The translations under genes and the position numbers were made by a program. From NCBI RefSeq assembly GCF_019029495.1, contig NZ_JAERQM010000002.1, positions 434,001-498,000 of the forward strand: a DNA stretch of 64,000 bases. Reading direction: 5' to 3'. Below are positions 1 to 64,000 of the stretch, piece after piece. Below the pieces are notes generated by a model. The model was not told the origin of the DNA, ran no database searches, and saw nothing but the letters and a program-made list of their open reading frames with translations. Origin of the DNA: Falsiroseomonas oleicola. GTDB taxonomy: Bacteria > Pseudomonadota > Alphaproteobacteria > Acetobacterales > Acetobacteraceae. Each line of letters begins with the position of its first letter. The stretch's first letter is position 1.

Positions 1-1
1 G

Positions 2-1723
2 CACGGCGAAATGCCGCCGGCCGAGCAGGACCGCGCGCTGAATCCCTCCGACCGGCGAAAGGTGGTGCTGGCGACCTCCATCGCCGAAACCTCGCTGACG
101 GTGCCGGGGGTGCGGATCGTGGTGGATGGCGGATTCCGCCGCACGCCGCGGCTGGACCCGGCTTCGGGCCTGGCGCGGCTGGCGACGGTGCGGATCAGCC
201 GGGCGGCGGCGGAACAGCGCGCCGGCCGCGCCGGCCGCACCGCGCCGGGGGTGGCGATACGCCTGTGGACGGAGGCGGCGCATCGCGGCATGGCGGTGCA
301 GGACCGGCCCGAGATCCTGGAGGCGGAGCTGTCCGGCCTCGCTTTGGACTGTGCCGCCTGGGGCGCGGCGCCGGCCGATCTCGCCTTCCTCGACCCGCCA
401 CCGGCGGGCGCCCTGGCGGCGGCGCGGGCGCTGCTGCGGGATCTGGATGCGCTGGACGGGGAAGGGCGCATCACCGCCATGGGGCGGGGCATGGCGCGCA
501 TGGGCACGCATCCGCGCCTGGCGCGCATGCTGCTGGCGGCGGTGGATGAGGGGGAGAAGGCGCTGGCCGCCGACCTCGCCGCGCTGCTGGAGGAACGGGA
601 CCCGCTGCGCGGCCGCGACCAGCCGGCCAATATCAACCTGCGGCTGGAACTGCTGCATGGCGGCGACCATGCGGATGCGGATCGCGCGACGGTCCAGCGC
701 ATCCGCCGCGCCGGGGCGCTGCATCGCCGCCGGCTGCGGCTGCATGGCACGGCGCTGCCGGGGGGCGAGGCCGGGCCGCTGCTGGCGGCGGGGTTTCCGG
801 ATCGCATCGCGGCCAAGCGCGGCGGCATGGATGGCGCCTTCCGCCTCGCCTCCGGCCAGGGCGCCCGGCTCGGCGCCACCGACCCTCTGTCCCGCGCGCC
901 GCTGCTGGCCGTGGCGGACCTGGAATTGCTGGGGACGGAGGCGCGCATCCGCATGGCCGCGCCGCTGGACCGCGCCGCGCTGGAGGCGCGCTTCCCGGAA
1001 CGGCTGCGCTGGGTGGAGGGCGCGGCCTTCGACGCCCGCGCCGGCGCCGTGCTGGCCCGCCGCCGGCTGATGTTCGGCCCTCTGGTGCTGGAGGATCACG
1101 CGCTGCCCAGCGCCGACCCCGCCACCATCGCCGCCGCCCTGGCCCAGGGCATCGCGGAGCGCGGCCTGCGCGACCTCGACTGGTCCAATGCCGCGAAGCA
1201 GACCCGCGCCCGCATCGGCTGGATGCGGCGGGCAGAGGGGGAGGCCTGGCCCGACCTGTCGGACGAGGCCCTGGCCGCGACCGCCGCCGACTGGCTGGCG
1301 CCGCATCTGCATGGGCGGACCAAACTGGCGGAGGCCAAGGCGCTCGACATGGTCGCGGTGCTGCGCGGCCTGCTGCCCTGGGACCAGCAGCGGCGGCTGG
1401 ATGCGGCGCTGCCGGCGCGACTCGACCTGCCCGCCGGGCGTTCCGCCGCGATCGACTATGACCGGGACGTGCCGACGCTGGAGGCCCGCGCCCAGCATCT
1501 GTTCGGCCTGGAACGCCTGCCGCCGCTGGCCCAGGGCCAGGTGCCGCTTCAGGTGGCGCTGCTGTCGCCGGCCGGGCGGCCGGTGGCGATCACCGGGGAC
1601 CTCGCCGGCTTCTGGCGCGGCGCCTGGGCCGATGTGCGGCGCGACATGCGCGGCCGCTATCCCCGCCATCCCTGGCCGGAGGAGCCCTGGGCCGCGCAAC
1701 CGCCGCCGCCGCGCGCATCTTGA
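2..1723 (+). CDS. hrpB: ATP-dependent helicase HrpB, 3' part (partial at left edge)
   Basis: C-terminal part of an HrpB-type DEAH RNA helicase. The frame is open to the left edge, so the ATG at 11 is internal (family sequence ..HGEMPPAEQDRAL). Visible are the end of the second RecA domain (SIAETSLTVPGVRIVVDGG, then the arginine-rich motif VI EQRAGRAGR at about residues 60-75), the HA2 helical region (MARMGTHPRLARMLLAA) and the HrpB-specific C-terminal domain (DYDRDVPTLEARAQHLFGL, RYPRHPWPEEPW near the end). Walker A and the DEAH box lie outside the window. Roughly 570 of the usual 800+ residues are present. The stop is TGA at 1721-1723. HrpB's RNA substrate is not settled in most bacteria. 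The family assignment is firm. Confidence 0.93.
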   Translation, partial: HGEMPPAEQDRALNPSDRRKVVLATSIAETSLTVPGVRIVVDGGFRRTPRLDPASGLARLATVRISRAAAEQRAGRAGRTAPGVAIRLWTEAAHRGMAVQDRPEILEAELSGLALDCAAWGAAPADLAFLDPPPAGALAAARALLRDLDALDGEGRITAMGRGMARMGTHPRLARMLLAAVDEGEKALAADLAALLEERDPLRGRDQPANINLRLELLHGGDHADADRATVQRIRRAGALHRRRLRLHGTALPGGEAGPLLAAGFPDRIAAKRGGMDGAFRLASGQGARLGATDPLSRAPLLAVADLELLGTEARIRMAAPLDRAALEARFPERLRWVEGAAFDARAGAVLARRRLMFGPLVLEDHALPSADPATIAAALAQGIAERGLRDLDWSNAAKQTRARIGWMRRAEGEAWPDLSDEALAATAADWLAPHLHGRTKLAEAKALDMVAVLRGLLPWDQQRRLDAALPARLDLPAGRSAAIDYDRDVPTLEARAQHLFGLERLPPLAQGQVPLQVALLSPAGRPVAITGDLAGFWRGAWADVRRDMRGRYPRHPWPEEPWAAQPPPPRAS

Positions 1724-1801
1724 CCGTTTGGCAGTCATGGCGCCCGCTTGATGCAAACCCATATCCCCATCTGCCCCGTGCCCTTTCGCCCCGGAGTCCG
1801 C

Positions 1802-2899
1802 ATGTCCCAAGCATTGTCCCGACAGGGCCTGTCCCGCCGCGCCTTCGCCGGCCTCGCCCTGCTGCCCGTGGTCGGCTGCGCCGCGCCGCCCGCCCAGGCG
1901 CAGCGCGGCGCGCTGCTGGCCCTGCCGGACTTCGCCGACCTGGCGGAGCGGGTGCTGCCGGCGGTGGTCAGCATCTCCGTCACCTCCGAGGCGCGCACCG
2001 AAATCCCGGCGGAACTGCGCGGCACGCCTTTCGAGCGCTATTTCCGCGACCGGCAGCGTGGCCGGGGTCCGCAGGTGATGGGGGCCGGGTCGGGCTTCGT
2101 CATCGATCCCTCCGGCCTGGTGGTCACCAACAACCATGTCATCGGCAATGCCAGCCGGGTGCAGATCACCTTCCAGAACGGCCAGGACTACACCGCCCAG
2201 CTCGTCGGGATGGATGAGCTGACCGACCTCGCCCTGCTGCGGATCGAGGCGCGCGCGGCGCTGCCCGCGGTGGCCTGGGGCAGTTCGGCGGCGCTGCGGG
2301 TCGGCAACTGGGTGCTGGCGGCGGGCAATCCCTTCGGCCTCGGCGGGTCCATCACCTCCGGTATTGTGTCCGCCCGGGGGCGGGAGATCGGCGCCGGACC
2401 CTTCGACGACTTCATCCAGACCGATGCGCCGATCAACCCGGGCAATTCCGGCGGGCCGCTGTTCAACACGGCCGGCGAGGTGATCGGCATCAACACGGCC
2501 ATCTACTCGCCCTCCGGCGCCTCCGCCGGCATCGGCTTCGCGGTGCCCTCCGACCTCGCGCGGGGGGTGATCGACCAGTTGCGCGCCACCGGGCGGGTGG
2601 AGCGCGGCTGGCTGGGCGTTTCGGTGCAGGATGCCGGGGAGCCCGGCGCGGCGCGGGCCGGCGCCGGCGTGCTGGTGGCGGGGGTGGAGCGCGGCAGCCC
2701 GGCCGCCCGCGCGGGGATACGCCAGGGCGACCAGGTGATCGCCATCAATGGCGACCGGGTGGATACCAGCCGCGCCCTGGTGCGCGGCATCGCGGCGGTG
2801 GCGCCGGGGCAGACGGTGCGTCTTTCCGTGCTGCGCAATGGCCGGCCGATGGACCTGCCGGTGCAGGTCGGCCGCCGGCCGCCGCCATCGCAGGGCTGA
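1802..2899 (+). CDS. HtrA/DegP-like periplasmic serine protease with one PDZ domain
   Basis: Trypsin-like S1C protease of the DegP/DegS group, 365 aa from the ATG at 1802, which has GGAG 5 nt upstream; in-frame TTG/ATG starts at 1748/1751 are less likely. The N-terminus has a twin-arginine-like SRRAFAG followed by a hydrophobic run and LPVVGC, so export may be by Tat with either lipid attachment at C26 or cleavage after AQA. The catalytic triad is visible: H112 (TNNHVI), D142 (LTDLAL) and S216 (GNSGGPL). A single PDZ domain follows from GWLGVSV (about 280-360), ending in a short polar tail. With one PDZ it resembles DegS/HhoB more than two-PDZ DegP. It lies 110 bp upstream of a two-component pair that could respond to envelope stress (inference). 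Confidence 0.93.
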   Translation: MSQALSRQGLSRRAFAGLALLPVVGCAAPPAQAQRGALLALPDFADLAERVLPAVVSISVTSEARTEIPAELRGTPFERYFRDRQRGRGPQVMGAGSGFVIDPSGLVVTNNHVIGNASRVQITFQNGQDYTAQLVGMDELTDLALLRIEARAALPAVAWGSSAALRVGNWVLAAGNPFGLGGSITSGIVSARGREIGAGPFDDFIQTDAPINPGNSGGPLFNTAGEVIGINTAIYSPSGASAGIGFAVPSDLARGVIDQLRATGRVERGWLGVSVQDAGEPGAARAGAGVLVAGVERGSPAARAGIRQGDQVIAINGDRVDTSRALVRGIAAVAPGQTVRLSVLRNGRPMDLPVQVGRRPPPSQG

Positions 2900-3010
2900 G
2901 CCGGCCAGGCCCCTTCGCCATCCCGGCATGGCGGCTGCGTTCCCGGCACAGGTGACGCGGCGCCGCTTCCGGCCCTATCCTGGCACCCTGCGCATTTCAC
3001 TGGAACACCC

Positions 3011-3688
3011 ATGCGGATCCTGCTGGTCGAGGACGACGCCGAAGTCGCCCGCTTCGTGAAGAAGGGGCTTCAGGAGGCCGGGCATACGGTCGAGCACGCC
3101 GCGAATGGCCGCGACGGCCTGTTCCTGGCGGCGTCGGAGGGTTTCGACGTGCTGGTGCTGGACCGCATGCTGCCCGGCGGTGTCGACGGGGTGCGGCTGG
3201 TGGAGACCCTGCGCGGCCAGGGCAATCGCAGCCCTGTCCTGTTCCTCTCCGCGCTCACGGCCGTCGATGAACGGGTGAAGGGCCTCAAGGCAGGCGGCGA
3301 TGATTACCTGACAAAACCCTTCGCCTTCGCCGAGCTGCTGGCGCGGGTGGAGGCGCTGGGCCGCCGCCCCTCGGCCGAGGTGCCGACCACGCGGCTGAAG
3401 GTGGCCGACCTGGAGCTCGACCTGTTGTCCCGCACCGTGACGCGTGGCGGGCGCAAGATCGACGTGCAGCCGCGCGAATTCCGCCTGCTGGAGCATCTGA
3501 TGCGCCATGCCGGCCAGGTGGTCACCCGCACCATGCTGCTGGAGAAGGTCTGGGACTACCATTTCGACCCGCAGACCAATGTCATCGACGTGCATGTCAG
3601 CCGGCTGCGGCACAAGCTGGACAAGGGCTTCGACAAGCCGCTGATCCAGACCGTGCGCAATGCCGGCTACATGATCCGCGCCCAATGA
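3011..3688 (+). CDS. OmpR-family response regulator
   Basis: A 225-aa two-component response regulator. The receiver domain has the acidic pocket D8/D9, the phosphoacceptor D51 (LVLDRMLPG) and the conserved lysine K102 (YLTKPF). A winged-helix DNA-binding domain follows (about 125-225; PREFRLLEHLMRHAGQVVTR, then VIDVHVSRLRHKLD and the final NAGYMIR). The domain order and wing sequence are those of the QseB/CusR branch of OmpR regulators. The partner kinase starts 13 bp downstream, so the two are surely co-transcribed. The signal and target genes cannot be read from the sequence; the adjacent HtrA protease is a candidate target. Confidence 0.95.
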   Translation: MRILLVEDDAEVARFVKKGLQEAGHTVEHAANGRDGLFLAASEGFDVLVLDRMLPGGVDGVRLVETLRGQGNRSPVLFLSALTAVDERVKGLKAGGDDYLTKPFAFAELLARVEALGRRPSAEVPTTRLKVADLELDLLSRTVTRGGRKIDVQPREFRLLEHLMRHAGQVVTRTMLLEKVWDYHFDPQTNVIDVHVSRLRHKLDKGFDKPLIQTVRNAGYMIRAQ

Positions 3689-3701
3689 GCAGGCTGGAGG
3701 C

Positions 3702-5162
3702 GTGAGGCGGGGCGCGCCCGCGCTTCCGCCGGTTACGGCCAGCCTGGCGCAACTGCCGCTGATCGGCCTGCTGCGCAGCGCCTCCGGCCGCTTCGCGCTG
3801 CTGTTCACCGCGCTGTTCGCCGCTTCCGCCACGGCCGCCGCCATGGTGTTGTGGTGGAACACCGCCGGCGCGCTGGACCGGCAGACCGATGCCGCGATCC
3901 GCGCCGATGCCACGGCGCTCATGGAGCGCCGGGCCGATGCCGGGCTGATGGCGCTGGTCCCGGCCATCATCGATCGCCTCGCCCTCGATGTGCAGAATGA
4001 GGCGCTGTACCTGCTGCTGGGGCCGGAGAGGCAGATCCTGGCCGGCAACCTCGACACCTGGCCGGCGGAGGCCAATGCCGACCAGCCCTGGATCCGCATG
4101 CCGCTGCTGCGGGACGGCGCCGAGAGCGAGGCGCGGCTGCTGCGCGTGGAACTCGGCGATGGCCATCGCCTGCTGGTCGGCCGCGACGTGGCGGAAAAGC
4201 TGCGGCTGCGGGCGCTGCTGAGCGAGGGGCTGGCCTGGGCCGCCGCCTCCTCCGCCCTGATTGCCGTGCTCGGCGCCTGGATGCTGCGCCGGGCGCTGGA
4301 GGACCGGCTGGCGCCGGTCTATGGCACGGCCGCCGCGATCGGCGGCGGCGACCTGTCGCGCCGCGTGCCGCTGTCGGACCGGCAGGATGAATTCGACCGG
4401 CTCGGCATGACCATGAACGCCATGCTGGACCGCATCGCCCAGTTGATGGAGGGCGTGCGCGGTGTTTCGGACGCCATCGCCCATGACCTGCGCACCCCGA
4501 TCGCCCGCGCCCGCGCCAAGCTGGAGGAATCGCTCGATTCCGCGGCGGATGAGGAAGCGCTGCGGGCGGCGGTGGAACAGGGCATCGCCGACCTCGACGA
4601 TATCGCCCGGGTGTTCAAGGCGGTGCTGCGCATCGCGGAGGTGGAGGCCGGCGCCCGCCGCGCCGCCTTCGCCCCGCTCGACCTGGCGCCGATGCTGGCC
4701 GATGCGGCCGAATTGTATGGCGCGGCGGCGGAGGCGCTGGACCAGGCGCTGACAGCCGAGCTGCCCGAGTCGCTGCCCCTGGTTGGCGATCGCGACCTGC
4801 TGCTTCAGGCGGTGGCCAATCTTCTGGACAATGCGCTGAAGTTCAATCCGGCCGGCGGCCGCGTGCTGATCCAGGCGCAACAGGTGGCGGGGCTGGCGGA
4901 GGTGACGGTGGCGGATGAGGGGCCGGGCCTCTCGCCCGATGATCGCGGCCGGGTCGGCGAGCGCTTCTTCCGCACCGACGCCGCGCGCACCACGCCGGGC
5001 TCCGGCCTCGGCCTGTCGCTGGTCCGCGCCGTGGTGGCGCTGCATGGCGGGGAGGTGGTGCTGGAGGATACCTATCCCGGCGCGACCCCGCCCGGGCTGC
5101 GGGTGACCTTGCGCCTGCCGCTCGGCACGGTGCCGGAGGGCACGGGGTCCACCGCCGCATGA
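3702..5162 (+). CDS. HAMP-domain sensor histidine kinase
   Basis: Inner-membrane sensor kinase, 486 aa, partner of the regulator just upstream. The order is a transmembrane helix (about 31-52), a periplasmic sensor of about 115 residues, a second transmembrane helix (about 176-197), HAMP (about 198-252; AAIGGGDLSRRVPLSDRQDE), HisKA with phospho-acceptor H261 in IAHDLRTPIARARAKLEE, then HATPase_c with N box LLDNALKFNP, G1 DEGPGLS and G2 GSGLGLSLVRAV. The start is uncertain: a GTG at 3702 sits only 1 nt after GGAGG, which is unusually close, but no better in-frame start exists before the first membrane helix. The sensor domain has no recognised ligand motif. Confidence 0.92.
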   Translation: MRRGAPALPPVTASLAQLPLIGLLRSASGRFALLFTALFAASATAAAMVLWWNTAGALDRQTDAAIRADATALMERRADAGLMALVPAIIDRLALDVQNEALYLLLGPERQILAGNLDTWPAEANADQPWIRMPLLRDGAESEARLLRVELGDGHRLLVGRDVAEKLRLRALLSEGLAWAAASSALIAVLGAWMLRRALEDRLAPVYGTAAAIGGGDLSRRVPLSDRQDEFDRLGMTMNAMLDRIAQLMEGVRGVSDAIAHDLRTPIARARAKLEESLDSAADEEALRAAVEQGIADLDDIARVFKAVLRIAEVEAGARRAAFAPLDLAPMLADAAELYGAAAEALDQALTAELPESLPLVGDRDLLLQAVANLLDNALKFNPAGGRVLIQAQQVAGLAEVTVADEGPGLSPDDRGRVGERFFRTDAARTTPGSGLGLSLVRAVVALHGGEVVLEDTYPGATPPGLRVTLRLPLGTVPEGTGSTAA

Positions 5163-5220
5163 CACCGTTTTCATGGCGTTGCCACGCCGCGCTGTGGCGC
5201 GATGCGGCACCATGGCGGGC

Positions 5221-5490
5221 ATGCGCGCCTTCCTTGCCCTGTGGCTTCCGATTCTCCTGGCCGGTTCGGCCGCCGCGCAGTCCGATCAGCCGAAAGCGCC
5301 GCTGCGCGTCACCACCGACAGCGTCGGCTATTGCCGGGCGCTGGCCGCCCGCATGGCCGAATTGGCCCCGCGTGCCGAGGCCGACCGGCGTCTTCTGGCG
5401 GAAGGCCGTCAGCTTTGTGACGATGGCCATCCCCGCGCCGGAATCGCCAAGCTGCGCCGCGCGCTTCGGGGTGCGCAGGCGCCGCGCTGA
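5221..5490 (+). CDS. Small secreted protein of unknown function
   Basis: An 89-aa exported protein. The start at 5221 gives a clean Sec signal peptide (MRAFLALWLPILLAGSAAAQ); in-frame ATGs at 5173 and 5212 would only lengthen the n-region. The mature part is short and helical with two cysteines (VGYCRALAARM and GRQLCDDGHPRAGIAKLRRA) that could form a disulfide in the periplasm. I do not recognise a named family. The last codons (RALRGAQAPR) lie in the first copy of a 29-bp direct repeat whose second copy follows the stop. It sits 58 bp after the histidine kinase on the same strand and may belong to that operon. Confidence 0.6.
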   Translation: MRAFLALWLPILLAGSAAAQSDQPKAPLRVTTDSVGYCRALAARMAELAPRAEADRRLLAEGRQLCDDGHPRAGIAKLRRALRGAQAPR

Positions 5491-5520
5491 AGCGCGCTTC
5501 GGGCGACGCAGGCGCCGCGC
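5459..5520 (+). repeat. 29-bp direct repeat, two copies
   Basis: Two copies of a GC-rich 29-mer at 5459-5487 and 5492-5520, differing at about 3 positions, in direct orientation 33 bp apart. Both begin gcgcgcttcggg and end caggcgccgcgc. The first encodes the end of the small secreted protein; the second fills the gap before the MFS gene. A local duplication is the simplest reading. Confidence 0.7.
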
Positions 5521-5538
5521 CAACGGAGCCGCGCTGGC

Positions 5539-6657
5539 GTGAGCTTCTGGCGCCCTGCCTTGGCCGGTGCCGCCGCGACCCTGGCGGGAATCGGTCTGGC
5601 GCGCTTCGCCTATGTGCCGCTGTTTCCGGCCATGGTGGGGGCGGGCTGGGTGGATGGCGGCGGCGCCGGGCTGCTGGGGGCGGCGAATCTCGCGGGCTAT
5701 GTGGCGGGGGTGCTGGGCGGGCGCGGGCTGGCGCGCGGGCTCGGCGTGCCGCGGGCGCTGGATGCCGGGATGGTGCTGGCGCTGCTCGCCTTCGCCGCCT
5801 GCGCCCTGCCCTGGGGGCTGGCCTGGCTGGTCGCCTGGCGGGCCCTGGCCGGCGTGGCGGGCGGGCTGCTGATGGCGCTGGTGGGGCCGGCCGTGCAGGC
5901 CAGCGTGGCGCCGGAAGCGCGCGGCATGGCCAGCGGCGTGGTGATCGCCGGGGCGGGGGCCGGGGTGGTGGTGGCGGGTCTGCTGGTGCCGGCGCTGCTC
6001 TGGGGCGGGCTGTCCTTCACCTGGGCGGGCCTGGCCGTGGCGGTGCTGCTGCTGTGGCTGGCCGCGCGCCCCGCCTGGCCGAGGCCGCCCGCTTTGCCGG
6101 CGACGGAGGTGGCGCAGGCGGTGCCCCGGGCGCTGCGGCTGCTGCTGGCCTATGGCCTGTCGGGCGCCGGTATGGTGGCGCCGATGGTCTATCTGGCTGA
6201 CCTCGCCGCGCGGGGACGCGGCCTGCCGATCGAGGCGGCCTCCCTGCTCTGGGTGCTGTTCGGATTGGGGGCGGTGGCGGGCACGCTGCTGGGCGGGCGG
6301 ATCGCCGGGCGGATCGGCGGAAGGCGGGCGCTGCCGATCTGGCTCGGGGTGCAGGTGGCCGCGCTGGCGGCGGCGCTGCTGCCCTGGTGGCCCGCCTTGC
6401 TGCTGGCCGCGCCGCTGGGTGGCTTCGCCGGCATCGGCGCCACGGCGGTGACCCTGGCCGCGGCGCGGGAGGTGGCGGGCGCCCAGGCCGGGGTGGTCTG
6501 GGTGCGGGCCACCGCCTGCTATGCGGTGGCCCAGGCGGCGGTGGCCTTCGCCCTCGCCGCGCTGTTCGCCGCGACGGGGGACAGCCATGCGGCGGTGTTT
6601 GGCGCGGGCCTGGTGCTATCGTTGGCCGCGCTGGCGGCCTCGCTGGGGCGGGGCTGA
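5539..6657 (+). CDS. YbfB/YjiJ-family MFS transporter
   Basis: Inner-membrane major facilitator of the YbfB/YjiJ (MFS_4) family, 372 aa, which is normal for this short branch. About 12 hydrophobic helices can be traced. The family's N-terminal signature is present (AGIGLARFAYVPLFPAMV, then LLGAANLAGYVAGVLGGR at about residues 35-55), as are the loop-type glycine/arginine motifs (GGRIAGRIGGRRALPIW). The start is GTG at 5539, directly after the second copy of the direct repeat; no strong Shine-Dalgarno sequence is seen. The substrate is not known for the family. The gene ends 3 bp after the conserved SLGRG tail, facing a minus-strand hydrolase across a structured intergenic element. Confidence 0.9.
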   Translation: MSFWRPALAGAAATLAGIGLARFAYVPLFPAMVGAGWVDGGGAGLLGAANLAGYVAGVLGGRGLARGLGVPRALDAGMVLALLAFAACALPWGLAWLVAWRALAGVAGGLLMALVGPAVQASVAPEARGMASGVVIAGAGAGVVVAGLLVPALLWGGLSFTWAGLAVAVLLLWLAARPAWPRPPALPATEVAQAVPRALRLLLAYGLSGAGMVAPMVYLADLAARGRGLPIEAASLLWVLFGLGAVAGTLLGGRIAGRIGGRRALPIWLGVQVAALAAALLPWWPALLLAAPLGGFAGIGATAVTLAAAREVAGAQAGVVWVRATACYAVAQAAVAFALAALFAATGDSHAAVFGAGLVLSLAALAASLGRG

Positions 6658-6663
6658 GACCCG

Positions 6664-6753
6664 CGGCCCGCATCGCGGGCCGAGCGCCCGAATGGGCGCC
6701 GCGACAGGTGTCGCGAAGCCAAGCGGCCGGAGGCCGCGCCGGCGACTGAGGGC
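6664..6753 (-). repeat. Four-hairpin intergenic element, copy A
   Basis: Structured repeat between convergent genes. On the plus strand four perfect stem-loops lie in a row: 6664-6682 (8 bp, loop ATC), 6684-6699 (6 bp, loop GAAT), 6700-6715 (6 bp, loop AGGT) and 6723-6737 (6 bp, loop GGA). Stems 3 and 4 are separated by the conserved single strand aagccaag, and the tail is gccggcgactgagggc. Copies B (54791-54881) and C (56345-56433) share spacers, loops and tail but have different, still fully paired, stems. All three lie just 3' of a minus-strand stop codon, hence the strand given. Confidence 0.85.
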
Positions 6754-6775
6754 GTTTTCGTCTTGGCGAAAACGC
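6752..6775. terminator. Hairpin between convergent genes
   Basis: A perfect 9-bp stem (gcgttttcg / cgaaaacgc) with a 6-nt loop lies between the MFS gene (+) and the hydrolase (-), 8 bp from the hydrolase stop. It overlaps the tail of hairpin element copy A by 2 bp. There is no clear U-tract on either strand, so it is terminator-like rather than a certain intrinsic terminator. Confidence 0.5.
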
Positions 6776-6782
6776 AGGCCAA

Positions 6783-7706
6783 TCAGCCTGCGATCAGCCG
6801 GTAGCCCGTGCCGGCGCGTTCCACCCGGCCGGTCGCAGGCATGGGGAAGTGGTAGCCGACCACCGGAATCCGGTCCGTCGCCAACTGGTCCAGCAGCCGC
6901 CTGCGGGTCGCCACCGCCATGGTCGGGTCCATGTCGAACACCGGATACCATTCGGGATTCGCCATGAAGAGGGACGGCGTGGTGATGGCGTCGCCGATCA
7001 CCAGCAACTGCGCCCCGCCATCCGCCACCAGGAAGGAGACGTGCCCCGGGGAATGCCCATGGCTGGCGGCCGCGGAAATGCCCGGCGCCACCTGCGCGCC
7101 CGGGGCGAAGGGCGTGATCTTCCCCTGATAGGGCGCGAAGCGGCGCCGGGCATTGGCGAAGCCGGGGCGGCGCGCCGGGGTGGCACGGCTTTCCTCCCCC
7201 GCATCCATCCAGAAGCGCCACTCGCCTTCCGGCACCATGATCCGCGCATTGGGGAAGGCGGCGCTGCCATCGGACGAGATCAGGCCGCCGATATGGTCGC
7301 CGTGGAAATGGGTGTGGGCGATCAGCACCACCTCCGCCGGGTCGAGGCCGGCGGCGCGCATATTGGTCATCAGGGCGGGCGTCGCCCCGGTGCCGACATC
7401 CAGCGCCACCAGCCCGGCGGGGGTGCGGACGAGGGTGACGTTGTAGGGATTCTCCAGCGCATTGCCGGCCTGGCCGGCGGCGCGGAAGGCGCTGGCCACC
7501 TGGGCGGGCTCCGCATTCACCACGAAGCCCTGGGTGGCGTCGGGCCGGGTGGCGGCGCCGTCATTCACCACCGTGGCGCGCAGGGATCCCACCGCGATGT
7601 GGTGGAAGGGCGGATTGGTCGCCCCGCCGCCCTGCGCCCAGGCGGGCAAGGCGGGAGACATGGCGGCGGCGGTGCCGGCGGCCAGCAGGGTGCGGCGGTC
7701 GATCAT
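6783..7706 (-). CDS. Tat-exported MBL-fold metallo-hydrolase (downstream paralogue)
   Basis: Metallo-beta-lactamase-fold hydrolase, 307 aa from the ATG at 7706. The N-terminus MIDRRTLLAAGTAAAMSPAL..AWAQ is a short twin-arginine-type signal, pointing to folded export to the periplasm. The dinuclear metal motif HTHFHGDH is at residues 131-138, the second histidine motif SHGHSPGH near 220, and a metal-bridging aspartate in VIGDAITTP. A C-terminal GYHFPMPATG supplies the last histidine. The upstream gene is a close paralogue ending 13 bp away, so the pair forms an operon. The substrate is unknown; the family includes lactonases and other hydrolases, and nothing visible decides between them. Confidence 0.9.
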   Translation of the reverse strand: MIDRRTLLAAGTAAAMSPALPAWAQGGGATNPPFHHIAVGSLRATVVNDGAATRPDATQGFVVNAEPAQVASAFRAAGQAGNALENPYNVTLVRTPAGLVALDVGTGATPALMTNMRAAGLDPAEVVLIAHTHFHGDHIGGLISSDGSAAFPNARIMVPEGEWRFWMDAGEESRATPARRPGFANARRRFAPYQGKITPFAPGAQVAPGISAAASHGHSPGHVSFLVADGGAQLLVIGDAITTPSLFMANPEWYPVFDMDPTMAVATRRRLLDQLATDRIPVVGYHFPMPATGRVERAGTGYRLIAG

Positions 7707-7719
7707 CGGTGCGCGCTCC

Positions 7720-8697
7720 TCAGCCTGCTGCCGCCCAGTCGGCGGGGACGAAGCGGTAGCCCTCGCCTTCCTTCGCCATGAAGCCGGTGGCGGGGAAGGG
7801 GAAGTGGTAGCCGCTGACGCGGATGCGGTCGGTCGAGACCATGTCGAAGACCCGGCGCCGCGTGGCTTCCGCCGCCGCGCCATCGAAATCGAAGGCCACC
7901 CGGAAGTCCGGACGGCGGGCGAAAAGCTCCGGCCGGTTGGTGAGGTCGGCCAGGAAGATCATCTGATCCTGGCCATCGGCGATGCGGTAGATGGTGTGGC
8001 CCGGCGTATGGCCATGGGCGGCGATGGCGGTCACGCCCGGCATCACCTCCGCATTCCCGGCGATCTGCCGCACCTTGTCCCGATAGGGGGCAAAACGCTG
8101 CGCCACATTCGGGAAGGTGCCGCGCTGGCCCTGCGGGCTGCGGCTTTCATTGCCCGTGTCGGTCCACCAGGCCCATTCCGCCTGGGGCACCACGATCTCC
8201 GCATTCGGGAAGGCGGCGCTGCCATCGGCGTTCAGAAGGCCGTTCACATGGTCGCCGTGGAAGTGGCTGAACACCACGGTGGTGACGCGGGCGGGGTCCA
8301 GCCCGGCGGCGCGCATATTGGCCACCATCAGACCCACCGGGGACCCGGCCGGCTGCGCCCCGTTGCCGGTGTCGAACAGCACCAGGCCGGCTGGCGTTTC
8401 CAGGCAGGTCAGGGTGAAGGGAATGCGGAAGGTGTCGGTCGGCAGGAAGCTTTCCGCCAACACGCGCTGAACCTCGGCCAGCGGGGTCGCCGGAACGAAA
8501 CCCTGCGCCAGCGGGATGGCGCGGCTGCCATCATGCAGCATCACCACCGTCTTCGTGCCGAGCCGGAACCGGAAGAAGCCCGGCGCCTGGACCAGCGGCG
8601 CCGGCGCAGGCGCCTGGGCCAAAGCCGGCATGGCGCGAATCAGCGCCGGGGCGGCCAGCGCCCCCGCGGCGCCCAGCATCAGGTGACGGCGATTCAT
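7720..8697 (-). CDS. Tat-exported MBL-fold metallo-hydrolase (upstream paralogue)
   Basis: A 325-aa metallo-beta-lactamase-fold hydrolase, paralogue of the gene just downstream. The start at 8697 is supported by GGGAGG upstream. A twin-arginine-like signal (MNRRHLMLGAAGALAAPAL..ALAQA) is followed by the domain: SHFHGDH at residues 144-150, AAHGHTPGH near 235, D in IFLADLTNRPE, and GYHFPFPATG near the end. Both copies share motifs such as NMRAAGLDPA and DGSAAFPNA, so they arose by tandem duplication. They keep all metal ligands, so both are probably active, perhaps on different substrates. Confidence 0.9.
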   Translation of the reverse strand: MNRRHLMLGAAGALAAPALIRAMPALAQAPAPAPLVQAPGFFRFRLGTKTVVMLHDGSRAIPLAQGFVPATPLAEVQRVLAESFLPTDTFRIPFTLTCLETPAGLVLFDTGNGAQPAGSPVGLMVANMRAAGLDPARVTTVVFSHFHGDHVNGLLNADGSAAFPNAEIVVPQAEWAWWTDTGNESRSPQGQRGTFPNVAQRFAPYRDKVRQIAGNAEVMPGVTAIAAHGHTPGHTIYRIADGQDQMIFLADLTNRPELFARRPDFRVAFDFDGAAAEATRRRVFDMVSTDRIRVSGYHFPFPATGFMAKEGEGYRFVPADWAAAG

Positions 8698-8795
8698 GTG
8701 GAGGCCTCCCGCATTCGCAACCTGCGGTCAGTTTGGATGCCGGCCCCCGGTTGCAAGGCCTGCAGGCCGCGCCGCGCAACGATCTTTCGCGAGCC

Positions 8796-10076
8796 TCAGC
8801 GCCGGAAGCTGACCACCGATTCCAGATGTGGCGACCAGGGGAACTGGTCCACCGGCGTCGCCTGCGTCACCTTGAACCCCGCCTTCACCAGCGCCCCCGC
8901 ATCGCGCGCCAGCGCCACCGGGTTGCAGGAGACATAGATCACCACCGGCACCTTGCTGCGGGTGATCTGCGCCACCTGCTCCGCCGCGCCATTATAGGGC
9001 GGGTCCAGCACCACCGCGCCGAAGCCGTTCAGCTCCGCCGGCAACAAGGGACGATAGGCCAGGTCGCGGCGGATCGCCTCCACCCGGCCGCCGGCCTTGC
9101 GCGCCCCGGCATCCAGCGTCGCCACCGCCGCCGCATCGCCCTCATAGGCCGCGACGCGCCCCTTGGCCGAGAGCGGGAAGGACAGGGTGCCGATGCCGGC
9201 ATAGAGATCCGCGATGCGCGCCCGCACCGGCAGTTTCTGCGCCGCCAGCCCGGCCAGCACCGCGGCGATGATCGCCGCCTCCCCCACCGGGGCGGCCTGG
9301 AGGAAGGCGCCGGGGGCGGGCGCGACGGAGACGCCCGAAAGGTCCAGCCGCACCGGCCCGGCCTGCGCGGCATTCTCCACCGGCCCGTCCTTCAGTGCCC
9401 AGGCGATGCGGGGCAGGCCATGCGCCTGGCCGAAGGCCGCCAGCATGGCGCGCTGGGAGGCATCGAGCGGCCCATCGGTGCGCAGCAGCAGGTCCGGCCC
9501 ACTGTCCAGCAGGTTCAGCACGGCGGAGCCCTCCCGCTTCAGCGCCGGCATCCGCCGCAGCAATTCCCGCAACGGGCGGAACAGCGCCACCAGCGCCGGG
9601 TCCAGCACATGGCAGGTGGACAGATCCGCCACCGCCGCGCTGCCGCGCTGGTGGAAGCCCAGCGCCACCGCCCCGCCCTGAAGCCGCTTCACCGCCAGGT
9701 CGGCGCGGCGACGCGTGCCCGGGGGTGCCAGCACGATCTCCGCCACCGCCGCATCCGGCTGGCCGGCCCGGTCCAGCGCCGCCACCAGCCTCTCCCGCTT
9801 CCAGGCGGCATAGGCGGGCAGGGCCAGATGTTGCAGCGCGCAGGCGCCGCATTCGATCAGGAAATGCGGGCAGGGCGGGTCCACGCGGTCCGGGCTCGGC
9901 GCCAGGATCGCCTCCACCTCCGCCGCCACGCCTTCCCCGCGCCGGGCGCCCAGCCGCGCCCGCACCTGCTCGCCGGGCAGGGTGCCGGGCAGGAAGACGA
10001 GGCCCTGCGGCGTCTCCGCCACCCCGTCCCCGGCCGAGCCCAGCCATGAAATCGTGACGTCCATCGCCGGTTGCAT
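8796..10076 (-). CDS. TrmA/RlmD-type RNA (uracil-5-)-methyltransferase
   Basis: SAM-dependent class I RNA methyltransferase, 426 aa, of the RlmC/RlmD/TrmA family that makes 5-methyluridine in rRNA or tRNA. An N-terminal TRAM-like part (about 5-60) is followed by cysteines C69, C76 and C79 (PPCPHFLIECGACALQHL) plus a fourth in LSTCHVLDP, the pattern of the [4Fe-4S] cluster in RlmD. The Rossmann motif is DLYAGIGTLSFPL, then VLDPPYNG, and the catalytic cysteine is in YVSCNP. I chose the ATG at 10076; ATGs at 10064 and 10133 are in frame, but the latter would overlap the divergent FkbM gene. Whether it modifies 23S rRNA or tRNA cannot be told from sequence alone. Confidence 0.9.
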   Translation of the reverse strand: MQPAMDVTISWLGSAGDGVAETPQGLVFLPGTLPGEQVRARLGARRGEGVAAEVEAILAPSPDRVDPPCPHFLIECGACALQHLALPAYAAWKRERLVAALDRAGQPDAAVAEIVLAPPGTRRRADLAVKRLQGGAVALGFHQRGSAAVADLSTCHVLDPALVALFRPLRELLRRMPALKREGSAVLNLLDSGPDLLLRTDGPLDASQRAMLAAFGQAHGLPRIAWALKDGPVENAAQAGPVRLDLSGVSVAPAPGAFLQAAPVGEAAIIAAVLAGLAAQKLPVRARIADLYAGIGTLSFPLSAKGRVAAYEGDAAAVATLDAGARKAGGRVEAIRRDLAYRPLLPAELNGFGAVVLDPPYNGAAEQVAQITRSKVPVVIYVSCNPVALARDAGALVKAGFKVTQATPVDQFPWSPHLESVVSFRR

Positions 10077-10122
10077 CGCGTCCCGCCGGATGCGATCTGG
10101 GTCCGACTCTGGACGGGGCTCC

Positions 10123-10941
10123 ATGCTCGACAAGCTGTCTTCCTTGCTGCGCGACCGGCTTCGGCCAAGGCGCGAATGGTATTATCTCGGGAATGGGATG
10201 GGTTTGGCCCTGACCCACTTCGGCCGCAAGATCTACCTGCCCGGCGACGATGCCGGCATGACGCCGGAGATCATCCTGCGCGGCCAGTGGGAGCCGCATG
10301 TGGAAGCCGTGCTGCGCAACCGCCTGAAGCCCGGCATGCAGGTGGCGGAGGTCGGCGCCAGCCTCGGTTTCCACACGCTGGTGATGGCGGAGGCGGTGGG
10401 CCCCACCGGCCATATACACAGCTTCGAGCCCTATCCCAAGGTGCTGCCGCTGCTGCGCCGCACCATCGCCGCCAATCATCTCGGCGCAAGGGTGACGCTG
10501 CGCGAGGTGGCGATCCTGCACGAGCCCGGGGAGGTGCGCTTCGCCGCCGATCCCGAGCAGACCGGCAGCGCGCATCTGGCCATCGCCGTCGCCGCGACGA
10601 ATTACAGCGACGGCTTCGTCACCCCCGCCATGCGCCTGGACGATGCCCTGGCGGAGGTGCCGGCGCTCGACCTGCTGCGCATGGATTCGGAGGGGACGGA
10701 AGGCCTGGTCCTGTTTGGCGCCACCGAATTGCTGGCCCGTTCCCCGCGCCTGTGCATCGTCCTGGAATGGTCGCCCATCATGCTCCAGGCGCGCGGCGAC
10801 GTGGCGGAGCTGGCCAACTGGATCGAGGCGCTCGGCTTCCGCTGCCAGCGGATCGGCAAGGACGGCAGCTTCACCCCGGTGACGGCGGCGCAGATGCCGG
10901 GCCTGGAGCATTGTGACCTGGTGCTCGACCGCCCTGCCTGA
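10123..10941 (+). CDS. FkbM-family SAM-dependent methyltransferase
   Basis: A 272-aa methyltransferase of the FkbM family. The SAM-binding motif I is VAEVGASLGFHTLVMAEAVG (about 65-85), followed by the FkbM-typical HSFEPYPKVLPLLRRTIAAN (about 100-118) and the late motif DLLRMDSEGTEGLVLFGA. FkbM enzymes usually O-methylate sugars or small molecules; the acceptor here is unknown. The start at 10123 (MLDKLSSLLRDRL) leaves 46 bp to the start of the divergent RNA methyltransferase, so promoters for both must sit in or overlap that gap. A longer open frame upstream is only the antisense of the neighbour. Confidence 0.85.
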   Translation: MLDKLSSLLRDRLRPRREWYYLGNGMGLALTHFGRKIYLPGDDAGMTPEIILRGQWEPHVEAVLRNRLKPGMQVAEVGASLGFHTLVMAEAVGPTGHIHSFEPYPKVLPLLRRTIAANHLGARVTLREVAILHEPGEVRFAADPEQTGSAHLAIAVAATNYSDGFVTPAMRLDDALAEVPALDLLRMDSEGTEGLVLFGATELLARSPRLCIVLEWSPIMLQARGDVAELANWIEALGFRCQRIGKDGSFTPVTAAQMPGLEHCDLVLDRPA

Positions 10942-11045
10942 CAGAGCCGCCTGACAGCGCCGCTTCCTGCCCGGCCCAAGCGGCTCTATGACTGGTGGTC
11001 GCGGCGTCGCCTGAGGGGGCGCCGGCGACAGGAGGGCGCCAGGGC

Positions 11046-13070
11046 ATGCTGCCGAGCGAGATTTCGGGCAAGTACGAAGCGCGCGGCACGCTCGGCGCCG
11101 GCGCCATGGGCACCGTCATCGACGCCTTCGACCGGATGATCGAGCGCCGCGTCGCGGTGAAGCTGGTGCGCCTGCCCGCCGGCGACGATGCGGAGGCGCG
11201 GGAGGCGCATGCGCGGTTCCGGCGCGAGGCGCAGGCGGCGGGCCGACTCTCCCACCCCAATATCGTCGGCGTCTTCGACTATGGCGAGAATGCCGATACC
11301 GCCTGGATCGTCATGGAGCTGGTCGAGGGCGGCACGCTGAAGGGCGTGATGGACCGTGGCGAGCGCCTGCCGGTGCCGCAGATCGTCCGGCTGATGGACC
11401 AGATCCTGGGCGCCCTGGCCTATTCCCACGGCCGGGGCGTGGTGCACCGGGACATCAAGCCGGCCAATATCATGCTCACGGCCGATGCTCCGGGCGGGCC
11501 GCAGGTGAAGATCGCCGATTTCGGCATCGCCCGGATCGAAAGCTCGACCATGACCCAGGTCGGCACGGTGATGGGCACGCCGAGCTACATGGCGCCGGAA
11601 CAGTTGCGTGGGGAGCCGGTGGATGCGCGGGCCGATATCTGGGCCGCCGGGGTGCTGCTGTACCAGCTGCTGACCGGCGAGAAGCCCTTCGATGGCGGCT
11701 ACAGCGCGCTGATGCACCGCGTGCTGACCACCGAGCCGCCGCCGCCGAGCCAACTGGCCGTCAGCGCGCCCCGCGCCTTCGACGCGGTGGTGGCGCGCGC
11801 CCTGGCGAAGCGCCCGGACGACCGCTTCGCCAGTGCCGGCGCCTTCGCCGAGGCGATCCGCGCGGCCGGGTCCGGGGTGGCGGCGGAGGCCACGGGCTTC
11901 GGCGGTGCCACGGGCTTTGCCGGCGCGGGCAAGCTGCCGGGGCTGGATGATGCGACCATGCTCGCCACCGGCACGCATCGGCCTGCGGCCCCGCCGCCGC
12001 CGGTCGTCGCGCCGCCGCCCCGGCGCGATGGCGGTGGGCTGAAATGGGCGCTGCTCGGCGGCGTCGCGCTGCTGGCGGCCGGGGCCGCCGGATTCCTGTT
12101 CTGGCCCGCGGGCACGCCGGTTCCGACCACCCAGGTCGCGACCGGCGACACGCCTGCGCCGACCCCGCCACCGGCGCCTGCTCCGGCGCCGCCCCCGACG
12201 CCAACCCCAGCTCCGGCGCCCGTGCCGGCCCCGGCACCCTCTTCGACCCCCTTGCCCACTCCGGAGCCTGGGCCTGCGCCAACCCCGGCACCCGCGCCGA
12301 CTCCCGCACCGGCCCCGGCGCCCGAGCCAAGCCCGGCACCCGCGCCGATTCCGACGCCCGTGCCAACCCCGGTCCCGCCTCCGGCGCCCGCCCCGTCACC
12401 GGCCCCCGCGCCGCGCCCCGATCTGCGCGCCGCCGGCGCCGCCGCGGCCTCCGCCGCGCCCTGCAGCCTGCTGGACTACGCCGCCACCGACACCAGCCTG
12501 ACCATCACCGGCCTGCTGCGCCGGGGCGGGGAGGAGGCGGTGCGCCGCGCTTTGGCCGATCGGGGTGTGCCCTCCGGCACCGCGACCCTGCACCTGCAGG
12601 CTTTCGAAGGCCCCTATTGCGGCGCGCTCGACACCATCCGCCAGGTCGCGGCCGGGGCGCAGGAGGCGCCGCTGGTCGCCATTGCCGGCAGCATGCCCTT
12701 GCAGCGCGGTGACCTGCTGCGGCTGGATGTGCGGATGCCGGCCTATGCCGGGCAGCTCTATGTCAGCTACCTGATGAAATCGAACGAGATCGTGCATCTC
12801 GTCCCCTCCGAGCCGCAGCCCGCCGGTGCCAGCCTGCGCCTCGGCGAGCCCCGCCCCGGCTTCACGGGGTGGGAGGTGGATGAGCCCTTCGGCACCGACA
12901 TGATCGTGGTCTTCGCCTCCGAACGCCCGCTTTTCCCGCAGCCGCGCCCGGTGGTGGAGCCGATCGACGACTATCTGCCGGCCCTGGCCGCCGCCTTGCG
13001 GGAGGCCCGCAACCAGGGCCATCGCGTCAGCGCCCGCGCCGTGCTGCTGGAGACGGTGGCGCGGCGGTAG
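11046..13070 (+). CDS. ppkA: Membrane-anchored Ser/Thr protein kinase, PpkA-like, with C-terminal DUF4384-type domain
   Basis: Hanks-type kinase of 674 aa, start at 11046 with AGGAGG 10 nt upstream. The kinase domain (about 10-270) is complete: glycine loop GTLGAGAMGTV, K39 (VAVKL), HRDIKPAN (catalytic D136), DFG at 158-160, and APEQ with RADIWAAG. A single transmembrane helix at about 333-353 is followed by roughly 100 residues of Pro-Ala repeats and an extracytoplasmic domain like DUF4384 (LQRGDLLRLDV, GQLYVSYL). This layout matches kinases of T6SS loci. It is the only kinase in the locus and would act with the FHA protein (37.2 kb) and phosphatase (45.4 kb) on TssL (known for Agrobacterium PpkA; inferred here). 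Confidence 0.88.
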   Translation: MLPSEISGKYEARGTLGAGAMGTVIDAFDRMIERRVAVKLVRLPAGDDAEAREAHARFRREAQAAGRLSHPNIVGVFDYGENADTAWIVMELVEGGTLKGVMDRGERLPVPQIVRLMDQILGALAYSHGRGVVHRDIKPANIMLTADAPGGPQVKIADFGIARIESSTMTQVGTVMGTPSYMAPEQLRGEPVDARADIWAAGVLLYQLLTGEKPFDGGYSALMHRVLTTEPPPPSQLAVSAPRAFDAVVARALAKRPDDRFASAGAFAEAIRAAGSGVAAEATGFGGATGFAGAGKLPGLDDATMLATGTHRPAAPPPPVVAPPPRRDGGGLKWALLGGVALLAAGAAGFLFWPAGTPVPTTQVATGDTPAPTPPPAPAPAPPPTPTPAPAPVPAPAPSSTPLPTPEPGPAPTPAPAPTPAPAPAPEPSPAPAPIPTPVPTPVPPPAPAPSPAPAPRPDLRAAGAAAASAAPCSLLDYAATDTSLTITGLLRRGGEEAVRRALADRGVPSGTATLHLQAFEGPYCGALDTIRQVAAGAQEAPLVAIAGSMPLQRGDLLRLDVRMPAYAGQLYVSYLMKSNEIVHLVPSEPQPAGASLRLGEPRPGFTGWEVDEPFGTDMIVVFASERPLFPQPRPVVEPIDDYLPALAAALREARNQGHRVSARAVLLETVARR

Positions 13071-13091
13071 AAGAGGCTCCGCCGCCCCCGC

Positions 13092-14207
13092 CTACGGCAT
13101 CCCGTCCCGCATCAGCCCGCGCAGCCGTTCCACCTCTGCCGCGTCCAGGCCGAGATGCGCCGGGGTGAAGAAGCGCGGGTCGGGGGTGTGCAGCAGATAG
13201 GCCTGGGCCTCGTCGATCACCAACTCCTCGATCCCGGTGTCATAGCCCTCCCGCCCCAGAAAATGGCGGAAGGCGGCGCGCTCGGCCTCGGTGAAGCGGT
13301 CGTGCCAGACCCGGCGGACATGGGCTGCATAGGCCGGATCGGTGCCGAAGCGGCCATGGCTGAGCTCGTGGTGCAGGATGGTGGCGCGCCCGGCCGCATC
13401 CATCCGCTCACCCGGCGCGGCGAGGGACAGCAGCACGATCTCCTGCCCCGGCGGCACCAGGCCGCGCGCCAGCCGGAACTGCGCGTGCAGCCAGTCCTCG
13501 GCCGGGGACAGCGCCAGCCCGTCGCGTTCGGCAAGCTGGAAGAAGCGCGCCAGGTCGGTGCCGCGGTAGTTGTGGCCGAAATAGAAGGTGGCCGGCGTGT
13601 CGCCGGCGCGGGCGATGGCCTCCGCCATCTCCGCCTCGTTCAGCACCCGGTCGCGCGGCAGCCCGGCCTTCTCGACCAGCGCCGCCACCCGGTTCAGCGC
13701 CGCGCCCTGCGCCTCCATCGTCGGATAGTCGATCAGGAAGATGGCGGGGTTGGTGGCGAGGCGCAGCAGCACGGGGCGGTCCGCCCGATGGTCGCGGATC
13801 GCCGGCTCCTCCATCAGCGGCGGCAAGGCGGCGAGGCGCGGCGTCTCGGGCACCGGCTCCGGCGCGGGCGGCCCGGCGGGCAGGCCGAAGGCGGCGGGGG
13901 GGGCGGGCGCTGGCGGGGGCACGGGCTGCGGCACCGGATCAGGCGGGCTGGGCGGCGCGATCATCACGATGGGGGCCGGCACGGCGGGCGCCGCGCCGTC
14001 CCGCTGCACCCACCACCAGCCCGCCGCGATCCCGGCAACCCCCGCCAGGCCGGCAACGCCCAGCACCGGCCAGGCGGCGCGTCGCCGCTGCACGGCTGGA
14101 GCGGGGGCCGGCGACCCCCATTCGACATGCGGCGTGGCCGGGCGCGGCACGATGCCCAGGCTGCGGCGGATCGTGGCGTCTTCCTCTGCCGGCATCGGGC
14201 GCGTCAT
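13092..14207 (-). CDS. Single-pass membrane protein with an HExxH zincin-like motif
   Basis: A 371-aa protein I cannot assign to a named family. A short cytoplasmic N-terminus is followed by one transmembrane helix (about 44-66, ending GWWWVQRD), a proline-rich linker and a periplasmic domain. That domain contains HELSH at residues 280-284 (ILHHELSHGRFG), a match to the zinc-peptidase HExxH motif. EELVIDEAQAYLLH follows about 45 residues later, with glutamates (E327, E328, E333) that could be the third ligand. It may be a membrane-tethered metallopeptidase. It converges on the PpkA-like kinase with a 21-bp gap and lies downstream of two OmpA-like genes. An alternative start is 14195. Confidence 0.6.
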   Translation of the reverse strand: MTRPMPAEEDATIRRSLGIVPRPATPHVEWGSPAPAPAVQRRRAAWPVLGVAGLAGVAGIAAGWWWVQRDGAAPAVPAPIVMIAPPSPPDPVPQPVPPPAPAPPAAFGLPAGPPAPEPVPETPRLAALPPLMEEPAIRDHRADRPVLLRLATNPAIFLIDYPTMEAQGAALNRVAALVEKAGLPRDRVLNEAEMAEAIARAGDTPATFYFGHNYRGTDLARFFQLAERDGLALSPAEDWLHAQFRLARGLVPPGQEIVLLSLAAPGERMDAAGRATILHHELSHGRFGTDPAYAAHVRRVWHDRFTEAERAAFRHFLGREGYDTGIEELVIDEAQAYLLHTPDPRFFTPAHLGLDAAEVERLRGLMRDGMP

Positions 14208-14302
14208 CCAAGCTGGGGCTGGCTTCTCCGCCCCCGATTTCGTTGCAGATGCCGCGAGGCGGCGGGGCCGCTTCCGCGAGGCCGCGGGGGCGGCCGCCCG
14301 GA

Positions 14303-14944
14303 TCAGCCGTCCAGGTTGATGACCTGCACCCGCCGGTTGCGCGGCTCGTTCACCCCGTCGCCGGTCGGCACCAGAAGCTGGGTCTGGCCCAGGCCCACCG
14401 ATTCCAGCCGGCTGGCGGAGACGCCGTAGCGCCGGATCAGATGATCGCGCACCGCGGCCGCCCGGCGTTCGGACAGGGCCTGGTTCATCGCCGCGTCGCC
14501 GACCGAATCCGTATGACCCTCGATACGGAAACGGTAGGGCGCGAGGTCGGGGGATGACAGGGCGCTGCCCAAGGGTGCCAGCCGGGCCTCGGCCTGCGGT
14601 GTCAGCGTGGCGGAACCGCTGGGGAAGGTCACGGTGATGGAGGCGGCGGCCACCCCCTCCGGCGCCGTGGTGGTCGCGGGTGCTGCGGCCGGGATGACGG
14701 GGCGCGGCGGCGGCACCGGGCGCTGCGGCGCCGGCACATTGGCAGACGTCACCGGCCGGGGCGGCGGCGTGGCATCGGCCGGGGCGGGCAGGCGGATGCC
14801 ACGGGTGGAATCGCCGGCGCGCGGCCGCAACTGCTCGATCAGCCGCAGCGCCGCCGGGTCGGTCTGTGCCAGGGCGGGCAGCGGTGGCAGCATCGTCCAG
14901 CCGGCCAGGGCCAGGGCTGCAAGGCGGAAGGATTGCATCGACAT
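14303..14944 (-). CDS. OmpA-family peptidoglycan-binding protein (copy 1)
   Basis: A 213-aa exported protein: a Sec signal peptide (MSMQSFRLAALALAGWTML..ALAQ), a proline-rich linker to about residue 95, then an OmpA-like domain (ITVTFPSGSATLTPQAEARL, GHTDSVGDAAMNQALSERR, RNRRVQVINL) that normally binds diaminopimelate in peptidoglycan. The start has GGAGG 8 nt upstream. The paralogue 64 bp away on the same strand shares signal, linker and domain, so this is a tandem duplication. Presence in a T6SS locus suggests a role in tethering the apparatus to the cell wall, but TssL also has its own OmpA domain. Confidence 0.88.
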   Translation of the reverse strand: MSMQSFRLAALALAGWTMLPPLPALAQTDPAALRLIEQLRPRAGDSTRGIRLPAPADATPPPRPVTSANVPAPQRPVPPPRPVIPAAAPATTTAPEGVAAASITVTFPSGSATLTPQAEARLAPLGSALSSPDLAPYRFRIEGHTDSVGDAAMNQALSERRAAAVRDHLIRRYGVSASRLESVGLGQTQLLVPTGDGVNEPRNRRVQVINLDG

Positions 14945-15008
14945 GGCTCAGCCTCCTCGGTTGTGGCGACCAGTATAGAACGGTGCGGCCCATGCGCCGA
15001 TGCCGAAA

Positions 15009-15632
15009 CTAACCGCCGAGATTGACCACCTGCACGCGCCGGTTCCGCGGCTCATCCACCCCATCCGGCGTCGCCACCAGCAATTGCTGTTCGCCCAGGC
15101 CCAGCACCTCGATCCGGCCGGGGTCGAGGCCATGACGCTGCACCAGGAAGTCCCGCACCGCGGCGGCGCGCCGTTCCGACAGCGCCTGGTTCATCGCCGC
15201 ATCGCCCACCGAATCCGTATGGCCTTCCACCCGGAAGCGGTAGCCGGCGAGGCGGCTGGAGCCGAGCGCCTGGCCCAGATTGTCCAGCACCCCCGTGGCG
15301 CGCGGCGACAGGGTGGCGGAGCCGGTGTCGAAGGTGACGGTCAGCGAAATCGCCGCCGCCCCCTCCGGCGCCGTGGTGGAGGACACATCCGGCACGGCGA
15401 TGCCGGTATTGGGCCGGCCGGTGACCGGTGGCTTCGCGGCATCCGGCTCAGCCGGCCCGGGCGTGGAGGGCACGCGAATGCCGCGCACGCCGCGCCGGGC
15501 GGGGTCCAGCCCATCGATCATCCGCTGCACATCCGGCACGGCATCCTGCGCCCGCGCGGTGCCCGGCAGCGCCGGGCCGGCGGCCAGGGCCAGCAGCACG
15601 GCGAGGGGGCGGATCAGGTCTTGGGGGCGCAT
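15009..15632 (-). CDS. OmpA-family peptidoglycan-binding protein (copy 2)
   Basis: A 207-aa paralogue of the next gene. The start at 15632 (MRPQDLIRPLAVLLALAAG) has GGAGG 7 nt upstream; the longer open frame before it is spurious. A cleavable signal ending ARAQ, a proline-rich linker and a C-terminal OmpA domain (LTVTFDTGSATLSPRA, EGHTDSVGDAAMNQALSER, RNRRVQVVNLGG) are visible. The block GHTDSVGDAAMNQALSERRA is identical to copy 1, pointing to recent duplication or gene conversion. It probably sits in the periplasm or outer membrane bound to peptidoglycan. Confidence 0.88.
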   Translation of the reverse strand: MRPQDLIRPLAVLLALAAGPALPGTARAQDAVPDVQRMIDGLDPARRGVRGIRVPSTPGPAEPDAAKPPVTGRPNTGIAVPDVSSTTAPEGAAAISLTVTFDTGSATLSPRATGVLDNLGQALGSSRLAGYRFRVEGHTDSVGDAAMNQALSERRAAAVRDFLVQRHGLDPGRIEVLGLGEQQLLVATPDGVDEPRNRRVQVVNLGG

Positions 15633-15700
15633 CGCGTTCCTCCGGCAGTCGGGGAAATCCTGCCATGCGGCGCTGCCGCGCATATGTCGCTCTGTGTCGT

Positions 15701-17215
15701 TCACACGATCCCGAGCGCGCGCCAGACCGGCCCCCGGTCGCGCAGCAGCCCCGCCACCTCCTCCCGCACCCCGGCCAGAACCTCCTCCGGCGGCAGGGGG
15801 CCTTGGGGTATCAGGCGGCGGATCAGCGCATCCGGTTCGGCCTCCGGCGTTTCGGCGGCCAGGGCGGCGACGGCCAGTTCCATCGCATTCACCGCAAGCC
15901 CGCCGGCCAGGGCCGGCGTGGCCAGCGCCAGCCGGGCGGTGCCGAGCCCATGCGCCGCCAGCCGCCGCGCCGCCACCGCATTCAGCCGCCGCGCCGCCGC
16001 CGCCGCCTCGTCCCAGCCCGCATCGCCCGGCCGCAGCCAGAGCGGCAGGGCGCTGCCGCTGCCGATCAGCATGGCCAGCGCCTCGGCCGGCGTCACATTG
16101 CCACAGCCGGGCAGGGCGAGCAGCGCGCCCACCTGCTGTGGTCCCTGCCGCAGCGCCGCCAGCATCGGCTCCAGGATCGCCGGCGGCAGCGCTGCCTCCC
16201 CGGCCTGGGTGCGGATGGCGCGGCCGCCGCCGGCATGGGTGGCGATGGCCAGCGGAATCGCCGCCACCGCGGCCTCCCGGTTCACCCGGCGCAGCCCGCG
16301 CACATAGACATCGCGGCGGAAGGCGCGGGGGACGCACATGTCGAAGATCAACTGCCGCGCCGCCTCGTCCGGCGCCGCCTCCCAGATTTCGCGCTGCGCC
16401 GGGCTCAGGCTCATGGACGGGAAATTCTCGTCCAGCGAGGCGCTGCCGACATAGTCGCAGCGGGCGCTGGCCATTGCCTCCTGCACATCGGCGAAGAAGC
16501 AGGGGCGCCAATGGTCGGTGATGAATTCATGCAGCATGTAGCCCTGCCGCGCCTTCGCCACCTCGCCCAGCAGCAAAGTGCGCCAGGTGGAATTGGGCAG
16601 GTTCGGCGCCTCCGCCGCCACCAGCTTTTCCACCTGGGCGCGCGCCGCCTCGATGCCCTCGGCGGTGGAGCCCGAACTGCGCAGGAAGCCGCGCACCAGC
16701 CGCGACAGGCCCAGCGCGCCGCCAGCCCCGGGCAGGGCGTTGTAGGTCATCAGCACCACGCCGCCCGGCTTCACCTTGCGCCGCAGCAGCCGCAGGATTC
16801 CCTCCCGCACCGGATCGCCGACCCAGGACCAGACGCCATGCACCGTCACCAGGTCGAATTCCGGCAGCCGGTCCAGCTCCGCCCCGTCCAGCTCCGCCAG
16901 ATCGGTCGCCTCGAAGCGGGCATTGGCGAGGCCGACGGCGGCGGCCATGGAGCGTGCCTCGGCGATATGCGCCGGGTTGTAGTCCAGGCCGAGCACCTCG
17001 GCGTCCGGATTGCCGGCGGCCAGCACATTGGCGGTATAGCCGCTGCCGCAGCCGATCTCGGCGATCCGCATCGGCTGGCCGGGCGCCACCTCCCAGGCCG
17101 CGCCCATCAGCGCGCAGGCGGCGGCGATATGCCCCGGCGACTGGAAGCTGTGCCAGGAGGCCGGGTAGGGCTCCGCCACCGGATAGCCGCGCGACCAGGG
17201 GGAGGGGGCGTTCAT
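15701..17215 (-). CDS. SAM-dependent methyltransferase with regulatory domain, coupled to tssG
   Basis: A 504-aa class I methyltransferase. Motif I is IAEIGCGSGYTANVLAA (about 50-66), then LGLDYNPAHIAEARSMA and FDLVTVHGVWSWV. After the catalytic part comes a middle region like the methyltransferase regulatory domain (GYMLHEFITDHWRPCFFAD, SLDENFPSMSLSPAQREIWE) and a long helical tail to the end. The ATG at 17215 overlaps the tssG stop as ATGA, so it is translated with the T6SS baseplate genes. Methyltransferases are not core T6SS parts. It could modify a secretion component or an effector, but no substrate is visible. Confidence 0.85.
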   Translation of the reverse strand: MNAPSPWSRGYPVAEPYPASWHSFQSPGHIAAACALMGAAWEVAPGQPMRIAEIGCGSGYTANVLAAGNPDAEVLGLDYNPAHIAEARSMAAAVGLANARFEATDLAELDGAELDRLPEFDLVTVHGVWSWVGDPVREGILRLLRRKVKPGGVVLMTYNALPGAGGALGLSRLVRGFLRSSGSTAEGIEAARAQVEKLVAAEAPNLPNSTWRTLLLGEVAKARQGYMLHEFITDHWRPCFFADVQEAMASARCDYVGSASLDENFPSMSLSPAQREIWEAAPDEAARQLIFDMCVPRAFRRDVYVRGLRRVNREAAVAAIPLAIATHAGGGRAIRTQAGEAALPPAILEPMLAALRQGPQQVGALLALPGCGNVTPAEALAMLIGSGSALPLWLRPGDAGWDEAAAAARRLNAVAARRLAAHGLGTARLALATPALAGGLAVNAMELAVAALAAETPEAEPDALIRRLIPQGPLPPEEVLAGVREEVAGLLRDRGPVWRALGIV

Positions 17216-18201
17216 GCGGCGTCCATTCGCTGGGGTGGGGTTTGCGGCGCGGCGGGGCGCAGCAGCGCGTCCTTCACATCGGCACGGCGCGGCCGCGGCG
17301 TGGTCAGCCAGCCGGTCCAGCCGAGCCGCGCGCCGCCGCCCGGCCCGCCGAGCCGCAGGGGCGGAACCTCGTCGGCCGCCAGGACCGGATTCAAGGCGAA
17401 ATCCTGTTCCAGCCCGATCTGAAGCCGCACCAGCTCCACCAGCCTTCCATGCAGCGGGCTGCCGGGCAGCAGCGCCTCGAACTCCCGCAATTTCAGCGGG
17501 CCGAGGCGCAGCAGGAAGCGTGCGGAGGGGTCCCAGGCCTGGGCGCCCAGCGCCGCATCGGTGCCGAGCCCGCAATTCACCCCCGGTCGCCCGCGCCCGG
17601 CCATGCGGGACTGTTCGCCCGCCGGCAGGCGGATCCAGCCGCCGGCGAATTCCACGATTTCCACCGGCGTGCCGGTTTCCTCCGTCAGCAGCCCACGCAG
17701 CCTTTCGGCGCTGCGGGAGCGGGAGGCGAGCGCCCCCGCATGATACAGCAGCGCCGGCAGCGGCGTGGCCAGCCGCGCCACCAGATGCGGCGTGCCGAGG
17801 CCGGCGGCGGCGGCCAGCACCGTCTCGGCCGGCTTCGGGTCCCGCGCCGGGCGGTATTTCGCGCCGGCCTTGACGAACAGGCCGGTGAAGCGGCGCGCCA
17901 GCATGTCCATGAACTGGTGCAGCGCGGTGGAGCGTTTGCGCGCCTCCGCCCCCACCGTCGCCGTGTAGTGGCGCGGCAGCACGCCGCCGGGGCCGATCAG
18001 GCCGAAGGTGGGGGTGACGACCTCCCGCGTCTCCGGATTGGCGCTGGCGACTTCGCCGCCCGGGGCGCCCAGCCGGGCCTGGCTGCGGTAGCGCAGGTCC
18101 AGCGGATCGCCGCCGAGCACGATGGCCGCCTGGTCCAGGCTGAACCGCGCCGGCTCGGCCTTCAGTCTTTCGAGTGGCGAAAGCGGGACTTTCGCGGTCA
18201 C
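17212..18201 (-). CDS. tssG: T6SS baseplate protein TssG (VasB/ImpH)
   Basis: A 329-aa baseplate wedge subunit. It starts at a GTG (18201) that overlaps the tssF stop as GTGA; there is no real gene further upstream in this frame. Family features include the early ARFSLDQAAIVL and RYRSQARLGAPGGEV, TPTFGLIGPGGVLPRHYTA (about 65-83), HQFMDMLARRFTGLFVKA (about 94-111), and the late FLLRLGPLKLREFEALLPG and GWTGWL. TssG forms the wedge with TssF and TssE that initiates sheath assembly. The length is in the usual 300-360 range. It is translationally coupled on both sides (tssF before, methyltransferase after). Confidence 0.95.
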   Translation of the reverse strand: MTAKVPLSPLERLKAEPARFSLDQAAIVLGGDPLDLRYRSQARLGAPGGEVASANPETREVVTPTFGLIGPGGVLPRHYTATVGAEARKRSTALHQFMDMLARRFTGLFVKAGAKYRPARDPKPAETVLAAAAGLGTPHLVARLATPLPALLYHAGALASRSRSAERLRGLLTEETGTPVEIVEFAGGWIRLPAGEQSRMAGRGRPGVNCGLGTDAALGAQAWDPSARFLLRLGPLKLREFEALLPGSPLHGRLVELVRLQIGLEQDFALNPVLAADEVPPLRLGGPGGGARLGWTGWLTTPRPRRADVKDALLRPAAPQTPPQRMDAA

Positions 18202-20027
18202 AGCAGTACCCGCGTCCCGCTGCGCGCCGGCCAGCTCGCGACGGTGCCGCTGCGCCCGCGCAAAACCGCCTGGCTGCGGACAAAACCGTTGATCGAGACC
18301 TGCAAGGCCAAAAAGCGTTCCAGCACGCCGGACAGAAGAAAGAGACCGCCGGCGGTCCAGGCCTGGGGCTCGAAGGTCAGCGTCACCTCCAGCCCGCGCG
18401 CGAAGCTGCCGGGGCGCAGGCCGGGCAGGCGGGCCACGCCGGGGGTGGCGGTGACGCTGAGCAGCCCTTCCAGCGCCAGCCGCGTCTCCGGCGTGTCCCG
18501 CAGGTCGTGCAGCCGGAGCATTTCCTTCAGGGCCAACGCCGCCTGCGGCCCGCCGGTGACGCCCAGATGGTTCAGCGCCAGGTGCGAGACCAGCCGCCAG
18601 CCGCTGCGTTCCCGCAACTGCGGCCGCAGCGTCGGCGTGGGTGGGGAGAGGCATTCGGCGCTGGCCGCCGGCGTCGCCGGATCGCCGAGGCGCAGACGCG
18701 GCTGACCGCCGCCGAAGGGCAGCAGCGAGGGCAGGTCCCGGTTGCAGCACAGCGCATCGACGCCAAGCACCCCATCCGCCGGCAGGGACGGGTCGAAATG
18801 CGGGTCGCGCAGCATCAGCCGCGTCTCGCTGCCGCCCAGCAGGCCGGGCGCGGGGCGCCGGGCGGCGATCCAGCTGACGCCCTGCGCCTCGGCCTCCGCC
18901 CCATCCTCGGCGAGCAGGCGGTGGAAGGCGGGCACGCGGCGGGGGCGGGGATCCTCCGCCCGGCTCAGCCGCACCGTCTCCACCGCATAGACTTCCAGCG
19001 CCGCCGGCCGGCGGGCATCGGGCACCACCAGCCAGTCGGATTGCGTGCCATCCAGCGCGATGGGCTCGCAGATCTGCTTGAACAGGTTGATGGCCGGCGT
19101 GCAGCCCAGCGCGAAATTCTCGACGGAAACCGCGCGTTCCAATTCGGGCACCGCACGGGAAAGATAGATGAAAACCTCCATCTTCGGCCCGCGCTGCACC
19201 GCGCCGCGGCGCTCCAGCCCATCGAGGTCGAGGTAGAGGAATTTCTCCGGGAAGGCGAAGTATTCGGTCAGCAGCCGATGGCCGGAAAAGGCGCGCGGCG
19301 GCCAGGGCAGGGCCGCTTCCTCCGGCGCGAAGCCGGCCTGGCGCAGGCATTCCCGCCCGAGCAGCACCGGGCGCGGATCGGAGGGACCATCGGCCAGCGC
19401 GATCGACAGGGTCGAGGTGCAGAGCAGTTCCAGCAATTGCACCGGCACCGGCCCGGCGCCGCGCAGATGCAGGCGCAGCCTGTCCAGCCCGATATCGGCG
19501 ATGCCCAGCCCGGGCAGGGTGGTCGACAGGCCCAGCCGCAGTACCGCCACCGCCCCCTGCGCCTGCGGATTGGCCGGCGCCGGCAGCGGCAGGCCGGTGA
19601 GGCGCGCGGATTCCACCGCCAGCGGCCAGAGCGTGGTGTCCTGGCAGGTGCGGTAGGTCAGCGTCTCGCCCCGCACCTTCTCCGTCTCCAGCCGCGTGCC
19701 GCGCGGCACCACGGCGGGGCCGGCGGCTTCGGGCTTGGGCAGCAGCCGCACCGTGGTCAGGGAGGGGACGGGCGCCAGCAGATGCGGGCAGAGCAGTTCC
19801 AGCAGCGCATCCGTCAGCTCTGGCAGTTCGTCATCCAGCCGGTGCTGCACCCGCGCGGCGAGGAAGGCGACGCCTTCCAGCAGGCGTTCGACATGCGGGT
19901 CGTCCACCGCATCCGGCGTCATCCGCAGCCGGCCGGCGACCTTCGGATTGGCCTCGGCGAATTCCCCCGCCAGCCGCCGGATGGCGGCGAGTTCGCGGTT
20001 GTAGAAGGGGAGGAGATCGTCGGACAT
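18198..20027 (-). CDS. tssF: T6SS baseplate protein TssF (VasA/ImpG)
   Basis: A 609-aa baseplate subunit with the unmistakable TssF N-terminus (DDLLPFYNRELAAIRRLAGE, then AGRLRMTPDAVDDPHVERLL). Further family blocks are ELTDALLELLCPHLLAPVPS, GTRLETEKVRGETLTYRT, the C-terminal GGPQAALALKEMLRLHDL and LFLLSGVLERFLALQVSING. It builds the baseplate wedge with TssG/TssE and contacts TssK. It is preceded by tssE with a 79-bp gap and overlaps tssG by 4 bp. The length is normal for the family. Confidence 0.97.
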   Translation of the reverse strand: MSDDLLPFYNRELAAIRRLAGEFAEANPKVAGRLRMTPDAVDDPHVERLLEGVAFLAARVQHRLDDELPELTDALLELLCPHLLAPVPSLTTVRLLPKPEAAGPAVVPRGTRLETEKVRGETLTYRTCQDTTLWPLAVESARLTGLPLPAPANPQAQGAVAVLRLGLSTTLPGLGIADIGLDRLRLHLRGAGPVPVQLLELLCTSTLSIALADGPSDPRPVLLGRECLRQAGFAPEEAALPWPPRAFSGHRLLTEYFAFPEKFLYLDLDGLERRGAVQRGPKMEVFIYLSRAVPELERAVSVENFALGCTPAINLFKQICEPIALDGTQSDWLVVPDARRPAALEVYAVETVRLSRAEDPRPRRVPAFHRLLAEDGAEAEAQGVSWIAARRPAPGLLGGSETRLMLRDPHFDPSLPADGVLGVDALCCNRDLPSLLPFGGGQPRLRLGDPATPAASAECLSPPTPTLRPQLRERSGWRLVSHLALNHLGVTGGPQAALALKEMLRLHDLRDTPETRLALEGLLSVTATPGVARLPGLRPGSFARGLEVTLTFEPQAWTAGGLFLLSGVLERFLALQVSINGFVRSQAVLRGRSGTVASWPARSGTRVLL

Positions 20028-20106
20028 TCAGGGCCTGCTCGGCGAGGGGGCGGCGATGAGCCGGGCGGACAAGACTAGTCGGATCGCGCCGTTCCCGAGC
20101 ATGCCC

Positions 20107-20598
20107 TCAGCCTTCCCGTACGGTGACGTCGCGGGAGACGGGTTCGAGCAGCGTCTCGAAGCTCACCGGCTCCGGCACCGGGTCGGCGCGCAGCACGGCA
20201 TCCACCTTCAGCCGCAGGGCGCGGCCGAGGTCGTCCTCGGCGGCGATCAACTCGACATGGACGGACATCAGCCGGGGTTCGAAGCGCCGGATCGTCGCCT
20301 CCACCTCCCGCGCCAAAGCCTGGCGGCGGGCCGGCACGGCATAGGCGCCGGAGGTGGCATCGGGGATGCCGTAGTTCAGCGGCGAGACCACCAGCTCCTC
20401 CAGCGCCGCGGGCACCGGGCGGCGACGGCGGCGGGCGTTCAGCACCGCCTCCAGGTCCCGACGCACGGCCTGGTGCAGCATCTCCAGCGCCATGGCGGCG
20501 CTGGGCGGCGGCGGTTCGGGCGCGCCCGGATCGGAATCCATCAGCCGATCCAGCAGCGGCAGCCGTGCCCGCTGCGCTGGTACCCTGGTGCCACTCAT
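20107..20598 (-). CDS. tssE: T6SS baseplate protein TssE (gp25-like)
   Basis: A 163-aa homologue of phage T4 gp25 that links baseplate and sheath. The N-terminal LPLLDRLMDSDP (about 13-24) is the TssE signature. The gp25 fold follows: QAVRRDLEAVLNARR (the LEALLNTRR-type motif), VSPLNYGIPDATSG, then the EIEATIRRFEPRLMSVHVEL-like segment near 100-118. It begins 2 bp after the tagJ stop, so the two are tightly coupled. The length is typical. Confidence 0.95.
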   Translation of the reverse strand: MSGTRVPAQRARLPLLDRLMDSDPGAPEPPPPSAAMALEMLHQAVRRDLEAVLNARRRRRPVPAALEELVVSPLNYGIPDATSGAYAVPARRQALAREVEATIRRFEPRLMSVHVELIAAEDDLGRALRLKVDAVLRADPVPEPVSFETLLEPVSRDVTVREG

Positions 20599-20600
20599 CG

Positions 20601-21398
20601 TCAGTCGAAGACCAGCGTGGTGACGGTGGCAATAGCCAGCGCCTCATCCCCCGCCAGCAGCAGCCGCTGGCCACGCCCGCGCACCGGGCCGGCATCGGGG
20701 TCGGTCCATTCGGTGGCCCGGCCGAGCTTCAGCGCGCCCTCGGCTTCCTTGTCGGCGCCGAAATACAGCGCCGGCATGAAGACCACGCCTTCCGTGCCGT
20801 CCTTCAACTCGATGGCGCAGCGGCGCCAGAACAGGTCGCGGGGACGGCGCGGCGGGTCGAAGGACAGGGAGCGGACGCGCTCGACCGGCACCAGCATATG
20901 CTCGCCGGCCGTGGTCAGGATTTCGAATTCCGCCGCGAACAGGTCGTCGGTGTCGCGCAGGTCGTCGAAGGGCGTGTCATCGGCGGTGCCGGCGATGCGG
21001 GGCCGCAGCGATTCCACCTCCGCCGCCGCGGCGATCGCCGCCTCCACCTCCCCGGCGCGCAGCAGGACACGGGCGCGCAGCGCCGCCTGCTGGGCCGGGG
21101 TCGCGTCGTCGCCCTGGTATTTCGGCGCGCGGCCCTCGCCCAGCACCTGGCCGCGCAGCACCTCCGCCCGCAGCAGCTTGCGGAATTCCAGCACGGCGGG
21201 GTTGGGCTCCCGCAGCGCCGCCGCATCCAGCATGCGGTCGGCGCGCTCCGCCTCCCCGGTATAGAGCATCAGCTCCGCCAGCAGCCAGCGCGCGTCGGAA
21301 TCGGCCGGCGCGGCCTTCACCGCGGCGGTGGCGGCGGCCAGGGCGCCGGCCAGGTCGCCGGCATGAAAGGCATCCCCTGCGGTGGTCATTTCTTCCAT
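20601..21398 (-). CDS. tagJ: T6SS accessory protein TagJ (ImpE/SciE family)
   Basis: A 265-aa ImpE-family protein. The N-terminal half is TPR-like (GDLAGALAAATAAVKAAPAD, RWLLAELMLYTGEAERADRM). The C-terminal half carries the ImpE signature LVPVERVRSLSFDPPRRPRD, then LFWRRCAIELKDG and GVVFMPALYFGADK. In systems studied, TagJ binds the TssB N-terminal helix and tunes ClpV-dependent sheath recycling. Its place between tssC2 and tssE matches the Rhizobium impD-E-F order. The start at 21398 has AGGGGG just upstream; 21389 is an alternative. Confidence 0.93.
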   Translation of the reverse strand: MEEMTTAGDAFHAGDLAGALAAATAAVKAAPADSDARWLLAELMLYTGEAERADRMLDAAALREPNPAVLEFRKLLRAEVLRGQVLGEGRAPKYQGDDATPAQQAALRARVLLRAGEVEAAIAAAAEVESLRPRIAGTADDTPFDDLRDTDDLFAAEFEILTTAGEHMLVPVERVRSLSFDPPRRPRDLFWRRCAIELKDGTEGVVFMPALYFGADKEAEGALKLGRATEWTDPDAGPVRGRGQRLLLAGDEALAIATVTTLVFD

Positions 21399-21510
21399 TT
21401 CCCCCTGGCCGCGAGGCGGCGCTGTCCTGCGATCGGCGCGACGGGCAGCCTAGCCGTCGCCGCGCCCCGAAATATTTCATTGGGCTGCATGCATCCTGCC
21501 CTGCCGCCCA

Positions 21511-23025
21511 TCACGCTGCCCCTCGGCGCGGCGCGAATTCCGTCACCAGCCGGAACGCCGCCCCCACCTCATCCAACTGGTGATGCGGCCGCAGATGCAC
21601 GGTGCAGCCATAGACGCCCGGCTTGCCGCGCCGCTCCCGCACCTCCACCCGCGCATCCAGCAGCGGGTACTTGGCCGTCACCTCGGCGCCGCCGGAGCCC
21701 AACCCGCTGACGAAGCGATCCAGCCAGCGCTGCAATTCCTGCTCCACATCCGGCGCCTCCCGCGCCGAGCCCACCATGTCCCGGCCCATCAGCTTGATGC
21801 AATGCGCGAAGCGACTGACGCAGAGCAGCGTGTTGATCTGCGTCGACAGGCGCTGATTGGCCTCCGCGATGGCGCTGTTCATGCGCGGCGGGCGATGCAG
21901 CGCGGGCAGCGCGCCGAAGCTCGCCTCCGCCAGCCCCTCCAGCGCCGAAAGCGGCACCAGCCGCGCATCGCTCAACTGCCGTTCCTGCTCATCGGTCAAG
22001 GCGAGGTCCAGCGGCGCGCGCGGCGGCGGGCCGGGGGGGTCGGAGGCAAAGCGCTCATAGGGCAGGCCGTCCAGAACGCCGCCCACCGCCTCCTCCTGCG
22101 GCTCCGCGCCACGCACCTCGCCGGGCCAGGCGAAGCGGTCGAAGGCGCGGATCGCCGCGGCCGCCAGGCCATAGACCGGCGTGGTCCAGACCCGCTGCGC
22201 CGCACCCGCCGCATGGCCGCGATAGCGGAAGCGGTCCACCCGCGCGCCGTCATCCGGCCAGGGCGCACGGCCGAGCACCCGGGGCAGGGTGACGCAGAGG
22301 AAGCGCATATCCTCCTGCGCCGCCGCATTGCGCCAGCGCGCATGTTCCGGGCCGGCCAGCGCCGCGCCCAGGTCGAAGGCGGGCGGCGCTTCCGCGAAGC
22401 TGTCGAGCCCGACCAGCTCCGCCGAGGCGGCCAGCGCGATCGGCACGAAGGCCGCGGCGGCGACCCCGGCCAGCGCCGTCAGCGCGCCCACATCATCGGT
22501 CGGGTGGCCGGGGGCGGGCAGGTGGCGCAGCTCGTAATCGGCGGCGATCATGCCGAAGGGCTCGCCGCCGGCGATGCCGAACTCCTCCTCATAGACCTTG
22601 CGGAAGATCTGGCTCTGGTCGAATTCCACCGCGCGTTCCAGGTCGCGGCATATCTCCGCCCAGCGCGCCGTCAGCAGCTTCACCCGGATGCGCGCATTGG
22701 CGGCGGGCAGCCGGTCCACCAGCCAGGCGAGGCCGCGCCAGGACCCTTCCAGCCGGCGCAGGCGCGGCGCCTGCAGCACCGCGTCCAACTGCGCCGAGAG
22801 CATCGCATCCAGCGCCGCGATATCCCGGTCGAGCAGCCCGCGCAGCGCCTCCACCGGCGCGGCATCGCGCGCGATGGCCGCCAGCCGGTCTTCCCCGAAC
22901 CAGCCCAGCAACTGCCCGGCCGGCGCGGGTTCCGCGATGAAGGCGGCAAGCCCGGCCGCCGCCGCATCGCGGCCGAGGAAACGCCCGGCCAGCACCGCAT
23001 CGCGCAACGGCGTGGCCGGGTTCAC
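21511..23025 (-). CDS. Second TssC-like sheath large subunit (ImpD type)
   Basis: A 504-aa divergent paralogue of TssC, encoded 4 bp downstream of tssC. Shared blocks are [51 protein letters not shown], the central LCVTLPRVLGRAPW and the C-terminal SRFAHCIKLMGRDMVGS, PLLDARVEVRERRGKPGVYG. It has an extra N-terminal stretch of about 100 residues (LRDAVLAGRFLGRDAAAAG..) with no clear ClpV-binding helix. Rhizobium and Agrobacterium imp clusters also carry two TssC-like genes in tandem. It may make a mixed sheath or a specialised end ring; this is inference. Confidence 0.9.
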   Translation of the reverse strand: MNPATPLRDAVLAGRFLGRDAAAAGLAAFIAEPAPAGQLLGWFGEDRLAAIARDAAPVEALRGLLDRDIAALDAMLSAQLDAVLQAPRLRRLEGSWRGLAWLVDRLPAANARIRVKLLTARWAEICRDLERAVEFDQSQIFRKVYEEEFGIAGGEPFGMIAADYELRHLPAPGHPTDDVGALTALAGVAAAAFVPIALAASAELVGLDSFAEAPPAFDLGAALAGPEHARWRNAAAQEDMRFLCVTLPRVLGRAPWPDDGARVDRFRYRGHAAGAAQRVWTTPVYGLAAAAIRAFDRFAWPGEVRGAEPQEEAVGGVLDGLPYERFASDPPGPPPRAPLDLALTDEQERQLSDARLVPLSALEGLAEASFGALPALHRPPRMNSAIAEANQRLSTQINTLLCVSRFAHCIKLMGRDMVGSAREAPDVEQELQRWLDRFVSGLGSGGAEVTAKYPLLDARVEVRERRGKPGVYGCTVHLRPHHQLDEVGAAFRLVTEFAPRRGAA

Positions 23026-23029
23026 CGGT

Positions 23030-24520
23030 TCAGGACTTCTGCGGAATCCGCGCCACCATCCGCATGGAGGTGGTCAGCTCCTCCATCTGCAGCCAGGGGC
23101 GGAGATGGGCGACGGCGTTGTAGACGCCGGGCTTGCCCGGCACCTCCTTCACCTCGATCTGCGCCTCCCGCAGCGGATATTTGGCGCGCGATTCCTGGCC
23201 GGCGCCTTCCATCGGATTGACGAAGTTCTGGATCCAGCGGTTCAGCCAGATCTCGCAATCCGACGCCTCCATGAAGGAGCCGATCTTGTCCCGCGCCATC
23301 ACCTTCAGGTAGTGCGCGAAACGGCTCGTCGCCATCATATAGGGCAGGCGGGCGGAGATGGCGGCATTGGCCGTCGCCTCCGGCCGGTCATACTTCTTCG
23401 GCTTCTGGGCGGACTGGCTGCCGAAGAAGACCGCGTAGTCGGTGTTCTTGTAGTGGCAGAGCGGCAGGAAGCCGAGGCCGGAAAGCTCCGCCTCGCGCCG
23501 GTCGGTGATGCCGATCTCGGTCGGGCACTTCGCGTCGCTGTCGCCGTCATCCGAGGTGAAGACGTGGTTCGGCAGGTTGGAGACCTTGCCGCCGCCCTCC
23601 GCGCCCCGGATCGCGGTGCAGAAGCCGTATTGCGCGAAGGCATCCGTCAGCCGCGCCGCCTTCACATAGGCCGCGTTCATCCAGCAATAGTCGTGATGCC
23701 CCTGCGCCTGGGCGACGCCATCCTTGTAGGGCGCCTCCTCATAGGCGAATTCCTCGATCGGCTTGGTCGCCGCGCCATAGGGCAGGCGGGCGATGACGCG
23801 CGGCATGACCAGCGCCACGAAGCGCGCATCCTCCGTCTCGCGGAAGGAACGCCACTTGGCGTATTCCTGCGTCTCGAAGATCTTCGCGAGGTCGCGCGGC
23901 TTGGACAATTCGCGCCAGTCCTGGAAGCCGAACATCTCCGCGCCGACGCCGGAGATGAAGGGCGCGAAGGCGCCGGCGGCGACGTTGGAGATCAGCCGCA
24001 GCGTCTCGACATCGTCCGGATGCGCGGTCCATTCATAGTCGCCGACCAGCGACCCGTAGGGCTCGCCACCCGGGGTGCCGAACTCGTTCTCATAGATCTT
24101 CTTGAACAGGCCGGACTGGTCGAATTCGACGGCCCGCTGCAGATCGCGGGACAGGTCCTTCTTGCTGGCCTGAAGCATGCGGATCTTCAGGCTGGTGCCG
24201 GTCTCGCTGTTCATCACCAGGTAGTTCAGACCGCGCCAGGACCCTTCCAGCTTGGTGAAGCGCGGATGGTGCATCACCTGGTTGAGCTGTTCGGACACCT
24301 TGGCGTCGATCGCGGCGATGGCGCGGTCGAAGGTCTGCGACAGGTTGCGGCTGAAGGTGACGGTGCCCTTCAGCGCTTCCTCGGTCAGCGCCTTGATCAG
24401 TTCCTGCGCGCGGTCGCGCTCGGTCTGCTTGGTGGCGCCGATCACCTGGTCCAGCAGGCCGAGGCCGCCTTCTTCGGTGGTGGTCGTGGCGCCGCCCGGT
24501 TGTGACTGGGTCGAGCTCAT
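23030..24520 (-). CDS. tssC: T6SS contractile sheath large subunit TssC
   Basis: A 496-aa VipB/TssC sheath protein. Typical blocks are [19 protein letters not shown] near the N-terminus (the region that in other systems holds the ClpV recognition helix), [77 protein letters not shown], and the C-terminal [20 protein letters not shown] and [20 protein letters not shown]. With TssB it polymerises into the contractile sheath around the Hcp tube. It lies 3 bp from tssB and 4 bp from the second TssC-like gene. Confidence 0.97.
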
Positions 24521-24523
24521 CGG

Positions 24524-25030
24524 TCAGCCCTCCTTCTTGTCGAGGCCGAGTTCCGCGGACAGCGCATCGAGCTTCGACTTGTCGTTGAGCACCTGCTCCA
24601 GCAGGCCCTCCAGCTCGTCGGAGCGATCCACCTTGCTCATCAGGTCGCGCAGCTTCGCGCGGGTCTCCAGCAGGGCCTTCAGGGCGGGGACCTGCTCGGC
24701 CACCTTGGCCGGCTCGAAGTCCTCCATCGACCTGAACTTCAGGTTGACCGCCATCTGGCTGCCATCGCCGGCCAGGGTGTTGTCCACCTTCAGGTTCAGG
24801 CCGGGCGCGATGCGGGCCATCACGTCGTTGAAGTTGTCGCGGTCGATCTGCACGAACTTGCGCTCGGCCAGCGGCTTCAGCGGCTCGGCCGGGTCGCCGG
24901 CATAATCGCCCATCACGCCGACGACGAAGGGCAGCTCGCGCACGATGGCGGCGCCTTCGGTCTCGACCTCATAGGTGATGTGGACGCGGGGCTTGCGCAC
25001 GCGCGCCAGCTTGTCATGGACACTTGTCAT
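24524..25030 (-). CDS. tssB: T6SS contractile sheath small subunit TssB
   Basis: A 168-aa VipA/TssB sheath subunit. The family start is clear: [20 protein letters not shown], then [15 protein letters not shown] (about 34-48), [20 protein letters not shown] and [20 protein letters not shown] (about 95-115). I use the ATG at 25030; the track-length frame to 25084 adds an unrelated prefix. It pairs with TssC; the two genes are 3 bp apart and co-transcribed. Confidence 0.97.
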
Positions 25031-25217
25031 GGCGCTTCGCGGTTCCTCATGCTGGGGAAAGTGGGGTGGGGATGCCGGCCGCAAGGCGGCCAGCCGGTTT
25101 CGGGGTCGTTCCGACCTCTGTCATTGCCAGGGCGGCAGTGAACGCTTTCGGTTCGGGTGGCGTCAACCTTTGCGGGTGCCGCCAATGGTTTCGCCGCGTT
25201 GCGCGGGCGGGGGCTCC

Positions 25218-26333
25218 TCATTCCGGTTCCACCGGCCGGATGCCGAGCCGCGCCAGCAGCCCGTGCCGCGCCTCCTCATCCGGCAGCACCTCCGCCAGCA
25301 GTTCGGCGAGCGTCATGCGGCCACGGCGCACCGCCTCCTCCAGCGTATAGGCCAGGGGGGAATGCGGCTCCGTGCGGCGGAAGAACTCGGCGATCCGGCC
25401 CAGTTCGCGCAGCGCATCCTCCCGCGTCGCGATCACCGCCGGGCCGCCCGTGGCGGCCGCCTGGGCGACGACGGGCACGCCGGCCGAGGGGACGGGGCCG
25501 GCTGCGGGTGCCGCCACCGGTTCAGGCGCGGCGGAGGCACCGCCGCCCAACTGCCCGGTCACCTCGATCAGCCGGTCGAGCAGCCGCGCGACATTGCCGG
25601 TGGAGGGCGCCTCGGACCCGAAGCGGTCCTCCGTGGTCTGTTCCATCGCGGCCCAGGCTGCTTTCGCGGCAGCCGCGTCCACGGCCACGCCCGCCAGGAA
25701 GGCGCGGTCGATGCGGGCCTCGGCCTTCAGCGTCGCCAGTTCCGGCACCCCCGCCGCGCGCCGCGCGGCCAGGCGTTCCTCATTGACGATCGCCTCCGTC
25801 TCCTCCGCCTGATCCCATTGGTACAGGCCGAGCGGCGTGCCGTCCGTGCGGCGGAACAGCGGCAGGCGGCGCAGCGGCTGCATCACCGTGCCGTCGCCGC
25901 CCGAACCCGCCAGGCCGCCGATCGGCGCGGCGCGGGCAGCCAGCCCATCCTCATCCGGCTGCGGGAAGCCGGCGTCCCAATAGGTCTCGCAGAGCCCGGT
26001 GATGAGCTTCGCCCCGGCCGCCAGCCCGGCCAGCCCGTGATGGCGCACCAGCGCCTCCGTCAGCCAGGCGGCGATCTCGAAATCCTTGGCGCGGTTGGCC
26101 AGCGCCTCCTGGCCCACGCGCATCACGTCGCGCCAGCCATCGGCGGGCGGGCTTTCGGTGTCGCCCTCGCTGTCGCGGGCGCGTTCCTCGGCGCGGGCGG
26201 CGGCGCGGGCGTCGCGCAGGCGCTGATAGGGCGAGCTGGGCGAATAATCCTCGCGCAGATTCGCGCCGGCGCCGCCTTCGCTGCCCTCGACCGGCGCCAG
26301 CAGCGCCTCCAGCTCGATCGGATCCTCGGCCAC
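25218..26333 (-). CDS. tssA: T6SS cap protein TssA (ImpA N-terminal family)
   Basis: A 371-aa TssA. The ImpA N-terminal domain is clear (PIELEALLAPVEGSEGGAG, NLREDYSPSSPYQRLRDARA, then WRDVMRVGQEALANRAKDFE and WLTEALVRHHGLAGLAAG, and YWDAGFPQPDEDG at about 110-125). The middle is Ala/Pro-rich and the C-terminal part (REDALRELGRIAEFFRRTEP, VRRGRMTLAELLAEVLPDEE) is the family helical end. TssA binds the baseplate and sets sheath and tube polymerisation. It is the first gene of the minus arm, starting 263 bp from clpV on the other strand. Confidence 0.94.
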   Translation of the reverse strand: MAEDPIELEALLAPVEGSEGGAGANLREDYSPSSPYQRLRDARAAARAEERARDSEGDTESPPADGWRDVMRVGQEALANRAKDFEIAAWLTEALVRHHGLAGLAAGAKLITGLCETYWDAGFPQPDEDGLAARAAPIGGLAGSGGDGTVMQPLRRLPLFRRTDGTPLGLYQWDQAEETEAIVNEERLAARRAAGVPELATLKAEARIDRAFLAGVAVDAAAAKAAWAAMEQTTEDRFGSEAPSTGNVARLLDRLIEVTGQLGGGASAAPEPVAAPAAGPVPSAGVPVVAQAAATGGPAVIATREDALRELGRIAEFFRRTEPHSPLAYTLEEAVRRGRMTLAELLAEVLPDEEARHGLLARLGIRPVEPE

Positions 26334-26596
26334 CCAGCCCCCCTTTGCGCGTCATGCGTGTGTGGTCGGCGCGCCTGGGCGCCGCCAGATTGCCCGTATC
26401 CTACTCTGCCGCAGCTTCCGGTCTCAGCGATAGCGCGCGCTGGGCGGCACGAAACGCGGCGAAACGTCCTGAAACACGCTCCGGCCGAACCGCTGGCATT
26501 GTGGACACCTGCGCAACCGATGGTTAGCTTGCGACACCGTTATGGTCTAGCGGTCAACAATCAACGCCAGGCGCGGGTCGAGGAGCGTTTTCTCAC
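26334..26596. promoter_or_regulatory. Divergent T6SS control region (tssA / tssH)
   Basis: A 263-bp gap between divergently transcribed tssA and tssH, the only place from which both T6SS arms can start. It is less GC-rich than its surroundings toward the clpV side. I see no convincing sigma-54 -24/-12 pair and no clean -35/-10 pair; AGGAG at 26581 serves as the clpV ribosome site. The regulatory role follows from position only. Confidence 0.5.
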
Positions 26597-29248
26597 ATGG
26601 TGGCTGTGGACCTGAAATCCGTCGTCGGTCGCCTGAGCGATCTCTGCCGCAGGCAGGTGGAAGCCGCCGCCGGGCTGACGCTGTCGCGCAGCCACTACAA
26701 TGTCGAGATCGAGCATGTGCTGCTGAAGCTGGTGGAAACGCCTGGCAGCGACATCGCCCATGCGCTGCGCAAGCTGGAGGTCGATGCCGGCAAGGTCGCC
26801 GGGGAACTGACCAGGGCGCTCGACCGGCTGCGCACCGGCAATGCCCGCGCGCCCGCTCTGTCGCCCGACATCGTGGCCTGGTTGCGGGAGGCCTGGCTGA
26901 TCGCCTCGCTGGAGGCGAATGCCACGCGGATTCGCAGCGGCCATCTGCTGGCGGCGCTGCTGGCCGATGATGCGCTGGCGCGCACGCTGCGTGACAGTTC
27001 CGCGACGCTGGCCGCCGTCCCGCCGGACCGCGTGCGGCGCAACCTCACCGATCTCACCAGCGGCAGCGACGAGGCCGGGCAGGCGGAAGCGACGGCCGCC
27101 GCGCCGGGTGCCGCGCCCGCCGCCGGCGCGCCGCGTGGCGACGGTCCGCTCGAACAATTCTGCACCGACCTGACGGCGCAGGCGAAGGCGGGAAAAATCG
27201 ACCCGATCCTCGGTCGCGATGCGGAAATCCGCCAGATGGTGGATATCCTGACGCGCCGCCGTCAGAACAACCCGATCCTCACCGGGGAGCCCGGCGTCGG
27301 CAAGACCGCGGTGGTGGAGGGGCTCGCCTTGCGCATCGCCCAGGGCGACGTGCCGGCGGCGCTGCGCAATGTGAAGCTGATGTCGCTCGACCTCGGCCTG
27401 CTGCAGGCGGGCGCCGGCGTGAAGGGCGAATTCGAGAATCGACTCAAGGGTGTCATCGACACGGTGAAGGCCTCGCCGACGCCGATCGTGATGTTCATCG
27501 ACGAGGCGCATACGCTGATCGGCGCCGGCGGCCAGGCCGGGCAGAACGATGCTGCGAATCTGCTGAAGCCCGCGCTGGCGCGTGGCGAGCTGCGCTGCGT
27601 CGCTGCCACCACCTGGGCCGAATACAAGAAGTACTTCGAGAAGGACGCCGCCCTGACCCGCCGCTTCCAGGTGGTGAAGGTGGAGGAGCCGTCGGAGCCG
27701 CTGGCCATGGCCATGCTGCGCGGCCTGGTCGCGACGCTGGAGAAGCACCACGGCGTGCGCATCCTGGACGAGGCGATCACCGATGCGGTGAAGTTGTCGG
27801 CGCGCTTCATCCCCTCGCGGCAATTGCCCGACAAGGGCGTGTCGCTGCTGGACACAGCCTGCGCCCGCGTGTCGATGAGCCAGGCCTCCATCCCCGCGCC
27901 GATCGAGGATCGCACGCGCCGGCTGGAGATGATCGCGACGGAACTCGGCGCGGTGGGCCGCGAATCCGCCACCGGCAGCGACCACGCCACGCGCATCGCG
28001 ACGCTGGAAGCGGAGCGCACGAAGGCGGAGGCCGAGCTGGCCGAGCTGAACACGCGATGGGAGCAGGAGAAGGCGCTGGTCGCGCGGATCCGGGATCTGC
28101 GCCTGCAGGCGGAAACCGCGGCGCTGGGCCTGACGCCCGATGCGCCGCCGGTCGATGCCGCGCAGATCAAGCAGGATCTGGCGGATGCGTCGAAGGAACT
28201 GAAGACGCTGCAAGGCGAGACGCCGCTGGTGCATCCGGTGGTCGATGGCCAGGCGGTGGCGGAAGTCGTCGCGACCTGGACCGGCATTCCGGTGGGGCGC
28301 ATGGTCTCCGACGAGATCAAGACCGTGCTCAACCTGAAGCAGAAGCTGATGGAGCGCGTCGTCGGCCAGGACCATGCGCTGGACGCCATCGCCCAGGCCA
28401 TCCGCACCAGCCGCGCCGGCCTGACCGATCCGCGCAAGCCGATCGGCGTCTTCCTGATGGCCGGCACCTCCGGCGTCGGCAAGACGGAAACCGCGCTGGC
28501 GGTGGCCGATCTTCTCTATGGCGGTGAGCAGAACCTCACCGTCATCAACATGAGCGAGTTCAAGGAGGAGCATAAGGTCTCGCTCCTCATGGGCTCGCCG
28601 CCCGGCTATGTCGGCTATGGCGAGGGCGGCGTGCTGACGGAGGCCGTGCGCCGCCGTCCCTACAGCGTCGTGCTGCTGGATGAGATGGAGAAGGCCCATC
28701 CCGGCGTGCAGGACGTGTTCTACCAGGTCTTCGACAAGGGCCAGATGAAGGACGGGGAGGGGCGGGACATCGACTTCCGCAACTGCGTCATCATCATGAC
28801 CAGCAATGCGGGGACCGACACCATCGCCAAGCTCTGCGCCGACCCGGACACCGCGCCGGATCCGGAGCCGTTGCGGGAGGCGCTGCAGCCCGACCTGCTG
28901 AAGGTCTTCAAGCCGGCCTTCCTGGGCCGCTGCAACACCGTCATCTACTACCCGCTGGCGGATGACATCCTGAAGAAGATCTGCGTGCTGAAGCTGCGCA
29001 GCATCGGCCGCAGGATGCAGGAGAGCTATGGCGTGCCGCTGGAATTCGACGATGCGGTGCCGGAGACCATCGTCTCCCGCTGCAAGGAGGTCGAATCGGG
29101 CGCGCGCAACATCGACAACATCCTCAGCCGCACCCTGCTGCCGGAGCTTTCGGCCGGCATATTGGGGCGCCTGGCGGAGGGTGGCGAGATAGGCCGGGTG
29201 CAGGTCGGCATCGATGATGCCGGCGGCTTCCGGTACGACCTCGGCTGA
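26597..29248 (+). CDS. tssH: T6SS ATPase TssH (ClpV)
   Basis: An 883-aa AAA+ unfoldase of the ClpB/ClpV type that strips contracted TssB/C sheaths. The N-terminal Clp domain (about 1-150) begins VGRLSDLCRRQVEAAAGLTL, typical of ClpV. AAA-1 has Walker A GEPGVGKT (about 232-239), Walker B VMFIDEAH, and a coiled-coil M domain near 420-500 (ELAELNTRWEQEKALV). AAA-2 has GTSGVGKT (about 622) and VLLDEMEKAHPG. The C-terminal region ends with ESGARNIDNILSRTLLPELS. The start at 26597 has AGGAG 11 nt upstream. It heads the plus arm; hcp follows after 66 bp. Confidence 0.97.
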   Translation: MVAVDLKSVVGRLSDLCRRQVEAAAGLTLSRSHYNVEIEHVLLKLVETPGSDIAHALRKLEVDAGKVAGELTRALDRLRTGNARAPALSPDIVAWLREAWLIASLEANATRIRSGHLLAALLADDALARTLRDSSATLAAVPPDRVRRNLTDLTSGSDEAGQAEATAAAPGAAPAAGAPRGDGPLEQFCTDLTAQAKAGKIDPILGRDAEIRQMVDILTRRRQNNPILTGEPGVGKTAVVEGLALRIAQGDVPAALRNVKLMSLDLGLLQAGAGVKGEFENRLKGVIDTVKASPTPIVMFIDEAHTLIGAGGQAGQNDAANLLKPALARGELRCVAATTWAEYKKYFEKDAALTRRFQVVKVEEPSEPLAMAMLRGLVATLEKHHGVRILDEAITDAVKLSARFIPSRQLPDKGVSLLDTACARVSMSQASIPAPIEDRTRRLEMIATELGAVGRESATGSDHATRIATLEAERTKAEAELAELNTRWEQEKALVARIRDLRLQAETAALGLTPDAPPVDAAQIKQDLADASKELKTLQGETPLVHPVVDGQAVAEVVATWTGIPVGRMVSDEIKTVLNLKQKLMERVVGQDHALDAIAQAIRTSRAGLTDPRKPIGVFLMAGTSGVGKTETALAVADLLYGGEQNLTVINMSEFKEEHKVSLLMGSPPGYVGYGEGGVLTEAVRRRPYSVVLLDEMEKAHPGVQDVFYQVFDKGQMKDGEGRDIDFRNCVIIMTSNAGTDTIAKLCADPDTAPDPEPLREALQPDLLKVFKPAFLGRCNTVIYYPLADDILKKICVLKLRSIGRRMQESYGVPLEFDDAVPETIVSRCKEVESGARNIDNILSRTLLPELSAGILGRLAEGGEIGRVQVGIDDAGGFRYDLG

Positions 29249-29314
29249 AAGGCCCCGCCGCCGAGGCAACGGAATTCGGGGAATGTTGGTCAACCACAGG
29301 CAAGGGACCGGACA

Positions 29315-29794
29315 ATGGCGATCTTCATCAAGTATGGCGACCTGAAGGGCGAGGCGACCGCCGAGGGCTACAAGGACTGGATGGAGGTCAACTCCATGCA
29401 GTGGGGCGTCGGCCGCGGCATCTCCTCCGGCGTCGGCGGCGGTTCCAAGCGCGAGGCGACGGCGCCGAGCGTGTCGGAGATCGTCGTGACCAAGACCATG
29501 GACGCGATCTCCCCGCTCATGCTGAAGGAGTCGATCGGCGGCGACGCGAAGACCGTGAAGATCGAGATGACGCAGACGGATGGCGCCGGCAAGCACGTCG
29601 CCTACCAGAAGTACATCCTGACCAACACGCTGATCAGCGGCTATTCGATCAGCAGCGGCGGTGATCGCCCCTCGGAGTCGCTGTCGTTCAACTTCACGAA
29701 GTTCGACAGCGAGTACATCAAGGTCGACGACAAGTTCAAGTCGACCACGACGGGCCATGTCATCTACGACATCTCCAACGCCAAGTCCGGCTGA
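29315..29794 (+). CDS. tssD: T6SS tube protein Hcp (TssD)
   Basis: A 159-aa Hcp, the secreted ring that forms the inner tube. Family features are the short start MAIFIKYGDLKGEAT, WMEVNSMQWGVGRGISSGVG, KREATAPSVSEIVVTKTMD and the C-terminal SESLSFNFTKFDSEYIK. AAG and other non-GC3-extreme codons are common, as expected for a highly expressed gene. It lies 66 bp after clpV and is followed by a strong intrinsic terminator, so clpV-hcp looks like a self-contained unit. Confidence 0.97.
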   Translation: MAIFIKYGDLKGEATAEGYKDWMEVNSMQWGVGRGISSGVGGGSKREATAPSVSEIVVTKTMDAISPLMLKESIGGDAKTVKIEMTQTDGAGKHVAYQKYILTNTLISGYSISSGGDRPSESLSFNFTKFDSEYIKVDDKFKSTTTGHVIYDISNAKSG

Positions 29795-29838
29795 CGTCGC
29801 CGCGCCGCGCCGGACCCCCGGCGCGGCCCCCGACCCAG

Positions 29839-29872
29839 AACGCCTCCGTCGCTATGCGACGGAGGCGTTTTG
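29839..29872 (+). terminator. Rho-independent terminator after hcp
   Basis: A perfect 14-bp stem (arms 29839-29852 and 29856-29869, starting aacgcctccgtcgc) with loop TAT, followed by ttttg-type T-run. It lies 45 bp after the hcp stop and 26 bp before the end of the opposite-strand caspase gene, and could stop transcription from both sides (the opposite strand also starts with a run of A/T next to the stem). Confidence 0.85.
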
Positions 29873-29897
29873 CTGTCGGGCACTTGGCAACGCGGGA

Positions 29898-32800
29898 TCA
29901 GCGCGGCACCAGCGCCAGCGGAAAGCTCCGCAGGTCGCGGCTGGCACTGCGGAACACCGCATCCTGGCTGTGGCGCTTCTCGGCGGCGAGCTGCGGCACG
30001 CGCCGTGTCACCCATTCGCCGAGCGCCAGCGCGCTGACGCGCCCTTCCGCATCCGTGGCCGCGCTGCCGCCCAGCGCCTCCAGCACCGCATGGGCGAAGA
30101 CGCCGTTGCGGTCGTTGTAGCTGTCCAGCGCCTCCTGCACCGAGGTGCTGGCCGCCAGCAGGAAGCGCCCCGTCTCATTGCCCAGGGCCGAAAGCTGGTC
30201 GAGGGTGAGCTGCCCGGCATGGCAGGTGTCCAGCAGCAGCAGCCCGTCGCGCGCGCGGATGCGGGCGATGGCCGCGACCAGCGCGGAATCCTCGATGCCC
30301 TGGCGCCGCAGCGCCGCCCAGTTGCTGGTATCGGTCGTGTCCTGCGGCAGGAACAGGAAGCGCTGGTCGGGCTCCGTGCGCAGGCCATGGCCGCCGAGAT
30401 AGAGCACGAAGGTATCGTTGGGCTGCGTCGTCCGCGCCACCGCCTCCAGCGCCGCCAATATGCCGCGCCGGGTCGCCTGGGCGTCGCGCAGCACCGTCAC
30501 CTCGACATCGCGGAACAGCCCGCCGGCGCGGCTGCGCAGCGCCTGCGCCACCGAATCCGCATCCGCCACCGCGAAGTTCAGGTTCAGGGCAGGGTTGGCG
30601 TAGCGGTTGATGCCGATGGCCAGCACCACCAGCCGCCCCGCGGCCGGCGGCGCCGCCTCGCCCGCCCGGCGCAGATCCAGCGCGGGCCCTTCGGTGAACA
30701 GCGTGCGATCCTCGGCATAAAGCCGGGTGGCGATGCGATTCGCGCCGGGGTCGAGCGGCACCTCCGCCTCCAGCACCCCGCCTTGCGCCGCGCCGCGCGT
30801 CTCCGCTCGGGCGGCGATGCGGTCATTCACCAGCACATCCAGCGGGCCGAGTCCCAGGCCCCGATCGGTGGTGCCGAAGCGCAGCCGCAGCGCGGTGGCG
30901 CCGGCCGGCAGGTCGCGCGCATTCCATGCGACCGGCATGCAGTCTTCTCCCACCACGGCGCAGGCATCTTGCGCGGCAAGTTGCGGCAGGCGTCCGACCC
31001 TTTCGCGGATCGCGCCGAGCTGGGCCAGCCGGGCGCGGGCCGGCGCGCCGTCGCCTGCGATGCGCCCGCGCACGGCGGCGGGGGCATAGAGCGCGCGATA
31101 GGCCTGGCGGAAGCTGGCCCATTCGGGGGTCTGGGCGCGGCCGCCATTCAGGTGCAGCCCCACCAGTTCCTGACCGCCATTCGGCGCGTGGTCGAACAGC
31201 CCCTCCGGCGTCCAGAGAACCCAGCGCCGGGATTCGGCGTGGATGAACAGCGCCGCCAGTTCGGTGATCTCGCCGGCCCCGATCCGCCACCAGCGCAGCG
31301 TGCCGTCGCCCAGCGCGCCGACCGCGATATCGCCGGCCAGGGTCAGGCCCCAGACCGCGCCCGGCACCTGCAGGCTCGCCTGCGGCCGGCCCTGCGCGTC
31401 GAACAGGCGCAGATGGTTGTCGGTGCCGAGCAGCAACCCGGTATCGCCCTCCCGCAGGGCCAGGCTGCGGGCGAATTCGCCGGCGCCCAGCGCCAGCGGC
31501 GTGCGGCCCAGGCGCGGGCGGTTGGCATTCTGCCAGTCGCTCACCGCCAGCCGCGCGCTTTCGGTCCGCGCCGTGACGAAGCCGGACGTCTCGGCCGGGC
31601 CGAGGCTGCCCGCCAGCGCGTCGAAGACCAGCGGCGCGGCGCCCGGTCGCAGCGCCAGGCGCAGCCGCGTGCCGTCCGGCGACACGGCGATGGCCGCGCC
31701 GGTCGCCCGGAAATCCGCCCCCGGCGGCCGCGGCGCGATGGCGAGGTGCCCATCCGGCGCCAGCATGCCCCAGCCCGGATCGGCCGCGGCGAAGGCCAGA
31801 CCGCCGCCGGGCAAAGGCAGCAGATGCGCGATGGCATCCCGCGCGGCCGGGATATCGGTGAAGGCGCCGAGCCCGTAGTCGCCCCAGCGGCGGATGACGA
31901 AGTCGCGCCGCGCACTTTCCGCCGCGCCACCCGGCACCACGACGCCACGCGCGCCGGCTGGCGCGACGACGCCGCGCGCGGTGGCCGGTGACACGGCGCG
32001 CCGCGCATAGCCGGCCGCGTGAAGCTGCACGCCGCCGCGCCCATCCATCGCCCAGGCCACCGCCGGCAGGCCCTCACCGGCCAGCCCCGTGACATCGGGG
32101 CTGAAGACGGCGCGCAGGTCGGCCGCCGCCAGCACCTCCACCCGCAGCCGGTCCTCGAACCCCACCGCCAGCAGCCCGCCATCGGGCGACCAGGCCAGGC
32201 CGAAGGGCCGGGCATTGGCCAGCGGCACACGCTCCGCCAGCTTGCGGCCGTTCGAATCATAAATGCGCAGCCGGCCATCGGCGCCGCTCGCCGCCAGTCG
32301 CGCGCCCTGCGGTTCGAAGGCCACCATGCGGGCCGGGCCCGTGAAGCCGGTATCCTCCCACAGCGCCGTGCCATTGCTGGCGTTCCAGACGCGGATGCCG
32401 GCGCGCCCGCCGAGTGCCGCCGCCAGCCGCGTGCCGTCGGCGGAGACGGCCAGATGCTGCACCGGCGCCGGCAGGCCGGGCAGGCGGGCCAGCATGCGGC
32501 CGGTCGCGGTGTCGAACAGATAGATGGCGAAGCTGCGATCCCAGGCGGCGCCGGTATAGCCGGCGACGAAGGCGCGGCGCCCATCCGGCGTCAGCGCCAC
32601 GGCATAGAGCTCGCCCTCCGCCTCCGGCGCGATGGGCGGGCGCAGCACGGCGCGCAGCGTGCCCTCCGGCAGGTCCCAGAGCCGCAGCGTCTTGTCGTCG
32701 GAGACGCTGGCCAGCACGCGCCCCACCGCATCGGTGGCCAGCCGCGCCACGGGCGCGGTATGCGCCGCCGCCTCCACCCGCAGGAAGGGTTGCTGGGGCG

Positions 32801-32924
32801 GGTCCTGGGCGCGCGCCGCGCCGGCCATCGCGGTCAGCAGCAGCAGAAGCAGAAGCCGCGCGACGCGGCGCGGATCGCTGAGGCCCGTCCTGTCCATGGC
32901 GGGCCACCTTCGATGCGCGGTCAT
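29898..32924 (-). CDS. Secreted WD40-repeat caspase-family (C14) peptidase
   Basis: A 1008-aa protein with a predicted Sec signal (VARLLLLLLLTAMAGAARAQ, about residues 21-40), a long beta-propeller region of WD40-like repeats (about 45-570; e.g. DDKTLRLWDLPEG, ADGRLRIYDSNGRK, GDGTLRWWRI), a linker beginning RWVLWTPEGLFDHAPNGGQE, and a C-terminal caspase domain. The catalytic dyad is present: H846 (LYLGGHGLR) and C901 (LLLDTCHAGQL). It would act in the periplasm or outside. It is on the strand opposite to the flanking hcp and vgrG. I take the start at 32924 because of GGGAGG 7 nt upstream; 32897 is the alternative. The substrate is unknown. Confidence 0.88.
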   Translation of the reverse strand: MTAHRRWPAMDRTGLSDPRRVARLLLLLLLTAMAGAARAQDPPQQPFLRVEAAAHTAPVARLATDAVGRVLASVSDDKTLRLWDLPEGTLRAVLRPPIAPEAEGELYAVALTPDGRRAFVAGYTGAAWDRSFAIYLFDTATGRMLARLPGLPAPVQHLAVSADGTRLAAALGGRAGIRVWNASNGTALWEDTGFTGPARMVAFEPQGARLAASGADGRLRIYDSNGRKLAERVPLANARPFGLAWSPDGGLLAVGFEDRLRVEVLAAADLRAVFSPDVTGLAGEGLPAVAWAMDGRGGVQLHAAGYARRAVSPATARGVVAPAGARGVVVPGGAAESARRDFVIRRWGDYGLGAFTDIPAARDAIAHLLPLPGGGLAFAAADPGWGMLAPDGHLAIAPRPPGADFRATGAAIAVSPDGTRLRLALRPGAAPLVFDALAGSLGPAETSGFVTARTESARLAVSDWQNANRPRLGRTPLALGAGEFARSLALREGDTGLLLGTDNHLRLFDAQGRPQASLQVPGAVWGLTLAGDIAVGALGDGTLRWWRIGAGEITELAALFIHAESRRWVLWTPEGLFDHAPNGGQELVGLHLNGGRAQTPEWASFRQAYRALYAPAAVRGRIAGDGAPARARLAQLGAIRERVGRLPQLAAQDACAVVGEDCMPVAWNARDLPAGATALRLRFGTTDRGLGLGPLDVLVNDRIAARAETRGAAQGGVLEAEVPLDPGANRIATRLYAEDRTLFTEGPALDLRRAGEAAPPAAGRLVVLAIGINRYANPALNLNFAVADADSVAQALRSRAGGLFRDVEVTVLRDAQATRRGILAALEAVARTTQPNDTFVLYLGGHGLRTEPDQRFLFLPQDTTDTSNWAALRRQGIEDSALVAAIARIRARDGLLLLDTCHAGQLTLDQLSALGNETGRFLLAASTSVQEALDSYNDRNGVFAHAVLEALGGSAATDAEGRVSALALGEWVTRRVPQLAAEKRHSQDAVFRSASRDLRSFPLALVPR

Positions 32925-33002
32925 CGCCTGCCTCCCCTGTGCCGGTCATGCGTGGCGGCGCAGGGTGGCATCGCGCGCCTGCCGGCGGAAGCAGGCTTGC
33001 CC

Positions 33003-34043
33003 TCAGGTCGCCAGCTCGAATCCCTGGCCCTGCTGCGCCAGGCGGTCCGCCGTGCCGACGCTCTCGGCGAAATTGTCGCGCCGGGCGATGTTGCTGGCGG
33101 CCAGGGAGCGCACATCGCCGCCCTCCGCCACGGCCGGCCGCGCGGCCAGGCTGCGCGCTTCCGGGAAGGCGCTGGCCGGGGCATAGCCGCGCAGGCCGGA
33201 GGCGGTTTCGACCTGGGCATAGCCATTGCGCGCCGGGCGCAGCGTCACTCTTTCGCGGGCGGAGACGGCCGCGACTTCCGGCGCGCCGGCATCGGGGCGC
33301 AGCCGCAGCTTCACCTCGCCGCGCGCGGCGGCCGGGATGGTGCGGGACGGCGCCTGCGCCATCTGCTTCGCTTCCGGCGCCACCGTGTCGATCGCCGTGT
33401 CGAATTCGGCGCCGCGCCGGGTGATCTGGGTGTTGATGGTCTGGGCCAGTTGCACGTCGCGCTGGGTGCGGGCGCGCAGATTGTCCATCGCCGCCTGGGC
33501 CTGCGGCCGGGCCAGACGACCGTTGGCGGCGTCGGCGCGAATTTGCTGGGCGCTGCGGAAGCGGCAATCCATCAGCTGGTCGAAGGCGATCTGGGTGCGG
33601 TCGAGCTGGGCGTTCTCCGCCGCCAGGTCGGTGGCGATCGCCTGGTTCAGCGAGGCCTGGTCGGCGGCCTGCTGCTGCCGGGCGGAGAGGTAGCCGAGCG
33701 TGCCACCCGTCAGGCCGCCCGCCACCGCGCCGATGCCCGCGCCGGCGGCGATGCCGCTGCCGCGCTGGCCGGTCGCCGCCGCCAGCAACCCGCCGAGCAC
33801 CGCGCCGCCGACCGCGCCCATGGCGGCACCGCGCAGAATGTCCTCGCCGAAGAAATTGCCGGTGCTGTCCAGCGCCACGAGCTGGGTGCGGCAGGCATCG
33901 CCGTCATCGGCGCCGATCCGCCCCTCCCGCGTCGTCACGCAGGCGCTGAGCAGCGCGGCGGCGGTCAGCAGCGACAGGCCGCGGCGCCAGGGGGAACCGA
34001 TGGAGGGCGGCGGTGTGTGGCGATATGCGATGGCGCGCGGCAT
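33003..34043 (-). CDS. Lipoprotein with glycine-zipper and SH3-like domain
   Basis: A 346-aa putative lipoprotein. The signal ends in the lipobox LLSAC (C35), followed by a glycine-zipper segment (GAAMGAVGGAVLGGLLAAAT, GIAAGAGIGAVAGGLTGGTL, about 75-120) that often inserts in membranes. Next come a helical, coiled-coil-like region (about 125-220), then an SH3b-like domain (GEVKLRLRPDAGAPEVAAVS, RERVTLRPARNGYAQVETAS, GLRGYAP) that could bind cell wall. The C-terminal tail is low in structure. It sits between the caspase and vgrG. It has none of the TssJ beta-sandwich features, so I do not call it TssJ. The exact function is unknown. Confidence 0.7.
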   Translation of the reverse strand: MPRAIAYRHTPPPSIGSPWRRGLSLLTAAALLSACVTTREGRIGADDGDACRTQLVALDSTGNFFGEDILRGAAMGAVGGAVLGGLLAAATGQRGSGIAAGAGIGAVAGGLTGGTLGYLSARQQQAADQASLNQAIATDLAAENAQLDRTQIAFDQLMDCRFRSAQQIRADAANGRLARPQAQAAMDNLRARTQRDVQLAQTINTQITRRGAEFDTAIDTVAPEAKQMAQAPSRTIPAAARGEVKLRLRPDAGAPEVAAVSARERVTLRPARNGYAQVETASGLRGYAPASAFPEARSLAARPAVAEGGDVRSLAASNIARRDNFAESVGTADRLAQQGQGFELAT

Positions 34044-34292
34044 GAGCGGGAACCCATTCGGGATTGTGGGACCGAGCCTATCAGCCCATCGCGCATGGGG
34101 CGATGACCGCCCCGTTCCCCGCATTGCGCGTGCGACGCAACACTGTTGCGGGGTGTTGCGCCGGGTGGCGCGCTCGCTTCCTATGGCGGCCAAGCCTGTC
34201 TATCTTGCAGGTCGCGCGGCGCGTCCCAGGTCGCCCGCAATGCGGTTCGACCCGTGCGTATCCACCGGGCGGTGAGGGAGGTCTTGAACGGG
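34044..34292. promoter_or_regulatory. Divergent intergenic region upstream of vgrG
   Basis: About 250 bp between the divergent lipoprotein gene and vgrG. It must hold the start signals of the second plus-strand T6SS unit (vgrG to pppA) and of the lipoprotein. GGGAGG at about 34276 precedes the vgrG start. No operator or sigma motif is recognisable to me. Confidence 0.45.
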
Positions 34293-36278
34293 ATGGAGCC
34301 TCCGCGACTACTCGGCATCAAGTCGCATCTTCCCGACCGCGCCCTGCTGGCCGTGCGACTCGCCGTGACCGAGGAGCTGGGCCAGCCCTATACGATCGAG
34401 GCCGATGTGCTCGGCGACGATCCCAACCTGCTGCCGAAGGACATGCTGGCCAAGGAGGTCTGCCTGACCGTGACGCAGCGCGGACCCTCGCCGCTGACGC
34501 GTCACTTCCACGGCGTCATCGCCGAATTCCGGCGCCTCGGCCCCGGGGCGGGTGGCCGCATGGCCTATCGGCTGATCGCGGTGCCGGGCCTCTGGCGGCT
34601 CGGCCTGCGCCGCAACTGCCGCATCTTCCAGGACAAGTCCGTGCAGGACGTCGTCACCCAGGTGCTGGAGGATCACGGCCTGCCCGCGCCGAAGTGGAGC
34701 ATGCTGCCCGACTTCGAGCCGATGCCCTACTGCACCCAGTTCAACGAGACCGACCTGCACTTCGTCTCCCGCCTGCTGGAGGAGCACGGCCTCAGCTACT
34801 ACTTCACCCACACGGCCTCCGGCCATGAGATGGGCGTGGCGCATACGGCGCAGGGCTTTCCGCAGTTCCCGGGCGGCGAGGTGGTGGCCGAACACGCCTC
34901 CACCGCGCTCGATGAGCTGAGCGGCTGGCACCGCGTCAACCGCATGCGCAGCCTCGGCGTCGTGCTCGACGACATGGACGACGAGCGCAGCAAGCCGTCT
35001 GAAGTGCTGCACCAGGCGCGGCCAACCCGGAACTTCCTGGAGGAGCCGCCGATGTGGGACGGCGCCGAGGTCTTCCACTGGCCCGGCGGCAACAGCACGC
35101 GGCCCGGCACCGACACGGCCGAGGTGGCGATGGGCGCGATGGAGGCGGCCTCCGAGGCCTATGCCGCCCTGGCGCGCGACCCGCGGCATTGCGCCGGGCT
35201 TCGCCTGACCGTCGGCGTCCGGCGGGAGGATGGCTCGCTGCTGACCCGCCAGTACCTGGAGACGGGGGTGCGGCACGAGGCGCAGGACATGTCCGGCATC
35301 ACGGCCGGCGCCGGCGGGACCGAGAACTACTCATCCTCCGTCATGCTGGTCCTCGCCTCCCGCGTCTGGATGCCGCAGCCGCGCCATCCGCGCCCGATGA
35401 TGCCGGGGATGCATTCGGCCAAGGTCACCGGGCCGAAGGGCGAGAAGATCCATCTCGACGAATTCGGCCGGGTGAAGCTGCGCTTCCGCTGGGACCGCTG
35501 GGCGGAGGATGACGATACCTCCTCCATCTGGGTGCGCGTCATGCAGACCGCGGCCGGCGCCTGGGGCGGCACCTGGTTCCCGCCGCGGGTGGGGGATGAG
35601 GTGCTGGTCGCCTTCCTCGATGGCGATCCCGACCGGCCGATCGTCGTCGGCTCCGTCTATGGCAAGGATGCGCCGCCGCCCTTCAAGCCCGGCACGAACA
35701 AGGCGCAGAGCGGCATCCTGACGCGCAGCTACAAATCCGACAGCGCGGCGGATGCCAACATGCTGCGCTTCGAGGACAAGAAGGGCAGCGAGGACATCAC
35801 GCTGCATGCGCAGAAGAACCTGACGGTCGAGGTCGAGAACGACGAGAAGCGCACGATCGGCCACAACCAGACGGAGGTGGTGCAGAACGCCCGCACCGTG
35901 ACGGTGAAGGATGCGGACGACACGCTGACACTGGAAAAGGGCAGCCGCAGCGAAACCATCAAGATGGGCAATGATTCACTGGCCATCGAGATGGGCAACC
36001 GTGACACCGTGCTGAAAATGGGAAACGACAGCACGCAACTGCAACTCGGCAATCTCTCGATCAAGTGTGACCTCGGCGCTATCACGCTGGAGGCGATGCA
36101 GTCGATCACGCTGAAGGTCGGGCAGTCCTCCCTCGTCGTGGACCAGGCCGGCATCACGCTGAAGGGCCTGCTGATCAGCAGCGAGGCGCAGCTCATGCAC
36201 AAGACCAAGGGGCTGATGGTGCAGGAGAAGGCGGATACCCTGCTCCAGACCGAAGGTCTGCTGGTGATGATCAACTGA
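34293..36278 (+). CDS. tssI: T6SS spike protein VgrG (TssI)
   Basis: A 661-aa spike protein. The gp27-like part (about 1-370) holds YTIEADVLGDDPNLLPKDML, YCTQFNETDLHFVSRLLEEH and GLSYYFTH. The gp5 OB-fold follows (HSAKVTGPKGEKIHLDEFGR, VKLRFRWDRW, SSIWVRVMQTAAG, GGTWFPPRVGDEVLVAFLDG, DPDRPIVVGSVY). The C-terminal triangular beta-helix has repeating KMGNDS/EMGNRD/KMGNDS units (about 560-600). It ends without a toxin extension, so it is a structural rather than evolved VgrG. The start at 34293 follows GGGAGG; TTG at 34284 is possible. It overlaps the next gene as TGATG. Confidence 0.96.
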   Translation: MEPPRLLGIKSHLPDRALLAVRLAVTEELGQPYTIEADVLGDDPNLLPKDMLAKEVCLTVTQRGPSPLTRHFHGVIAEFRRLGPGAGGRMAYRLIAVPGLWRLGLRRNCRIFQDKSVQDVVTQVLEDHGLPAPKWSMLPDFEPMPYCTQFNETDLHFVSRLLEEHGLSYYFTHTASGHEMGVAHTAQGFPQFPGGEVVAEHASTALDELSGWHRVNRMRSLGVVLDDMDDERSKPSEVLHQARPTRNFLEEPPMWDGAEVFHWPGGNSTRPGTDTAEVAMGAMEAASEAYAALARDPRHCAGLRLTVGVRREDGSLLTRQYLETGVRHEAQDMSGITAGAGGTENYSSSVMLVLASRVWMPQPRHPRPMMPGMHSAKVTGPKGEKIHLDEFGRVKLRFRWDRWAEDDDTSSIWVRVMQTAAGAWGGTWFPPRVGDEVLVAFLDGDPDRPIVVGSVYGKDAPPPFKPGTNKAQSGILTRSYKSDSAADANMLRFEDKKGSEDITLHAQKNLTVEVENDEKRTIGHNQTEVVQNARTVTVKDADDTLTLEKGSRSETIKMGNDSLAIEMGNRDTVLKMGNDSTQLQLGNLSIKCDLGAITLEAMQSITLKVGQSSLVVDQAGITLKGLLISSEAQLMHKTKGLMVQEKADTLLQTEGLLVMIN

Positions 36279-36868
36279 TGACCGGCAACTTTCCCAAGCT
36301 GGCGACCCCGCTGGCCCCCCTGCTGCCGCGGCTGGAGCTGGACCCGCCGGCCGCCAATGCCATCGCCGGCGTCGCGACGGCGGCGGAGGGCATCGCCCGG
36401 CTGGAAGCGGCGGGCCTGCGCAACGAGGCCGCGCGGCTGGCCGCCCATGCCCTGCCGAAGCGGGAGGCGGTGTGGTGGGGCTGCATGTGCGCCCGCGCCG
36501 TCCCCGACCCCGCTCTGCTGACCGTGGATGCCGAGGCATTGCTGGCCGCCGAGGCCTGGGTGCGCAAGCCGGGCGATGACGGGCTGCGCCGCGCGGCGAT
36601 GGAGGCCGCGCAACGCACCGGCTTCCGCACGCCGGAGGCCTGGGCCGCCGTCGGCGCCTTCTGGTCCAGCGGCAGCATGGCCCCGCTCGGCCAGCCGGAG
36701 GTGCCGCCGCCCGATCACCTGACCGGCGTCGCCATCAGCGGCGGCGTGGTGCTGGCGGCGGTGCGGCTGAGGCCGGAGCGGGCGCAGGACCGGCTCGTGC
36801 GCTTCCTGGTCTCGGCCCGGGACATCGCGGCTGGCGGTGCCGGGCGCATCGAGAAGGAGCAGGATTAG
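36278..36868 (+). CDS. T6SS-associated hypothetical protein between vgrG and PAAR (DUF6931-like)
   Basis: A 196-aa soluble, Ala-rich helical protein of unknown function. Recognisable blocks are RNEAARLAAHALPKREAVWW, WGCMCARAVPDP, DGLRRAAMEAAQRTGFRTPE and AWAAVGAFWSSGSMAP; these resemble the DUF6931 proteins found in T6SS loci (recalled, not searched). It shares one base with the vgrG stop and is followed 1 bp later by the PAAR gene. A gene locked between spike and tip is often an adaptor that loads cargo (as DUF4123 or DUF2169 proteins do), which is my working inference. No signal peptide or membrane segment. Confidence 0.7.
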   Translation: MTGNFPKLATPLAPLLPRLELDPPAANAIAGVATAAEGIARLEAAGLRNEAARLAAHALPKREAVWWGCMCARAVPDPALLTVDAEALLAAEAWVRKPGDDGLRRAAMEAAQRTGFRTPEAWAAVGAFWSSGSMAPLGQPEVPPPDHLTGVAISGGVVLAAVRLRPERAQDRLVRFLVSARDIAAGGAGRIEKEQD

Positions 36869-36869
36869 C

Positions 36870-37172
36870 ATGGCGGGACCCCCGGCCTCCCGCATCACCG
36901 ACATGCATGTCTGCCCGATGGTGACGCCGGGCCTGCCGCCGATTCCCCATGTCGGCGGGCCGGTGCTGACCGGCTCCCCCAATGTGCTGACCGGCAAGCT
37001 GCCGCAGGCGCGCATCAGCGACATGTGCATGTGCGTCGGCCCGCCCGATGTCATCGTGAAGGGCAGCATGACGGTGCTGGTGAACAAGCTGCCGGCGGCG
37101 CGCATCGGCGACATGTGCGGCCATGGCGGCGTGCTGGTCATGGGCTATCCAACCGTCCTGATCGGCGGCTGA
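36870..37172 (+). CDS. PAAR-domain spike-tip protein
   Basis: A 100-aa PAAR protein that sharpens the VgrG spike. The sequence is made of the family's repeats: PPASRITDMHVCPMV, IPHVGGPVLTGSPNVLTGKL, PQARISDMCMCVGPPDVIVK, KLPAARIGDMCGHGGVLVMG. Histidines and cysteines (H14, C16, plus later C/H) are placed to bind zinc. There is no N- or C-terminal toxin extension. The start at 36870 has AAGGAG 10 nt upstream. It is followed 11 bp later by the FHA gene. Confidence 0.94.
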   Translation: MAGPPASRITDMHVCPMVTPGLPPIPHVGGPVLTGSPNVLTGKLPQARISDMCMCVGPPDVIVKGSMTVLVNKLPAARIGDMCGHGGVLVMGYPTVLIGG

Positions 37173-37183
37173 GGAGGCACGGC

Positions 37184-38629
37184 ATGGCGGAAATCACCCT
37201 TTCGGTCCTGCGCTGCCCCGATGCCGTGGCGCCCGGCCAGCGCCGCGCGGCGGGTGGGGAGATCAGCCTGGGCCGTGGCGCGGATTGCGACTGGCCCTTG
37301 CAGGACCCGGACCGCGTGCTGTCCAAGCGCCATTGCGTGCTGGAATTCTATGGCGGTGGCTGGCAGGTGCGGGACCTCTCCACCAACGGCACCTTCGTGA
37401 ACCATGCAGAGGCGCCGCTCGGCCGCGACCAGGTGCGGCCGCTGCTGGATGGCGACCGGCTGCGGCTCGGCGCCTATGAGATCGAGGTGCGGATCGCCGA
37501 GGCCGCCGCGCCTGGCGCGAGCCGCGGCTGGGGCGCGGCCAGCGACCCAGCCGCGGATGCCCCGCCGAGCCAGGGGTTTGGCGCGGCCAGCCTGCCTGGC
37601 TTTGGCGCCAGCCCGCCCCCGACGTTCGGCGCATCCTCCGGTGTCGGCCTCGGTGGCGGCATGGGCGGCGGCATGCTGCCGGATGATTTCGATCCCTTCG
37701 GCCAGGATCCCGCGCCGATGCCGGATCACGCGCCCTCCACCGCCGAGGCCTTCATGGTCCCGCCGAGCCTGCCGGTGGGCAAGTCGCAGATCCCGGATGA
37801 CTGGGACCTGGACCTGACCCCGCGCCCGGCCGTGCCCCCGGCCGCGCCCCCTCTGGCACCGACGCCGCCCGCCGCCGCCTATCCACCGCCGACGCCCGAT
37901 CCCTTCGGCGTCCCGGCGCCCAGCTTTCCGCCGCCGGCCGCGTCCTACCCCCTGCCCACGACGCCGCTTTCGCCGCCACGCGATCCCTTCCTGGAAGCCG
38001 GCGACCCCGTGCCAACGCCGCAGGCCGCGCCGATCCCCGCCACGCCACCGCCGGTCGCACCCGCGCCGATGGCAGCTGCTGGTGGCCTGGCCGCATTGCT
38101 GGCCGGCGCCGGCCTGCCGCCGCAGCCCGCGGCGCAGGACCCCGATGCCGCGCTGCGCGCCGCCGGCGCCGTGCTGCGCGCCGCCATTACCGGCATCCGC
38201 GCCCTGCTGATCGCGCGGGCCGATGTGAAGCGCGAATTCCGCATCGAGCAGACCATGCTGCGCGCCGCCAACAACAACCCGCTGAAATTCGCCGCCACCG
38301 AGGACCAGGCCCTGGCCACGCTGCTCGACCCGCGCACCCCGGCTTTGGCCGCGGTGCGGGAGACGGTGGAGGATCTGACGGCGCATCAGGTGGCGACGCT
38401 GGCCGCCACCCAGGCCGCCGCGCGCGCTTTGCTGGAACGGCTCTCGCCCGCCTCGATCGAGGCGGAGGACCCCGGCGGCGGCCTTTTGCCCGGGGCGCGG
38501 GAGAAGCGTCTCTGGGAAGCCTATAGGCGGCGGCACGCGCTGCTGGCAGAACAATTCGAGGATGACTTCGACAGCGCCTTCGGCAAGGCTTTCGCCCGTG
38601 CCTATGAACAGGCCATGCGCGGCCACTGA
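37184..38629 (+). CDS. tagH: T6SS FHA-domain protein (Fha/TagH)
   Basis: A 481-aa phospho-threonine reader. An N-terminal FHA domain (about 20-105) has GGEISLGRGADCDWPLQDP, LSKRHCVLEFYGGGW and LRDLSTNGTFVN-like VRDLSTNGTFVN. A long Pro/Gly-rich linker (about 110-300) is followed by the conserved C-terminal TagH domain (about 330-481; FRIEQTMLRAANNNPLKFA, LTAHQVATLAATQAAARALL, EKRLWEAYRRRHALLAEQFE, DDFDSAFGKAFARAYEQA). In Agrobacterium, Fha binds phosphorylated TssL to switch on secretion. GAGGAGG lies 6 nt before the start. It sits between PAAR and tssK, the usual place in this clade. Confidence 0.94.
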   Translation: MAEITLSVLRCPDAVAPGQRRAAGGEISLGRGADCDWPLQDPDRVLSKRHCVLEFYGGGWQVRDLSTNGTFVNHAEAPLGRDQVRPLLDGDRLRLGAYEIEVRIAEAAAPGASRGWGAASDPAADAPPSQGFGAASLPGFGASPPPTFGASSGVGLGGGMGGGMLPDDFDPFGQDPAPMPDHAPSTAEAFMVPPSLPVGKSQIPDDWDLDLTPRPAVPPAAPPLAPTPPAAAYPPPTPDPFGVPAPSFPPPAASYPLPTTPLSPPRDPFLEAGDPVPTPQAAPIPATPPPVAPAPMAAAGGLAALLAGAGLPPQPAAQDPDAALRAAGAVLRAAITGIRALLIARADVKREFRIEQTMLRAANNNPLKFAATEDQALATLLDPRTPALAAVRETVEDLTAHQVATLAATQAAARALLERLSPASIEAEDPGGGLLPGAREKRLWEAYRRRHALLAEQFEDDFDSAFGKAFARAYEQAMRGH

Positions 38630-38655
38630 ACCGGCTTGAGGGATGACGCATAGCG

Positions 38656-39996
38656 ATGGTCTGGCACGACAAGGTCGTGTGGCAGGAGGGCATGTTCCTC
38701 CGCGCCCAGCACTTCCAGCAGCAGGACCGGCACTTCGAGCATCTGCTCCAGTCCCGGGCCGCGCCGCTGCGCCCGCATCCCTGGGGCGTCACCGAACTCG
38801 GCCTGGACCGGGACCTGCTGGCGGCCGGGCGCTTCGCCCTGTCCGGCGCGGCCGGGGTGATGGAGGATGGCACCCCCTTCGCCATCCCCGGCACCGCCGA
38901 CGCGCCGCTGCCGCTCGACCTGCCGGAGGGCACGCGCAACGCCGTGGTCTATCTGGCCCTGCCGCTGCGCCGCGCCGGCACCCAGGAAGTCGCCAGCCCG
39001 GAGGCCGGACCGGAAGCGACCCATGCCCGCCACACGCTGCGCGCCTTCGAGGCCTTCGACACCCATAGCGACAGCACCATGGCCGCCGAACTGGCCATCG
39101 GAAAGCTGCGCATGCGCTACATGCTCGAAAGCGAGGAACGCGCCGGCTATGCCTGCCTCGGCCTCGCCCGGGTGGTGGAGGTGCAGGCGGATCGCCGCGT
39201 GGTGCTGGATGAGCGCTTCATCCCGCCCTGCCTGCGCGTCTCCGCCGCCGCCGTGCTGAACAACCTGGTCTCCGAGCTTGTCGGCATGCTGGGCCAGCGC
39301 GGGGAGGCATTGGCGGCGCGGCTCGGCCAGCCCGGCGCCCAGGGCGTGGCGCAGGTGGCGGATTTTCTTCTGCTGCAGACCATCAACCGCTGGCAGCCGC
39401 TGATCGCCCATTGGGCGGATGCGGGCAATCTGCATCCCGAGACGCTGTTTTCGGCGCTGGTGCAACTGGCCGGGGAACTGGCGACCTTCACCGCGCCGGA
39501 CAAGCGCGCCACCGCCTATCCCGCCTATCGCCATGACGACCTGCAGCGCAGCTTCGCGCCCGTCGTCGCCGATCTGCGCCGGTCGCTGTCGCAGGTGCTG
39601 GAGACGAACGCGGTTTCCATCCCCTTGCAGGACCGCAAGTTCGGCGTCCGCGTCGGCGCCATCGTCGACCGCAACCTGCTGCGCGCCAGCCAGTTCGTCC
39701 TCACCGTCGCGGCGGATGTGCCCGGCGAACAGCTTCGCCGGATTTTCCCGAACCAGGTGAAGATCGGCGCCGTCGAACATATCCGCGAGCTGGTGAACGT
39801 CGCGCTGCCGGGCATCGCCATCCGGCCGCTGCCCGTCGCGCCGCGCCAGATCCCCTTCAATGCCGGCGCCACCTATTTCGAGCTCGATAGGGGCAGCCCA
39901 CACTGGCAGCAGATGCAGACCTCCGGCGGCTTCGCCATCCATGTCTCCGGCGAGTTCCCGAATCTGCGCATGGAGCTCTGGGCGATCCGCGCATGA
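38656..39996 (+). CDS. tssK: T6SS baseplate adaptor TssK (VasE/ImpJ)
   Basis: A 446-aa TssK, the trimer joining baseplate to the TssLM membrane complex. The family start is clear: VVWQEGMFLRAQHFQQQDRH, then FEHLLQSRAAPLRPHPWGVT. Later blocks include YACLGLARVVEVQADRRVVL, DERFIPPCLRVSA, ETLFSALVQLAGELATFT and the C-terminal NAGATYFELDRGSPHWQQMQ, GGFAIHVSGEFPNLRMELWA. The stop overlaps the tssL start as ATGA. Confidence 0.96.
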   Translation: MVWHDKVVWQEGMFLRAQHFQQQDRHFEHLLQSRAAPLRPHPWGVTELGLDRDLLAAGRFALSGAAGVMEDGTPFAIPGTADAPLPLDLPEGTRNAVVYLALPLRRAGTQEVASPEAGPEATHARHTLRAFEAFDTHSDSTMAAELAIGKLRMRYMLESEERAGYACLGLARVVEVQADRRVVLDERFIPPCLRVSAAAVLNNLVSELVGMLGQRGEALAARLGQPGAQGVAQVADFLLLQTINRWQPLIAHWADAGNLHPETLFSALVQLAGELATFTAPDKRATAYPAYRHDDLQRSFAPVVADLRRSLSQVLETNAVSIPLQDRKFGVRVGAIVDRNLLRASQFVLTVAADVPGEQLRRIFPNQVKIGAVEHIRELVNVALPGIAIRPLPVAPRQIPFNAGATYFELDRGSPHWQQMQTSGGFAIHVSGEFPNLRMELWAIRA

Positions 39997-41366
39997 GCGA
40001 CAATCCCTTCTCCGAACCGGACGACAATGACCGCACGGTGGTGCGGGGTGCCGGCGGCGCCATGCCACCGCCACCGCCCCGCGCCGCCACCGCCCAGCCC
40101 GCTGCGCCGGCCCAGGCCGCGCCCCGCATGGCGGGGGAGGCGGAGGCCCTGCCCAAGGTCGGCCTCTCGCCCATCGCCGCCGCCGCCGCGCCCCTGCTCG
40201 ACCTGCTGGCGCGGCTCGGCGCCGGGCCGCAGGCGGCGCAGGTCGCCAACCCGGAGGAGCTGCGCGAACGCGCCATGCGGGCGCTGCGCGCCTTCGAGGC
40301 CGAGTGCCGCGCCATGGAGGTCTCGCCCGACCAGCTTCGCGCCGCGCATTATGCGCTCTGTGCCGCGCTGGACGATGTGGCGCTGGCCACCCCCTGGGGC
40401 CAGGCCAGCGGCTGGGCCACGCGTTCCCTCGTCTCCTCCTTCCACCAGGAGGTGCGCAGCGGCGATCGTTTCTTCGACCTGCTGGCGGGCATGCAGAAGG
40501 ACCCGGGCCGGTACCTGCCGGCGCTGGAGATCTGCTACCTCTGCCTCGCCCTCGGCTTCCAGGGCCGCTACCGCCTGGCCCCGCGCGGCCATGCCGAGCT
40601 GGACCGGATCCGGGAGGGTCTGTACCAGCTTCTGGTCCAGCTCCGCGGCAATTGGGAGCGGGAGCTGTCGCCGCATTGGCGCGGCGTGGACGCGCCGCAT
40701 CGCGGGCCGGGCCGCTCCGTGCCGGCCTGGGTGGCCGGTGCCGTCGCCGTGGCGCTGCTGGCCTTCGGCTGGATCTTTGTGTCCGACACGGTGAATGCGG
40801 CCGGCGACGGCTTGCAGCAGCGGCTCGCCAGCCTGCCGCCGGGCGGGCTGCCCGCCATCGACCGCAGCGCGCCCCCCGTGCCGCCCGCCCCGCCACCGCC
40901 GCCGCCGCCCAGCGCGCGGCCCGACCTGGTTGATCGGGTGCGGACCTTCCTGGCGCCGGAAATCCGCCAGAACCTGGTGGTGGTGGATGGCGATGCGCAG
41001 CGCCTGACCATTCGCATCAAGGGCCGCGGCATGTTCGGCTCCGGCAGCGCGGCCGTCGAATCCAACTTCCTGCCGCTGCTGAACCGCATCGCGGAGGCGC
41101 TGGCCGAGGAACGCGGGCGCGTCATTCTCTATGGCCATTCGGACAGCCAGCCGATCCGCTCCGTGCGCTTCCCCTCCAACCACCACCTGTCGCTGGCCCG
41201 CGCCGAGGCCGCGATGCGGGTGATCGCGGCGGCCAGCGCAGATTCCAGCCGCTTCACCGCCGTCGGCCGCGCCGATACCGAACCGCTGGCGAGCAACGCC
41301 ACGGCGGAGGGGCGCGAGGAAAACCGCCGCATCGAGTTGGTGCTGTCGCGTGGGGAGCGCCGTTGA
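39993..41366 (+). CDS. tssL: T6SS membrane protein TssL with fused OmpA-like domain
   Basis: A 457-aa DotU-family inner-membrane protein with a C-terminal peptidoglycan-binding domain. The N-terminus MSDNPFSEPDDNDRTVVRG contains Thr15 in a context matching the Agrobacterium TssL threonine phosphorylated by PpkA. The cytoplasmic DotU domain (about 60-235) has LRAAHYALCAALDDVALATP, WGQASGWATRSLVSSFHQEV and GDRFFDLLAGMQKDPGRYLP. One transmembrane helix lies at about 245-267, then a proline-rich linker and an OmpA-like domain (about 310-457; RVILYGHSDSQPI, LARAEAAMRVIAAAS, EGREENRRIELVLS). No separate TssJ is seen, so this domain may do the cell-wall anchoring. Confidence 0.95.
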   Translation: MSDNPFSEPDDNDRTVVRGAGGAMPPPPPRAATAQPAAPAQAAPRMAGEAEALPKVGLSPIAAAAAPLLDLLARLGAGPQAAQVANPEELRERAMRALRAFEAECRAMEVSPDQLRAAHYALCAALDDVALATPWGQASGWATRSLVSSFHQEVRSGDRFFDLLAGMQKDPGRYLPALEICYLCLALGFQGRYRLAPRGHAELDRIREGLYQLLVQLRGNWERELSPHWRGVDAPHRGPGRSVPAWVAGAVAVALLAFGWIFVSDTVNAAGDGLQQRLASLPPGGLPAIDRSAPPVPPAPPPPPPPSARPDLVDRVRTFLAPEIRQNLVVVDGDAQRLTIRIKGRGMFGSGSAAVESNFLPLLNRIAEALAEERGRVILYGHSDSQPIRSVRFPSNHHLSLARAEAAMRVIAAASADSSRFTAVGRADTEPLASNATAEGREENRRIELVLSRGERR

Positions 41367-41367
41367 G

Positions 41368-44300
41368 ATGAAGGCCTTCCTCACCATCCCCGCCTTGGGC
41401 GGGCTGTTCGGCGCGCTGATCCTGGCGCCGGTCATCTGGCTCTTCGCCCCGGCCCTGCTGGGCGTGGAGGCGATCTGGCTGCTGGCCCTGCTCGCCGCCC
41501 TGCCGGTGCTGATCTGGCTGGTGGTGATGCTCGTCGTGGTCCAGCGGCGCCGCAAGCGGGAGGCCGGGCTGATCGCCGGCGTGACGGAGGCCGATAGCCG
41601 CGCTGCCAAGGACAAGGCCAGCGCCGAGGCCGCGAGCGCCGAGGAACAGGCCGTCTCCGCCCGGCTGGCGGAAGCGCTGGGCGCGTTGAAACAGGCCGGC
41701 GGCGGCAAGGGCGGCTATCTGTATGAGCGGCCCTGGTACGTCATCATCGGCCCGCCGGGCTCGGGCAAGACCACGGCCATCCAGAATTCGGGCCTGGATT
41801 TTCCCCTGTCGGCCGGGCGTGTGGCCGGCGTGGGCGGCACGCGCAACTGCGACTGGTGGATCGCCGAACAGGCGGTGCTGATCGACACCGCCGGCCGCTA
41901 CACCACCCAGGATTCCGACGCCCAGGCCGACAAGGCCGGCTGGGAACGTTTTCTTGAATTGCTGAAGCGCCAGCGGCCGAAGCAGCCGTTGAACGGCGTG
42001 GTTGTCGCTTTTGGCGCGGATATGATCAGCCGGCTGGATGCGGCGCAGCGCGATGCCCATGCCCAGACCGTGCGCAACCGCATCCGGGAGCTGGAACAGC
42101 GGCTTGGCCAGCGCCTGCCGGTCTATTTCCTGGTCAGCAAGGCCGACCTGATCGTCGGTTTTTCCGAGTTCTTCGACGACCTGGACAAGGCGGCGCGGAG
42201 CCAGGTCTGGGGCGTGACCTTCCCGGAACAGGCCGGCCCCGAGGGCCATGCCGCGAGGCTGCCCGAGGAATTCGCGGCACTCACAAAACGCCTGCAGGAC
42301 CGGCTGCTGGAACGCCTCCAGGCGGAGCGCGGGCCGGAACAGCGTGCCCGCATCGGCGGCTTCCCGGCGCAATTCGCCTCGCTGGAGGCGCCGCTGGTCG
42401 CCTTCGCCCGCGCCGCCTTCGGCGGTTCCAAGCTCGATCCCGCACCCTTCCTGCGCGGCGTCTACTTCACCTCCGGCACCCAGGAAGGCACGCCGATCGA
42501 CCGGCTGACCGGGGCGCTGTCCCGCGCCTTCGGGCTCGATCCGCGCCGCCCGGCCTCCGTCATGGGCCAGAAGGGCCGCAGCTATTTCCTCGGCCGGCTG
42601 CTGAAGGATGTGGTGTTCGGCGAGGCGCGGCTGGCCGCGCGCGACCGGGGCCAGGCCCAGCGGGGCCGTCTGGTGCAGATCGGCGCCTGGGCCGCCGCGG
42701 TGCTGCTGCTGATCGGCGGCGGCGCCTGGGGCTATGCCGCCATCTCCGCCGAACAGGTCCGCCGCACAAAGCTGGAAGCCGCCGTCGCCCGCGCCGAACA
42801 GGCGGCCCAGAACCTGCCGCTGGACCGCATCACGGCGGATGATGCCCTGGCCCGCGTGATCCCCTATCTCGACGCGGTGCGGGATCTGCCGCCGGCCGCC
42901 CGCGCCGATGGCGTCGGCCTCGGGCTGAGCCAGGAGCCGAAGCTGGTGGAGGCCGGTGGCCTCGCCTACGAACACGCGCTGGACCGCGTTCTGCTGCCCC
43001 GCCTTCTGGCACGGCTGGAAAGCCAGATCCGCGCCGGCATCATGCGGCCCGAATTTCTGTACGAGGCGACGCGCATCTACCTGATGCTCGGCCGCGCCGG
43101 GCCGATGGACCGCGCCCTGGTGCAGGAATGGATGTCGCTGGACTGGCAGCAGGCCTTTCCGGGTGCCGTGGGCACGCCGACCCGCGAGGCTTTGGGCCGC
43201 CACCTCGAAGCCCTGCTCGCCACCGATTTCAGCCGCTACCCGCTGGATGGCGCGCTGGTCGATCAGGCGCGGCGCATCTTCTCCCGCCTGCCGATGGCGG
43301 AGCGCATCTACAGCCGGCTGCGCACCGCCGCCAACGCCGTCCCGCCCTGGAAGCCGGGCGATGCCATGGGCGTCGCCGGCCAGCGCTGGTTCGCCACCGC
43401 CTCCGGCCGCCCCATCGCGGAACTTGCCGTGCCGGGGCTGTTCACCGTGGACGGGCTGCACAAGGCGCTGCTGCCGCAATTGCCGCGCGCCATCCTGGAA
43501 GCTGCCTCGGAAAGCTGGGTGCTGGGGCCGGAGGCAGCGACCGCTTTGGCCGGCGATCCGCGCCAGCTCGAAGCCTCCGTCCTGCGCCTCTATGCGGAGG
43601 ACTACGCCCGCGCCTGGCAGGCCGTTCTGGCCGATATCGTGCTGCCGCCCTTCCGCAACCTGCCCCAGGCGGCGGAGGCGCTGAACCTGCTCGGCGCGCC
43701 CAATTCGCCGATGCGGGACGTGCTGCGCGGCGCCGCCCGCCAGCTTTCGCCCGGCACGCCGCCGGAAGCGCCGCCCGGTGCCGCAGCCGCCACCGATGCG
43801 GCGGCGCAGGCCGCGGCCGCGGCGACCAGCAGCCGCCTCGCCGCCGCCGTGGGCGCCGCCTTGCAGCCTTCCTCCGCCGCCCCTGTCGCCACCGTGGTGG
43901 AGGAACGCTTCAAGCCGCTGCGGGAGGTCGCCGGCCAGCCGCTGGATGGCATCCTGGCCACGGTGAACGAGCTGTACGTGCAGGTGGCGCGCGTGGTGTC
44001 CTCCCCGCCCGGCACCGTCATCCCGCCCAGCCCCGGCCTCGATCCCGGCCAACGCCTGGCCGCCGAGGCCCAGCGCGCGCCGGAGCCACTGTCCCGCTGG
44101 CTCCAGACCCTCTCGCTCTCCACCGCCACCGCCCGCAGCGGCGGCGCGCGGGCGGCGATCGCGGCGGCGGGCGGCGCGGCGCTGGCGCCCTTCTGCCGGG
44201 GCCTGGAAACCCGCTTCCCCTTCCGCCAGACGATCTCGGCGCCGGACACGCCCTATGACGATTTCGTCCGGCTGTTCGGCCCGGGCGGCGTCTTCGACCA

Positions 44301-44856
44301 GTTCTTCGCCCAGCACCTGCGCAACTTCGTCGACACCACCCAGCGCCCCTGGCGCCCGGTGGCGGCGGAAGGCCTGACGCCGCCCATCACCCCCGCCGAC
44401 CTGATGCAGTTCCAGCGCGCGGCCGCCATTCGCGACGCCTTCTGGCCCGCCGGGCTGGCCGGCGCCGCGCTCGGCCTGCGCTTCGACCTGGTGCCGCTCG
44501 GCGTCGATCCCGGCGCCACCGGGGCGGTGCTGGAGGTGGAGGGCAACCGCGTGGTCCTGGCCGGGGAGGGCGCGACCACCCGGCCGATCCCGATGCAATG
44601 GCCGTCCCGCGCCGGCATCACCCTGACCTTCGACCCGCCCAGCTCCGCCGGGCCGCTGGCCACCGATGGCGCCTGGGCCTCCATGCGCCTGATCGCCCGC
44701 GGCCGCCTGACCACCACCCGCGCCGCCGACCGCCTGCGCCTGGCCCTGACCCAGGGCGAGCGCCGGGCGGAGTTCGAGCTGCGCGCCTCCTCCATCGTGC
44801 ATCCCTTCGCGCTGCGGGAATTGCAGGATTTCCGCTGCCCCACTTTGGCGCCCTGA
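41368..44856 (+). CDS. tssM: T6SS membrane protein TssM (IcmF)
   Basis: A 1162-aa IcmF-type inner-membrane protein. Two N-terminal membrane helices (about 5-55) precede a cytoplasmic NTPase-like domain with Walker A GPPGSGKTTA (about 128-137) and Walker B-like VLIDTAGRYTTQD, followed by VVVAFGADMISRLDA and VYFLVSKADLIVGFSEFFDD. A third helix lies at about 435-460, and the rest is a large periplasmic part ending in the family's beta-rich C-terminus (PMQWPSRAGITLTFDPP, PFALRELQDFRCPTL). The start at 41368 has GGGGAG upstream; GTG/ATG at 41350 is less likely because it overlaps tssL. Walker A is intact, so ATP binding is possible. Confidence 0.96.
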   Translation: MKAFLTIPALGGLFGALILAPVIWLFAPALLGVEAIWLLALLAALPVLIWLVVMLVVVQRRRKREAGLIAGVTEADSRAAKDKASAEAASAEEQAVSARLAEALGALKQAGGGKGGYLYERPWYVIIGPPGSGKTTAIQNSGLDFPLSAGRVAGVGGTRNCDWWIAEQAVLIDTAGRYTTQDSDAQADKAGWERFLELLKRQRPKQPLNGVVVAFGADMISRLDAAQRDAHAQTVRNRIRELEQRLGQRLPVYFLVSKADLIVGFSEFFDDLDKAARSQVWGVTFPEQAGPEGHAARLPEEFAALTKRLQDRLLERLQAERGPEQRARIGGFPAQFASLEAPLVAFARAAFGGSKLDPAPFLRGVYFTSGTQEGTPIDRLTGALSRAFGLDPRRPASVMGQKGRSYFLGRLLKDVVFGEARLAARDRGQAQRGRLVQIGAWAAAVLLLIGGGAWGYAAISAEQVRRTKLEAAVARAEQAAQNLPLDRITADDALARVIPYLDAVRDLPPAARADGVGLGLSQEPKLVEAGGLAYEHALDRVLLPRLLARLESQIRAGIMRPEFLYEATRIYLMLGRAGPMDRALVQEWMSLDWQQAFPGAVGTPTREALGRHLEALLATDFSRYPLDGALVDQARRIFSRLPMAERIYSRLRTAANAVPPWKPGDAMGVAGQRWFATASGRPIAELAVPGLFTVDGLHKALLPQLPRAILEAASESWVLGPEAATALAGDPRQLEASVLRLYAEDYARAWQAVLADIVLPPFRNLPQAAEALNLLGAPNSPMRDVLRGAARQLSPGTPPEAPPGAAAATDAAAQAAAAATSSRLAAAVGAALQPSSAAPVATVVEERFKPLREVAGQPLDGILATVNELYVQVARVVSSPPGTVIPPSPGLDPGQRLAAEAQRAPEPLSRWLQTLSLSTATARSGGARAAIAAAGGAALAPFCRGLETRFPFRQTISAPDTPYDDFVRLFGPGGVFDQFFAQHLRNFVDTTQRPWRPVAAEGLTPPITPADLMQFQRAAAIRDAFWPAGLAGAALGLRFDLVPLGVDPGATGAVLEVEGNRVVLAGEGATTRPIPMQWPSRAGITLTFDPPSSAGPLATDGAWASMRLIARGRLTTTRAADRLRLALTQGERRAEFELRASSIVHPFALRELQDFRCPTLAP

Positions 44857-44920
44857 AACCCCCCGAGGACCACCAAGATGCGCGCCCGTTTGTCCGCCCT
44901 GCCTTCCTGCGGAGGCTGAG

Positions 44921-45439
44921 ATGTCCACCGGCCTCCTCGGCAAGCTGCCGGCGCATGGCGACTTCCTGCGCCGGGCACTGCCCGAGGATTTCTGCCTGCC
45001 CTGGGATACATGGCTCCAGGAGGGGCTGACCGAGGCGCGGGAGGCGCTGGGCGAGGACGGCTTCGCCGAGGCCTGGGAGGCCGGTCCCGCCTGGCGCTTC
45101 CTGCTGCCGGCCGGCGCCTGCGGCATCGACCGCATCGCCGGGGTGATCCTGCCCAGCGAGGACATGGTCGGCCGCCGCTTCCCCCTGACCCTCGCCGCCA
45201 CCCTGCCCGCCGAGGCCCCGGCCCCGGCGGAGGACTGGTATGCCGCGCTGGAGGCCGCGGGCCGCGCCGCCCGCGGCCTCGGCCAGGACGCCGACACCCT
45301 GCTCGCCGCCCTGGCGGAACCCTGGACGGATGACACCGCGCCGGAGGAGGGCTGGTGGGTGACGCCCGACGCGCATTGGCCGCTGCCCGAACTGCCGCCG
45401 CCCTTGCTGTTCCGCGTGCTGGTGGAGGGCGGCGCATGA
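44921..45439 (+). CDS. tagF: T6SS regulator TagF
   Basis: A 172-aa TagF. The N-terminal signature is GLLGKLPAHGDFLRRALPED (about 4-23), then FCLPWDTWLQEGLTEAREAL, WRFLLPAGACGIDRIAGVIL and PSEDMVGRRFPLTLAATLPA. In other systems TagF holds the T6SS off post-translationally, partly by binding Fha. In Agrobacterium TagF and the phosphatase are one polypeptide; here they are separate genes that overlap by 4 bp (ATGA), so they would still be made together. It lies 64 bp after tssM. Confidence 0.94.
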   Translation: MSTGLLGKLPAHGDFLRRALPEDFCLPWDTWLQEGLTEAREALGEDGFAEAWEAGPAWRFLLPAGACGIDRIAGVILPSEDMVGRRFPLTLAATLPAEAPAPAEDWYAALEAAGRAARGLGQDADTLLAALAEPWTDDTAPEEGWWVTPDAHWPLPELPPPLLFRVLVEGGA

Positions 45440-46146
45440 GCGGATCCCTGACCAGCCAGGCCGCCACGCACCCCGGCACGGTGCGCCCCCGCAACGAGGA
45501 CGCCTTCGTCGATCGTCCGGACATCGGGTTATGGGCGGTGGCGGATGGCGCCGGCGGGCATGGCGCGGGCGATGTCGCCTCCGCCGCCGCCACCGCCGCG
45601 CTTCAGGACCTGCCGCCGGGCTTTTCCGCCGCCGAGATGCTCGCCCAGGTGCGGCTGCGCATCAACGCCGTCCACGCCGATCTGCAGCGCCAGGCGGCCG
45701 AGGCCGGGCCGGGGCGGATCATCGCCACCACCATCGTCGTGCTGCTGGCCCGCGGCGGACACTTCGCCTGCCTCTGGGCCGGCGACAGCCGCATCTACCT
45801 GCTGCGCCAGGGCAGCTTCACCCGCCTGACCCGCGACCACAGCCTGGTGCAGGATCTGGTGGATCAGGGGCTGGTCGCGGAAGCGGAGGCCGAATCCCAC
45901 CCCCAGGCCAATGTCATCACCCGCGCCGTGGGCGCCGAAGGCGAGCTGACGCTGGACAAGACCAGCGCCCGCCTCGCCGCGGGCGACGTCTTTCTCCTGT
46001 GCTCCGACGGGCTGTTCAAGGCGGTGCCGGAAGCCGAGATCGGCGCCATGCTCGCCGCGGGCCACGGCCCGGACGCCATTCTGGAAGTCGCGCTGGCCAA
46101 TGGGGCGCGCGACAACGTCACCGCCGTGGTCGTGCGCGCGGGGTAG
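45436..46146 (+). CDS. pppA: PP2C-family Ser/Thr phosphatase (PppA/Stp1-like)
   Basis: A 236-aa metal-dependent phosphatase. Motifs are the N-terminal THPGTVRPRNEDAFVD, the metal-binding VADGAGGHGAGDVAS (about 33-47), ATTIVVLLARGGHFACLWAG, DSRIYLLRQG, LTRDHSLVQDLVDQG, HPQANVITRAVGAE, FLLCSDGLFKAVPE, and GARDNVTAVVV. All PP2C aspartates needed for Mn/Mg are present. It should reverse the PpkA-type phosphorylation of TssL and Fha (known circuit; inferred here). The start overlaps the tagF stop. It is the last T6SS gene, converging on the toxin gene. Confidence 0.95.
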   Translation: MSGSLTSQAATHPGTVRPRNEDAFVDRPDIGLWAVADGAGGHGAGDVASAAATAALQDLPPGFSAAEMLAQVRLRINAVHADLQRQAAEAGPGRIIATTIVVLLARGGHFACLWAGDSRIYLLRQGSFTRLTRDHSLVQDLVDQGLVAEAEAESHPQANVITRAVGAEGELTLDKTSARLAAGDVFLLCSDGLFKAVPEAEIGAMLAAGHGPDAILEVALANGARDNVTAVVVRAG

Positions 46147-46159
46147 TCCCGGCACATCG

Positions 46160-46468
46160 TCAACCGCCCTTGATCCGGTCGCGCAGCGCCCGCGCAAGAT
46201 CGCGCGACGTGTGGAATATCGCCAGGATCGTCACGGCCTTGGGGCTGGCGTCGTAGACGATCAGATAGGGCAACCTGGGGATGCTCAGTTCCCGTGTCCC
46301 CGGATGGCGACCGGGACGGCCCAGCGCCGGAAATCCGGGCAATCTTTCCACTGCGCGGACAATGCCCCGGTACACCGTCTCCGCGGCGACAGGATTGTCC
46401 TGTGCAATATGGTCGACAATCGCTTCGAGATCGCGGGCCGCCGGTTCAGCGATAACCAGAAGCGTCAA
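46160..46468 (-). CDS. ParE/RelE-superfamily toxin
   Basis: A 102-aa toxin of the ParE/RelE fold. The family pattern is EPAARDLEAIVDHIAQDNPV (about 8-27), AVERLPGFPALGRPGRHPGT, RELSIPRLPYLIVYDASPKA, TILAIFHTSRDLARAL. It overlaps the antitoxin stop by 4 bp (ATGA), the antitoxin-first order of such modules. ParE proteins poison gyrase and RelE proteins cleave mRNA; the arginine-rich loop and C-terminal HTSRDL favour the ParE side, but this is not certain. Confidence 0.9.
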   Translation of the reverse strand: MTLLVIAEPAARDLEAIVDHIAQDNPVAAETVYRGIVRAVERLPGFPALGRPGRHPGTRELSIPRLPYLIVYDASPKAVTILAIFHTSRDLARALRDRIKGG

Positions 46469-46716
46469 CGGGTCCAGCCATGTTTCGTGGCGATCCCGGC
46501 AAAAACATCTTCGGCCGGGACGACCTTGCCGCCACGGGCGGCGGCGAGACCTTCCTCGATGCGCTCCATCTGCCAGGCATTGGCTTCGAGATACTGCTCA
46601 ATCGCCTGGTTCACGATGTCGTCGCGGGAGCGGTCCATCGCCACCGCCAGGGCGTCAATCTCGGCCACCTTCGTCGTGCGAATGGTGATCGGCTCGGACG
46701 CGGCGCGCTGCGGCAT
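46465..46716 (-). CDS. Ribbon-helix-helix antitoxin
   Basis: An 83-aa partner of the toxin. The N-terminal ribbon-helix-helix DNA-binding part (PITIRTTKVAEIDALAVAM, then RSRDDIVNQAIEQYLEAN) would dimerise and repress the operon. The C-terminal tail (IEEGLAAARGGKVVPAEDVF) would neutralise the toxin. The ATG at 46716 has AGGGA 8 nt before it; an ATG at 46734 is the alternative. Confidence 0.88.
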   Translation of the reverse strand: MPQRAASEPITIRTTKVAEIDALAVAMDRSRDDIVNQAIEQYLEANAWQMERIEEGLAAARGGKVVPAEDVFAGIATKHGWTR

Positions 46717-46778
46717 GACGTGATCCCTGGTCATCGCAGGTCATCATATGGGCGCCTGCCGCAGGCTTCAAATCCCGC

Positions 46779-47747
46779 CTACAGCGCGATCTTCCCATCG
46801 CCGAGCACGGCCTTGTAGCGCTCGATCTCCAGCGCCAGGAAGGCCCGGAACTCCGCGCCCCGGCGCCGCGCCGGAATGGTGCCGCCACTGGTCATGATGC
46901 GCTGCATGGCCGGCGCCTCCATCGCCCGGTCCACCGCGCGACCCATGGTCACCACGATCTCCTCCGGCAGCCCGGCCGGGCCGAACACCCCCACCCAGCT
47001 CGCCGCATCGATCTCGCCATAACCCTGCTCCCGCAAGGTCGTCAGCTCCGGCAGCACCGCGATCCGGTCCAGGGTGCCCGCCGCCAGCGCCCGCAGCCGC
47101 CCATCGGCGATCATCTGCCCGACCGTGTTGATACCCTCGATCGTCATATCCACCCGCCCGGCGATCAGATCCGCCATGGCCGGCGCACTGCCGCGATAGG
47201 GCACATGGGTGAACTCCACCCCCGCCGCCTGCGCCAGCATCGAACAGGCCGTGTGATGCACGGAGCCAATCCCCGCCGAACAGAAACTGACCGCCCCCGG
47301 CCGCACCTTCGCCGCCGCGATCAAATCCGCCGTGGTCCGGAACGGTGAGGCCGCCGGCACCACCAGCAGATGCGGATGCACCGCGATCTGCGCCACCGGA
47401 GTCAAATCCTTCAACGGATCAAACGGCAGATTGCTGAACAAGGCCGCGGCCACCGCATTCGGCGTGGAATGCCCCAGCAACAACACCGACCCATCCGGCG
47501 CCGCCTTCGCCACCGCATCCGCCGCAATGGTCCCCGACGCGCCCGACCGGTTCTCCACCACGAAATTCTGACCCAGCAACGCCGTGCACTGCTCCGCCAC
47601 CGCCCGCGCCACAATGTCCGCGAAACCACCCGGCGCAAAACCCACCAACATCCGCACCGGCCGCGTCGGCCAAGCCCCCTGCGCCCGAACCCCGGACGCC
47701 ATCACCGACGCCACCGCAACCCCACCCAACCCACGCCGCGTCAACAT
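46779..47747 (-). CDS. Tripartite tricarboxylate transporter substrate-binding protein (Bug family)
   Basis: A 322-aa periplasmic binding protein of the Bug/TctC family. The signal (MLTRRGLGGVAVASVMASGV, cleaved after RAQ) is followed by WPTRPVRMLVGFAPGGFADI, VVENRSGASGTIAADAVAKA, DGSVLLLGHSTPNAVA, VHPHLLVVPAASPF, SAGIGSVHHTACSMLA, VPYRGSAPAMADLIAGRVDM and LPELTTLREQGYGEIDAASW. These are the two-lobe Bug signatures; the ligand is a small carboxylate but cannot be named. No permease genes are next to it, so it is an orphan Bug protein, as is common in this lineage. Its upstream region carries a large palindrome. Confidence 0.92.
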   Translation of the reverse strand: MLTRRGLGGVAVASVMASGVRAQGAWPTRPVRMLVGFAPGGFADIVARAVAEQCTALLGQNFVVENRSGASGTIAADAVAKAAPDGSVLLLGHSTPNAVAAALFSNLPFDPLKDLTPVAQIAVHPHLLVVPAASPFRTTADLIAAAKVRPGAVSFCSAGIGSVHHTACSMLAQAAGVEFTHVPYRGSAPAMADLIAGRVDMTIEGINTVGQMIADGRLRALAAGTLDRIAVLPELTTLREQGYGEIDAASWVGVFGPAGLPEEIVVTMGRAVDRAMEAPAMQRIMTSGGTIPARRRGAEFRAFLALEIERYKAVLGDGKIAL

Positions 47748-47819
47748 CCCAGGACCCCCCAACCGACGCCAAACCGTAACCCTGAATGCTGCGGCGCAGC
47801 AACGGGGGCGCGCGGGTGA

Positions 47820-48035
47820 TTGCAGGAGGGGCTCTGCCCCTCCCGCACCCTCCCCGCCAGGAGGCAGTGGCCTCCTGGACCTCAGGACCTTGAACGGAAA
47901 TGGAGAGGGGCCAGCAGGACCGCTGAACATGCGGTACCTCTGGCCCCTCTCCATTTCCGTTCATGAATCAAAGGGTTCCAAGGGGCCACTGCCCCTTGGC
48001 GGGAGGGTGCAGGGAGGGCGGAGCCCTCCTTGCAA
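47820..48035. repeat. 216-bp palindromic repeat of two inverted two-hairpin units
   Basis: Fills most of the 314-bp gap between the Bug gene and glutaryl-CoA dehydrogenase. The left arm (47820-47913) and right arm (47941-48035) are inverted copies. The inner 22 bp (47892-47913 and 47941-47962) are a perfect inverted repeat around a 27-nt centre. Each outer arm holds two hairpins: 47825-47843 and 47857-47878 on the left, 48013-48029 and 47978-47999 on the right. The matching stems differ in sequence between arms but stay fully paired (for example ccaggaggc/gcctcctgg against ccaaggggc/gcccctt gg). No ORF is supported in it. Confidence 0.85.
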
Positions 48036-48061
48036 GCTACTCGCGCAACACCCCGTCTGCT

Positions 48062-49282
48062 TCAGCCGAAGGCGTTCAGGCCGGTCTGGGCGCGGCCGAG
48101 GATCAGGGCGTGGACGTCGTGGGTGCCTTCGTAGGTGTTGACGGTTTCGAGGTTCATGACGTGGCGGATCACGTGGTACTCGTCGACGATGCCGTTGCCG
48201 CCGTGCATGTCGCGGGACATGCGGGCGATGTCCAGGGATTTGCCGCAGTTGTTGCGCTTGACCAGGGAGATCATTTCCGGCGCGACCTTGTGTTCGTCGA
48301 ACAGGCGGCCGACGCGGAGCACGGCGTGCAGGCCGAGGGTGATTTCGGTCTGCATGTCGGCCAGCTTCTTCTGGATGAGCTGGGTCTGGGCCAGGGGCTT
48401 GCCGAACATCTTGCGGCCCATGGTGTAGTCACGCGCGGCGTGCCAGCAGAATTCCGCGGCGCCGAGGGCGCCCCAGGCGATGCCGTAGCGGGCGCGGTTG
48501 AGGCAGGAGAAGGGGCCGGCGAGGGATTTGACGCCCGGCAGCTTGTTTTCCTCAGGGACGAAGACCTCGTCCATCATGATCATGCCGGTGACGCTGGCGC
48601 GCAGGCTGAACTTGCCTTCGATCTTGGGGAAGGACAGGCCCTTCATGCCGCGTTCCAGCAGGAAGCCGCGCAGGATGCCTTCATCGTCCTTGGCCCAGAC
48701 CACGGCGACGTCGGCGATGGGGGAGTTGGTGATCCAGGTCTTGGAGCCGGAGACCAGGTAGCCGCCGTCCACCTTCTTGGCGCGGGTGCGCATGGAGGAG
48801 GGGTCGGAGCCGGCATCGGGCTCGGTCAGGCCGAAGCAGCCGACCCATTCGCCGGTGCGCAGCTTCGGCAGGAACTTCTGCTTCTGCTCTTCGGAGCCGA
48901 AGGCGTGGATCGGGTACATGACCAGGGAGGACTGCACGGAGAAGGCGGAGCGATAGCCGCTGTCGACGCGCTCCACTTCGCGGGACATCAGGCCGTAGGA
49001 GACGTAGTTGACGCCGGCGCAGCCGTAGCCGTCGAGGGTGGCGCCCAGGAAGCCCATCTCGCCGAACTCGTTCATGATCTCCCGGTCGAAATGCTCGTTC
49101 CGGTTGGCCATGAGGACCCGCGGCATCAGCTTTTCCTGGCAGAAGTCGCGCGCCGCATCGCGGATCATGCGCTCGTCCTCGCTCAGCGCCTGGTCGAGCA
49201 GCAGGGGGTCGTCCCAGGTGAAGGCGGACTGGCTGGATTTCTTGGCGGCGGCCTGGGCGGGCACCGGGGCGACGACGTTCAT
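48062..49282 (-). CDS. gcdH: Glutaryl-CoA dehydrogenase
   Basis: A 406-aa acyl-CoA dehydrogenase family flavoprotein. FAD/acyl-CoA blocks are [40 protein letters not shown], and [20 protein letters not shown]. The catalytic glutamate E385 lies in [20 protein letters not shown], the glutaryl-CoA dehydrogenase form of the motif. It oxidises and decarboxylates glutaryl-CoA to crotonyl-CoA in lysine/tryptophan/benzoate breakdown, in the cytosol. The start at 49282 ([10 protein letters not shown]) has GAGGAGG upstream; the longer frame to 49345 is not needed. It is followed by a large palindrome and then the Bug gene. Confidence 0.94.
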
Positions 49283-49410
49283 GGCTTCCTCCTCGCGGGG
49301 CGGGCGACGGGCTGGGAGGGGGATGCGCGCCGAAGCGAGCCCCATGGCAACCAGCCCTTGTTGGGCAATCTGGCGCGGCTGCCGTCATCCGGCAACCGCG
49401 CGCAGGTCCA

Positions 49411-51585
<2,175 letters not shown>

Positions 51586-51761
51586 GACTCCTGGTGAGCC
51601 AGAAGGCGCATCCGGCGGGGGCGCCCCGCAGGCGCAAGACTGGACGCTTCGCGGGACCGGGCGGGATGGACGCCATATGCGCCGCTATGGCACGGAAATC
51701 AAGGCAAGATGCCGCCTGTCCCGCGCTGGACGGCACGGTTTCGCCGCCCTAGCACCGGAAG

Positions 51762-52496
51762 ATGTCTCCATCCATGACGCTTCTGTTGCTGCCCGGCCTG
51801 CTCTGCGACGCGCGGCTGTGGCGCGACCAGGTCGCCGCGCTGGGCGGCACGCTGCCCTGCCAGGTGGCCGACCTGACCCGGGACGACACGCTGCCGGCCA
51901 TGGCGGCCCGCGCCTTGGCCCTGGTGCCGGAGGGCTCGCCCATCGCGCTGGTGGGCCTGTCCATGGGCGGCTATGTGGCGCTGGAGGCGATGCGCCAGGC
52001 GCCGCATCGCATCGCCCGCCTGGCGCTGATGGACACCTCCGCGCGGCCCGACACGCCGCAACAGGCCCGCCGCCGGCGCGGCCTGCTGGCGCTGTCGCAA
52101 TCCGGCCAGTTCCGCGGAGTCACCCCGCGCCTGCTGCCGCAACTGCTGCATCCCGACCGCCTGGAGGGTCCGCTGGGGGAGGAGGTTCGCCAGATGGCGG
52201 AGCGTGTCGGTCGCGACGCCTTCGCCCGCCAGCAGCGCGCCATCCTCGCCCGCCCCGACAGCCGCCCGGACCTGCCCGGCCTCCGCGTGCCCACTTTGGT
52301 CGCGGTGGGCGAGGCCGATCTGCTGACCCCGCCGGACTTGGCGGCGGAGATGGCCGCGCTGATCCCCGGCGCCGTGCTGCGCATCCTGCCCGGCTGCGCC
52401 CATCTGCCGCCGATGGAAGACCCCGCGACCGTGACCGCCCTGCTGCGCGACTGGCTTGCTGCCGCCACGATCGCCCCGCAGCATGGGCCGCTTTGA
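51762..52496 (+). CDS. Alpha/beta hydrolase
   Basis: A 244-aa alpha/beta-hydrolase-fold enzyme. LLLLPGLLCDARLWRDQVAA supplies the oxyanion region, the nucleophile S67 lies in LVGLSMGGYVALEAM, an acid follows in VGEADLLTPP, and the catalytic histidine is in GCAHLPPMEDP near the C-terminus. No lid insertion or signal peptide is visible. The reaction is unknown. It starts just outside the helicase gene on the other strand (177 bp away) and is followed by a small PH-domain gene after 12 bp. Confidence 0.88.
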   Translation: MSPSMTLLLLPGLLCDARLWRDQVAALGGTLPCQVADLTRDDTLPAMAARALALVPEGSPIALVGLSMGGYVALEAMRQAPHRIARLALMDTSARPDTPQQARRRRGLLALSQSGQFRGVTPRLLPQLLHPDRLEGPLGEEVRQMAERVGRDAFARQQRAILARPDSRPDLPGLRVPTLVAVGEADLLTPPDLAAEMAALIPGAVLRILPGCAHLPPMEDPATVTALLRDWLAAATIAPQHGPL

Positions 52497-52508
52497 GGAG
52501 ATCCGCCC

Positions 52509-52895
52509 ATGGCTGAGACCGATATCCTGGTGACGCGTGAGACCAAGCGCTCCTTCGGCCTGGTCCGGGGCGGGCTGGCCGTGCTGATGCTGGGCCTGCC
52601 CTTCCTCGGCCGCCAGCGAATCCGCGTGACGACGGAGCGCGTCATCATCGAGGAAGGCTTCTGGACCAAGCTGCGCGACGATGTGGAGGTGTTCCGCATC
52701 CGCGACGTGGTCTCGAAACAGGCGATCTGGCATCGCATGCTGGGAATCGGCGACGTGGTCATCAAGGCCACCGAGGGCCGCACCGATGAATCGCATGTGC
52801 TGCGCGGCGTGCCCGACCCGGTGGCGGTCAGCGAGGCGATCCGCGCCGCCTGGAACGCCAGCGGGCGGCCGCGGACCAGCACCAACCTGGATTGA
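52509..52895 (+). CDS. Bacterial PH-domain protein (DUF304/YdbT-like)
   Basis: A 128-aa protein with a short hydrophobic segment (VRGGLAVLMLGLPFLG, about 19-34) and a bacterial pleckstrin-like domain (RIRVTTERVIIEEGFWTK, LRDDVEVFRIRDVVSKQAIW, HRMLGIGDVVIKATEGRTDE). The motif DVEVFRIRDV...GIGDV is the DUF304 core. It probably sits at the membrane. The role is unknown. It is likely co-transcribed with the hydrolase upstream and converges on the dehydrogenase gene. Confidence 0.82.
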   Translation: MAETDILVTRETKRSFGLVRGGLAVLMLGLPFLGRQRIRVTTERVIIEEGFWTKLRDDVEVFRIRDVVSKQAIWHRMLGIGDVVIKATEGRTDESHVLRGVPDPVAVSEAIRAAWNASGRPRTSTNLD

Positions 52896-52896
52896 A

Positions 52897-52914
52897 GGGG
52901 GGCGTGAGCCCCCC
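52897..52914. terminator. Hairpin between convergent genes
   Basis: A perfect 7-bp stem (ggggggc / gcccccc) with tetraloop GTGA in the 24-bp gap between the PH-domain gene (+) and the dehydrogenase (-). No long T-run follows on either strand, so it is a terminator-like structure of moderate confidence that could serve both directions. Confidence 0.5.
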
Positions 52915-52919
52915 GCCGT

Positions 52920-53885
52920 TCACACCACCTGGTTGACCAGCTTCTCCCCCGCCCGCAGCCGCGGCAGGTTGGCTTCCAGCAGATCGAGCACATTGCCCTC
53001 ATAGGCCCGCGTCTCGCCGCCGGTATGCGGCGTGATGAAGACGTTCGGCATCGCCCAGAGCGGGCTGCCGGCGGCCAGCGGCTCCTCCGTCGTCACATCC
53101 AGCGCGGCATTGCCGATCTGGCCGGAGGCCAGGGCCGCGATCAGCGCCGCCTCGTCGCAGACCGCGCCGCGCGCGACGTTCACCAGCGTCGCGCCCGGCT
53201 TCATGGCGGCGAAGGCGGCGGCGTTCATCAGGCCGCGCGTCTCCGGCGTCAGCGCGCAGGTCAGGGCGACGATGTCGGCGCGGCCGAGCTGGGCGTGCAG
53301 CGCCTCCATGCCGTGGATCTCGTCGGCACCCTCGCTGCCCTTGGACGGGTCCTGCCGCAGCCCCACCACCTTCATATCAAAAGCCTTGGCGAGGCGCGCC
53401 AGCCGCCCGCCGATGCGGCCGATGCCGACCACCAGCAGGGTCTTGCCGCCCAGCTCATCCTCGCGCCGGGACAGGTCGCCGATCATGCCGCGCCAATGCT
53501 GCTTCGCCTGGTTGTCGCGGGCTTCCGGCAGGCGGCGGGTGATGGCGAGGATCAGCGACAGCGCGTGTTCCGACACCGCATTGGCATTGGCGCCCTGGGC
53601 GGAGGCCAGCCGGATGCCGGCGCCGCCGAGCACCGCCTTGTCATACTGGTCGACGCCGGCGCTGATCGACTGGATGAACTTCAGCTTGGGCGACTTGGCG
53701 GTCAGGTGGTTGCGCCACATGCCCGAGACCAGCAGCACATCGGCCTCCGGCAGCCTGGACTCCAGCTCCTCCAGGCTGCGGACCTCGAAATGCTTCAGCT
53801 TGCCGCCGCGCGCCGCGTAGCTCTCGCCGAAGCGGTAGGCGACATGGGCGAAGCAGAGGGTGAGCTGGTCATCGGGGGGCAGCAT
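52920..53885 (-). CDS. D-2-hydroxyacid dehydrogenase
   Basis: A 321-aa NAD(P)-dependent dehydrogenase. Rossmann motif GIGRIGGRLARLAKAF (about 154-169), catalytic R239 (NVARGAVCDE), E268 (TTEEPLAAG) and H287 (TPHTGGETR) are all present. The N-terminal substrate domain holds ISAGVDQYDKAVLGGAG and ANAVSEHALSLILAITRRLP. It reduces a 2-keto acid or oxidises a D-2-hydroxyacid in the cytosol; the natural substrate cannot be told. GGAGAAAC-like site precedes the start. It is alone on its strand here. Confidence 0.93.
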   Translation of the reverse strand: MLPPDDQLTLCFAHVAYRFGESYAARGGKLKHFEVRSLEELESRLPEADVLLVSGMWRNHLTAKSPKLKFIQSISAGVDQYDKAVLGGAGIRLASAQGANANAVSEHALSLILAITRRLPEARDNQAKQHWRGMIGDLSRREDELGGKTLLVVGIGRIGGRLARLAKAFDMKVVGLRQDPSKGSEGADEIHGMEALHAQLGRADIVALTCALTPETRGLMNAAAFAAMKPGATLVNVARGAVCDEAALIAALASGQIGNAALDVTTEEPLAAGSPLWAMPNVFITPHTGGETRAYEGNVLDLLEANLPRLRAGEKLVNQVV

Positions 53886-53951
53886 GGCGTTTCTCCGGGA
53901 GTTTGGAGGCGCACCAAACAGGGGCGAGACGGCGCAGGCAACCCCGTCCCG

Positions 53952-54785
53952 CTACCCGCGCGCCAGAAGCGCCCGCGCCAGCCGGTCGAATTCGGCGATC
54001 TCCAGCGTCTCCGCCCGTCGGTCGCCGGCGATTCCGGCGGCCTCCAGCAGCGCCTCGGCATTGCCCAGGGTCTTCAGCGCGCCGCGCAGCATCTTGCGGC
54101 GCTGGCCGAAGGCGGCGGCGGTGGTGCGTTCCATGGCGGCGAACAGCGCCGGACCGGGGTCCTCGGCATGCGGGGTCAGGCCGACCACGGCGGAGAACAC
54201 CTTAGGCGGCGGGGTGAAGGCGCCCGGTGGCAGGCTGAGCAGGAACTGCGCCCGGCAGCGCCACTGCGCCAGCACGCCGAGTCGGCCATAGGCGTCGCTG
54301 CCGGGGGCGGCGCAGATGCGCTCCGCCACCTCCTGCTGGAACATCAGGGTCATGCCCTCGATGCCGGAAGCCTGGCGCAGCCAGCCGACCAGCAGGGGGG
54401 TGGCGACGTTGTAGGGCAGGTTGGCGATGATGCGGCGCGGCGCCGGCATCTCGGCCAGCACGTCCACCTCCAGCGCATCCGCCTCCCGCACCGTCAGGCG
54501 GCCGGGGTGATGCGCGGCCAGGGCGGCCTGCGCGGCGATCGCCCGCCGGTCCAACTCCACCGCCAGCACATGGGCGGCCGGCGTCGCCAGCAGCGCGCGC
54601 GTCAGCCCACCGGGGCCCGGCCCCACCTCCAGCACCTGCCGCCCCGTGAGGTCGCCGGCGAGCGACGCGATGCGGGCGCAGACCGCCGGGTCCAGCAGGA
54701 AGTGCTGGCCGAGCGATTTGCGGGCGTCGAGCCCGTATTCGCGGACCGTGTCGCGGAGGCTCGGAAGCGCAGAAGTTTCAGACAT
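53952..54785 (-). CDS. rsmA: 16S rRNA dimethyladenosine transferase RsmA (KsgA)
   Basis: A 277-aa enzyme that dimethylates two adjacent adenines in helix 45 of 16S rRNA. Motifs are KSLGQHFLLDPAV (about 20-32), SAM site VLEVGPGPGGLTRALLA, ELDRRAIAAQAAL, and the catalytic IIANLPYNVATPLLVGWL, then MFQQEVAERICAAPGSDAYG. The start at 54785 is the usual MSETSALPSLRDT. In many relatives surA-pdxA-ksgA are linked; here pdxA is absent, and a hairpin terminator plus structured repeat separate rsmA from surA. Confidence 0.96.
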   Translation of the reverse strand: MSETSALPSLRDTVREYGLDARKSLGQHFLLDPAVCARIASLAGDLTGRQVLEVGPGPGGLTRALLATPAAHVLAVELDRRAIAAQAALAAHHPGRLTVREADALEVDVLAEMPAPRRIIANLPYNVATPLLVGWLRQASGIEGMTLMFQQEVAERICAAPGSDAYGRLGVLAQWRCRAQFLLSLPPGAFTPPPKVFSAVVGLTPHAEDPGPALFAAMERTTAAAFGQRRKMLRGALKTLGNAEALLEAAGIAGDRRAETLEIAEFDRLARALLARG

Positions 54786-54790
54786 GCCTG

Positions 54791-54881
54791 CGGACCGCTC
54801 CGGCGGTCCGAGCGGCCGAACGGCCGCCGCCGCCTATGCGGCGAGCCAAGCCGCCGGAGGCGGCGCCCGGCGCCTGAGGGC
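54791..54881 (-). repeat. Four-hairpin intergenic element, copy B
   Basis: Same layout as copies A and C. Stem-loops at 54791-54810 (8 bp, loop TCCG), 54812-54827 (6 bp, loop GAAC), 54828-54843 (6 bp, loop CTAT), conserved agccaag at 54844-54850, then 54851-54863 (5 bp, loop GGA) and the tail cgcccggcgcctgagggc (54864-54881). It lies between surA and rsmA, on the 3' side of surA. Confidence 0.85.
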
Positions 54882-54931
54882 AAAAATACAGCAGTTGAGG
54901 CAGATGGTCGCAGACCATCTGCCTCAACTGC
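54882..54931 (-). terminator. Strong intrinsic terminator at the 3' end of surA
   Basis: A perfect 19-bp inverted repeat (54891-54909 and 54913-54931, loop 3 nt) overlaps the last codons and stop of surA. Read on the minus strand it is followed by tgtatttttg, a fair U-tract. This would end most transcripts coming through lptF-lptG-lptD-surA before rsmA. Confidence 0.8.
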
Positions 54932-56246
54932 GCATCTCGATCTGCGCGCGGCGGCGCAGGTCGCGCTGGACCTGGCGGGACAGCAGCTCGGCGCGGTCGC
55001 GCACCAGCTGGGCGCGGGCGGCATCCGGCGTCAGCTCCGCCTGGTTCCGGGTCTCCCGCGTGCAGACCATGATGACGGCGACGCCATCCGGGGCGATCAC
55101 CGGCTGGCTGGCGCGGCCCGGCTGCAGGCTGCCGATCAATTGCCGCAGCGGCGGCGGCTGCACGCCTTCCAGCCGCACCTCGCCCGGATCGGGGTCGCGG
55201 CCGCTATTGGCGGCGCGGCCCGCCGCTTCCACCGCCTCGCAGGTCCGGGCGGAGCCGGCCAGGGCGCGGGCGCGTTCCACGGTCTGGATCTGCTGCTGCG
55301 TCGGGTTGTTGGGGTCGAGCGGCGAGGAGAAGGGGAAGAAGGCCTGGCGCAGCGTCAGGATGGTCGCCATGTCGCGCCCCACCTCCCGCCGCTGGCGCAG
55401 GGTGATGATCTGGAAGCCGCCGGGCACGCGGATCGGGTTGGCGATGGCGCCGGGCGGCATCTGCCGCACCACCTCCGCCACCTCCCGGTCCAGGGCCTCC
55501 GCGCCCACCCAGCCGAGGTCGCCGCCCTGCAGGGCGGTCTGGGACTGGCTGAACTGGGTGGCGGCGACGGGGAAGGGCACGCCGCGGCGAAGCTGGGCGA
55601 CCACCTCGTCCACGAAGGTCCGCACCTCGGCTTCCTCGGTCGGGTCGTCGATCGGCACGAAGATCTCGCTGACCAGGAATTCGGGCTGGCCGGTGCGGGC
55701 GCGCTGGCCGGCGATCAGCTCCGCCACCTCCGCCTCCCCGGGTTCGGCCTGCGGCCCGAGAAGCTGGCGCACCAGCCGCGCCCAGCCGATCTGGACGCGG
55801 AGCTGGTCATACAGCACCCGCGGCTCCACCCCGGCGCGACGCAACTGCCCCACCAGGGCGCCGGCGGGCAGGCCGTTGCGGCGTTCCAGCTCCGCCACCG
55901 CGGTGGCGATGTCGTTGTCGGTGACGGCGATGCGGCGGCGCTGCACCTCCTGCATGCGCAGGCGTTCATCCACCAGCAGGCGGGTGACCTGCGGGGTCAG
56001 GCGTTCCAGCACCTGCGGCGTGATGTTCAGCCCGGCATTCAGGGCGAAGAGGCGCCGCCGGCCATCGACATCGGCGCGGGTGACGATGTCCCCGTTGATG
56101 ACGGCGACGATGCGGTTGACCTGGGATGCGCCGGCCTGGGTGGCGGCGCGCGGCGCCGCCCCCTGGGCCGATGCGGCGCCGGGCAGGAGGATGAGCGGGG
56201 CGCTGGCCAGGGCGGACAGCAGCAGGACGCGGAATGTGGGACGCAT
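54924..56246 (-). CDS. surA: Periplasmic chaperone / peptidyl-prolyl isomerase SurA
   Basis: A 440-aa outer-membrane-protein chaperone. A Sec signal (MRPTFRVLLLSALASAPLIL, cleaved after ASAQ) is followed by the SurA N-terminal domain (VNRIVAVINGDIVTRADVDG, RLTPQVTRLLVDERLRMQEV, IAVTDNDIATAVAELERRNG). A parvulin domain has VSEIFVPIDDPTEEAEVRTF and TALQGGDLGWVGAEALDREV, then GGFQIITLRQRREV. A second, degenerate parvulin-like part lies near 300-410. Position after lptD is the common alphaproteobacterial and gammaproteobacterial order and fits joint supply of outer-membrane biogenesis factors. Confidence 0.94.
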   Translation of the reverse strand: MRPTFRVLLLSALASAPLILLPGAASAQGAAPRAATQAGASQVNRIVAVINGDIVTRADVDGRRRLFALNAGLNITPQVLERLTPQVTRLLVDERLRMQEVQRRRIAVTDNDIATAVAELERRNGLPAGALVGQLRRAGVEPRVLYDQLRVQIGWARLVRQLLGPQAEPGEAEVAELIAGQRARTGQPEFLVSEIFVPIDDPTEEAEVRTFVDEVVAQLRRGVPFPVAATQFSQSQTALQGGDLGWVGAEALDREVAEVVRQMPPGAIANPIRVPGGFQIITLRQRREVGRDMATILTLRQAFFPFSSPLDPNNPTQQQIQTVERARALAGSARTCEAVEAAGRAANSGRDPDPGEVRLEGVQPPPLRQLIGSLQPGRASQPVIAPDGVAVIMVCTRETRNQAELTPDAARAQLVRDRAELLSRQVQRDLRRRAQIEMRS

Positions 56247-56344
56247 GACGCTTTCCTAGAGCATTCCCCGGGCCGGCGAAATCACCTGACCGAGCGCATT
56301 CTTGGGCCGCAACGAAAAGCCGTGCGACCATTGTCCAACCCCGG

Positions 56345-56433
56345 CACCCGCCGCAGGCGGGTGAGCGGCCGAATGGCCGCCGCGCCAGGTGGCGCGCAGC
56401 CAAGCCCCCGCAGGGGGCGCCGGCGCCTGAGGC
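56345..56433 (-). repeat. Four-hairpin intergenic element, copy C
   Basis: Stem-loops at 56345-56363 (8 bp, loop GCA), 56365-56380 (6 bp, loop GAAT), 56381-56396 (6 bp, loop AGGT), conserved cagccaag at 56397-56404, then 56405-56417 (5 bp, loop GCA) and the tail cgccggcgcctgaggc (56418-56433). It begins 4 bp after the lptD stop and fills half of the lptD-surA gap. Confidence 0.85.
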
Positions 56434-56437
56434 ACCC

Positions 56438-58741
56438 TCACAATGCCCGCAGGCCGAAATCGCCCACCGTCTTGAGGCCGATGCGGAACAGCAGCAGCGT
56501 GCCGCCGGTATAGTCGGCCCGTGTGCTCGGATCCTCCGCCCAGCTCCGCACGAATCGCGTCTCGAAGATGAAGCACTCATCCTCATAGGTGGCGGAGGCC
56601 TGGGCGGCGACGGGGCGGTCGAGCCCGATGTCGTAGCGACCGAAGACGCCGACCCGCCAGTTCTCGTTCACCCGCAGCGTGCCGCCGAGGGAGAATTCCT
56701 CCCGCTTCCGGGTGGTGACATTCGGCGCCGGGTTGGTCAGCAGGTAGCCGCCGGACAGGCTGAAGGGGCCGCCGAAGACCGTGGCGGTGCCGTCCCAGAG
56801 GCGGCCTTCCCCGGTTTCCCGGTCCAGCCGCGCCCGGCCCACCATCTCCAGCCAGGAGACCGGCGCCAGCCGCAGCCGGCCGACCCAGTCGGAGGAGCGG
56901 TTTTCCAGCCCGGAGCCATCGGCGAAGGTCTCGTCGGTCGCCATGCGGAGGGATCGGCCGGCCAGGCCCTCCAACTGCCCGCCATTCGGGAACAGCCAGG
57001 CGCCGCGCAGCGCGGCATCCACGCGGGTGCCGCCCTCGAACCGGTCGCGGCCCTGGAAGCGGTTCAGGCTGAACAGGTTGGCGTCGGTGAATTCGAAGTC
57101 CAGGCTGTCCTCATTCGGGAAGCGCAGCTGCGCACCCGTCGCCGGCCCGGTCACCAGCTGCACCCGCGGCTCGATGATCTGGGATCCGTATTCGCCGGCG
57201 CTGCGCAGGAAGGGCATGCGCCAGTCCACCGCGGTGCGGACATGGCCGCGGCCGTAGAAGCCATCACCGCTGGCATCGCCATAGGTCGGCGCGAGTGCCA
57301 GCCCATCGACCCAGCCGCCGACGATGTCGGCCTGGGTGCGGAAGGTCCAGATCTCGCCCATGTCGCCCATCACCGGCAATTCGTAGTTGCCGCGGGTGGC
57401 GATGCGCCTTGTGTCGGTGCCGCTGCTGCGGAACAGGCTGAAGGCGGAGGCATCGAGGGTGAAGCGCCCGCCCAGGCTGTCGGTCGGGAAGACGTAGTCG
57501 GCATAGCCGCGCGGCAGCACGAAGGGCGTCAGAGAGGTGGAATTGGCCGCGTCCAGCCCCTGGTAGAGCATGCTGTCGACCCGGGCATAGCCTTCCGGCC
57601 CCCAGAAGCCTTCCAGATAGGCCGTGGTGGTCAGCACCCGTGGCGCGCCATAGCGCCAGGCCTGGAGATATTCGCGGGAGGAGGCGCGATTCACCGCGAA
57701 GCCGGTGCGCCAGTTCTCATCCAGGGTGAAGCGGCCCTGGGCGAAGATGTGGCCGCCATAGCCATCCGCATCCGTGTTCTCCAGGCTGCCGACCGACCCC
57801 TCCAGGGCGATCTCGCCGGAATTGAAGCGGCGGCGATAGGTGGCGCCCAGATTGGGCACCTGCTTGGTCGAGGCGGTCAGGCTGATGGTCGCGTCGGAAT
57901 GGTCGTCGATCGCCCAGTAATAGGGCAGCTCCAGGAAGCCGCCGAGGAAGCGGGTCTGGCCGAAGGTGGGCGAGAGGAAGCCGGAGGCGCGCGGCGCGTC
58001 CGGCGAGGCGTGGCTGAAATAGGGGGTGTAGAGCAGCGGCACGCCGCCGAATTCCACCGCCGCATCGCGGTAGCGCACGCGCTGTTCCGTGCTGTCCAGC
58101 GTCGCGATCCGGGCGCGCAACTGCCAGAGCGGCGGCCGGGTCGGATCTTCCGGGCAGAGGTCGCAGGAGGAATAGACGACGCGGGCCAGGTCGGTGACCG
58201 TGCCGCCGGTGCGCCGCGCCCCGGCCGCGGCCAGCCGGGCGTTGGAGGCGAGCAGGCCGCGAATGCCCTCGATGGCGGCATCGCGCATGCCGTCGGTCAG
58301 CTCCACCCGGTCGGCGAACAGGGTCTGCCCATCGGGCTCGATCAGCGCGACATTGCCGGTCGCGGTCGCCACGCCGGTGTCACGGGCATAGGTGAATTCA
58401 TCGGCGCGCAGCACGCGGTCGCCCTGCCAGGCCTCCACCCGGCCACGCGCCGTCACGGTGTTGCTGGTCTGGTCGTATTCCACCTCCTCCGCCGTGAAGG
58501 TGACCGGGCCGTCATCGGTGGCGCGATTGCCAAGGCCCATCAGCCCCTGCTGCGCGCCGGGTCCGGTCGGCGCCAGTACCAGGCCGAGCGCCGTCAGCGC
58601 GGCGAGGCCGGTCAGCCGCCAGGGGTGCCGGGCGGGTGGCAGCGGCGGCGGCGCGGCGACCGTCACCGGGCGGATCGGCGGCGGCAGCTTGCGCGGGGGC
58701 CTGGGCCGGTGGGGGGCGGCGGGCCGGGTGGTCGGCGGCAT
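56438..58741 (-). CDS. lptD: LPS-assembly protein LptD
   Basis: A 767-aa outer-membrane translocon for lipopolysaccharide. After a ~40-residue proline-rich prefix comes a hydrophobic signal (LTGLAALTALGLVLAPTGPG), then the periplasmic OstA-like domain (VTFTAEEVEYDQTSNTVTAR, VLRADEFTYARDTGVATATG, VALIEPDGQTLFADRVELTD) and the LptD beta-barrel (VPLLYTPYFSHASPDAPRAS, GFLSPTFGQTRFLGGFLELP, YYWAIDDHSDATISLTAS). SSCDLCPEDP holds two cysteines and EDECFIFETRF another, for disulfides. The start overlaps the lptG stop as TGATG; a GTG at 58666 would drop most of the odd prefix. Confidence 0.95.
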   Translation of the reverse strand: MPPTTRPAAPHRPRPPRKLPPPIRPVTVAAPPPLPPARHPWRLTGLAALTALGLVLAPTGPGAQQGLMGLGNRATDDGPVTFTAEEVEYDQTSNTVTARGRVEAWQGDRVLRADEFTYARDTGVATATGNVALIEPDGQTLFADRVELTDGMRDAAIEGIRGLLASNARLAAAGARRTGGTVTDLARVVYSSCDLCPEDPTRPPLWQLRARIATLDSTEQRVRYRDAAVEFGGVPLLYTPYFSHASPDAPRASGFLSPTFGQTRFLGGFLELPYYWAIDDHSDATISLTASTKQVPNLGATYRRRFNSGEIALEGSVGSLENTDADGYGGHIFAQGRFTLDENWRTGFAVNRASSREYLQAWRYGAPRVLTTTAYLEGFWGPEGYARVDSMLYQGLDAANSTSLTPFVLPRGYADYVFPTDSLGGRFTLDASAFSLFRSSGTDTRRIATRGNYELPVMGDMGEIWTFRTQADIVGGWVDGLALAPTYGDASGDGFYGRGHVRTAVDWRMPFLRSAGEYGSQIIEPRVQLVTGPATGAQLRFPNEDSLDFEFTDANLFSLNRFQGRDRFEGGTRVDAALRGAWLFPNGGQLEGLAGRSLRMATDETFADGSGLENRSSDWVGRLRLAPVSWLEMVGRARLDRETGEGRLWDGTATVFGGPFSLSGGYLLTNPAPNVTTRKREEFSLGGTLRVNENWRVGVFGRYDIGLDRPVAAQASATYEDECFIFETRFVRSWAEDPSTRADYTGGTLLLFRIGLKTVGDFGLRAL

Positions 58742-59874
58742 CAGCCATCCTCCAGATGCAAGAGCAGCGCCAAGGCCAGCAGCAGCCCGGCGAGCGCCGG
58801 GGCCCAGGCGGCCAGGATCACCGGCAGCGACCCGGCCTCGCCCATTTCATTGCTCACCCTGTCCAACACGAAAAGGGCGAATCCGGCGGCGACCCCGCCG
58901 CCGATCATCTGCGCCACGCCGCCGCGCCGGGTCTGGCGCATGGAGAAGCCGGCGGCCAGCAGCGCCATGCCGAGCGCCAGCACCGGCATGGCGAGCAGCG
59001 ATTGATACTGGATGCGATGCCGCACGGCGGAGAAGCCGGCCTCCTCCAGCACCGTGATGAAGCGGGGCAGGGACCAGAAATCGAGCGTTTCGGGTGAGGC
59101 GAAGCTTTCCTGGATGCGGTCGGGGGTCAGTTCCGTCGGCAGGCTGATACGCTCGGCCGGGCTGGCGCGGCGGTCGGCGCCGAAGCTCACCGCCTCCTCC
59201 AGCACCCAGGCGCCGGGGACCAGCCGGGCGCGCGGCGCCTCCAGCCGTGCCAGCGGGCGGTCATCGGCGGAAAGCCGCCAGACCGTCACCTCCTGCAATT
59301 CGAATCGCGGGCCGCGGGGGGAGGGGGCGGCGTCACGCATCGCCACCGGGCGGCCGGACAGGATGGCGACCCCCTGCGGGTCCAGCGCCCGGTCCGCCTG
59401 CCGCAGCCACAGCCGCCCACCCGCGAGCGAGGTCAGGCCACCACCCGTGCGCAGGAAATTCTGGTCCATCCGTTCCGCCCGCGACAGCATGGCGGAGGAG
59501 ATGGGGGAGATGGCGAAGGTGCCGAGCATGCCCATCAGCACCGCCACGATCAGCGGCCCGGTCAGGAAGCCCCAGGCGGAGATGCCGGCGGCGCGCGCCA
59601 CGATCAGCTCCGAGGACCGGGTCAGGCGCCAGAAGGCGATGATGCCGCCGAGCAGGATGGCGAAGGGCAGGATCTGCATGGCCACGAAGGGCAGCCGCAT
59701 CGCCGCGATCTGCAGGGGGATGCCGAAATCCACATCCGGCCGGCTGGCGGCGCGGCGCAGCAGCTCGATGAAGTCGAACAGCGCCACCAGCCCGATCAGC
59801 GCGGCCAGCACCAGCAGCGTGGCGAACAGGAAGCCGCGCGCGACATAGAGCGACAGCGTGGGGGTCAGGACCAT
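58741..59874 (-). CDS. lptG: LPS export ABC permease LptG
   Basis: A 377-aa YjgQ-family inner-membrane permease. Membrane helices at about 10-35, 55-80, 100-120 and three near the C-terminus frame a periplasmic beta-jellyroll. Family blocks are LSLYVARGFLFATLLVLAAL, FFIELLRR-like LFDFIELLRRAAS, ILPFAILLGGIIAFWRLTRS, SELIVARAAGISAWGFL and the late YQSLLAMPVLALGMALLAAG. With LptF and LptB2 it extracts LPS from the inner membrane. It overlaps lptD by 1 bp and follows lptF after 92 bp. Confidence 0.95.
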   Translation of the reverse strand: MVLTPTLSLYVARGFLFATLLVLAALIGLVALFDFIELLRRAASRPDVDFGIPLQIAAMRLPFVAMQILPFAILLGGIIAFWRLTRSSELIVARAAGISAWGFLTGPLIVAVLMGMLGTFAISPISSAMLSRAERMDQNFLRTGGGLTSLAGGRLWLRQADRALDPQGVAILSGRPVAMRDAAPSPRGPRFELQEVTVWRLSADDRPLARLEAPRARLVPGAWVLEEAVSFGADRRASPAERISLPTELTPDRIQESFASPETLDFWSLPRFITVLEEAGFSAVRHRIQYQSLLAMPVLALGMALLAAGFSMRQTRRGGVAQMIGGGVAAGFALFVLDRVSNEMGEAGSLPVILAAWAPALAGLLLALALLLHLEDG

Positions 59875-59966
59875 GCCGGGCTCAGATGCCGTCGGAGAAT
59901 CGAGCTGGCGAAGGAATGCCCGTCGGGATCATGGGATGATTCCTGTGATGCCAGCGCTGTCGGGCA

Positions 59967-61139
59967 TTAATTCGCAAGCTCGCGGGCGGCGGGCATCGGG
60001 GCGGGTCGGAAGCGCGGCAGGCCCGGCGCGCCGAGCAGCCACCAGACGGCGACCACCCCGGGCAGGGTGGCATGCGCCCAGATGAGCCAGACGAAGGCAT
60101 TGTCCCGTGTCGCCAGGTTGCCGATGGTCAGCCCCACCGCCAGCAGCCCGACCACAAGCCCGACGCCGATCGCCAGCCGCAGCCCGCCGCCATGGCGCCG
60201 GAACTGGCCGGTCAGCGCCACGGCCATGCCGACCAGGGCGAAGGTCATCGCCGTCAGCGGTGCCGACAGGCGCTGATGCGCCTCCGCTACGAAACGGGTC
60301 TGGTCGCGCGGGCGAAGCTGTTCCTCCGGGTCCGGGTGCAGCAATTCGGTGATGCCGCGTTCCCGCGAATCCCGGAAGCGCACCTCCTCCTGCCGCGTGG
60401 CGCGGGCCAGGTCGACGCTGTTCTCGTTGAAGCTGAGCACGGACAGCCGCATGGTCGCGGGCGTGCCCGGCGGCGCATTGGCGGGCGGTGGCACCCGTTC
60501 CATCTGCTGGCGCACGCCGTTCTGAAGCGTCACGCGCGGCCCGAAGGGGCCGTTGGAGATGCGCCCCACCTCGGCCAGGATGGTGGCCGGCGCGCCCGCT
60601 TCCCGCGCATCATGCACCAGGATGCCGCGAAGCGTGCCGTCCCGGTCGCGCAGCCGGGCATAGACTGTCAGGTCGCCACCGACCGAGGAGAACACGCCTT
60701 CCTGCACCAGGATCGCCGCCATTTCGTTGCGGATTTCATACTGCCAGATGCGGAAGGCGGTGTGGGACATCGGCACCAGCCACAGGTTCAGCATGTAGCC
60801 GATGCCGACCGAGGCCATGGCCAGCACCAGGGCCGGCCGGGCGAGGCGGAGTTGCGACAGGCCGGCGGCGCGCAGCACCACCAGTTCCCGGTCCGAATTC
60901 ATCCGCACATAGATGAACAGCACCACCACGAAGGTGGTGATCGGCAGGATCACCGCGATGAATCCGGGCAGCATCAGCCCGGTGAGTTGGACGAAGACCG
61001 CCATCGACAGGCCGCGATCCAGCACCAGCTCGATGAAGCGCAGCGACTGGGTCAGCCAGACCAGCGCCGCGAGGCCGCAGGTCACCGCCAGCAGGCCGCC
61101 CAGCAATTGGCGCAGGATGTAGCTGTCGATCCGGGTCAT
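59967..61139 (-). CDS. lptF: LPS export ABC permease LptF
   Basis: A 390-aa YjgP-family permease, partner of LptG. The start is MTRIDSYILRQLLGGLLAVT; membrane blocks are LMLPGFIAVILPITTFVVVL, FIYVRMNSDRELVVLRAAGL and, at the C-terminus, LSAPLTAMTFALVGMAVALT, LAIGVGLVVGLLAVGLTIGN. The periplasmic jellyroll lies in between (FSSVGGDLTVYARLRDRDGT, LRGILVHDAREAG). It is the first gene of the lptF-lptG-lptD-surA unit; the upstream 66 bp gap to the protease gene should hold the promoter or be read through. Confidence 0.95.
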   Translation of the reverse strand: MTRIDSYILRQLLGGLLAVTCGLAALVWLTQSLRFIELVLDRGLSMAVFVQLTGLMLPGFIAVILPITTFVVVLFIYVRMNSDRELVVLRAAGLSQLRLARPALVLAMASVGIGYMLNLWLVPMSHTAFRIWQYEIRNEMAAILVQEGVFSSVGGDLTVYARLRDRDGTLRGILVHDAREAGAPATILAEVGRISNGPFGPRVTLQNGVRQQMERVPPPANAPPGTPATMRLSVLSFNENSVDLARATRQEEVRFRDSRERGITELLHPDPEEQLRPRDQTRFVAEAHQRLSAPLTAMTFALVGMAVALTGQFRRHGGGLRLAIGVGLVVGLLAVGLTIGNLATRDNAFVWLIWAHATLPGVVAVWWLLGAPGLPRFRPAPMPAARELAN

Positions 61140-61205
61140 CCCACCCCTTCTAGCAGGGCTGGGGGGGGCGCGGCAAAGCGCCTGCCGGGGCCGTCACGAA
61201 GCGGG

Positions 61206-61919
61206 TCACGGGCCCGTGAGGGGCGCGATGAAACGGCCGATCACGGCGGCCGGCACCAGCCTCGTGCGGGGCGGGCCGGTCTCGCCCGGCGCCGGGTCGT
61301 CGCGATGGCTGACCAGCCCGGCAAGGCAGCCCGAGGCCGATTCGAACACCGCGCCACCCGATTCGCCCTGGGCCAGCGTCTCCGGGATTTCCAGATAGGC
61401 GCCGAAGCGCGGATCGGCTTCCGCCACCAGCCCCAGCAGACGGGTCCGCTGCGACCGGCGCGGGGTGACGAGCAGGGCGGGGGCGCCCGGCACAGGCGGG
61501 GCGGCGCAGGGCGTGGCGCGGCCGAGGCTCGGCAGGGGGCCGGCCGCGCGCAGCAGCGCCACATCCTCCCCGCCCAGGTAGCGCTGGCCGAAGTCGCGAT
61601 CGATGTGGTCCTGCCCCGCGCGCAACAGCCGCACCGGCGCGACAGTGCCGGCGACCGAGATCGCCAGCGCCCCCGCGCCACCCGGGCAGACGCCGCGCGC
61701 CGTCTGGGCCGAGCCATCCACCACATGCGCCGCGGTCACGAAATGCCCGCCACCGAGATGGATCGCCGCCCCCGTCGCCAGGCAGCGCGCGGATTCGCCG
61801 GAGCGGATCCGTGCCACGGCGGTGGCGGCCAGCAGCGCCGGGTCGGGCGCACGCGGGGCCGGCGCCGTGGCGCAGGCCACCAGCATCGGCAGGGACAGCA
61901 GCGCCGCCCAGGGCGTCAG
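61206..61919 (-). CDS. Trypsin-like serine protease, predicted lipoprotein, apparent CTG start
   Basis: A 237-aa chymotrypsin-fold protease. The triad is visible: H65 (TAAHVVDG), D119 (GGEDVALLR) and S187 (AQGESGGAVF). Starting at CTG 61919 gives the sequence TPWAALLSLPMLVAC after the first residue, a lipoprotein signal with lipobox LVAC (C16). No ATG, GTG or TTG occurs between the upstream gene's end and that signal, and the next ATG (about 61886) would cut the signal in half. The CTG overlaps the FAD-oxidase stop (cTGA), so translational coupling may allow it; AAGG lies about 8 nt upstream. The function of the protease is unknown. Confidence 0.75.
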   Translation of the reverse strand: MTPWAALLSLPMLVACATAPAPRAPDPALLAATAVARIRSGESARCLATGAAIHLGGGHFVTAAHVVDGSAQTARGVCPGGAGALAISVAGTVAPVRLLRAGQDHIDRDFGQRYLGGEDVALLRAAGPLPSLGRATPCAAPPVPGAPALLVTPRRSQRTRLLGLVAEADPRFGAYLEIPETLAQGESGGAVFESASGCLAGLVSHRDDPAPGETGPPRTRLVPAAVIGRFIAPLTGP

Positions 61920-63355
61920 GGAAAGACCTTGCCGGGATTCATCAGGCCCCAGGGGTCCAGCGCCGTCTTGATGCGCCGCATCGTGTCCAGCTCCGCCCCG
62001 CCCCGCCAATCCGGCATCATGTCGGTCTTGAGCCGGCCGATGCCGTGTTCCGCGCTGAAGGAGCCATCCATCTCCCGCACCACGGCGTTCACGCAATCCA
62101 TGATGTCATGGCTGCGGGCCAGGAAGGCGGCGGGGTCCATGCCCGGCGGCTGTTCCAGGTTCATGTGGATATTGCCGTCGCCGATATGGCCGAAGGGCAC
62201 CGGCCGGCTGCCGGGGATCAGCTTCCGCAGATCGGCCGAGCAGCGCCGGATCATCTCCGGCACGCGGGAGACGGGGACGGAGACGTCGGACTTCACCGAG
62301 GCGCCCTCGCGCTTCTGCGCCTCCGGATGCTCCTCCCGGATCTTCCACAGTTTCTGGGCCTGGGCCTCGGATTCGGCGAGCACGGCGTCCAGCACCTCGC
62401 CGGCCTCCATCGCCTCGCCGAGCAGGGACTCCGCCATGTCGCGCAGCCCGGCATCGGGGCGGGGGGAGGCGAGGTCGACCAGCACGTAGTGGTCGGCCCG
62501 CGCCTGGACAGGCAGCGTGATGCCCTCGATATGCGTCAGGCAAAAATCGACGCCGGTGCCGGACATGTATTCGAAGGCGCGCACGGCGCTTTCGTCCCGG
62601 TCGCGGAAGCGGCGGAACAGGGCCAGCGCCGCGTCCTCATCCGCCACGGCGCAGAAGGCCAGCGCGGTGTCGCGCGGGCGGGGATACATGCGCAGCACGG
62701 CGGCGGTGATGAAGCCCAGCGTGCCCTCCGCCCCGGTGAACAGGTGGCGCAGGGCGTAGCCGGTATTGTCCTTGCGCAGCCGGCGCAGCCCGTCCCAGAT
62801 CTGGCCGTCCGGCAGCACCACCTCGAGCCCCAGCATCAGCTCGCGGGCATTGCCGTAGCGCACGGTGGTATTGCCGCCGGCATTGGTGGACAGCACGCCG
62901 CCGATGGTGGCCGTGCCCTCGGCGCCCAGGCTGAGCGGGAACAGGCAGCCGGAATCGGCCGCGGCGTTCTGCGCCGCCTTCAGCACCACGCCCGCCTCCG
63001 CCGTCATGGTCATGTCCACCGGGTCGATGGCGCGGATGCGGTTCAGCCGGGCCAGGCTGACCACCACCTGCCGCCCCGATTCATCCGGCGTGGCGCCGCC
63101 GACCATCGAGGTATTGCCCCCCTGCGGCACCATCGGCACCCCGGCCGAGGCACACAGCTTCACCGCCGCCGCCAGCTCCGCCGTATCCGCGGGCCGGATC
63201 ACGCAGGGCGTGGCGCCGCGGTACAGCGCCCGCCAATCGGCCAGATGCGGTTCCAGGTCTTCCGGCGCCGTCAGCAGGCCGCGCGGGCCGAGCAGGGCGG
63301 CCAGGGCATCCAGCAGGCCGGGTGGGGTGGGGGAGGCAGCGCTTGTGTCGGGCAT
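61916..63355 (-). CDS. FAD-binding oxidase, GlcD/D-2-hydroxyglutarate dehydrogenase type
   Basis: A 479-aa flavoprotein of the vanillyl-alcohol-oxidase fold. The FAD-binding part has VPMVPQGGNTSMVGGATPDE (about 80-100), LGAEGTATIGGVLSTNAGGN, TTVRYGNARELMLGLEVVLP and GAEGTLGFITAAVLRMYPRP. The C-terminal part carries the metal/substrate motifs PFGHIGDGNIHMNLEQPPG and GSFSAEHGIGRLK. Family members oxidise D-lactate, glycolate or D-2-hydroxyglutarate. The start at 63355 has AGGAGG 7 nt upstream; the longer frame to 63493 only extends into a gap. It overlaps the lipoprotein protease by 4 bp. Confidence 0.92.
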   Translation of the reverse strand: MPDTSAASPTPPGLLDALAALLGPRGLLTAPEDLEPHLADWRALYRGATPCVIRPADTAELAAAVKLCASAGVPMVPQGGNTSMVGGATPDESGRQVVVSLARLNRIRAIDPVDMTMTAEAGVVLKAAQNAAADSGCLFPLSLGAEGTATIGGVLSTNAGGNTTVRYGNARELMLGLEVVLPDGQIWDGLRRLRKDNTGYALRHLFTGAEGTLGFITAAVLRMYPRPRDTALAFCAVADEDAALALFRRFRDRDESAVRAFEYMSGTGVDFCLTHIEGITLPVQARADHYVLVDLASPRPDAGLRDMAESLLGEAMEAGEVLDAVLAESEAQAQKLWKIREEHPEAQKREGASVKSDVSVPVSRVPEMIRRCSADLRKLIPGSRPVPFGHIGDGNIHMNLEQPPGMDPAAFLARSHDIMDCVNAVVREMDGSFSAEHGIGRLKTDMMPDWRGGAELDTMRRIKTALDPWGLMNPGKVFP

Positions 63356-63381
63356 GGTCAGGCCTCCTACAGGAACGACGG

Positions 63382-63912
63382 CTAGAGGAAAACCGCGCCC
63401 AGCAGCGCGCCCGCCACCAGCACCCAGAGCGGCGAGAACTCCGTCCGCCAGACGAAGAGGGTGGAGCCGATGGTCACCACCAGCGCGGTCCAATGCACCG
63501 CCGCCGCCTGCGCCAGGATGATGCCGGAGGAGAAGATCAGCCCGACCGCGATCGGCACCAGCCCCTTTTCCGTCACCCGCAGCCAGGCCGCACCGGACAG
63601 CCGCGTCCGCATGCGGGAAAAGCCGTAGGCCAGCAGCCCGGCCGGCCCGGTCATCGCCAGGGTGGCCACCAGCATCCCGGTCAGCCCGGCCACATGCCAG
63701 CCGATCAGCCCCACCACCAGCACATTCGGCCCCGGCGCCGCCTGCGCCAAAGCGAAAAGCTGGGCGAAGCGCTCATTGGTCATCCAGCCATGCACATCGA
63801 CCGCCAGCCGGTTCATCTCCGGCACCACGGCGATGCCGCCACCGACCGCGATCAGGGAGATCGCCAGGAAGCCGAGCGCGAGTTGGCCCAGCACATCCTC
63901 GCCATCGCTCAT
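63382..63912 (-). CDS. Chromate transporter, second half-protein
   Basis: A 176-aa ChrA-type half transporter from the ATG at 63912. The signature is ALGFLAISLIAVGGGIAVVP, EMNRLAVDVHGWMTNERFAQ, FALAQAAPGPNVLVVGLIGW and GPAGLLAYGFSRMR, with five to six membrane helices. Short-chain ChrA proteins work as pairs; the other half is cut by the window edge. The start overlaps the upstream half's stop as ATGA. Chromate or sulfate transport is the family role. Confidence 0.92.
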   Translation of the reverse strand: MSDGEDVLGQLALGFLAISLIAVGGGIAVVPEMNRLAVDVHGWMTNERFAQLFALAQAAPGPNVLVVGLIGWHVAGLTGMLVATLAMTGPAGLLAYGFSRMRTRLSGAAWLRVTEKGLVPIAVGLIFSSGIILAQAAAVHWTALVVTIGSTLFVWRTEFSPLWVLVAGALLGAVFL

Positions 63913-64000
63913 GGCCGCACCCTCCCAGGGTGTCGGAGCGTCCACCAGGCGGCCAGGATGCCGAAGGGGGCCAGGCCCAGCACGATCCAGGGCAGCGGCA
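63909..64000 (-). CDS. Chromate transporter, first half-protein, 3' end only (partial)
   Basis: The last 29 residues of an upstream gene run off the right edge on the minus strand (PLPWIVLGLAPFGILAAWWT, then LRHPGRVRP and TGA at 63909-63911). The stop overlaps the ATG of the chromate-transporter gene, and the single hydrophobic helix fits the C-terminus of the partner half-protein. Too short for an independent family call. Confidence 0.7.
   Translation of the reverse strand, partial: PLPWIVLGLAPFGILAAWWTLRHPGRVRP

Follow-up and report, generated by a model that had tools for sequence, protein, structure and literature searches.

Background

ERIC/IRU and Correia elements, which are about 100-150 bp long, are palindromic intergenic repeats of a MITE-like kind that can affect transcripts. 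The IS1031 group of insertion sequences, described from acetic acid bacteria, uses a TNA target. The available part of PMC3049150 mentions ERIC/IRU and Correia elements and presents the pneumococcal repeats BOX, RUP and SPRITE as short, dispersed, intergenic and strongly folded. There, terminal inverted repeats and target duplications are ascribed to BOX and RUP, and SPRITE is enriched near gene 3' ends, with co-option as a terminator suggested (PMC3049150). REPs, in the available part of PMC3733652, each consist of one small hairpin that bears an unpaired tag at one of its ends. Those tagged CGTC predominate in Alphaproteobacteria, are said to be without a dedicated transposase and are reported absent from Acetobacteraceae; the ends of those tagged GTAG often provide the stop codon for flanking ORFs. 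The IS1031 group belongs to the IS5 family and has a three-nucleotide insertion site (available part of PMC2516522).

The window analysed here is a stretch of 64,000 nt from Falsiroseomonas oleicola (GCF_019029495.1, NZ_JAERQM010000002.1, positions 434,001-498,000, + strand). It carries a short, dispersed, folded intergenic repeat that in these respects is like BOX, RUP and SPRITE as described in the available text, and has terminal repeats and a target duplication like BOX and RUP. By description, it is set apart from RUP and SPRITE, given as AT-rich in the same source (PMC3049150), in being GC-rich and in belonging to another phylum. Its own features with respect to the pneumococcal repeats are a TNA target that is often a stop codon and four hypervariable covarying stems. 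In contrast to REPs as characterized in the available part of PMC3733652, it has several hairpins, carries terminal repeats and duplicates a TNA target, and by reading no parsed copy is a single hairpin with an unpaired CGTC tag. It resembles ERIC/IRU and Correia elements, compared by description only, in being MITE-like, intergenic and palindromic; it shares with the IS1031 group a three-nucleotide insertion site, again a likeness of description rather than of compared ends. We found no description of the element as a MITE family of Acetobacteraceae or other Alphaproteobacteria in the literature searched.

Copies in the window

A covariance-model search of the window gives exactly three matches, all on the + strand (Table 1), where the initial annotation had placed its three copies. 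The model was derived from six genomic copies, window copies 1 and 3 among them. The stem order, conserved loops and AGCCAA spacer are likewise as first described, and 12 of the 12 stems are perfectly paired. The AGCCAAG motif alone is uninformative (4 occurrences in the window versus 5.9 expected); it is the whole structure, foldable on either strand, that is informative. A search against Rfam 15 at gathering score gave no match in the window, and by reading none of the three cores is directly followed by the T-run of an intrinsic terminator.

Copy 1 lies in a convergent gap, between the stop of a + strand MFS gene 6 nt to its left and that of a - strand metallo-beta-lactamase-fold gene 29 nt to its right, and copies 2 and 3 lie in gaps of the co-directional genes lptD, surA and ksgA. 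The copies had been said to follow minus-strand stop codons by 4-43 bp. The measured distances (29, 42 and 3 nt) come close to this, with the correction that copy 1 also abuts a + strand stop.

Table 1. Coordinates of the three copies and adjacent stop codons in the window
Feature	Position	Strand	Remarks
MFS gene TGA stop codon	6655-6657	+	Immediately left of copy 1; candidate left target-triplet copy
Copy 1 short left arm (GACCCG)	6658-6663	+	Degenerate relative to TACCAG; likeness judged by eye
Copy 1 four-hairpin core	6664-6753	+	Covariance-model match
Copy 1 core parts	stem1 6664-6682; stem2 6684-6699; stem3 6700-6715; AAGCCAA 6716-6722; stem4 6723-6737; tail 6738-6753		
Copy 1 right-arm (fifth) hairpin	6752-6775	+	GCGTTTTCG-tcttgg-CGAAAACGC
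Stop codon, opposing metallo-beta-lactamase-fold gene	6783-6785	-	Right edge of copy 1
Copy 2 four-hairpin core	54791-54881	+	Covariance-model match; ksgA start codon 5 nt away
Copy 2 core parts	stem1 54791-54810; stem2 54812-54827; stem3 54828-54843; AGCCAA 54844-54849; stem4 54850-54864; tail 54865-54881		
Copy 2 right-arm palindrome	54896-54926	+	TGAGGCAGATGGTC-gca-GACCATCTGCCTCA
surA stop codon	54924-54926	-	Final triplet of copy 2 right-arm palindrome
Copy 3 four-hairpin core	56345-56434	+	Covariance-model match
Copy 3 core parts	stem1 56345-56363; stem2 56365-56380; stem3 56381-56396; CAGCCAA 56397-56403; stem4 56404-56418; tail 56419-56434		
lptD stop codon	56438-56440	-	3 nt past copy 3 tail; right arm of copy 3 absent or truncated

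The complete element and its spread

What the initial annotation had missed is that the four hairpins form only the core of something longer: a MITE-like element that has terminal repeats and duplicates its target. Where its ends are recognizable, the element comprises a terminal repeat of the TACC type, a left arm for which 6 and 26 nt are frequent lengths, the core (consensus stem1-A-stem2-stem3-nAGCCAA-stem4-GCC(C)GGCGnnTGAGG(G)C), a right arm, often in the form of a fifth palindrome, and a TGGTA-like repeat. In most copies the ends are decayed or absent. They are recognizable (at least 7 of 12 terminal matches) in only 17 of 275 copies, 16 of which are 136-164 bp long with TACC-type terminal repeats. 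The flanking 3-mers are equal in 13 of these 17 copies, 12 times as TNA, and unequal in 4; shuffling gives a mean of 4.1 equal pairs and a maximum of 11 in 10,000 shuffles. A distant genome (G143) contains near-identical copies with readable ends, whose 3-mers are equal in 9 of 11 cases and differ in 2. Short non-coding dispersed copies, terminal inverted repeats and a target-site duplication, three features of a MITE, are present. When different species are compared, orthologous sites in close relatives may carry the element or lack it; windows of 80-90% identity yielded no clean empty site whose ends are exact.

The element has at least 117 matches in its own genome and 19-107 per genome in each of 15 Falsiroseomonas genomes. 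It occurs in 20 of 120 genomes of a family-level sample and in 14 other genomes of 289 in a class-level sample, detection with a structure model favouring intact cores. The family spans Acetobacteraceae plus some other Alphaproteobacteria. A plasmid search gave one partial match only (Niveispirillum, 35% of the query). The further copies on which the initial annotation had made its reading depend exist in the same genome and in relatives, and the mobilised repeat family that it had considered is supported by the many dispersed copies, the terminal repeats and the matching flanking 3-mers.

Placement relative to genes

Gene context was taken for 79 of the 117 own-genome matches, picked by score and an earlier pattern and with tandem copies counted, using a custom codon-usage gene caller. 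None of the 79 is inside a gene: 34 are in convergent, 43 in co-directional and 2 in divergent gaps, compared with 41, 188 and 60 among background gaps of at least 10 bp. Against this background convergent gaps are enriched (Fisher p 1.5e-7) and divergent gaps depleted (2.8e-5). A stop codon lies within 45 nt of the core in 67 copies, and certain distances recur: 26 nt (8/55) and 6 nt (5/55) on the stem1 side, and 31 nt (6/56) on the tail side. After correction for 61 bins, the chance of 8 copies in one distance bin is about 5e-5 and that of 6 about 0.009. In 11 of the 17 copies with ends, the flanking triplet is the stop codon of the neighbouring gene, and a target duplication there restores the codon.

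Orientation within co-directional gaps is random (22 versus 21), so the common orientation relative to stop codons seen in the window is not a rule. Copies with random position and orientation had been named as an outcome that would refute the first reading; the position is non-random, and the orientation is random.

Conservation of the fold

The covariation first noticed among the window copies is borne out by a shuffle test within the genome and by compensated changes between orthologous copies in relatives. In 81 distinct own-genome rows, including two truncated where the locus ends, standard pairs fill 98.4% of pair cells versus 75.6% in shuffles, and the covariation score of 0.460 (versus 0.103) is matched by none of 500 shuffles. 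The signal collapses once partners are shifted by 1-3 columns. Of 193 copies, 165 could be parsed with no more than a single mismatch tolerated in any stem, all four slots being resolved in 151; among the 646 hairpins obtained, 602 are perfect.

Orthologous copies were sought for 169 copies from four genomes (79, 38, 26 and 26), a search in which only same-orientation pairs are detectable, and the element is retained in 16 orthologous groups. Their parsed hairpins show 44 compensated versus 11 one-sided changes. Since this count drops hairpins that cannot be parsed, a structure-blind alignment was added. Its 42 directed comparisons, in which each pair is counted twice, contain 36 compensated pair-cells versus 1.3 expected and 52 one-sided cells versus 118 expected; the latter indicate that pairing is not absolute. 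A locus-specific stem1 has been altered by paired substitutions across three species. Substitutions affect 6% of paired and 18% of unpaired sites (unpaired sites being an imperfect neutral reference), and the loops GAAY and GGA/GGAT and the linkers AGCCAA and TGAGGG are conserved across bacterial families. The fold is kept while the letters change, and therefore the fold itself seems to matter.

On the model strand, G-T mismatches outnumber A-C mismatches by 32 to 9 cells in the model-fitted alignment. When a symmetric parser is used the ratio is 19 to 8 distinct hairpins; as a test for an RNA strand this is no more than suggestive. A count with a looser parser (CA 15, AC 6, TG 10, GT 6), with no G-T excess, was discarded because it mixed in pairings across slot borders.

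Search for a mobilising enzyme

No insertion sequence with ends matching the element was found in the sampled sequence: neither the 2.74 Mb searched, from a sample of genomes, nor the G143 end matches that were read include an autonomous partner with like ends. A single weak candidate (L197:14610-16912) was rejected because its boundaries cut across ordinary-looking genes. A dedicated flanking gene was also considered and set aside. By reading, no transposase was recognized in the top 30 clusters of 550 flanking ORFs; the largest cluster presumably resembles an expanded substrate-binding protein family.

Interpretation and alternatives

We consider it probable that the element represents a new family of MITEs whose core is under constraint to fold, a judgement that covers mobility and fold constraint together. 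It would be a non-autonomous MITE-like transposable element; the matching flanking 3-mers show that its target is a TNA triplet, which is duplicated on insertion. Where the TNA serves as a stop codon, whichever the strand, a position that is observed, duplication would have the benefit of rebuilding the codon. Judging from the distribution, copies in genes and promoter gaps are presumably purged by selection, which would leave those at gene 3' ends in both orientations. Transposition presumably relies on a transposase supplied in trans by an insertion sequence whose ends are similar, with the IS1031 group as a candidate source of the enzyme. After insertion, core pairing is kept while the letters drift, with compensated changes seen at fixed loci. 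The least certain step, to which we give slightly less than an even chance, is that the fold is used, most likely as RNA structure at transcript 3' ends. Such a structure would be indifferent to orientation and would slow 3' exonucleases or attenuate read-through; 3'-UTR stability or protein binding are possible roles. A bolder and rather doubtful reading is that of a transposable element carrying a folded RNA cassette. Stop codons, where TNA duplication rebuilds the codon, would be its safe harbour in either orientation, and after landing it would be domesticated, its stems rewritten and its fold and loops kept. If so, hosts would be provided with RNA structures for 3' ends that are interchangeable and form a spreading set.

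Both the stop-codon-rebuilding target triplet and the multi-hairpin interior that shows compensated substitutions at fixed loci are unusual. This offers a testable case of whether a bacterial MITE interior is selected as a host structure or is palindromic through mutation alone. The latter is possible but on balance unlikely: template-switching (quasi-palindrome correction) would perfect the palindromes of a mobile element, whole hairpins would be swapped between copies and the fold would have no host role. Right-arm palindromes do differ wholly in letters between copies with pairing retained, several orthologous slots differ as entire hairpins (for example, GGCCGC versus GCGGCC) and longer palindromes are sometimes inserted in slots 2-4. 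However, correction does not account for loops and linkers kept across bacterial families, and paired sites change more slowly than neutral correction predicts, with the reservation about unpaired sites given above. That the family is instead a stationary structured RNA or terminator, inherited with genes and non-mobile, is extremely improbable. Closeness to gene 3' ends, retention in orthologous groups (within the limit of same-orientation pairs) and folding on either strand agree with it, but random orientation, absence from orthologous sites in close relatives, the near-identical G143 copies with matching 3-mers, and the lack in the window of T-runs after the cores and of Rfam matches do not.

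High-copy intergenic palindromes, mostly near gene ends, might also suggest a repeat of REP/BIME type whose single-stranded DNA is mobilised by a Y1 transposase such as RAYT. The RAYT origin, towards which the initial annotation had pointed, found no support: PF01797 is absent from all 15 genus genomes and, in the family-level sample, occurs in only 1 of the 20 genomes that carry the element, with a control search positive in 5 of 14 named genomes. The matching 3-mers at the element ends, the lack by reading of unpaired GTAG or CGTC end tags, and the absence of regional strand bias in three genomes with tandem copies collapsed (clustering p 0.37, 0.11 and 0.75) also argue against this explanation, which we regard as largely refuted and very improbable. 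Contig C12 had looked biased with respect to replication strand (17 versus 5), a candidate signal rejected in view of the lack of same-orientation clustering; GC skew is too weak for orienting contigs. A separate CGTC...GACG repeat family was likewise rejected, a loose pattern occurring 18 times in 464 kb versus 26 times in a reversed control. Of 153 copies, 5 do contain a CGTC...GACG palindrome nested inside slot 3.

Anatomy and abundance of the element

The three copies reported in the initial annotation were found in the window with the structure described there (see table), and all 12 of their 12 stems are perfectly paired. A covariance model, built from six genomic copies including window copies 1 and 3, matches only these three within the window and recovers further copies elsewhere in the genome. 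Here it gives at least 117 matches (E ≤0.01), a lower bound with 150 of 16543 first-look candidates scored. The pattern AGCCAAGCNNCNG also reveals dispersed copies. All 15 genomes of the genus are positive, with 19 to 107 matches each (E ≤0.001), as are 20 of the 120 genomes drawn from the family (E ≤0.01) and 15 of 289 drawn from the class (E ≤1e-4), the window's own genome among the 15. The tail pattern has at least 114 matching stretches in named genomes. The 80 matches listed are mostly from Roseomonas, Falsiroseomonas, Roseococcus and Rubritepida, and also include Magnetospirillum, Paramagnetospirillum, Pararhodospirillum and Niveispirillum. Exact tail-pattern matches also occur on seven contigs of the IMG/VR viral collection (L480-L486). 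No Rfam family reaches its gathering score anywhere in the window.

Copies of the element and other repeats
Feature	Coordinates	Strand	Context
Copy 1	6664-6753	+	Between an MFS gene (+) and an opposing metallo-beta-lactamase-fold gene (-)
Copy 2	54791-54881	+	Among lptD, surA and ksgA
Copy 3	56345-56434	+	Among lptD, surA and ksgA
Array of 24-nt period	51061-51303		In - strand ORF 49411-51585; encodes a low-complexity stretch
300-nt direct repeat, 70% identity	14307-14606 and 15013-15312		706 nt apart, in coding sequence; likely a duplicated gene segment
Solo right-end palindrome	L510:1501-1542 (G143:C2)		Bordered by TAA and TTA; four-hairpin core absent

The order of the parts is invariant between genera. 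Stem1 (5-11 bp), which mostly begins with CGG, is followed by a single A; stem2 (6 bp) has the loop GAAT or GAAC in most copies; stem3 (6 bp) has a loop ending in RT and is followed by nAGCCAA; stem4 (5-8 bp), with a loop GGA or GGAT in most copies, leads to the tail GCC(C)GGCGnnTGAGG(G)C. Judged by eye only, GCCC in the tail tends to occur together with GGGC and GCC with GGC, window copy 1 being among the exceptions. In the 165 of 193 copies that were parsed, slots 1, 2, 3 and 4 (the positions of the four stems) hold 73, 14, 11 and 37 distinct hairpins, and 602 of the 646 parsed hairpins are perfect, the parser having rejected those with two or more mismatches.

Some copies depart from this plan. 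Longer palindromes, for example GGTCACGGC...GCCGTGACC or GTCGGGGCACTGCCCCGAC, replace or extend the stems in slots 2 and 4 (loci L341 and L349 in genus member G132, L001 and L015 in the window's own genome), as if the hairpins were modules. A 32-nt CGTC...GACG palindrome is nested in slot 3 of 5 of 153 copies (L129, L013, L229, L190 and L202) and a related CGTC module lies in the tail of four. Outside the element, a loose CGTC...GACG pattern is not enriched (18 matches versus 26 in the reversed control). In the window's own genome some copies are also arranged in pairs, head to tail with like orientation and approximately 10-50 bp apart (L033, L039, L042, L043, L049, L051, L034 and L032).

Covariation and change in place

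The covariation proposed from the three window copies is borne out on the genome scale. Standard pairs occupy 98.4% of pair cells in an alignment of 81 distinct own-genome matches (two cut by locus ends), compared with 75.6% in shuffles, although the fitting of this alignment used the structure and biases it towards pairing. Double-changed pair cells number 371 versus 114.5 in shuffles. The pairing and covariation signals all collapse when the pairing partners are slid, and free hairpin parsing agrees with the fitted alignment on stem pairing.

Matching of flanks between this genome and three near congeners defined 16 orthologous groups (169 copies). One locus carries perfectly paired stem1 versions CGGCCTTGGC, CAGCCTGGGCA and CAGCCTGGGC in three species, a stem1 seen at no other locus; the pairs have therefore changed together at a fixed site. 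In the copy from genome G129, one of these three, stem3 is mispaired at one position. Among parsed hairpins of orthologous copies, 404 pair-cells are identical, 44 show compensated and 11 one-sided changes, and 57 of 218 loop sites have changed. A structure-blind alignment, counting both directions of each comparison, gives 935 unchanged, 36 compensated, 52 one-sided, 1 broken and 70 gapped pair-cells, where independent changes at the same rate would give 1.3 compensated and 118 one-sided. Some of the one-sided cells may be misalignments at whole-hairpin swaps.

We infer that the fold is under host selection. The strongest alternative is that templated correction keeps the hairpins perfect; this is made less likely by the conservation of the loops and by stems changing more slowly (6% at paired versus 18% at unpaired sites in the structure-blind alignment).

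Ends and flanking triplets

Fifteen copies from G143, a distant member of the class, are nearly identical, so that the ends can be read where the likeness stops. This element is approximately 146 bp long, beginning TACYAA and finishing CTGGTA. Its flanking 3-mers (TAA, TGA or TTA) are identical in 9 of 11 readable cases (14 examined). In the window's family, a terminal-repeat pair (at least 7 of 12 matches) was detected in 17 of 275 copies. Flanking 3-mers are equal in 13 of these 17 (12 of them TNA), whereas in 10000 shuffles the number of equal cases averaged 4.1 and never exceeded 11. The span is 136-164 bp in 16; the other, of 106 bp and flanked by AAA, may be a chance match. In many copies the right arm forms a fifth palindrome, with letters that vary from copy to copy. 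From the readable ends and matching 3-mers we conclude that the four hairpins form the core of a MITE-like element whose ends are decayed or missing in most copies. The solo right-end palindrome in G143 may have arisen by deletion or may itself be an even smaller mobile unit.

Placement at stop codons

Eleven of the 17 end-bearing copies are flanked by a triplet that is the stop codon of a called neighbouring gene. In the window's own genome, a gene ends exactly 26 nt from the core on the stem1 side in 8 of 55 cases and 6 nt from it in 5 of 55, and on the tail side 31 nt from it in 6 of 56. With a uniform spread, and corrected for 61 bins, the chance of 8 in one distance bin is approximately 5e-5 and that of 6 approximately 0.009. 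The left arms of end-bearing copies have the same lengths of 6 and 26 nt; most 26-nt arms have kept their length while their letters have decayed. In window copy 1 a 6-nt arm follows the MFS stop and the right arm finishes at the opposing stop, the surA stop codon terminates the right palindrome of copy 2, and copy 3 has no right arm. A TNA duplication within a stop codon would leave the codon intact, which may be the advantage of such a target.

Of the 117 own-genome matches, the 79 with flanks lie in convergent (34), co-directional (43) and divergent (2) gaps, and none lies within a gene. Background gaps of at least 10 bp in 464 kb of this genome number 41, 188 and 60, respectively. Convergent gaps are thus enriched (Fisher p 1.5e-7) and divergent gaps depleted (p 2.8e-5). 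The single orientation relative to stop codons suggested by the window copies does not hold: in co-directional gaps the end of the upstream gene faces the tail in 22 cases and stem1 in 21, which argues against any need for the sequence to be read in a particular direction.

Presence and absence between genomes

The surA-ksgA gap contains element-like sequence in 5 of the 15 genus genomes (the window's own, G129, G125 and G121 by covariance model, G126 by eye) and measures at most 13 bp in 6. G132 lacks both copies, yet its SurA is 90% identical. An element-like end was also seen by eye in the lptD-surA gap of G130. At the site after the MFS gene, only the window's own genome and G121 carry a copy among 14 genomes compared; that of G121 lies between the stop codon and an apparent terminator common to relatives. 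When 400 kb of G132 were compared, several sites lacked the element but none had exact junctions, because the intergenic DNA has diverged too far.

Proposed mobilization and relation to described repeats

The RAYT-like transposase envisaged in the initial annotation, sought as PF01797, is absent from all 15 genus genomes; of the 20 genomes in the family draw that carry the element, one has PF01797. No transposase was recognized among flanking ORFs on reading the best 30 clusters, and a search of 2.74 Mb of sequence found no long element whose ends match. All G143 end matches read were copies or parts of the small element. We infer transposition in trans. The target of the IS1031 group is TNA. 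Three-nucleotide recognition is common in this group of the IS5 family, according to a passage of PMC2516522.

No description of the element was found in the open-licence literature searched. Lichenicola cladoniae, a relative, is listed in the family. Its predicted REPs number 1369 according to PMC12306157. According to PMC3733652, CGTC repeats have no transposase of their own and do not occur in Acetobacteraceae. A word search of a review on prokaryotic MITEs (PMC10969869) found neither Alphaproteobacteria nor stop codons mentioned. The nearest parallel is the system of pneumococcal BOX, RUP and SPRITE repeats, as outlined in PMC3049150.
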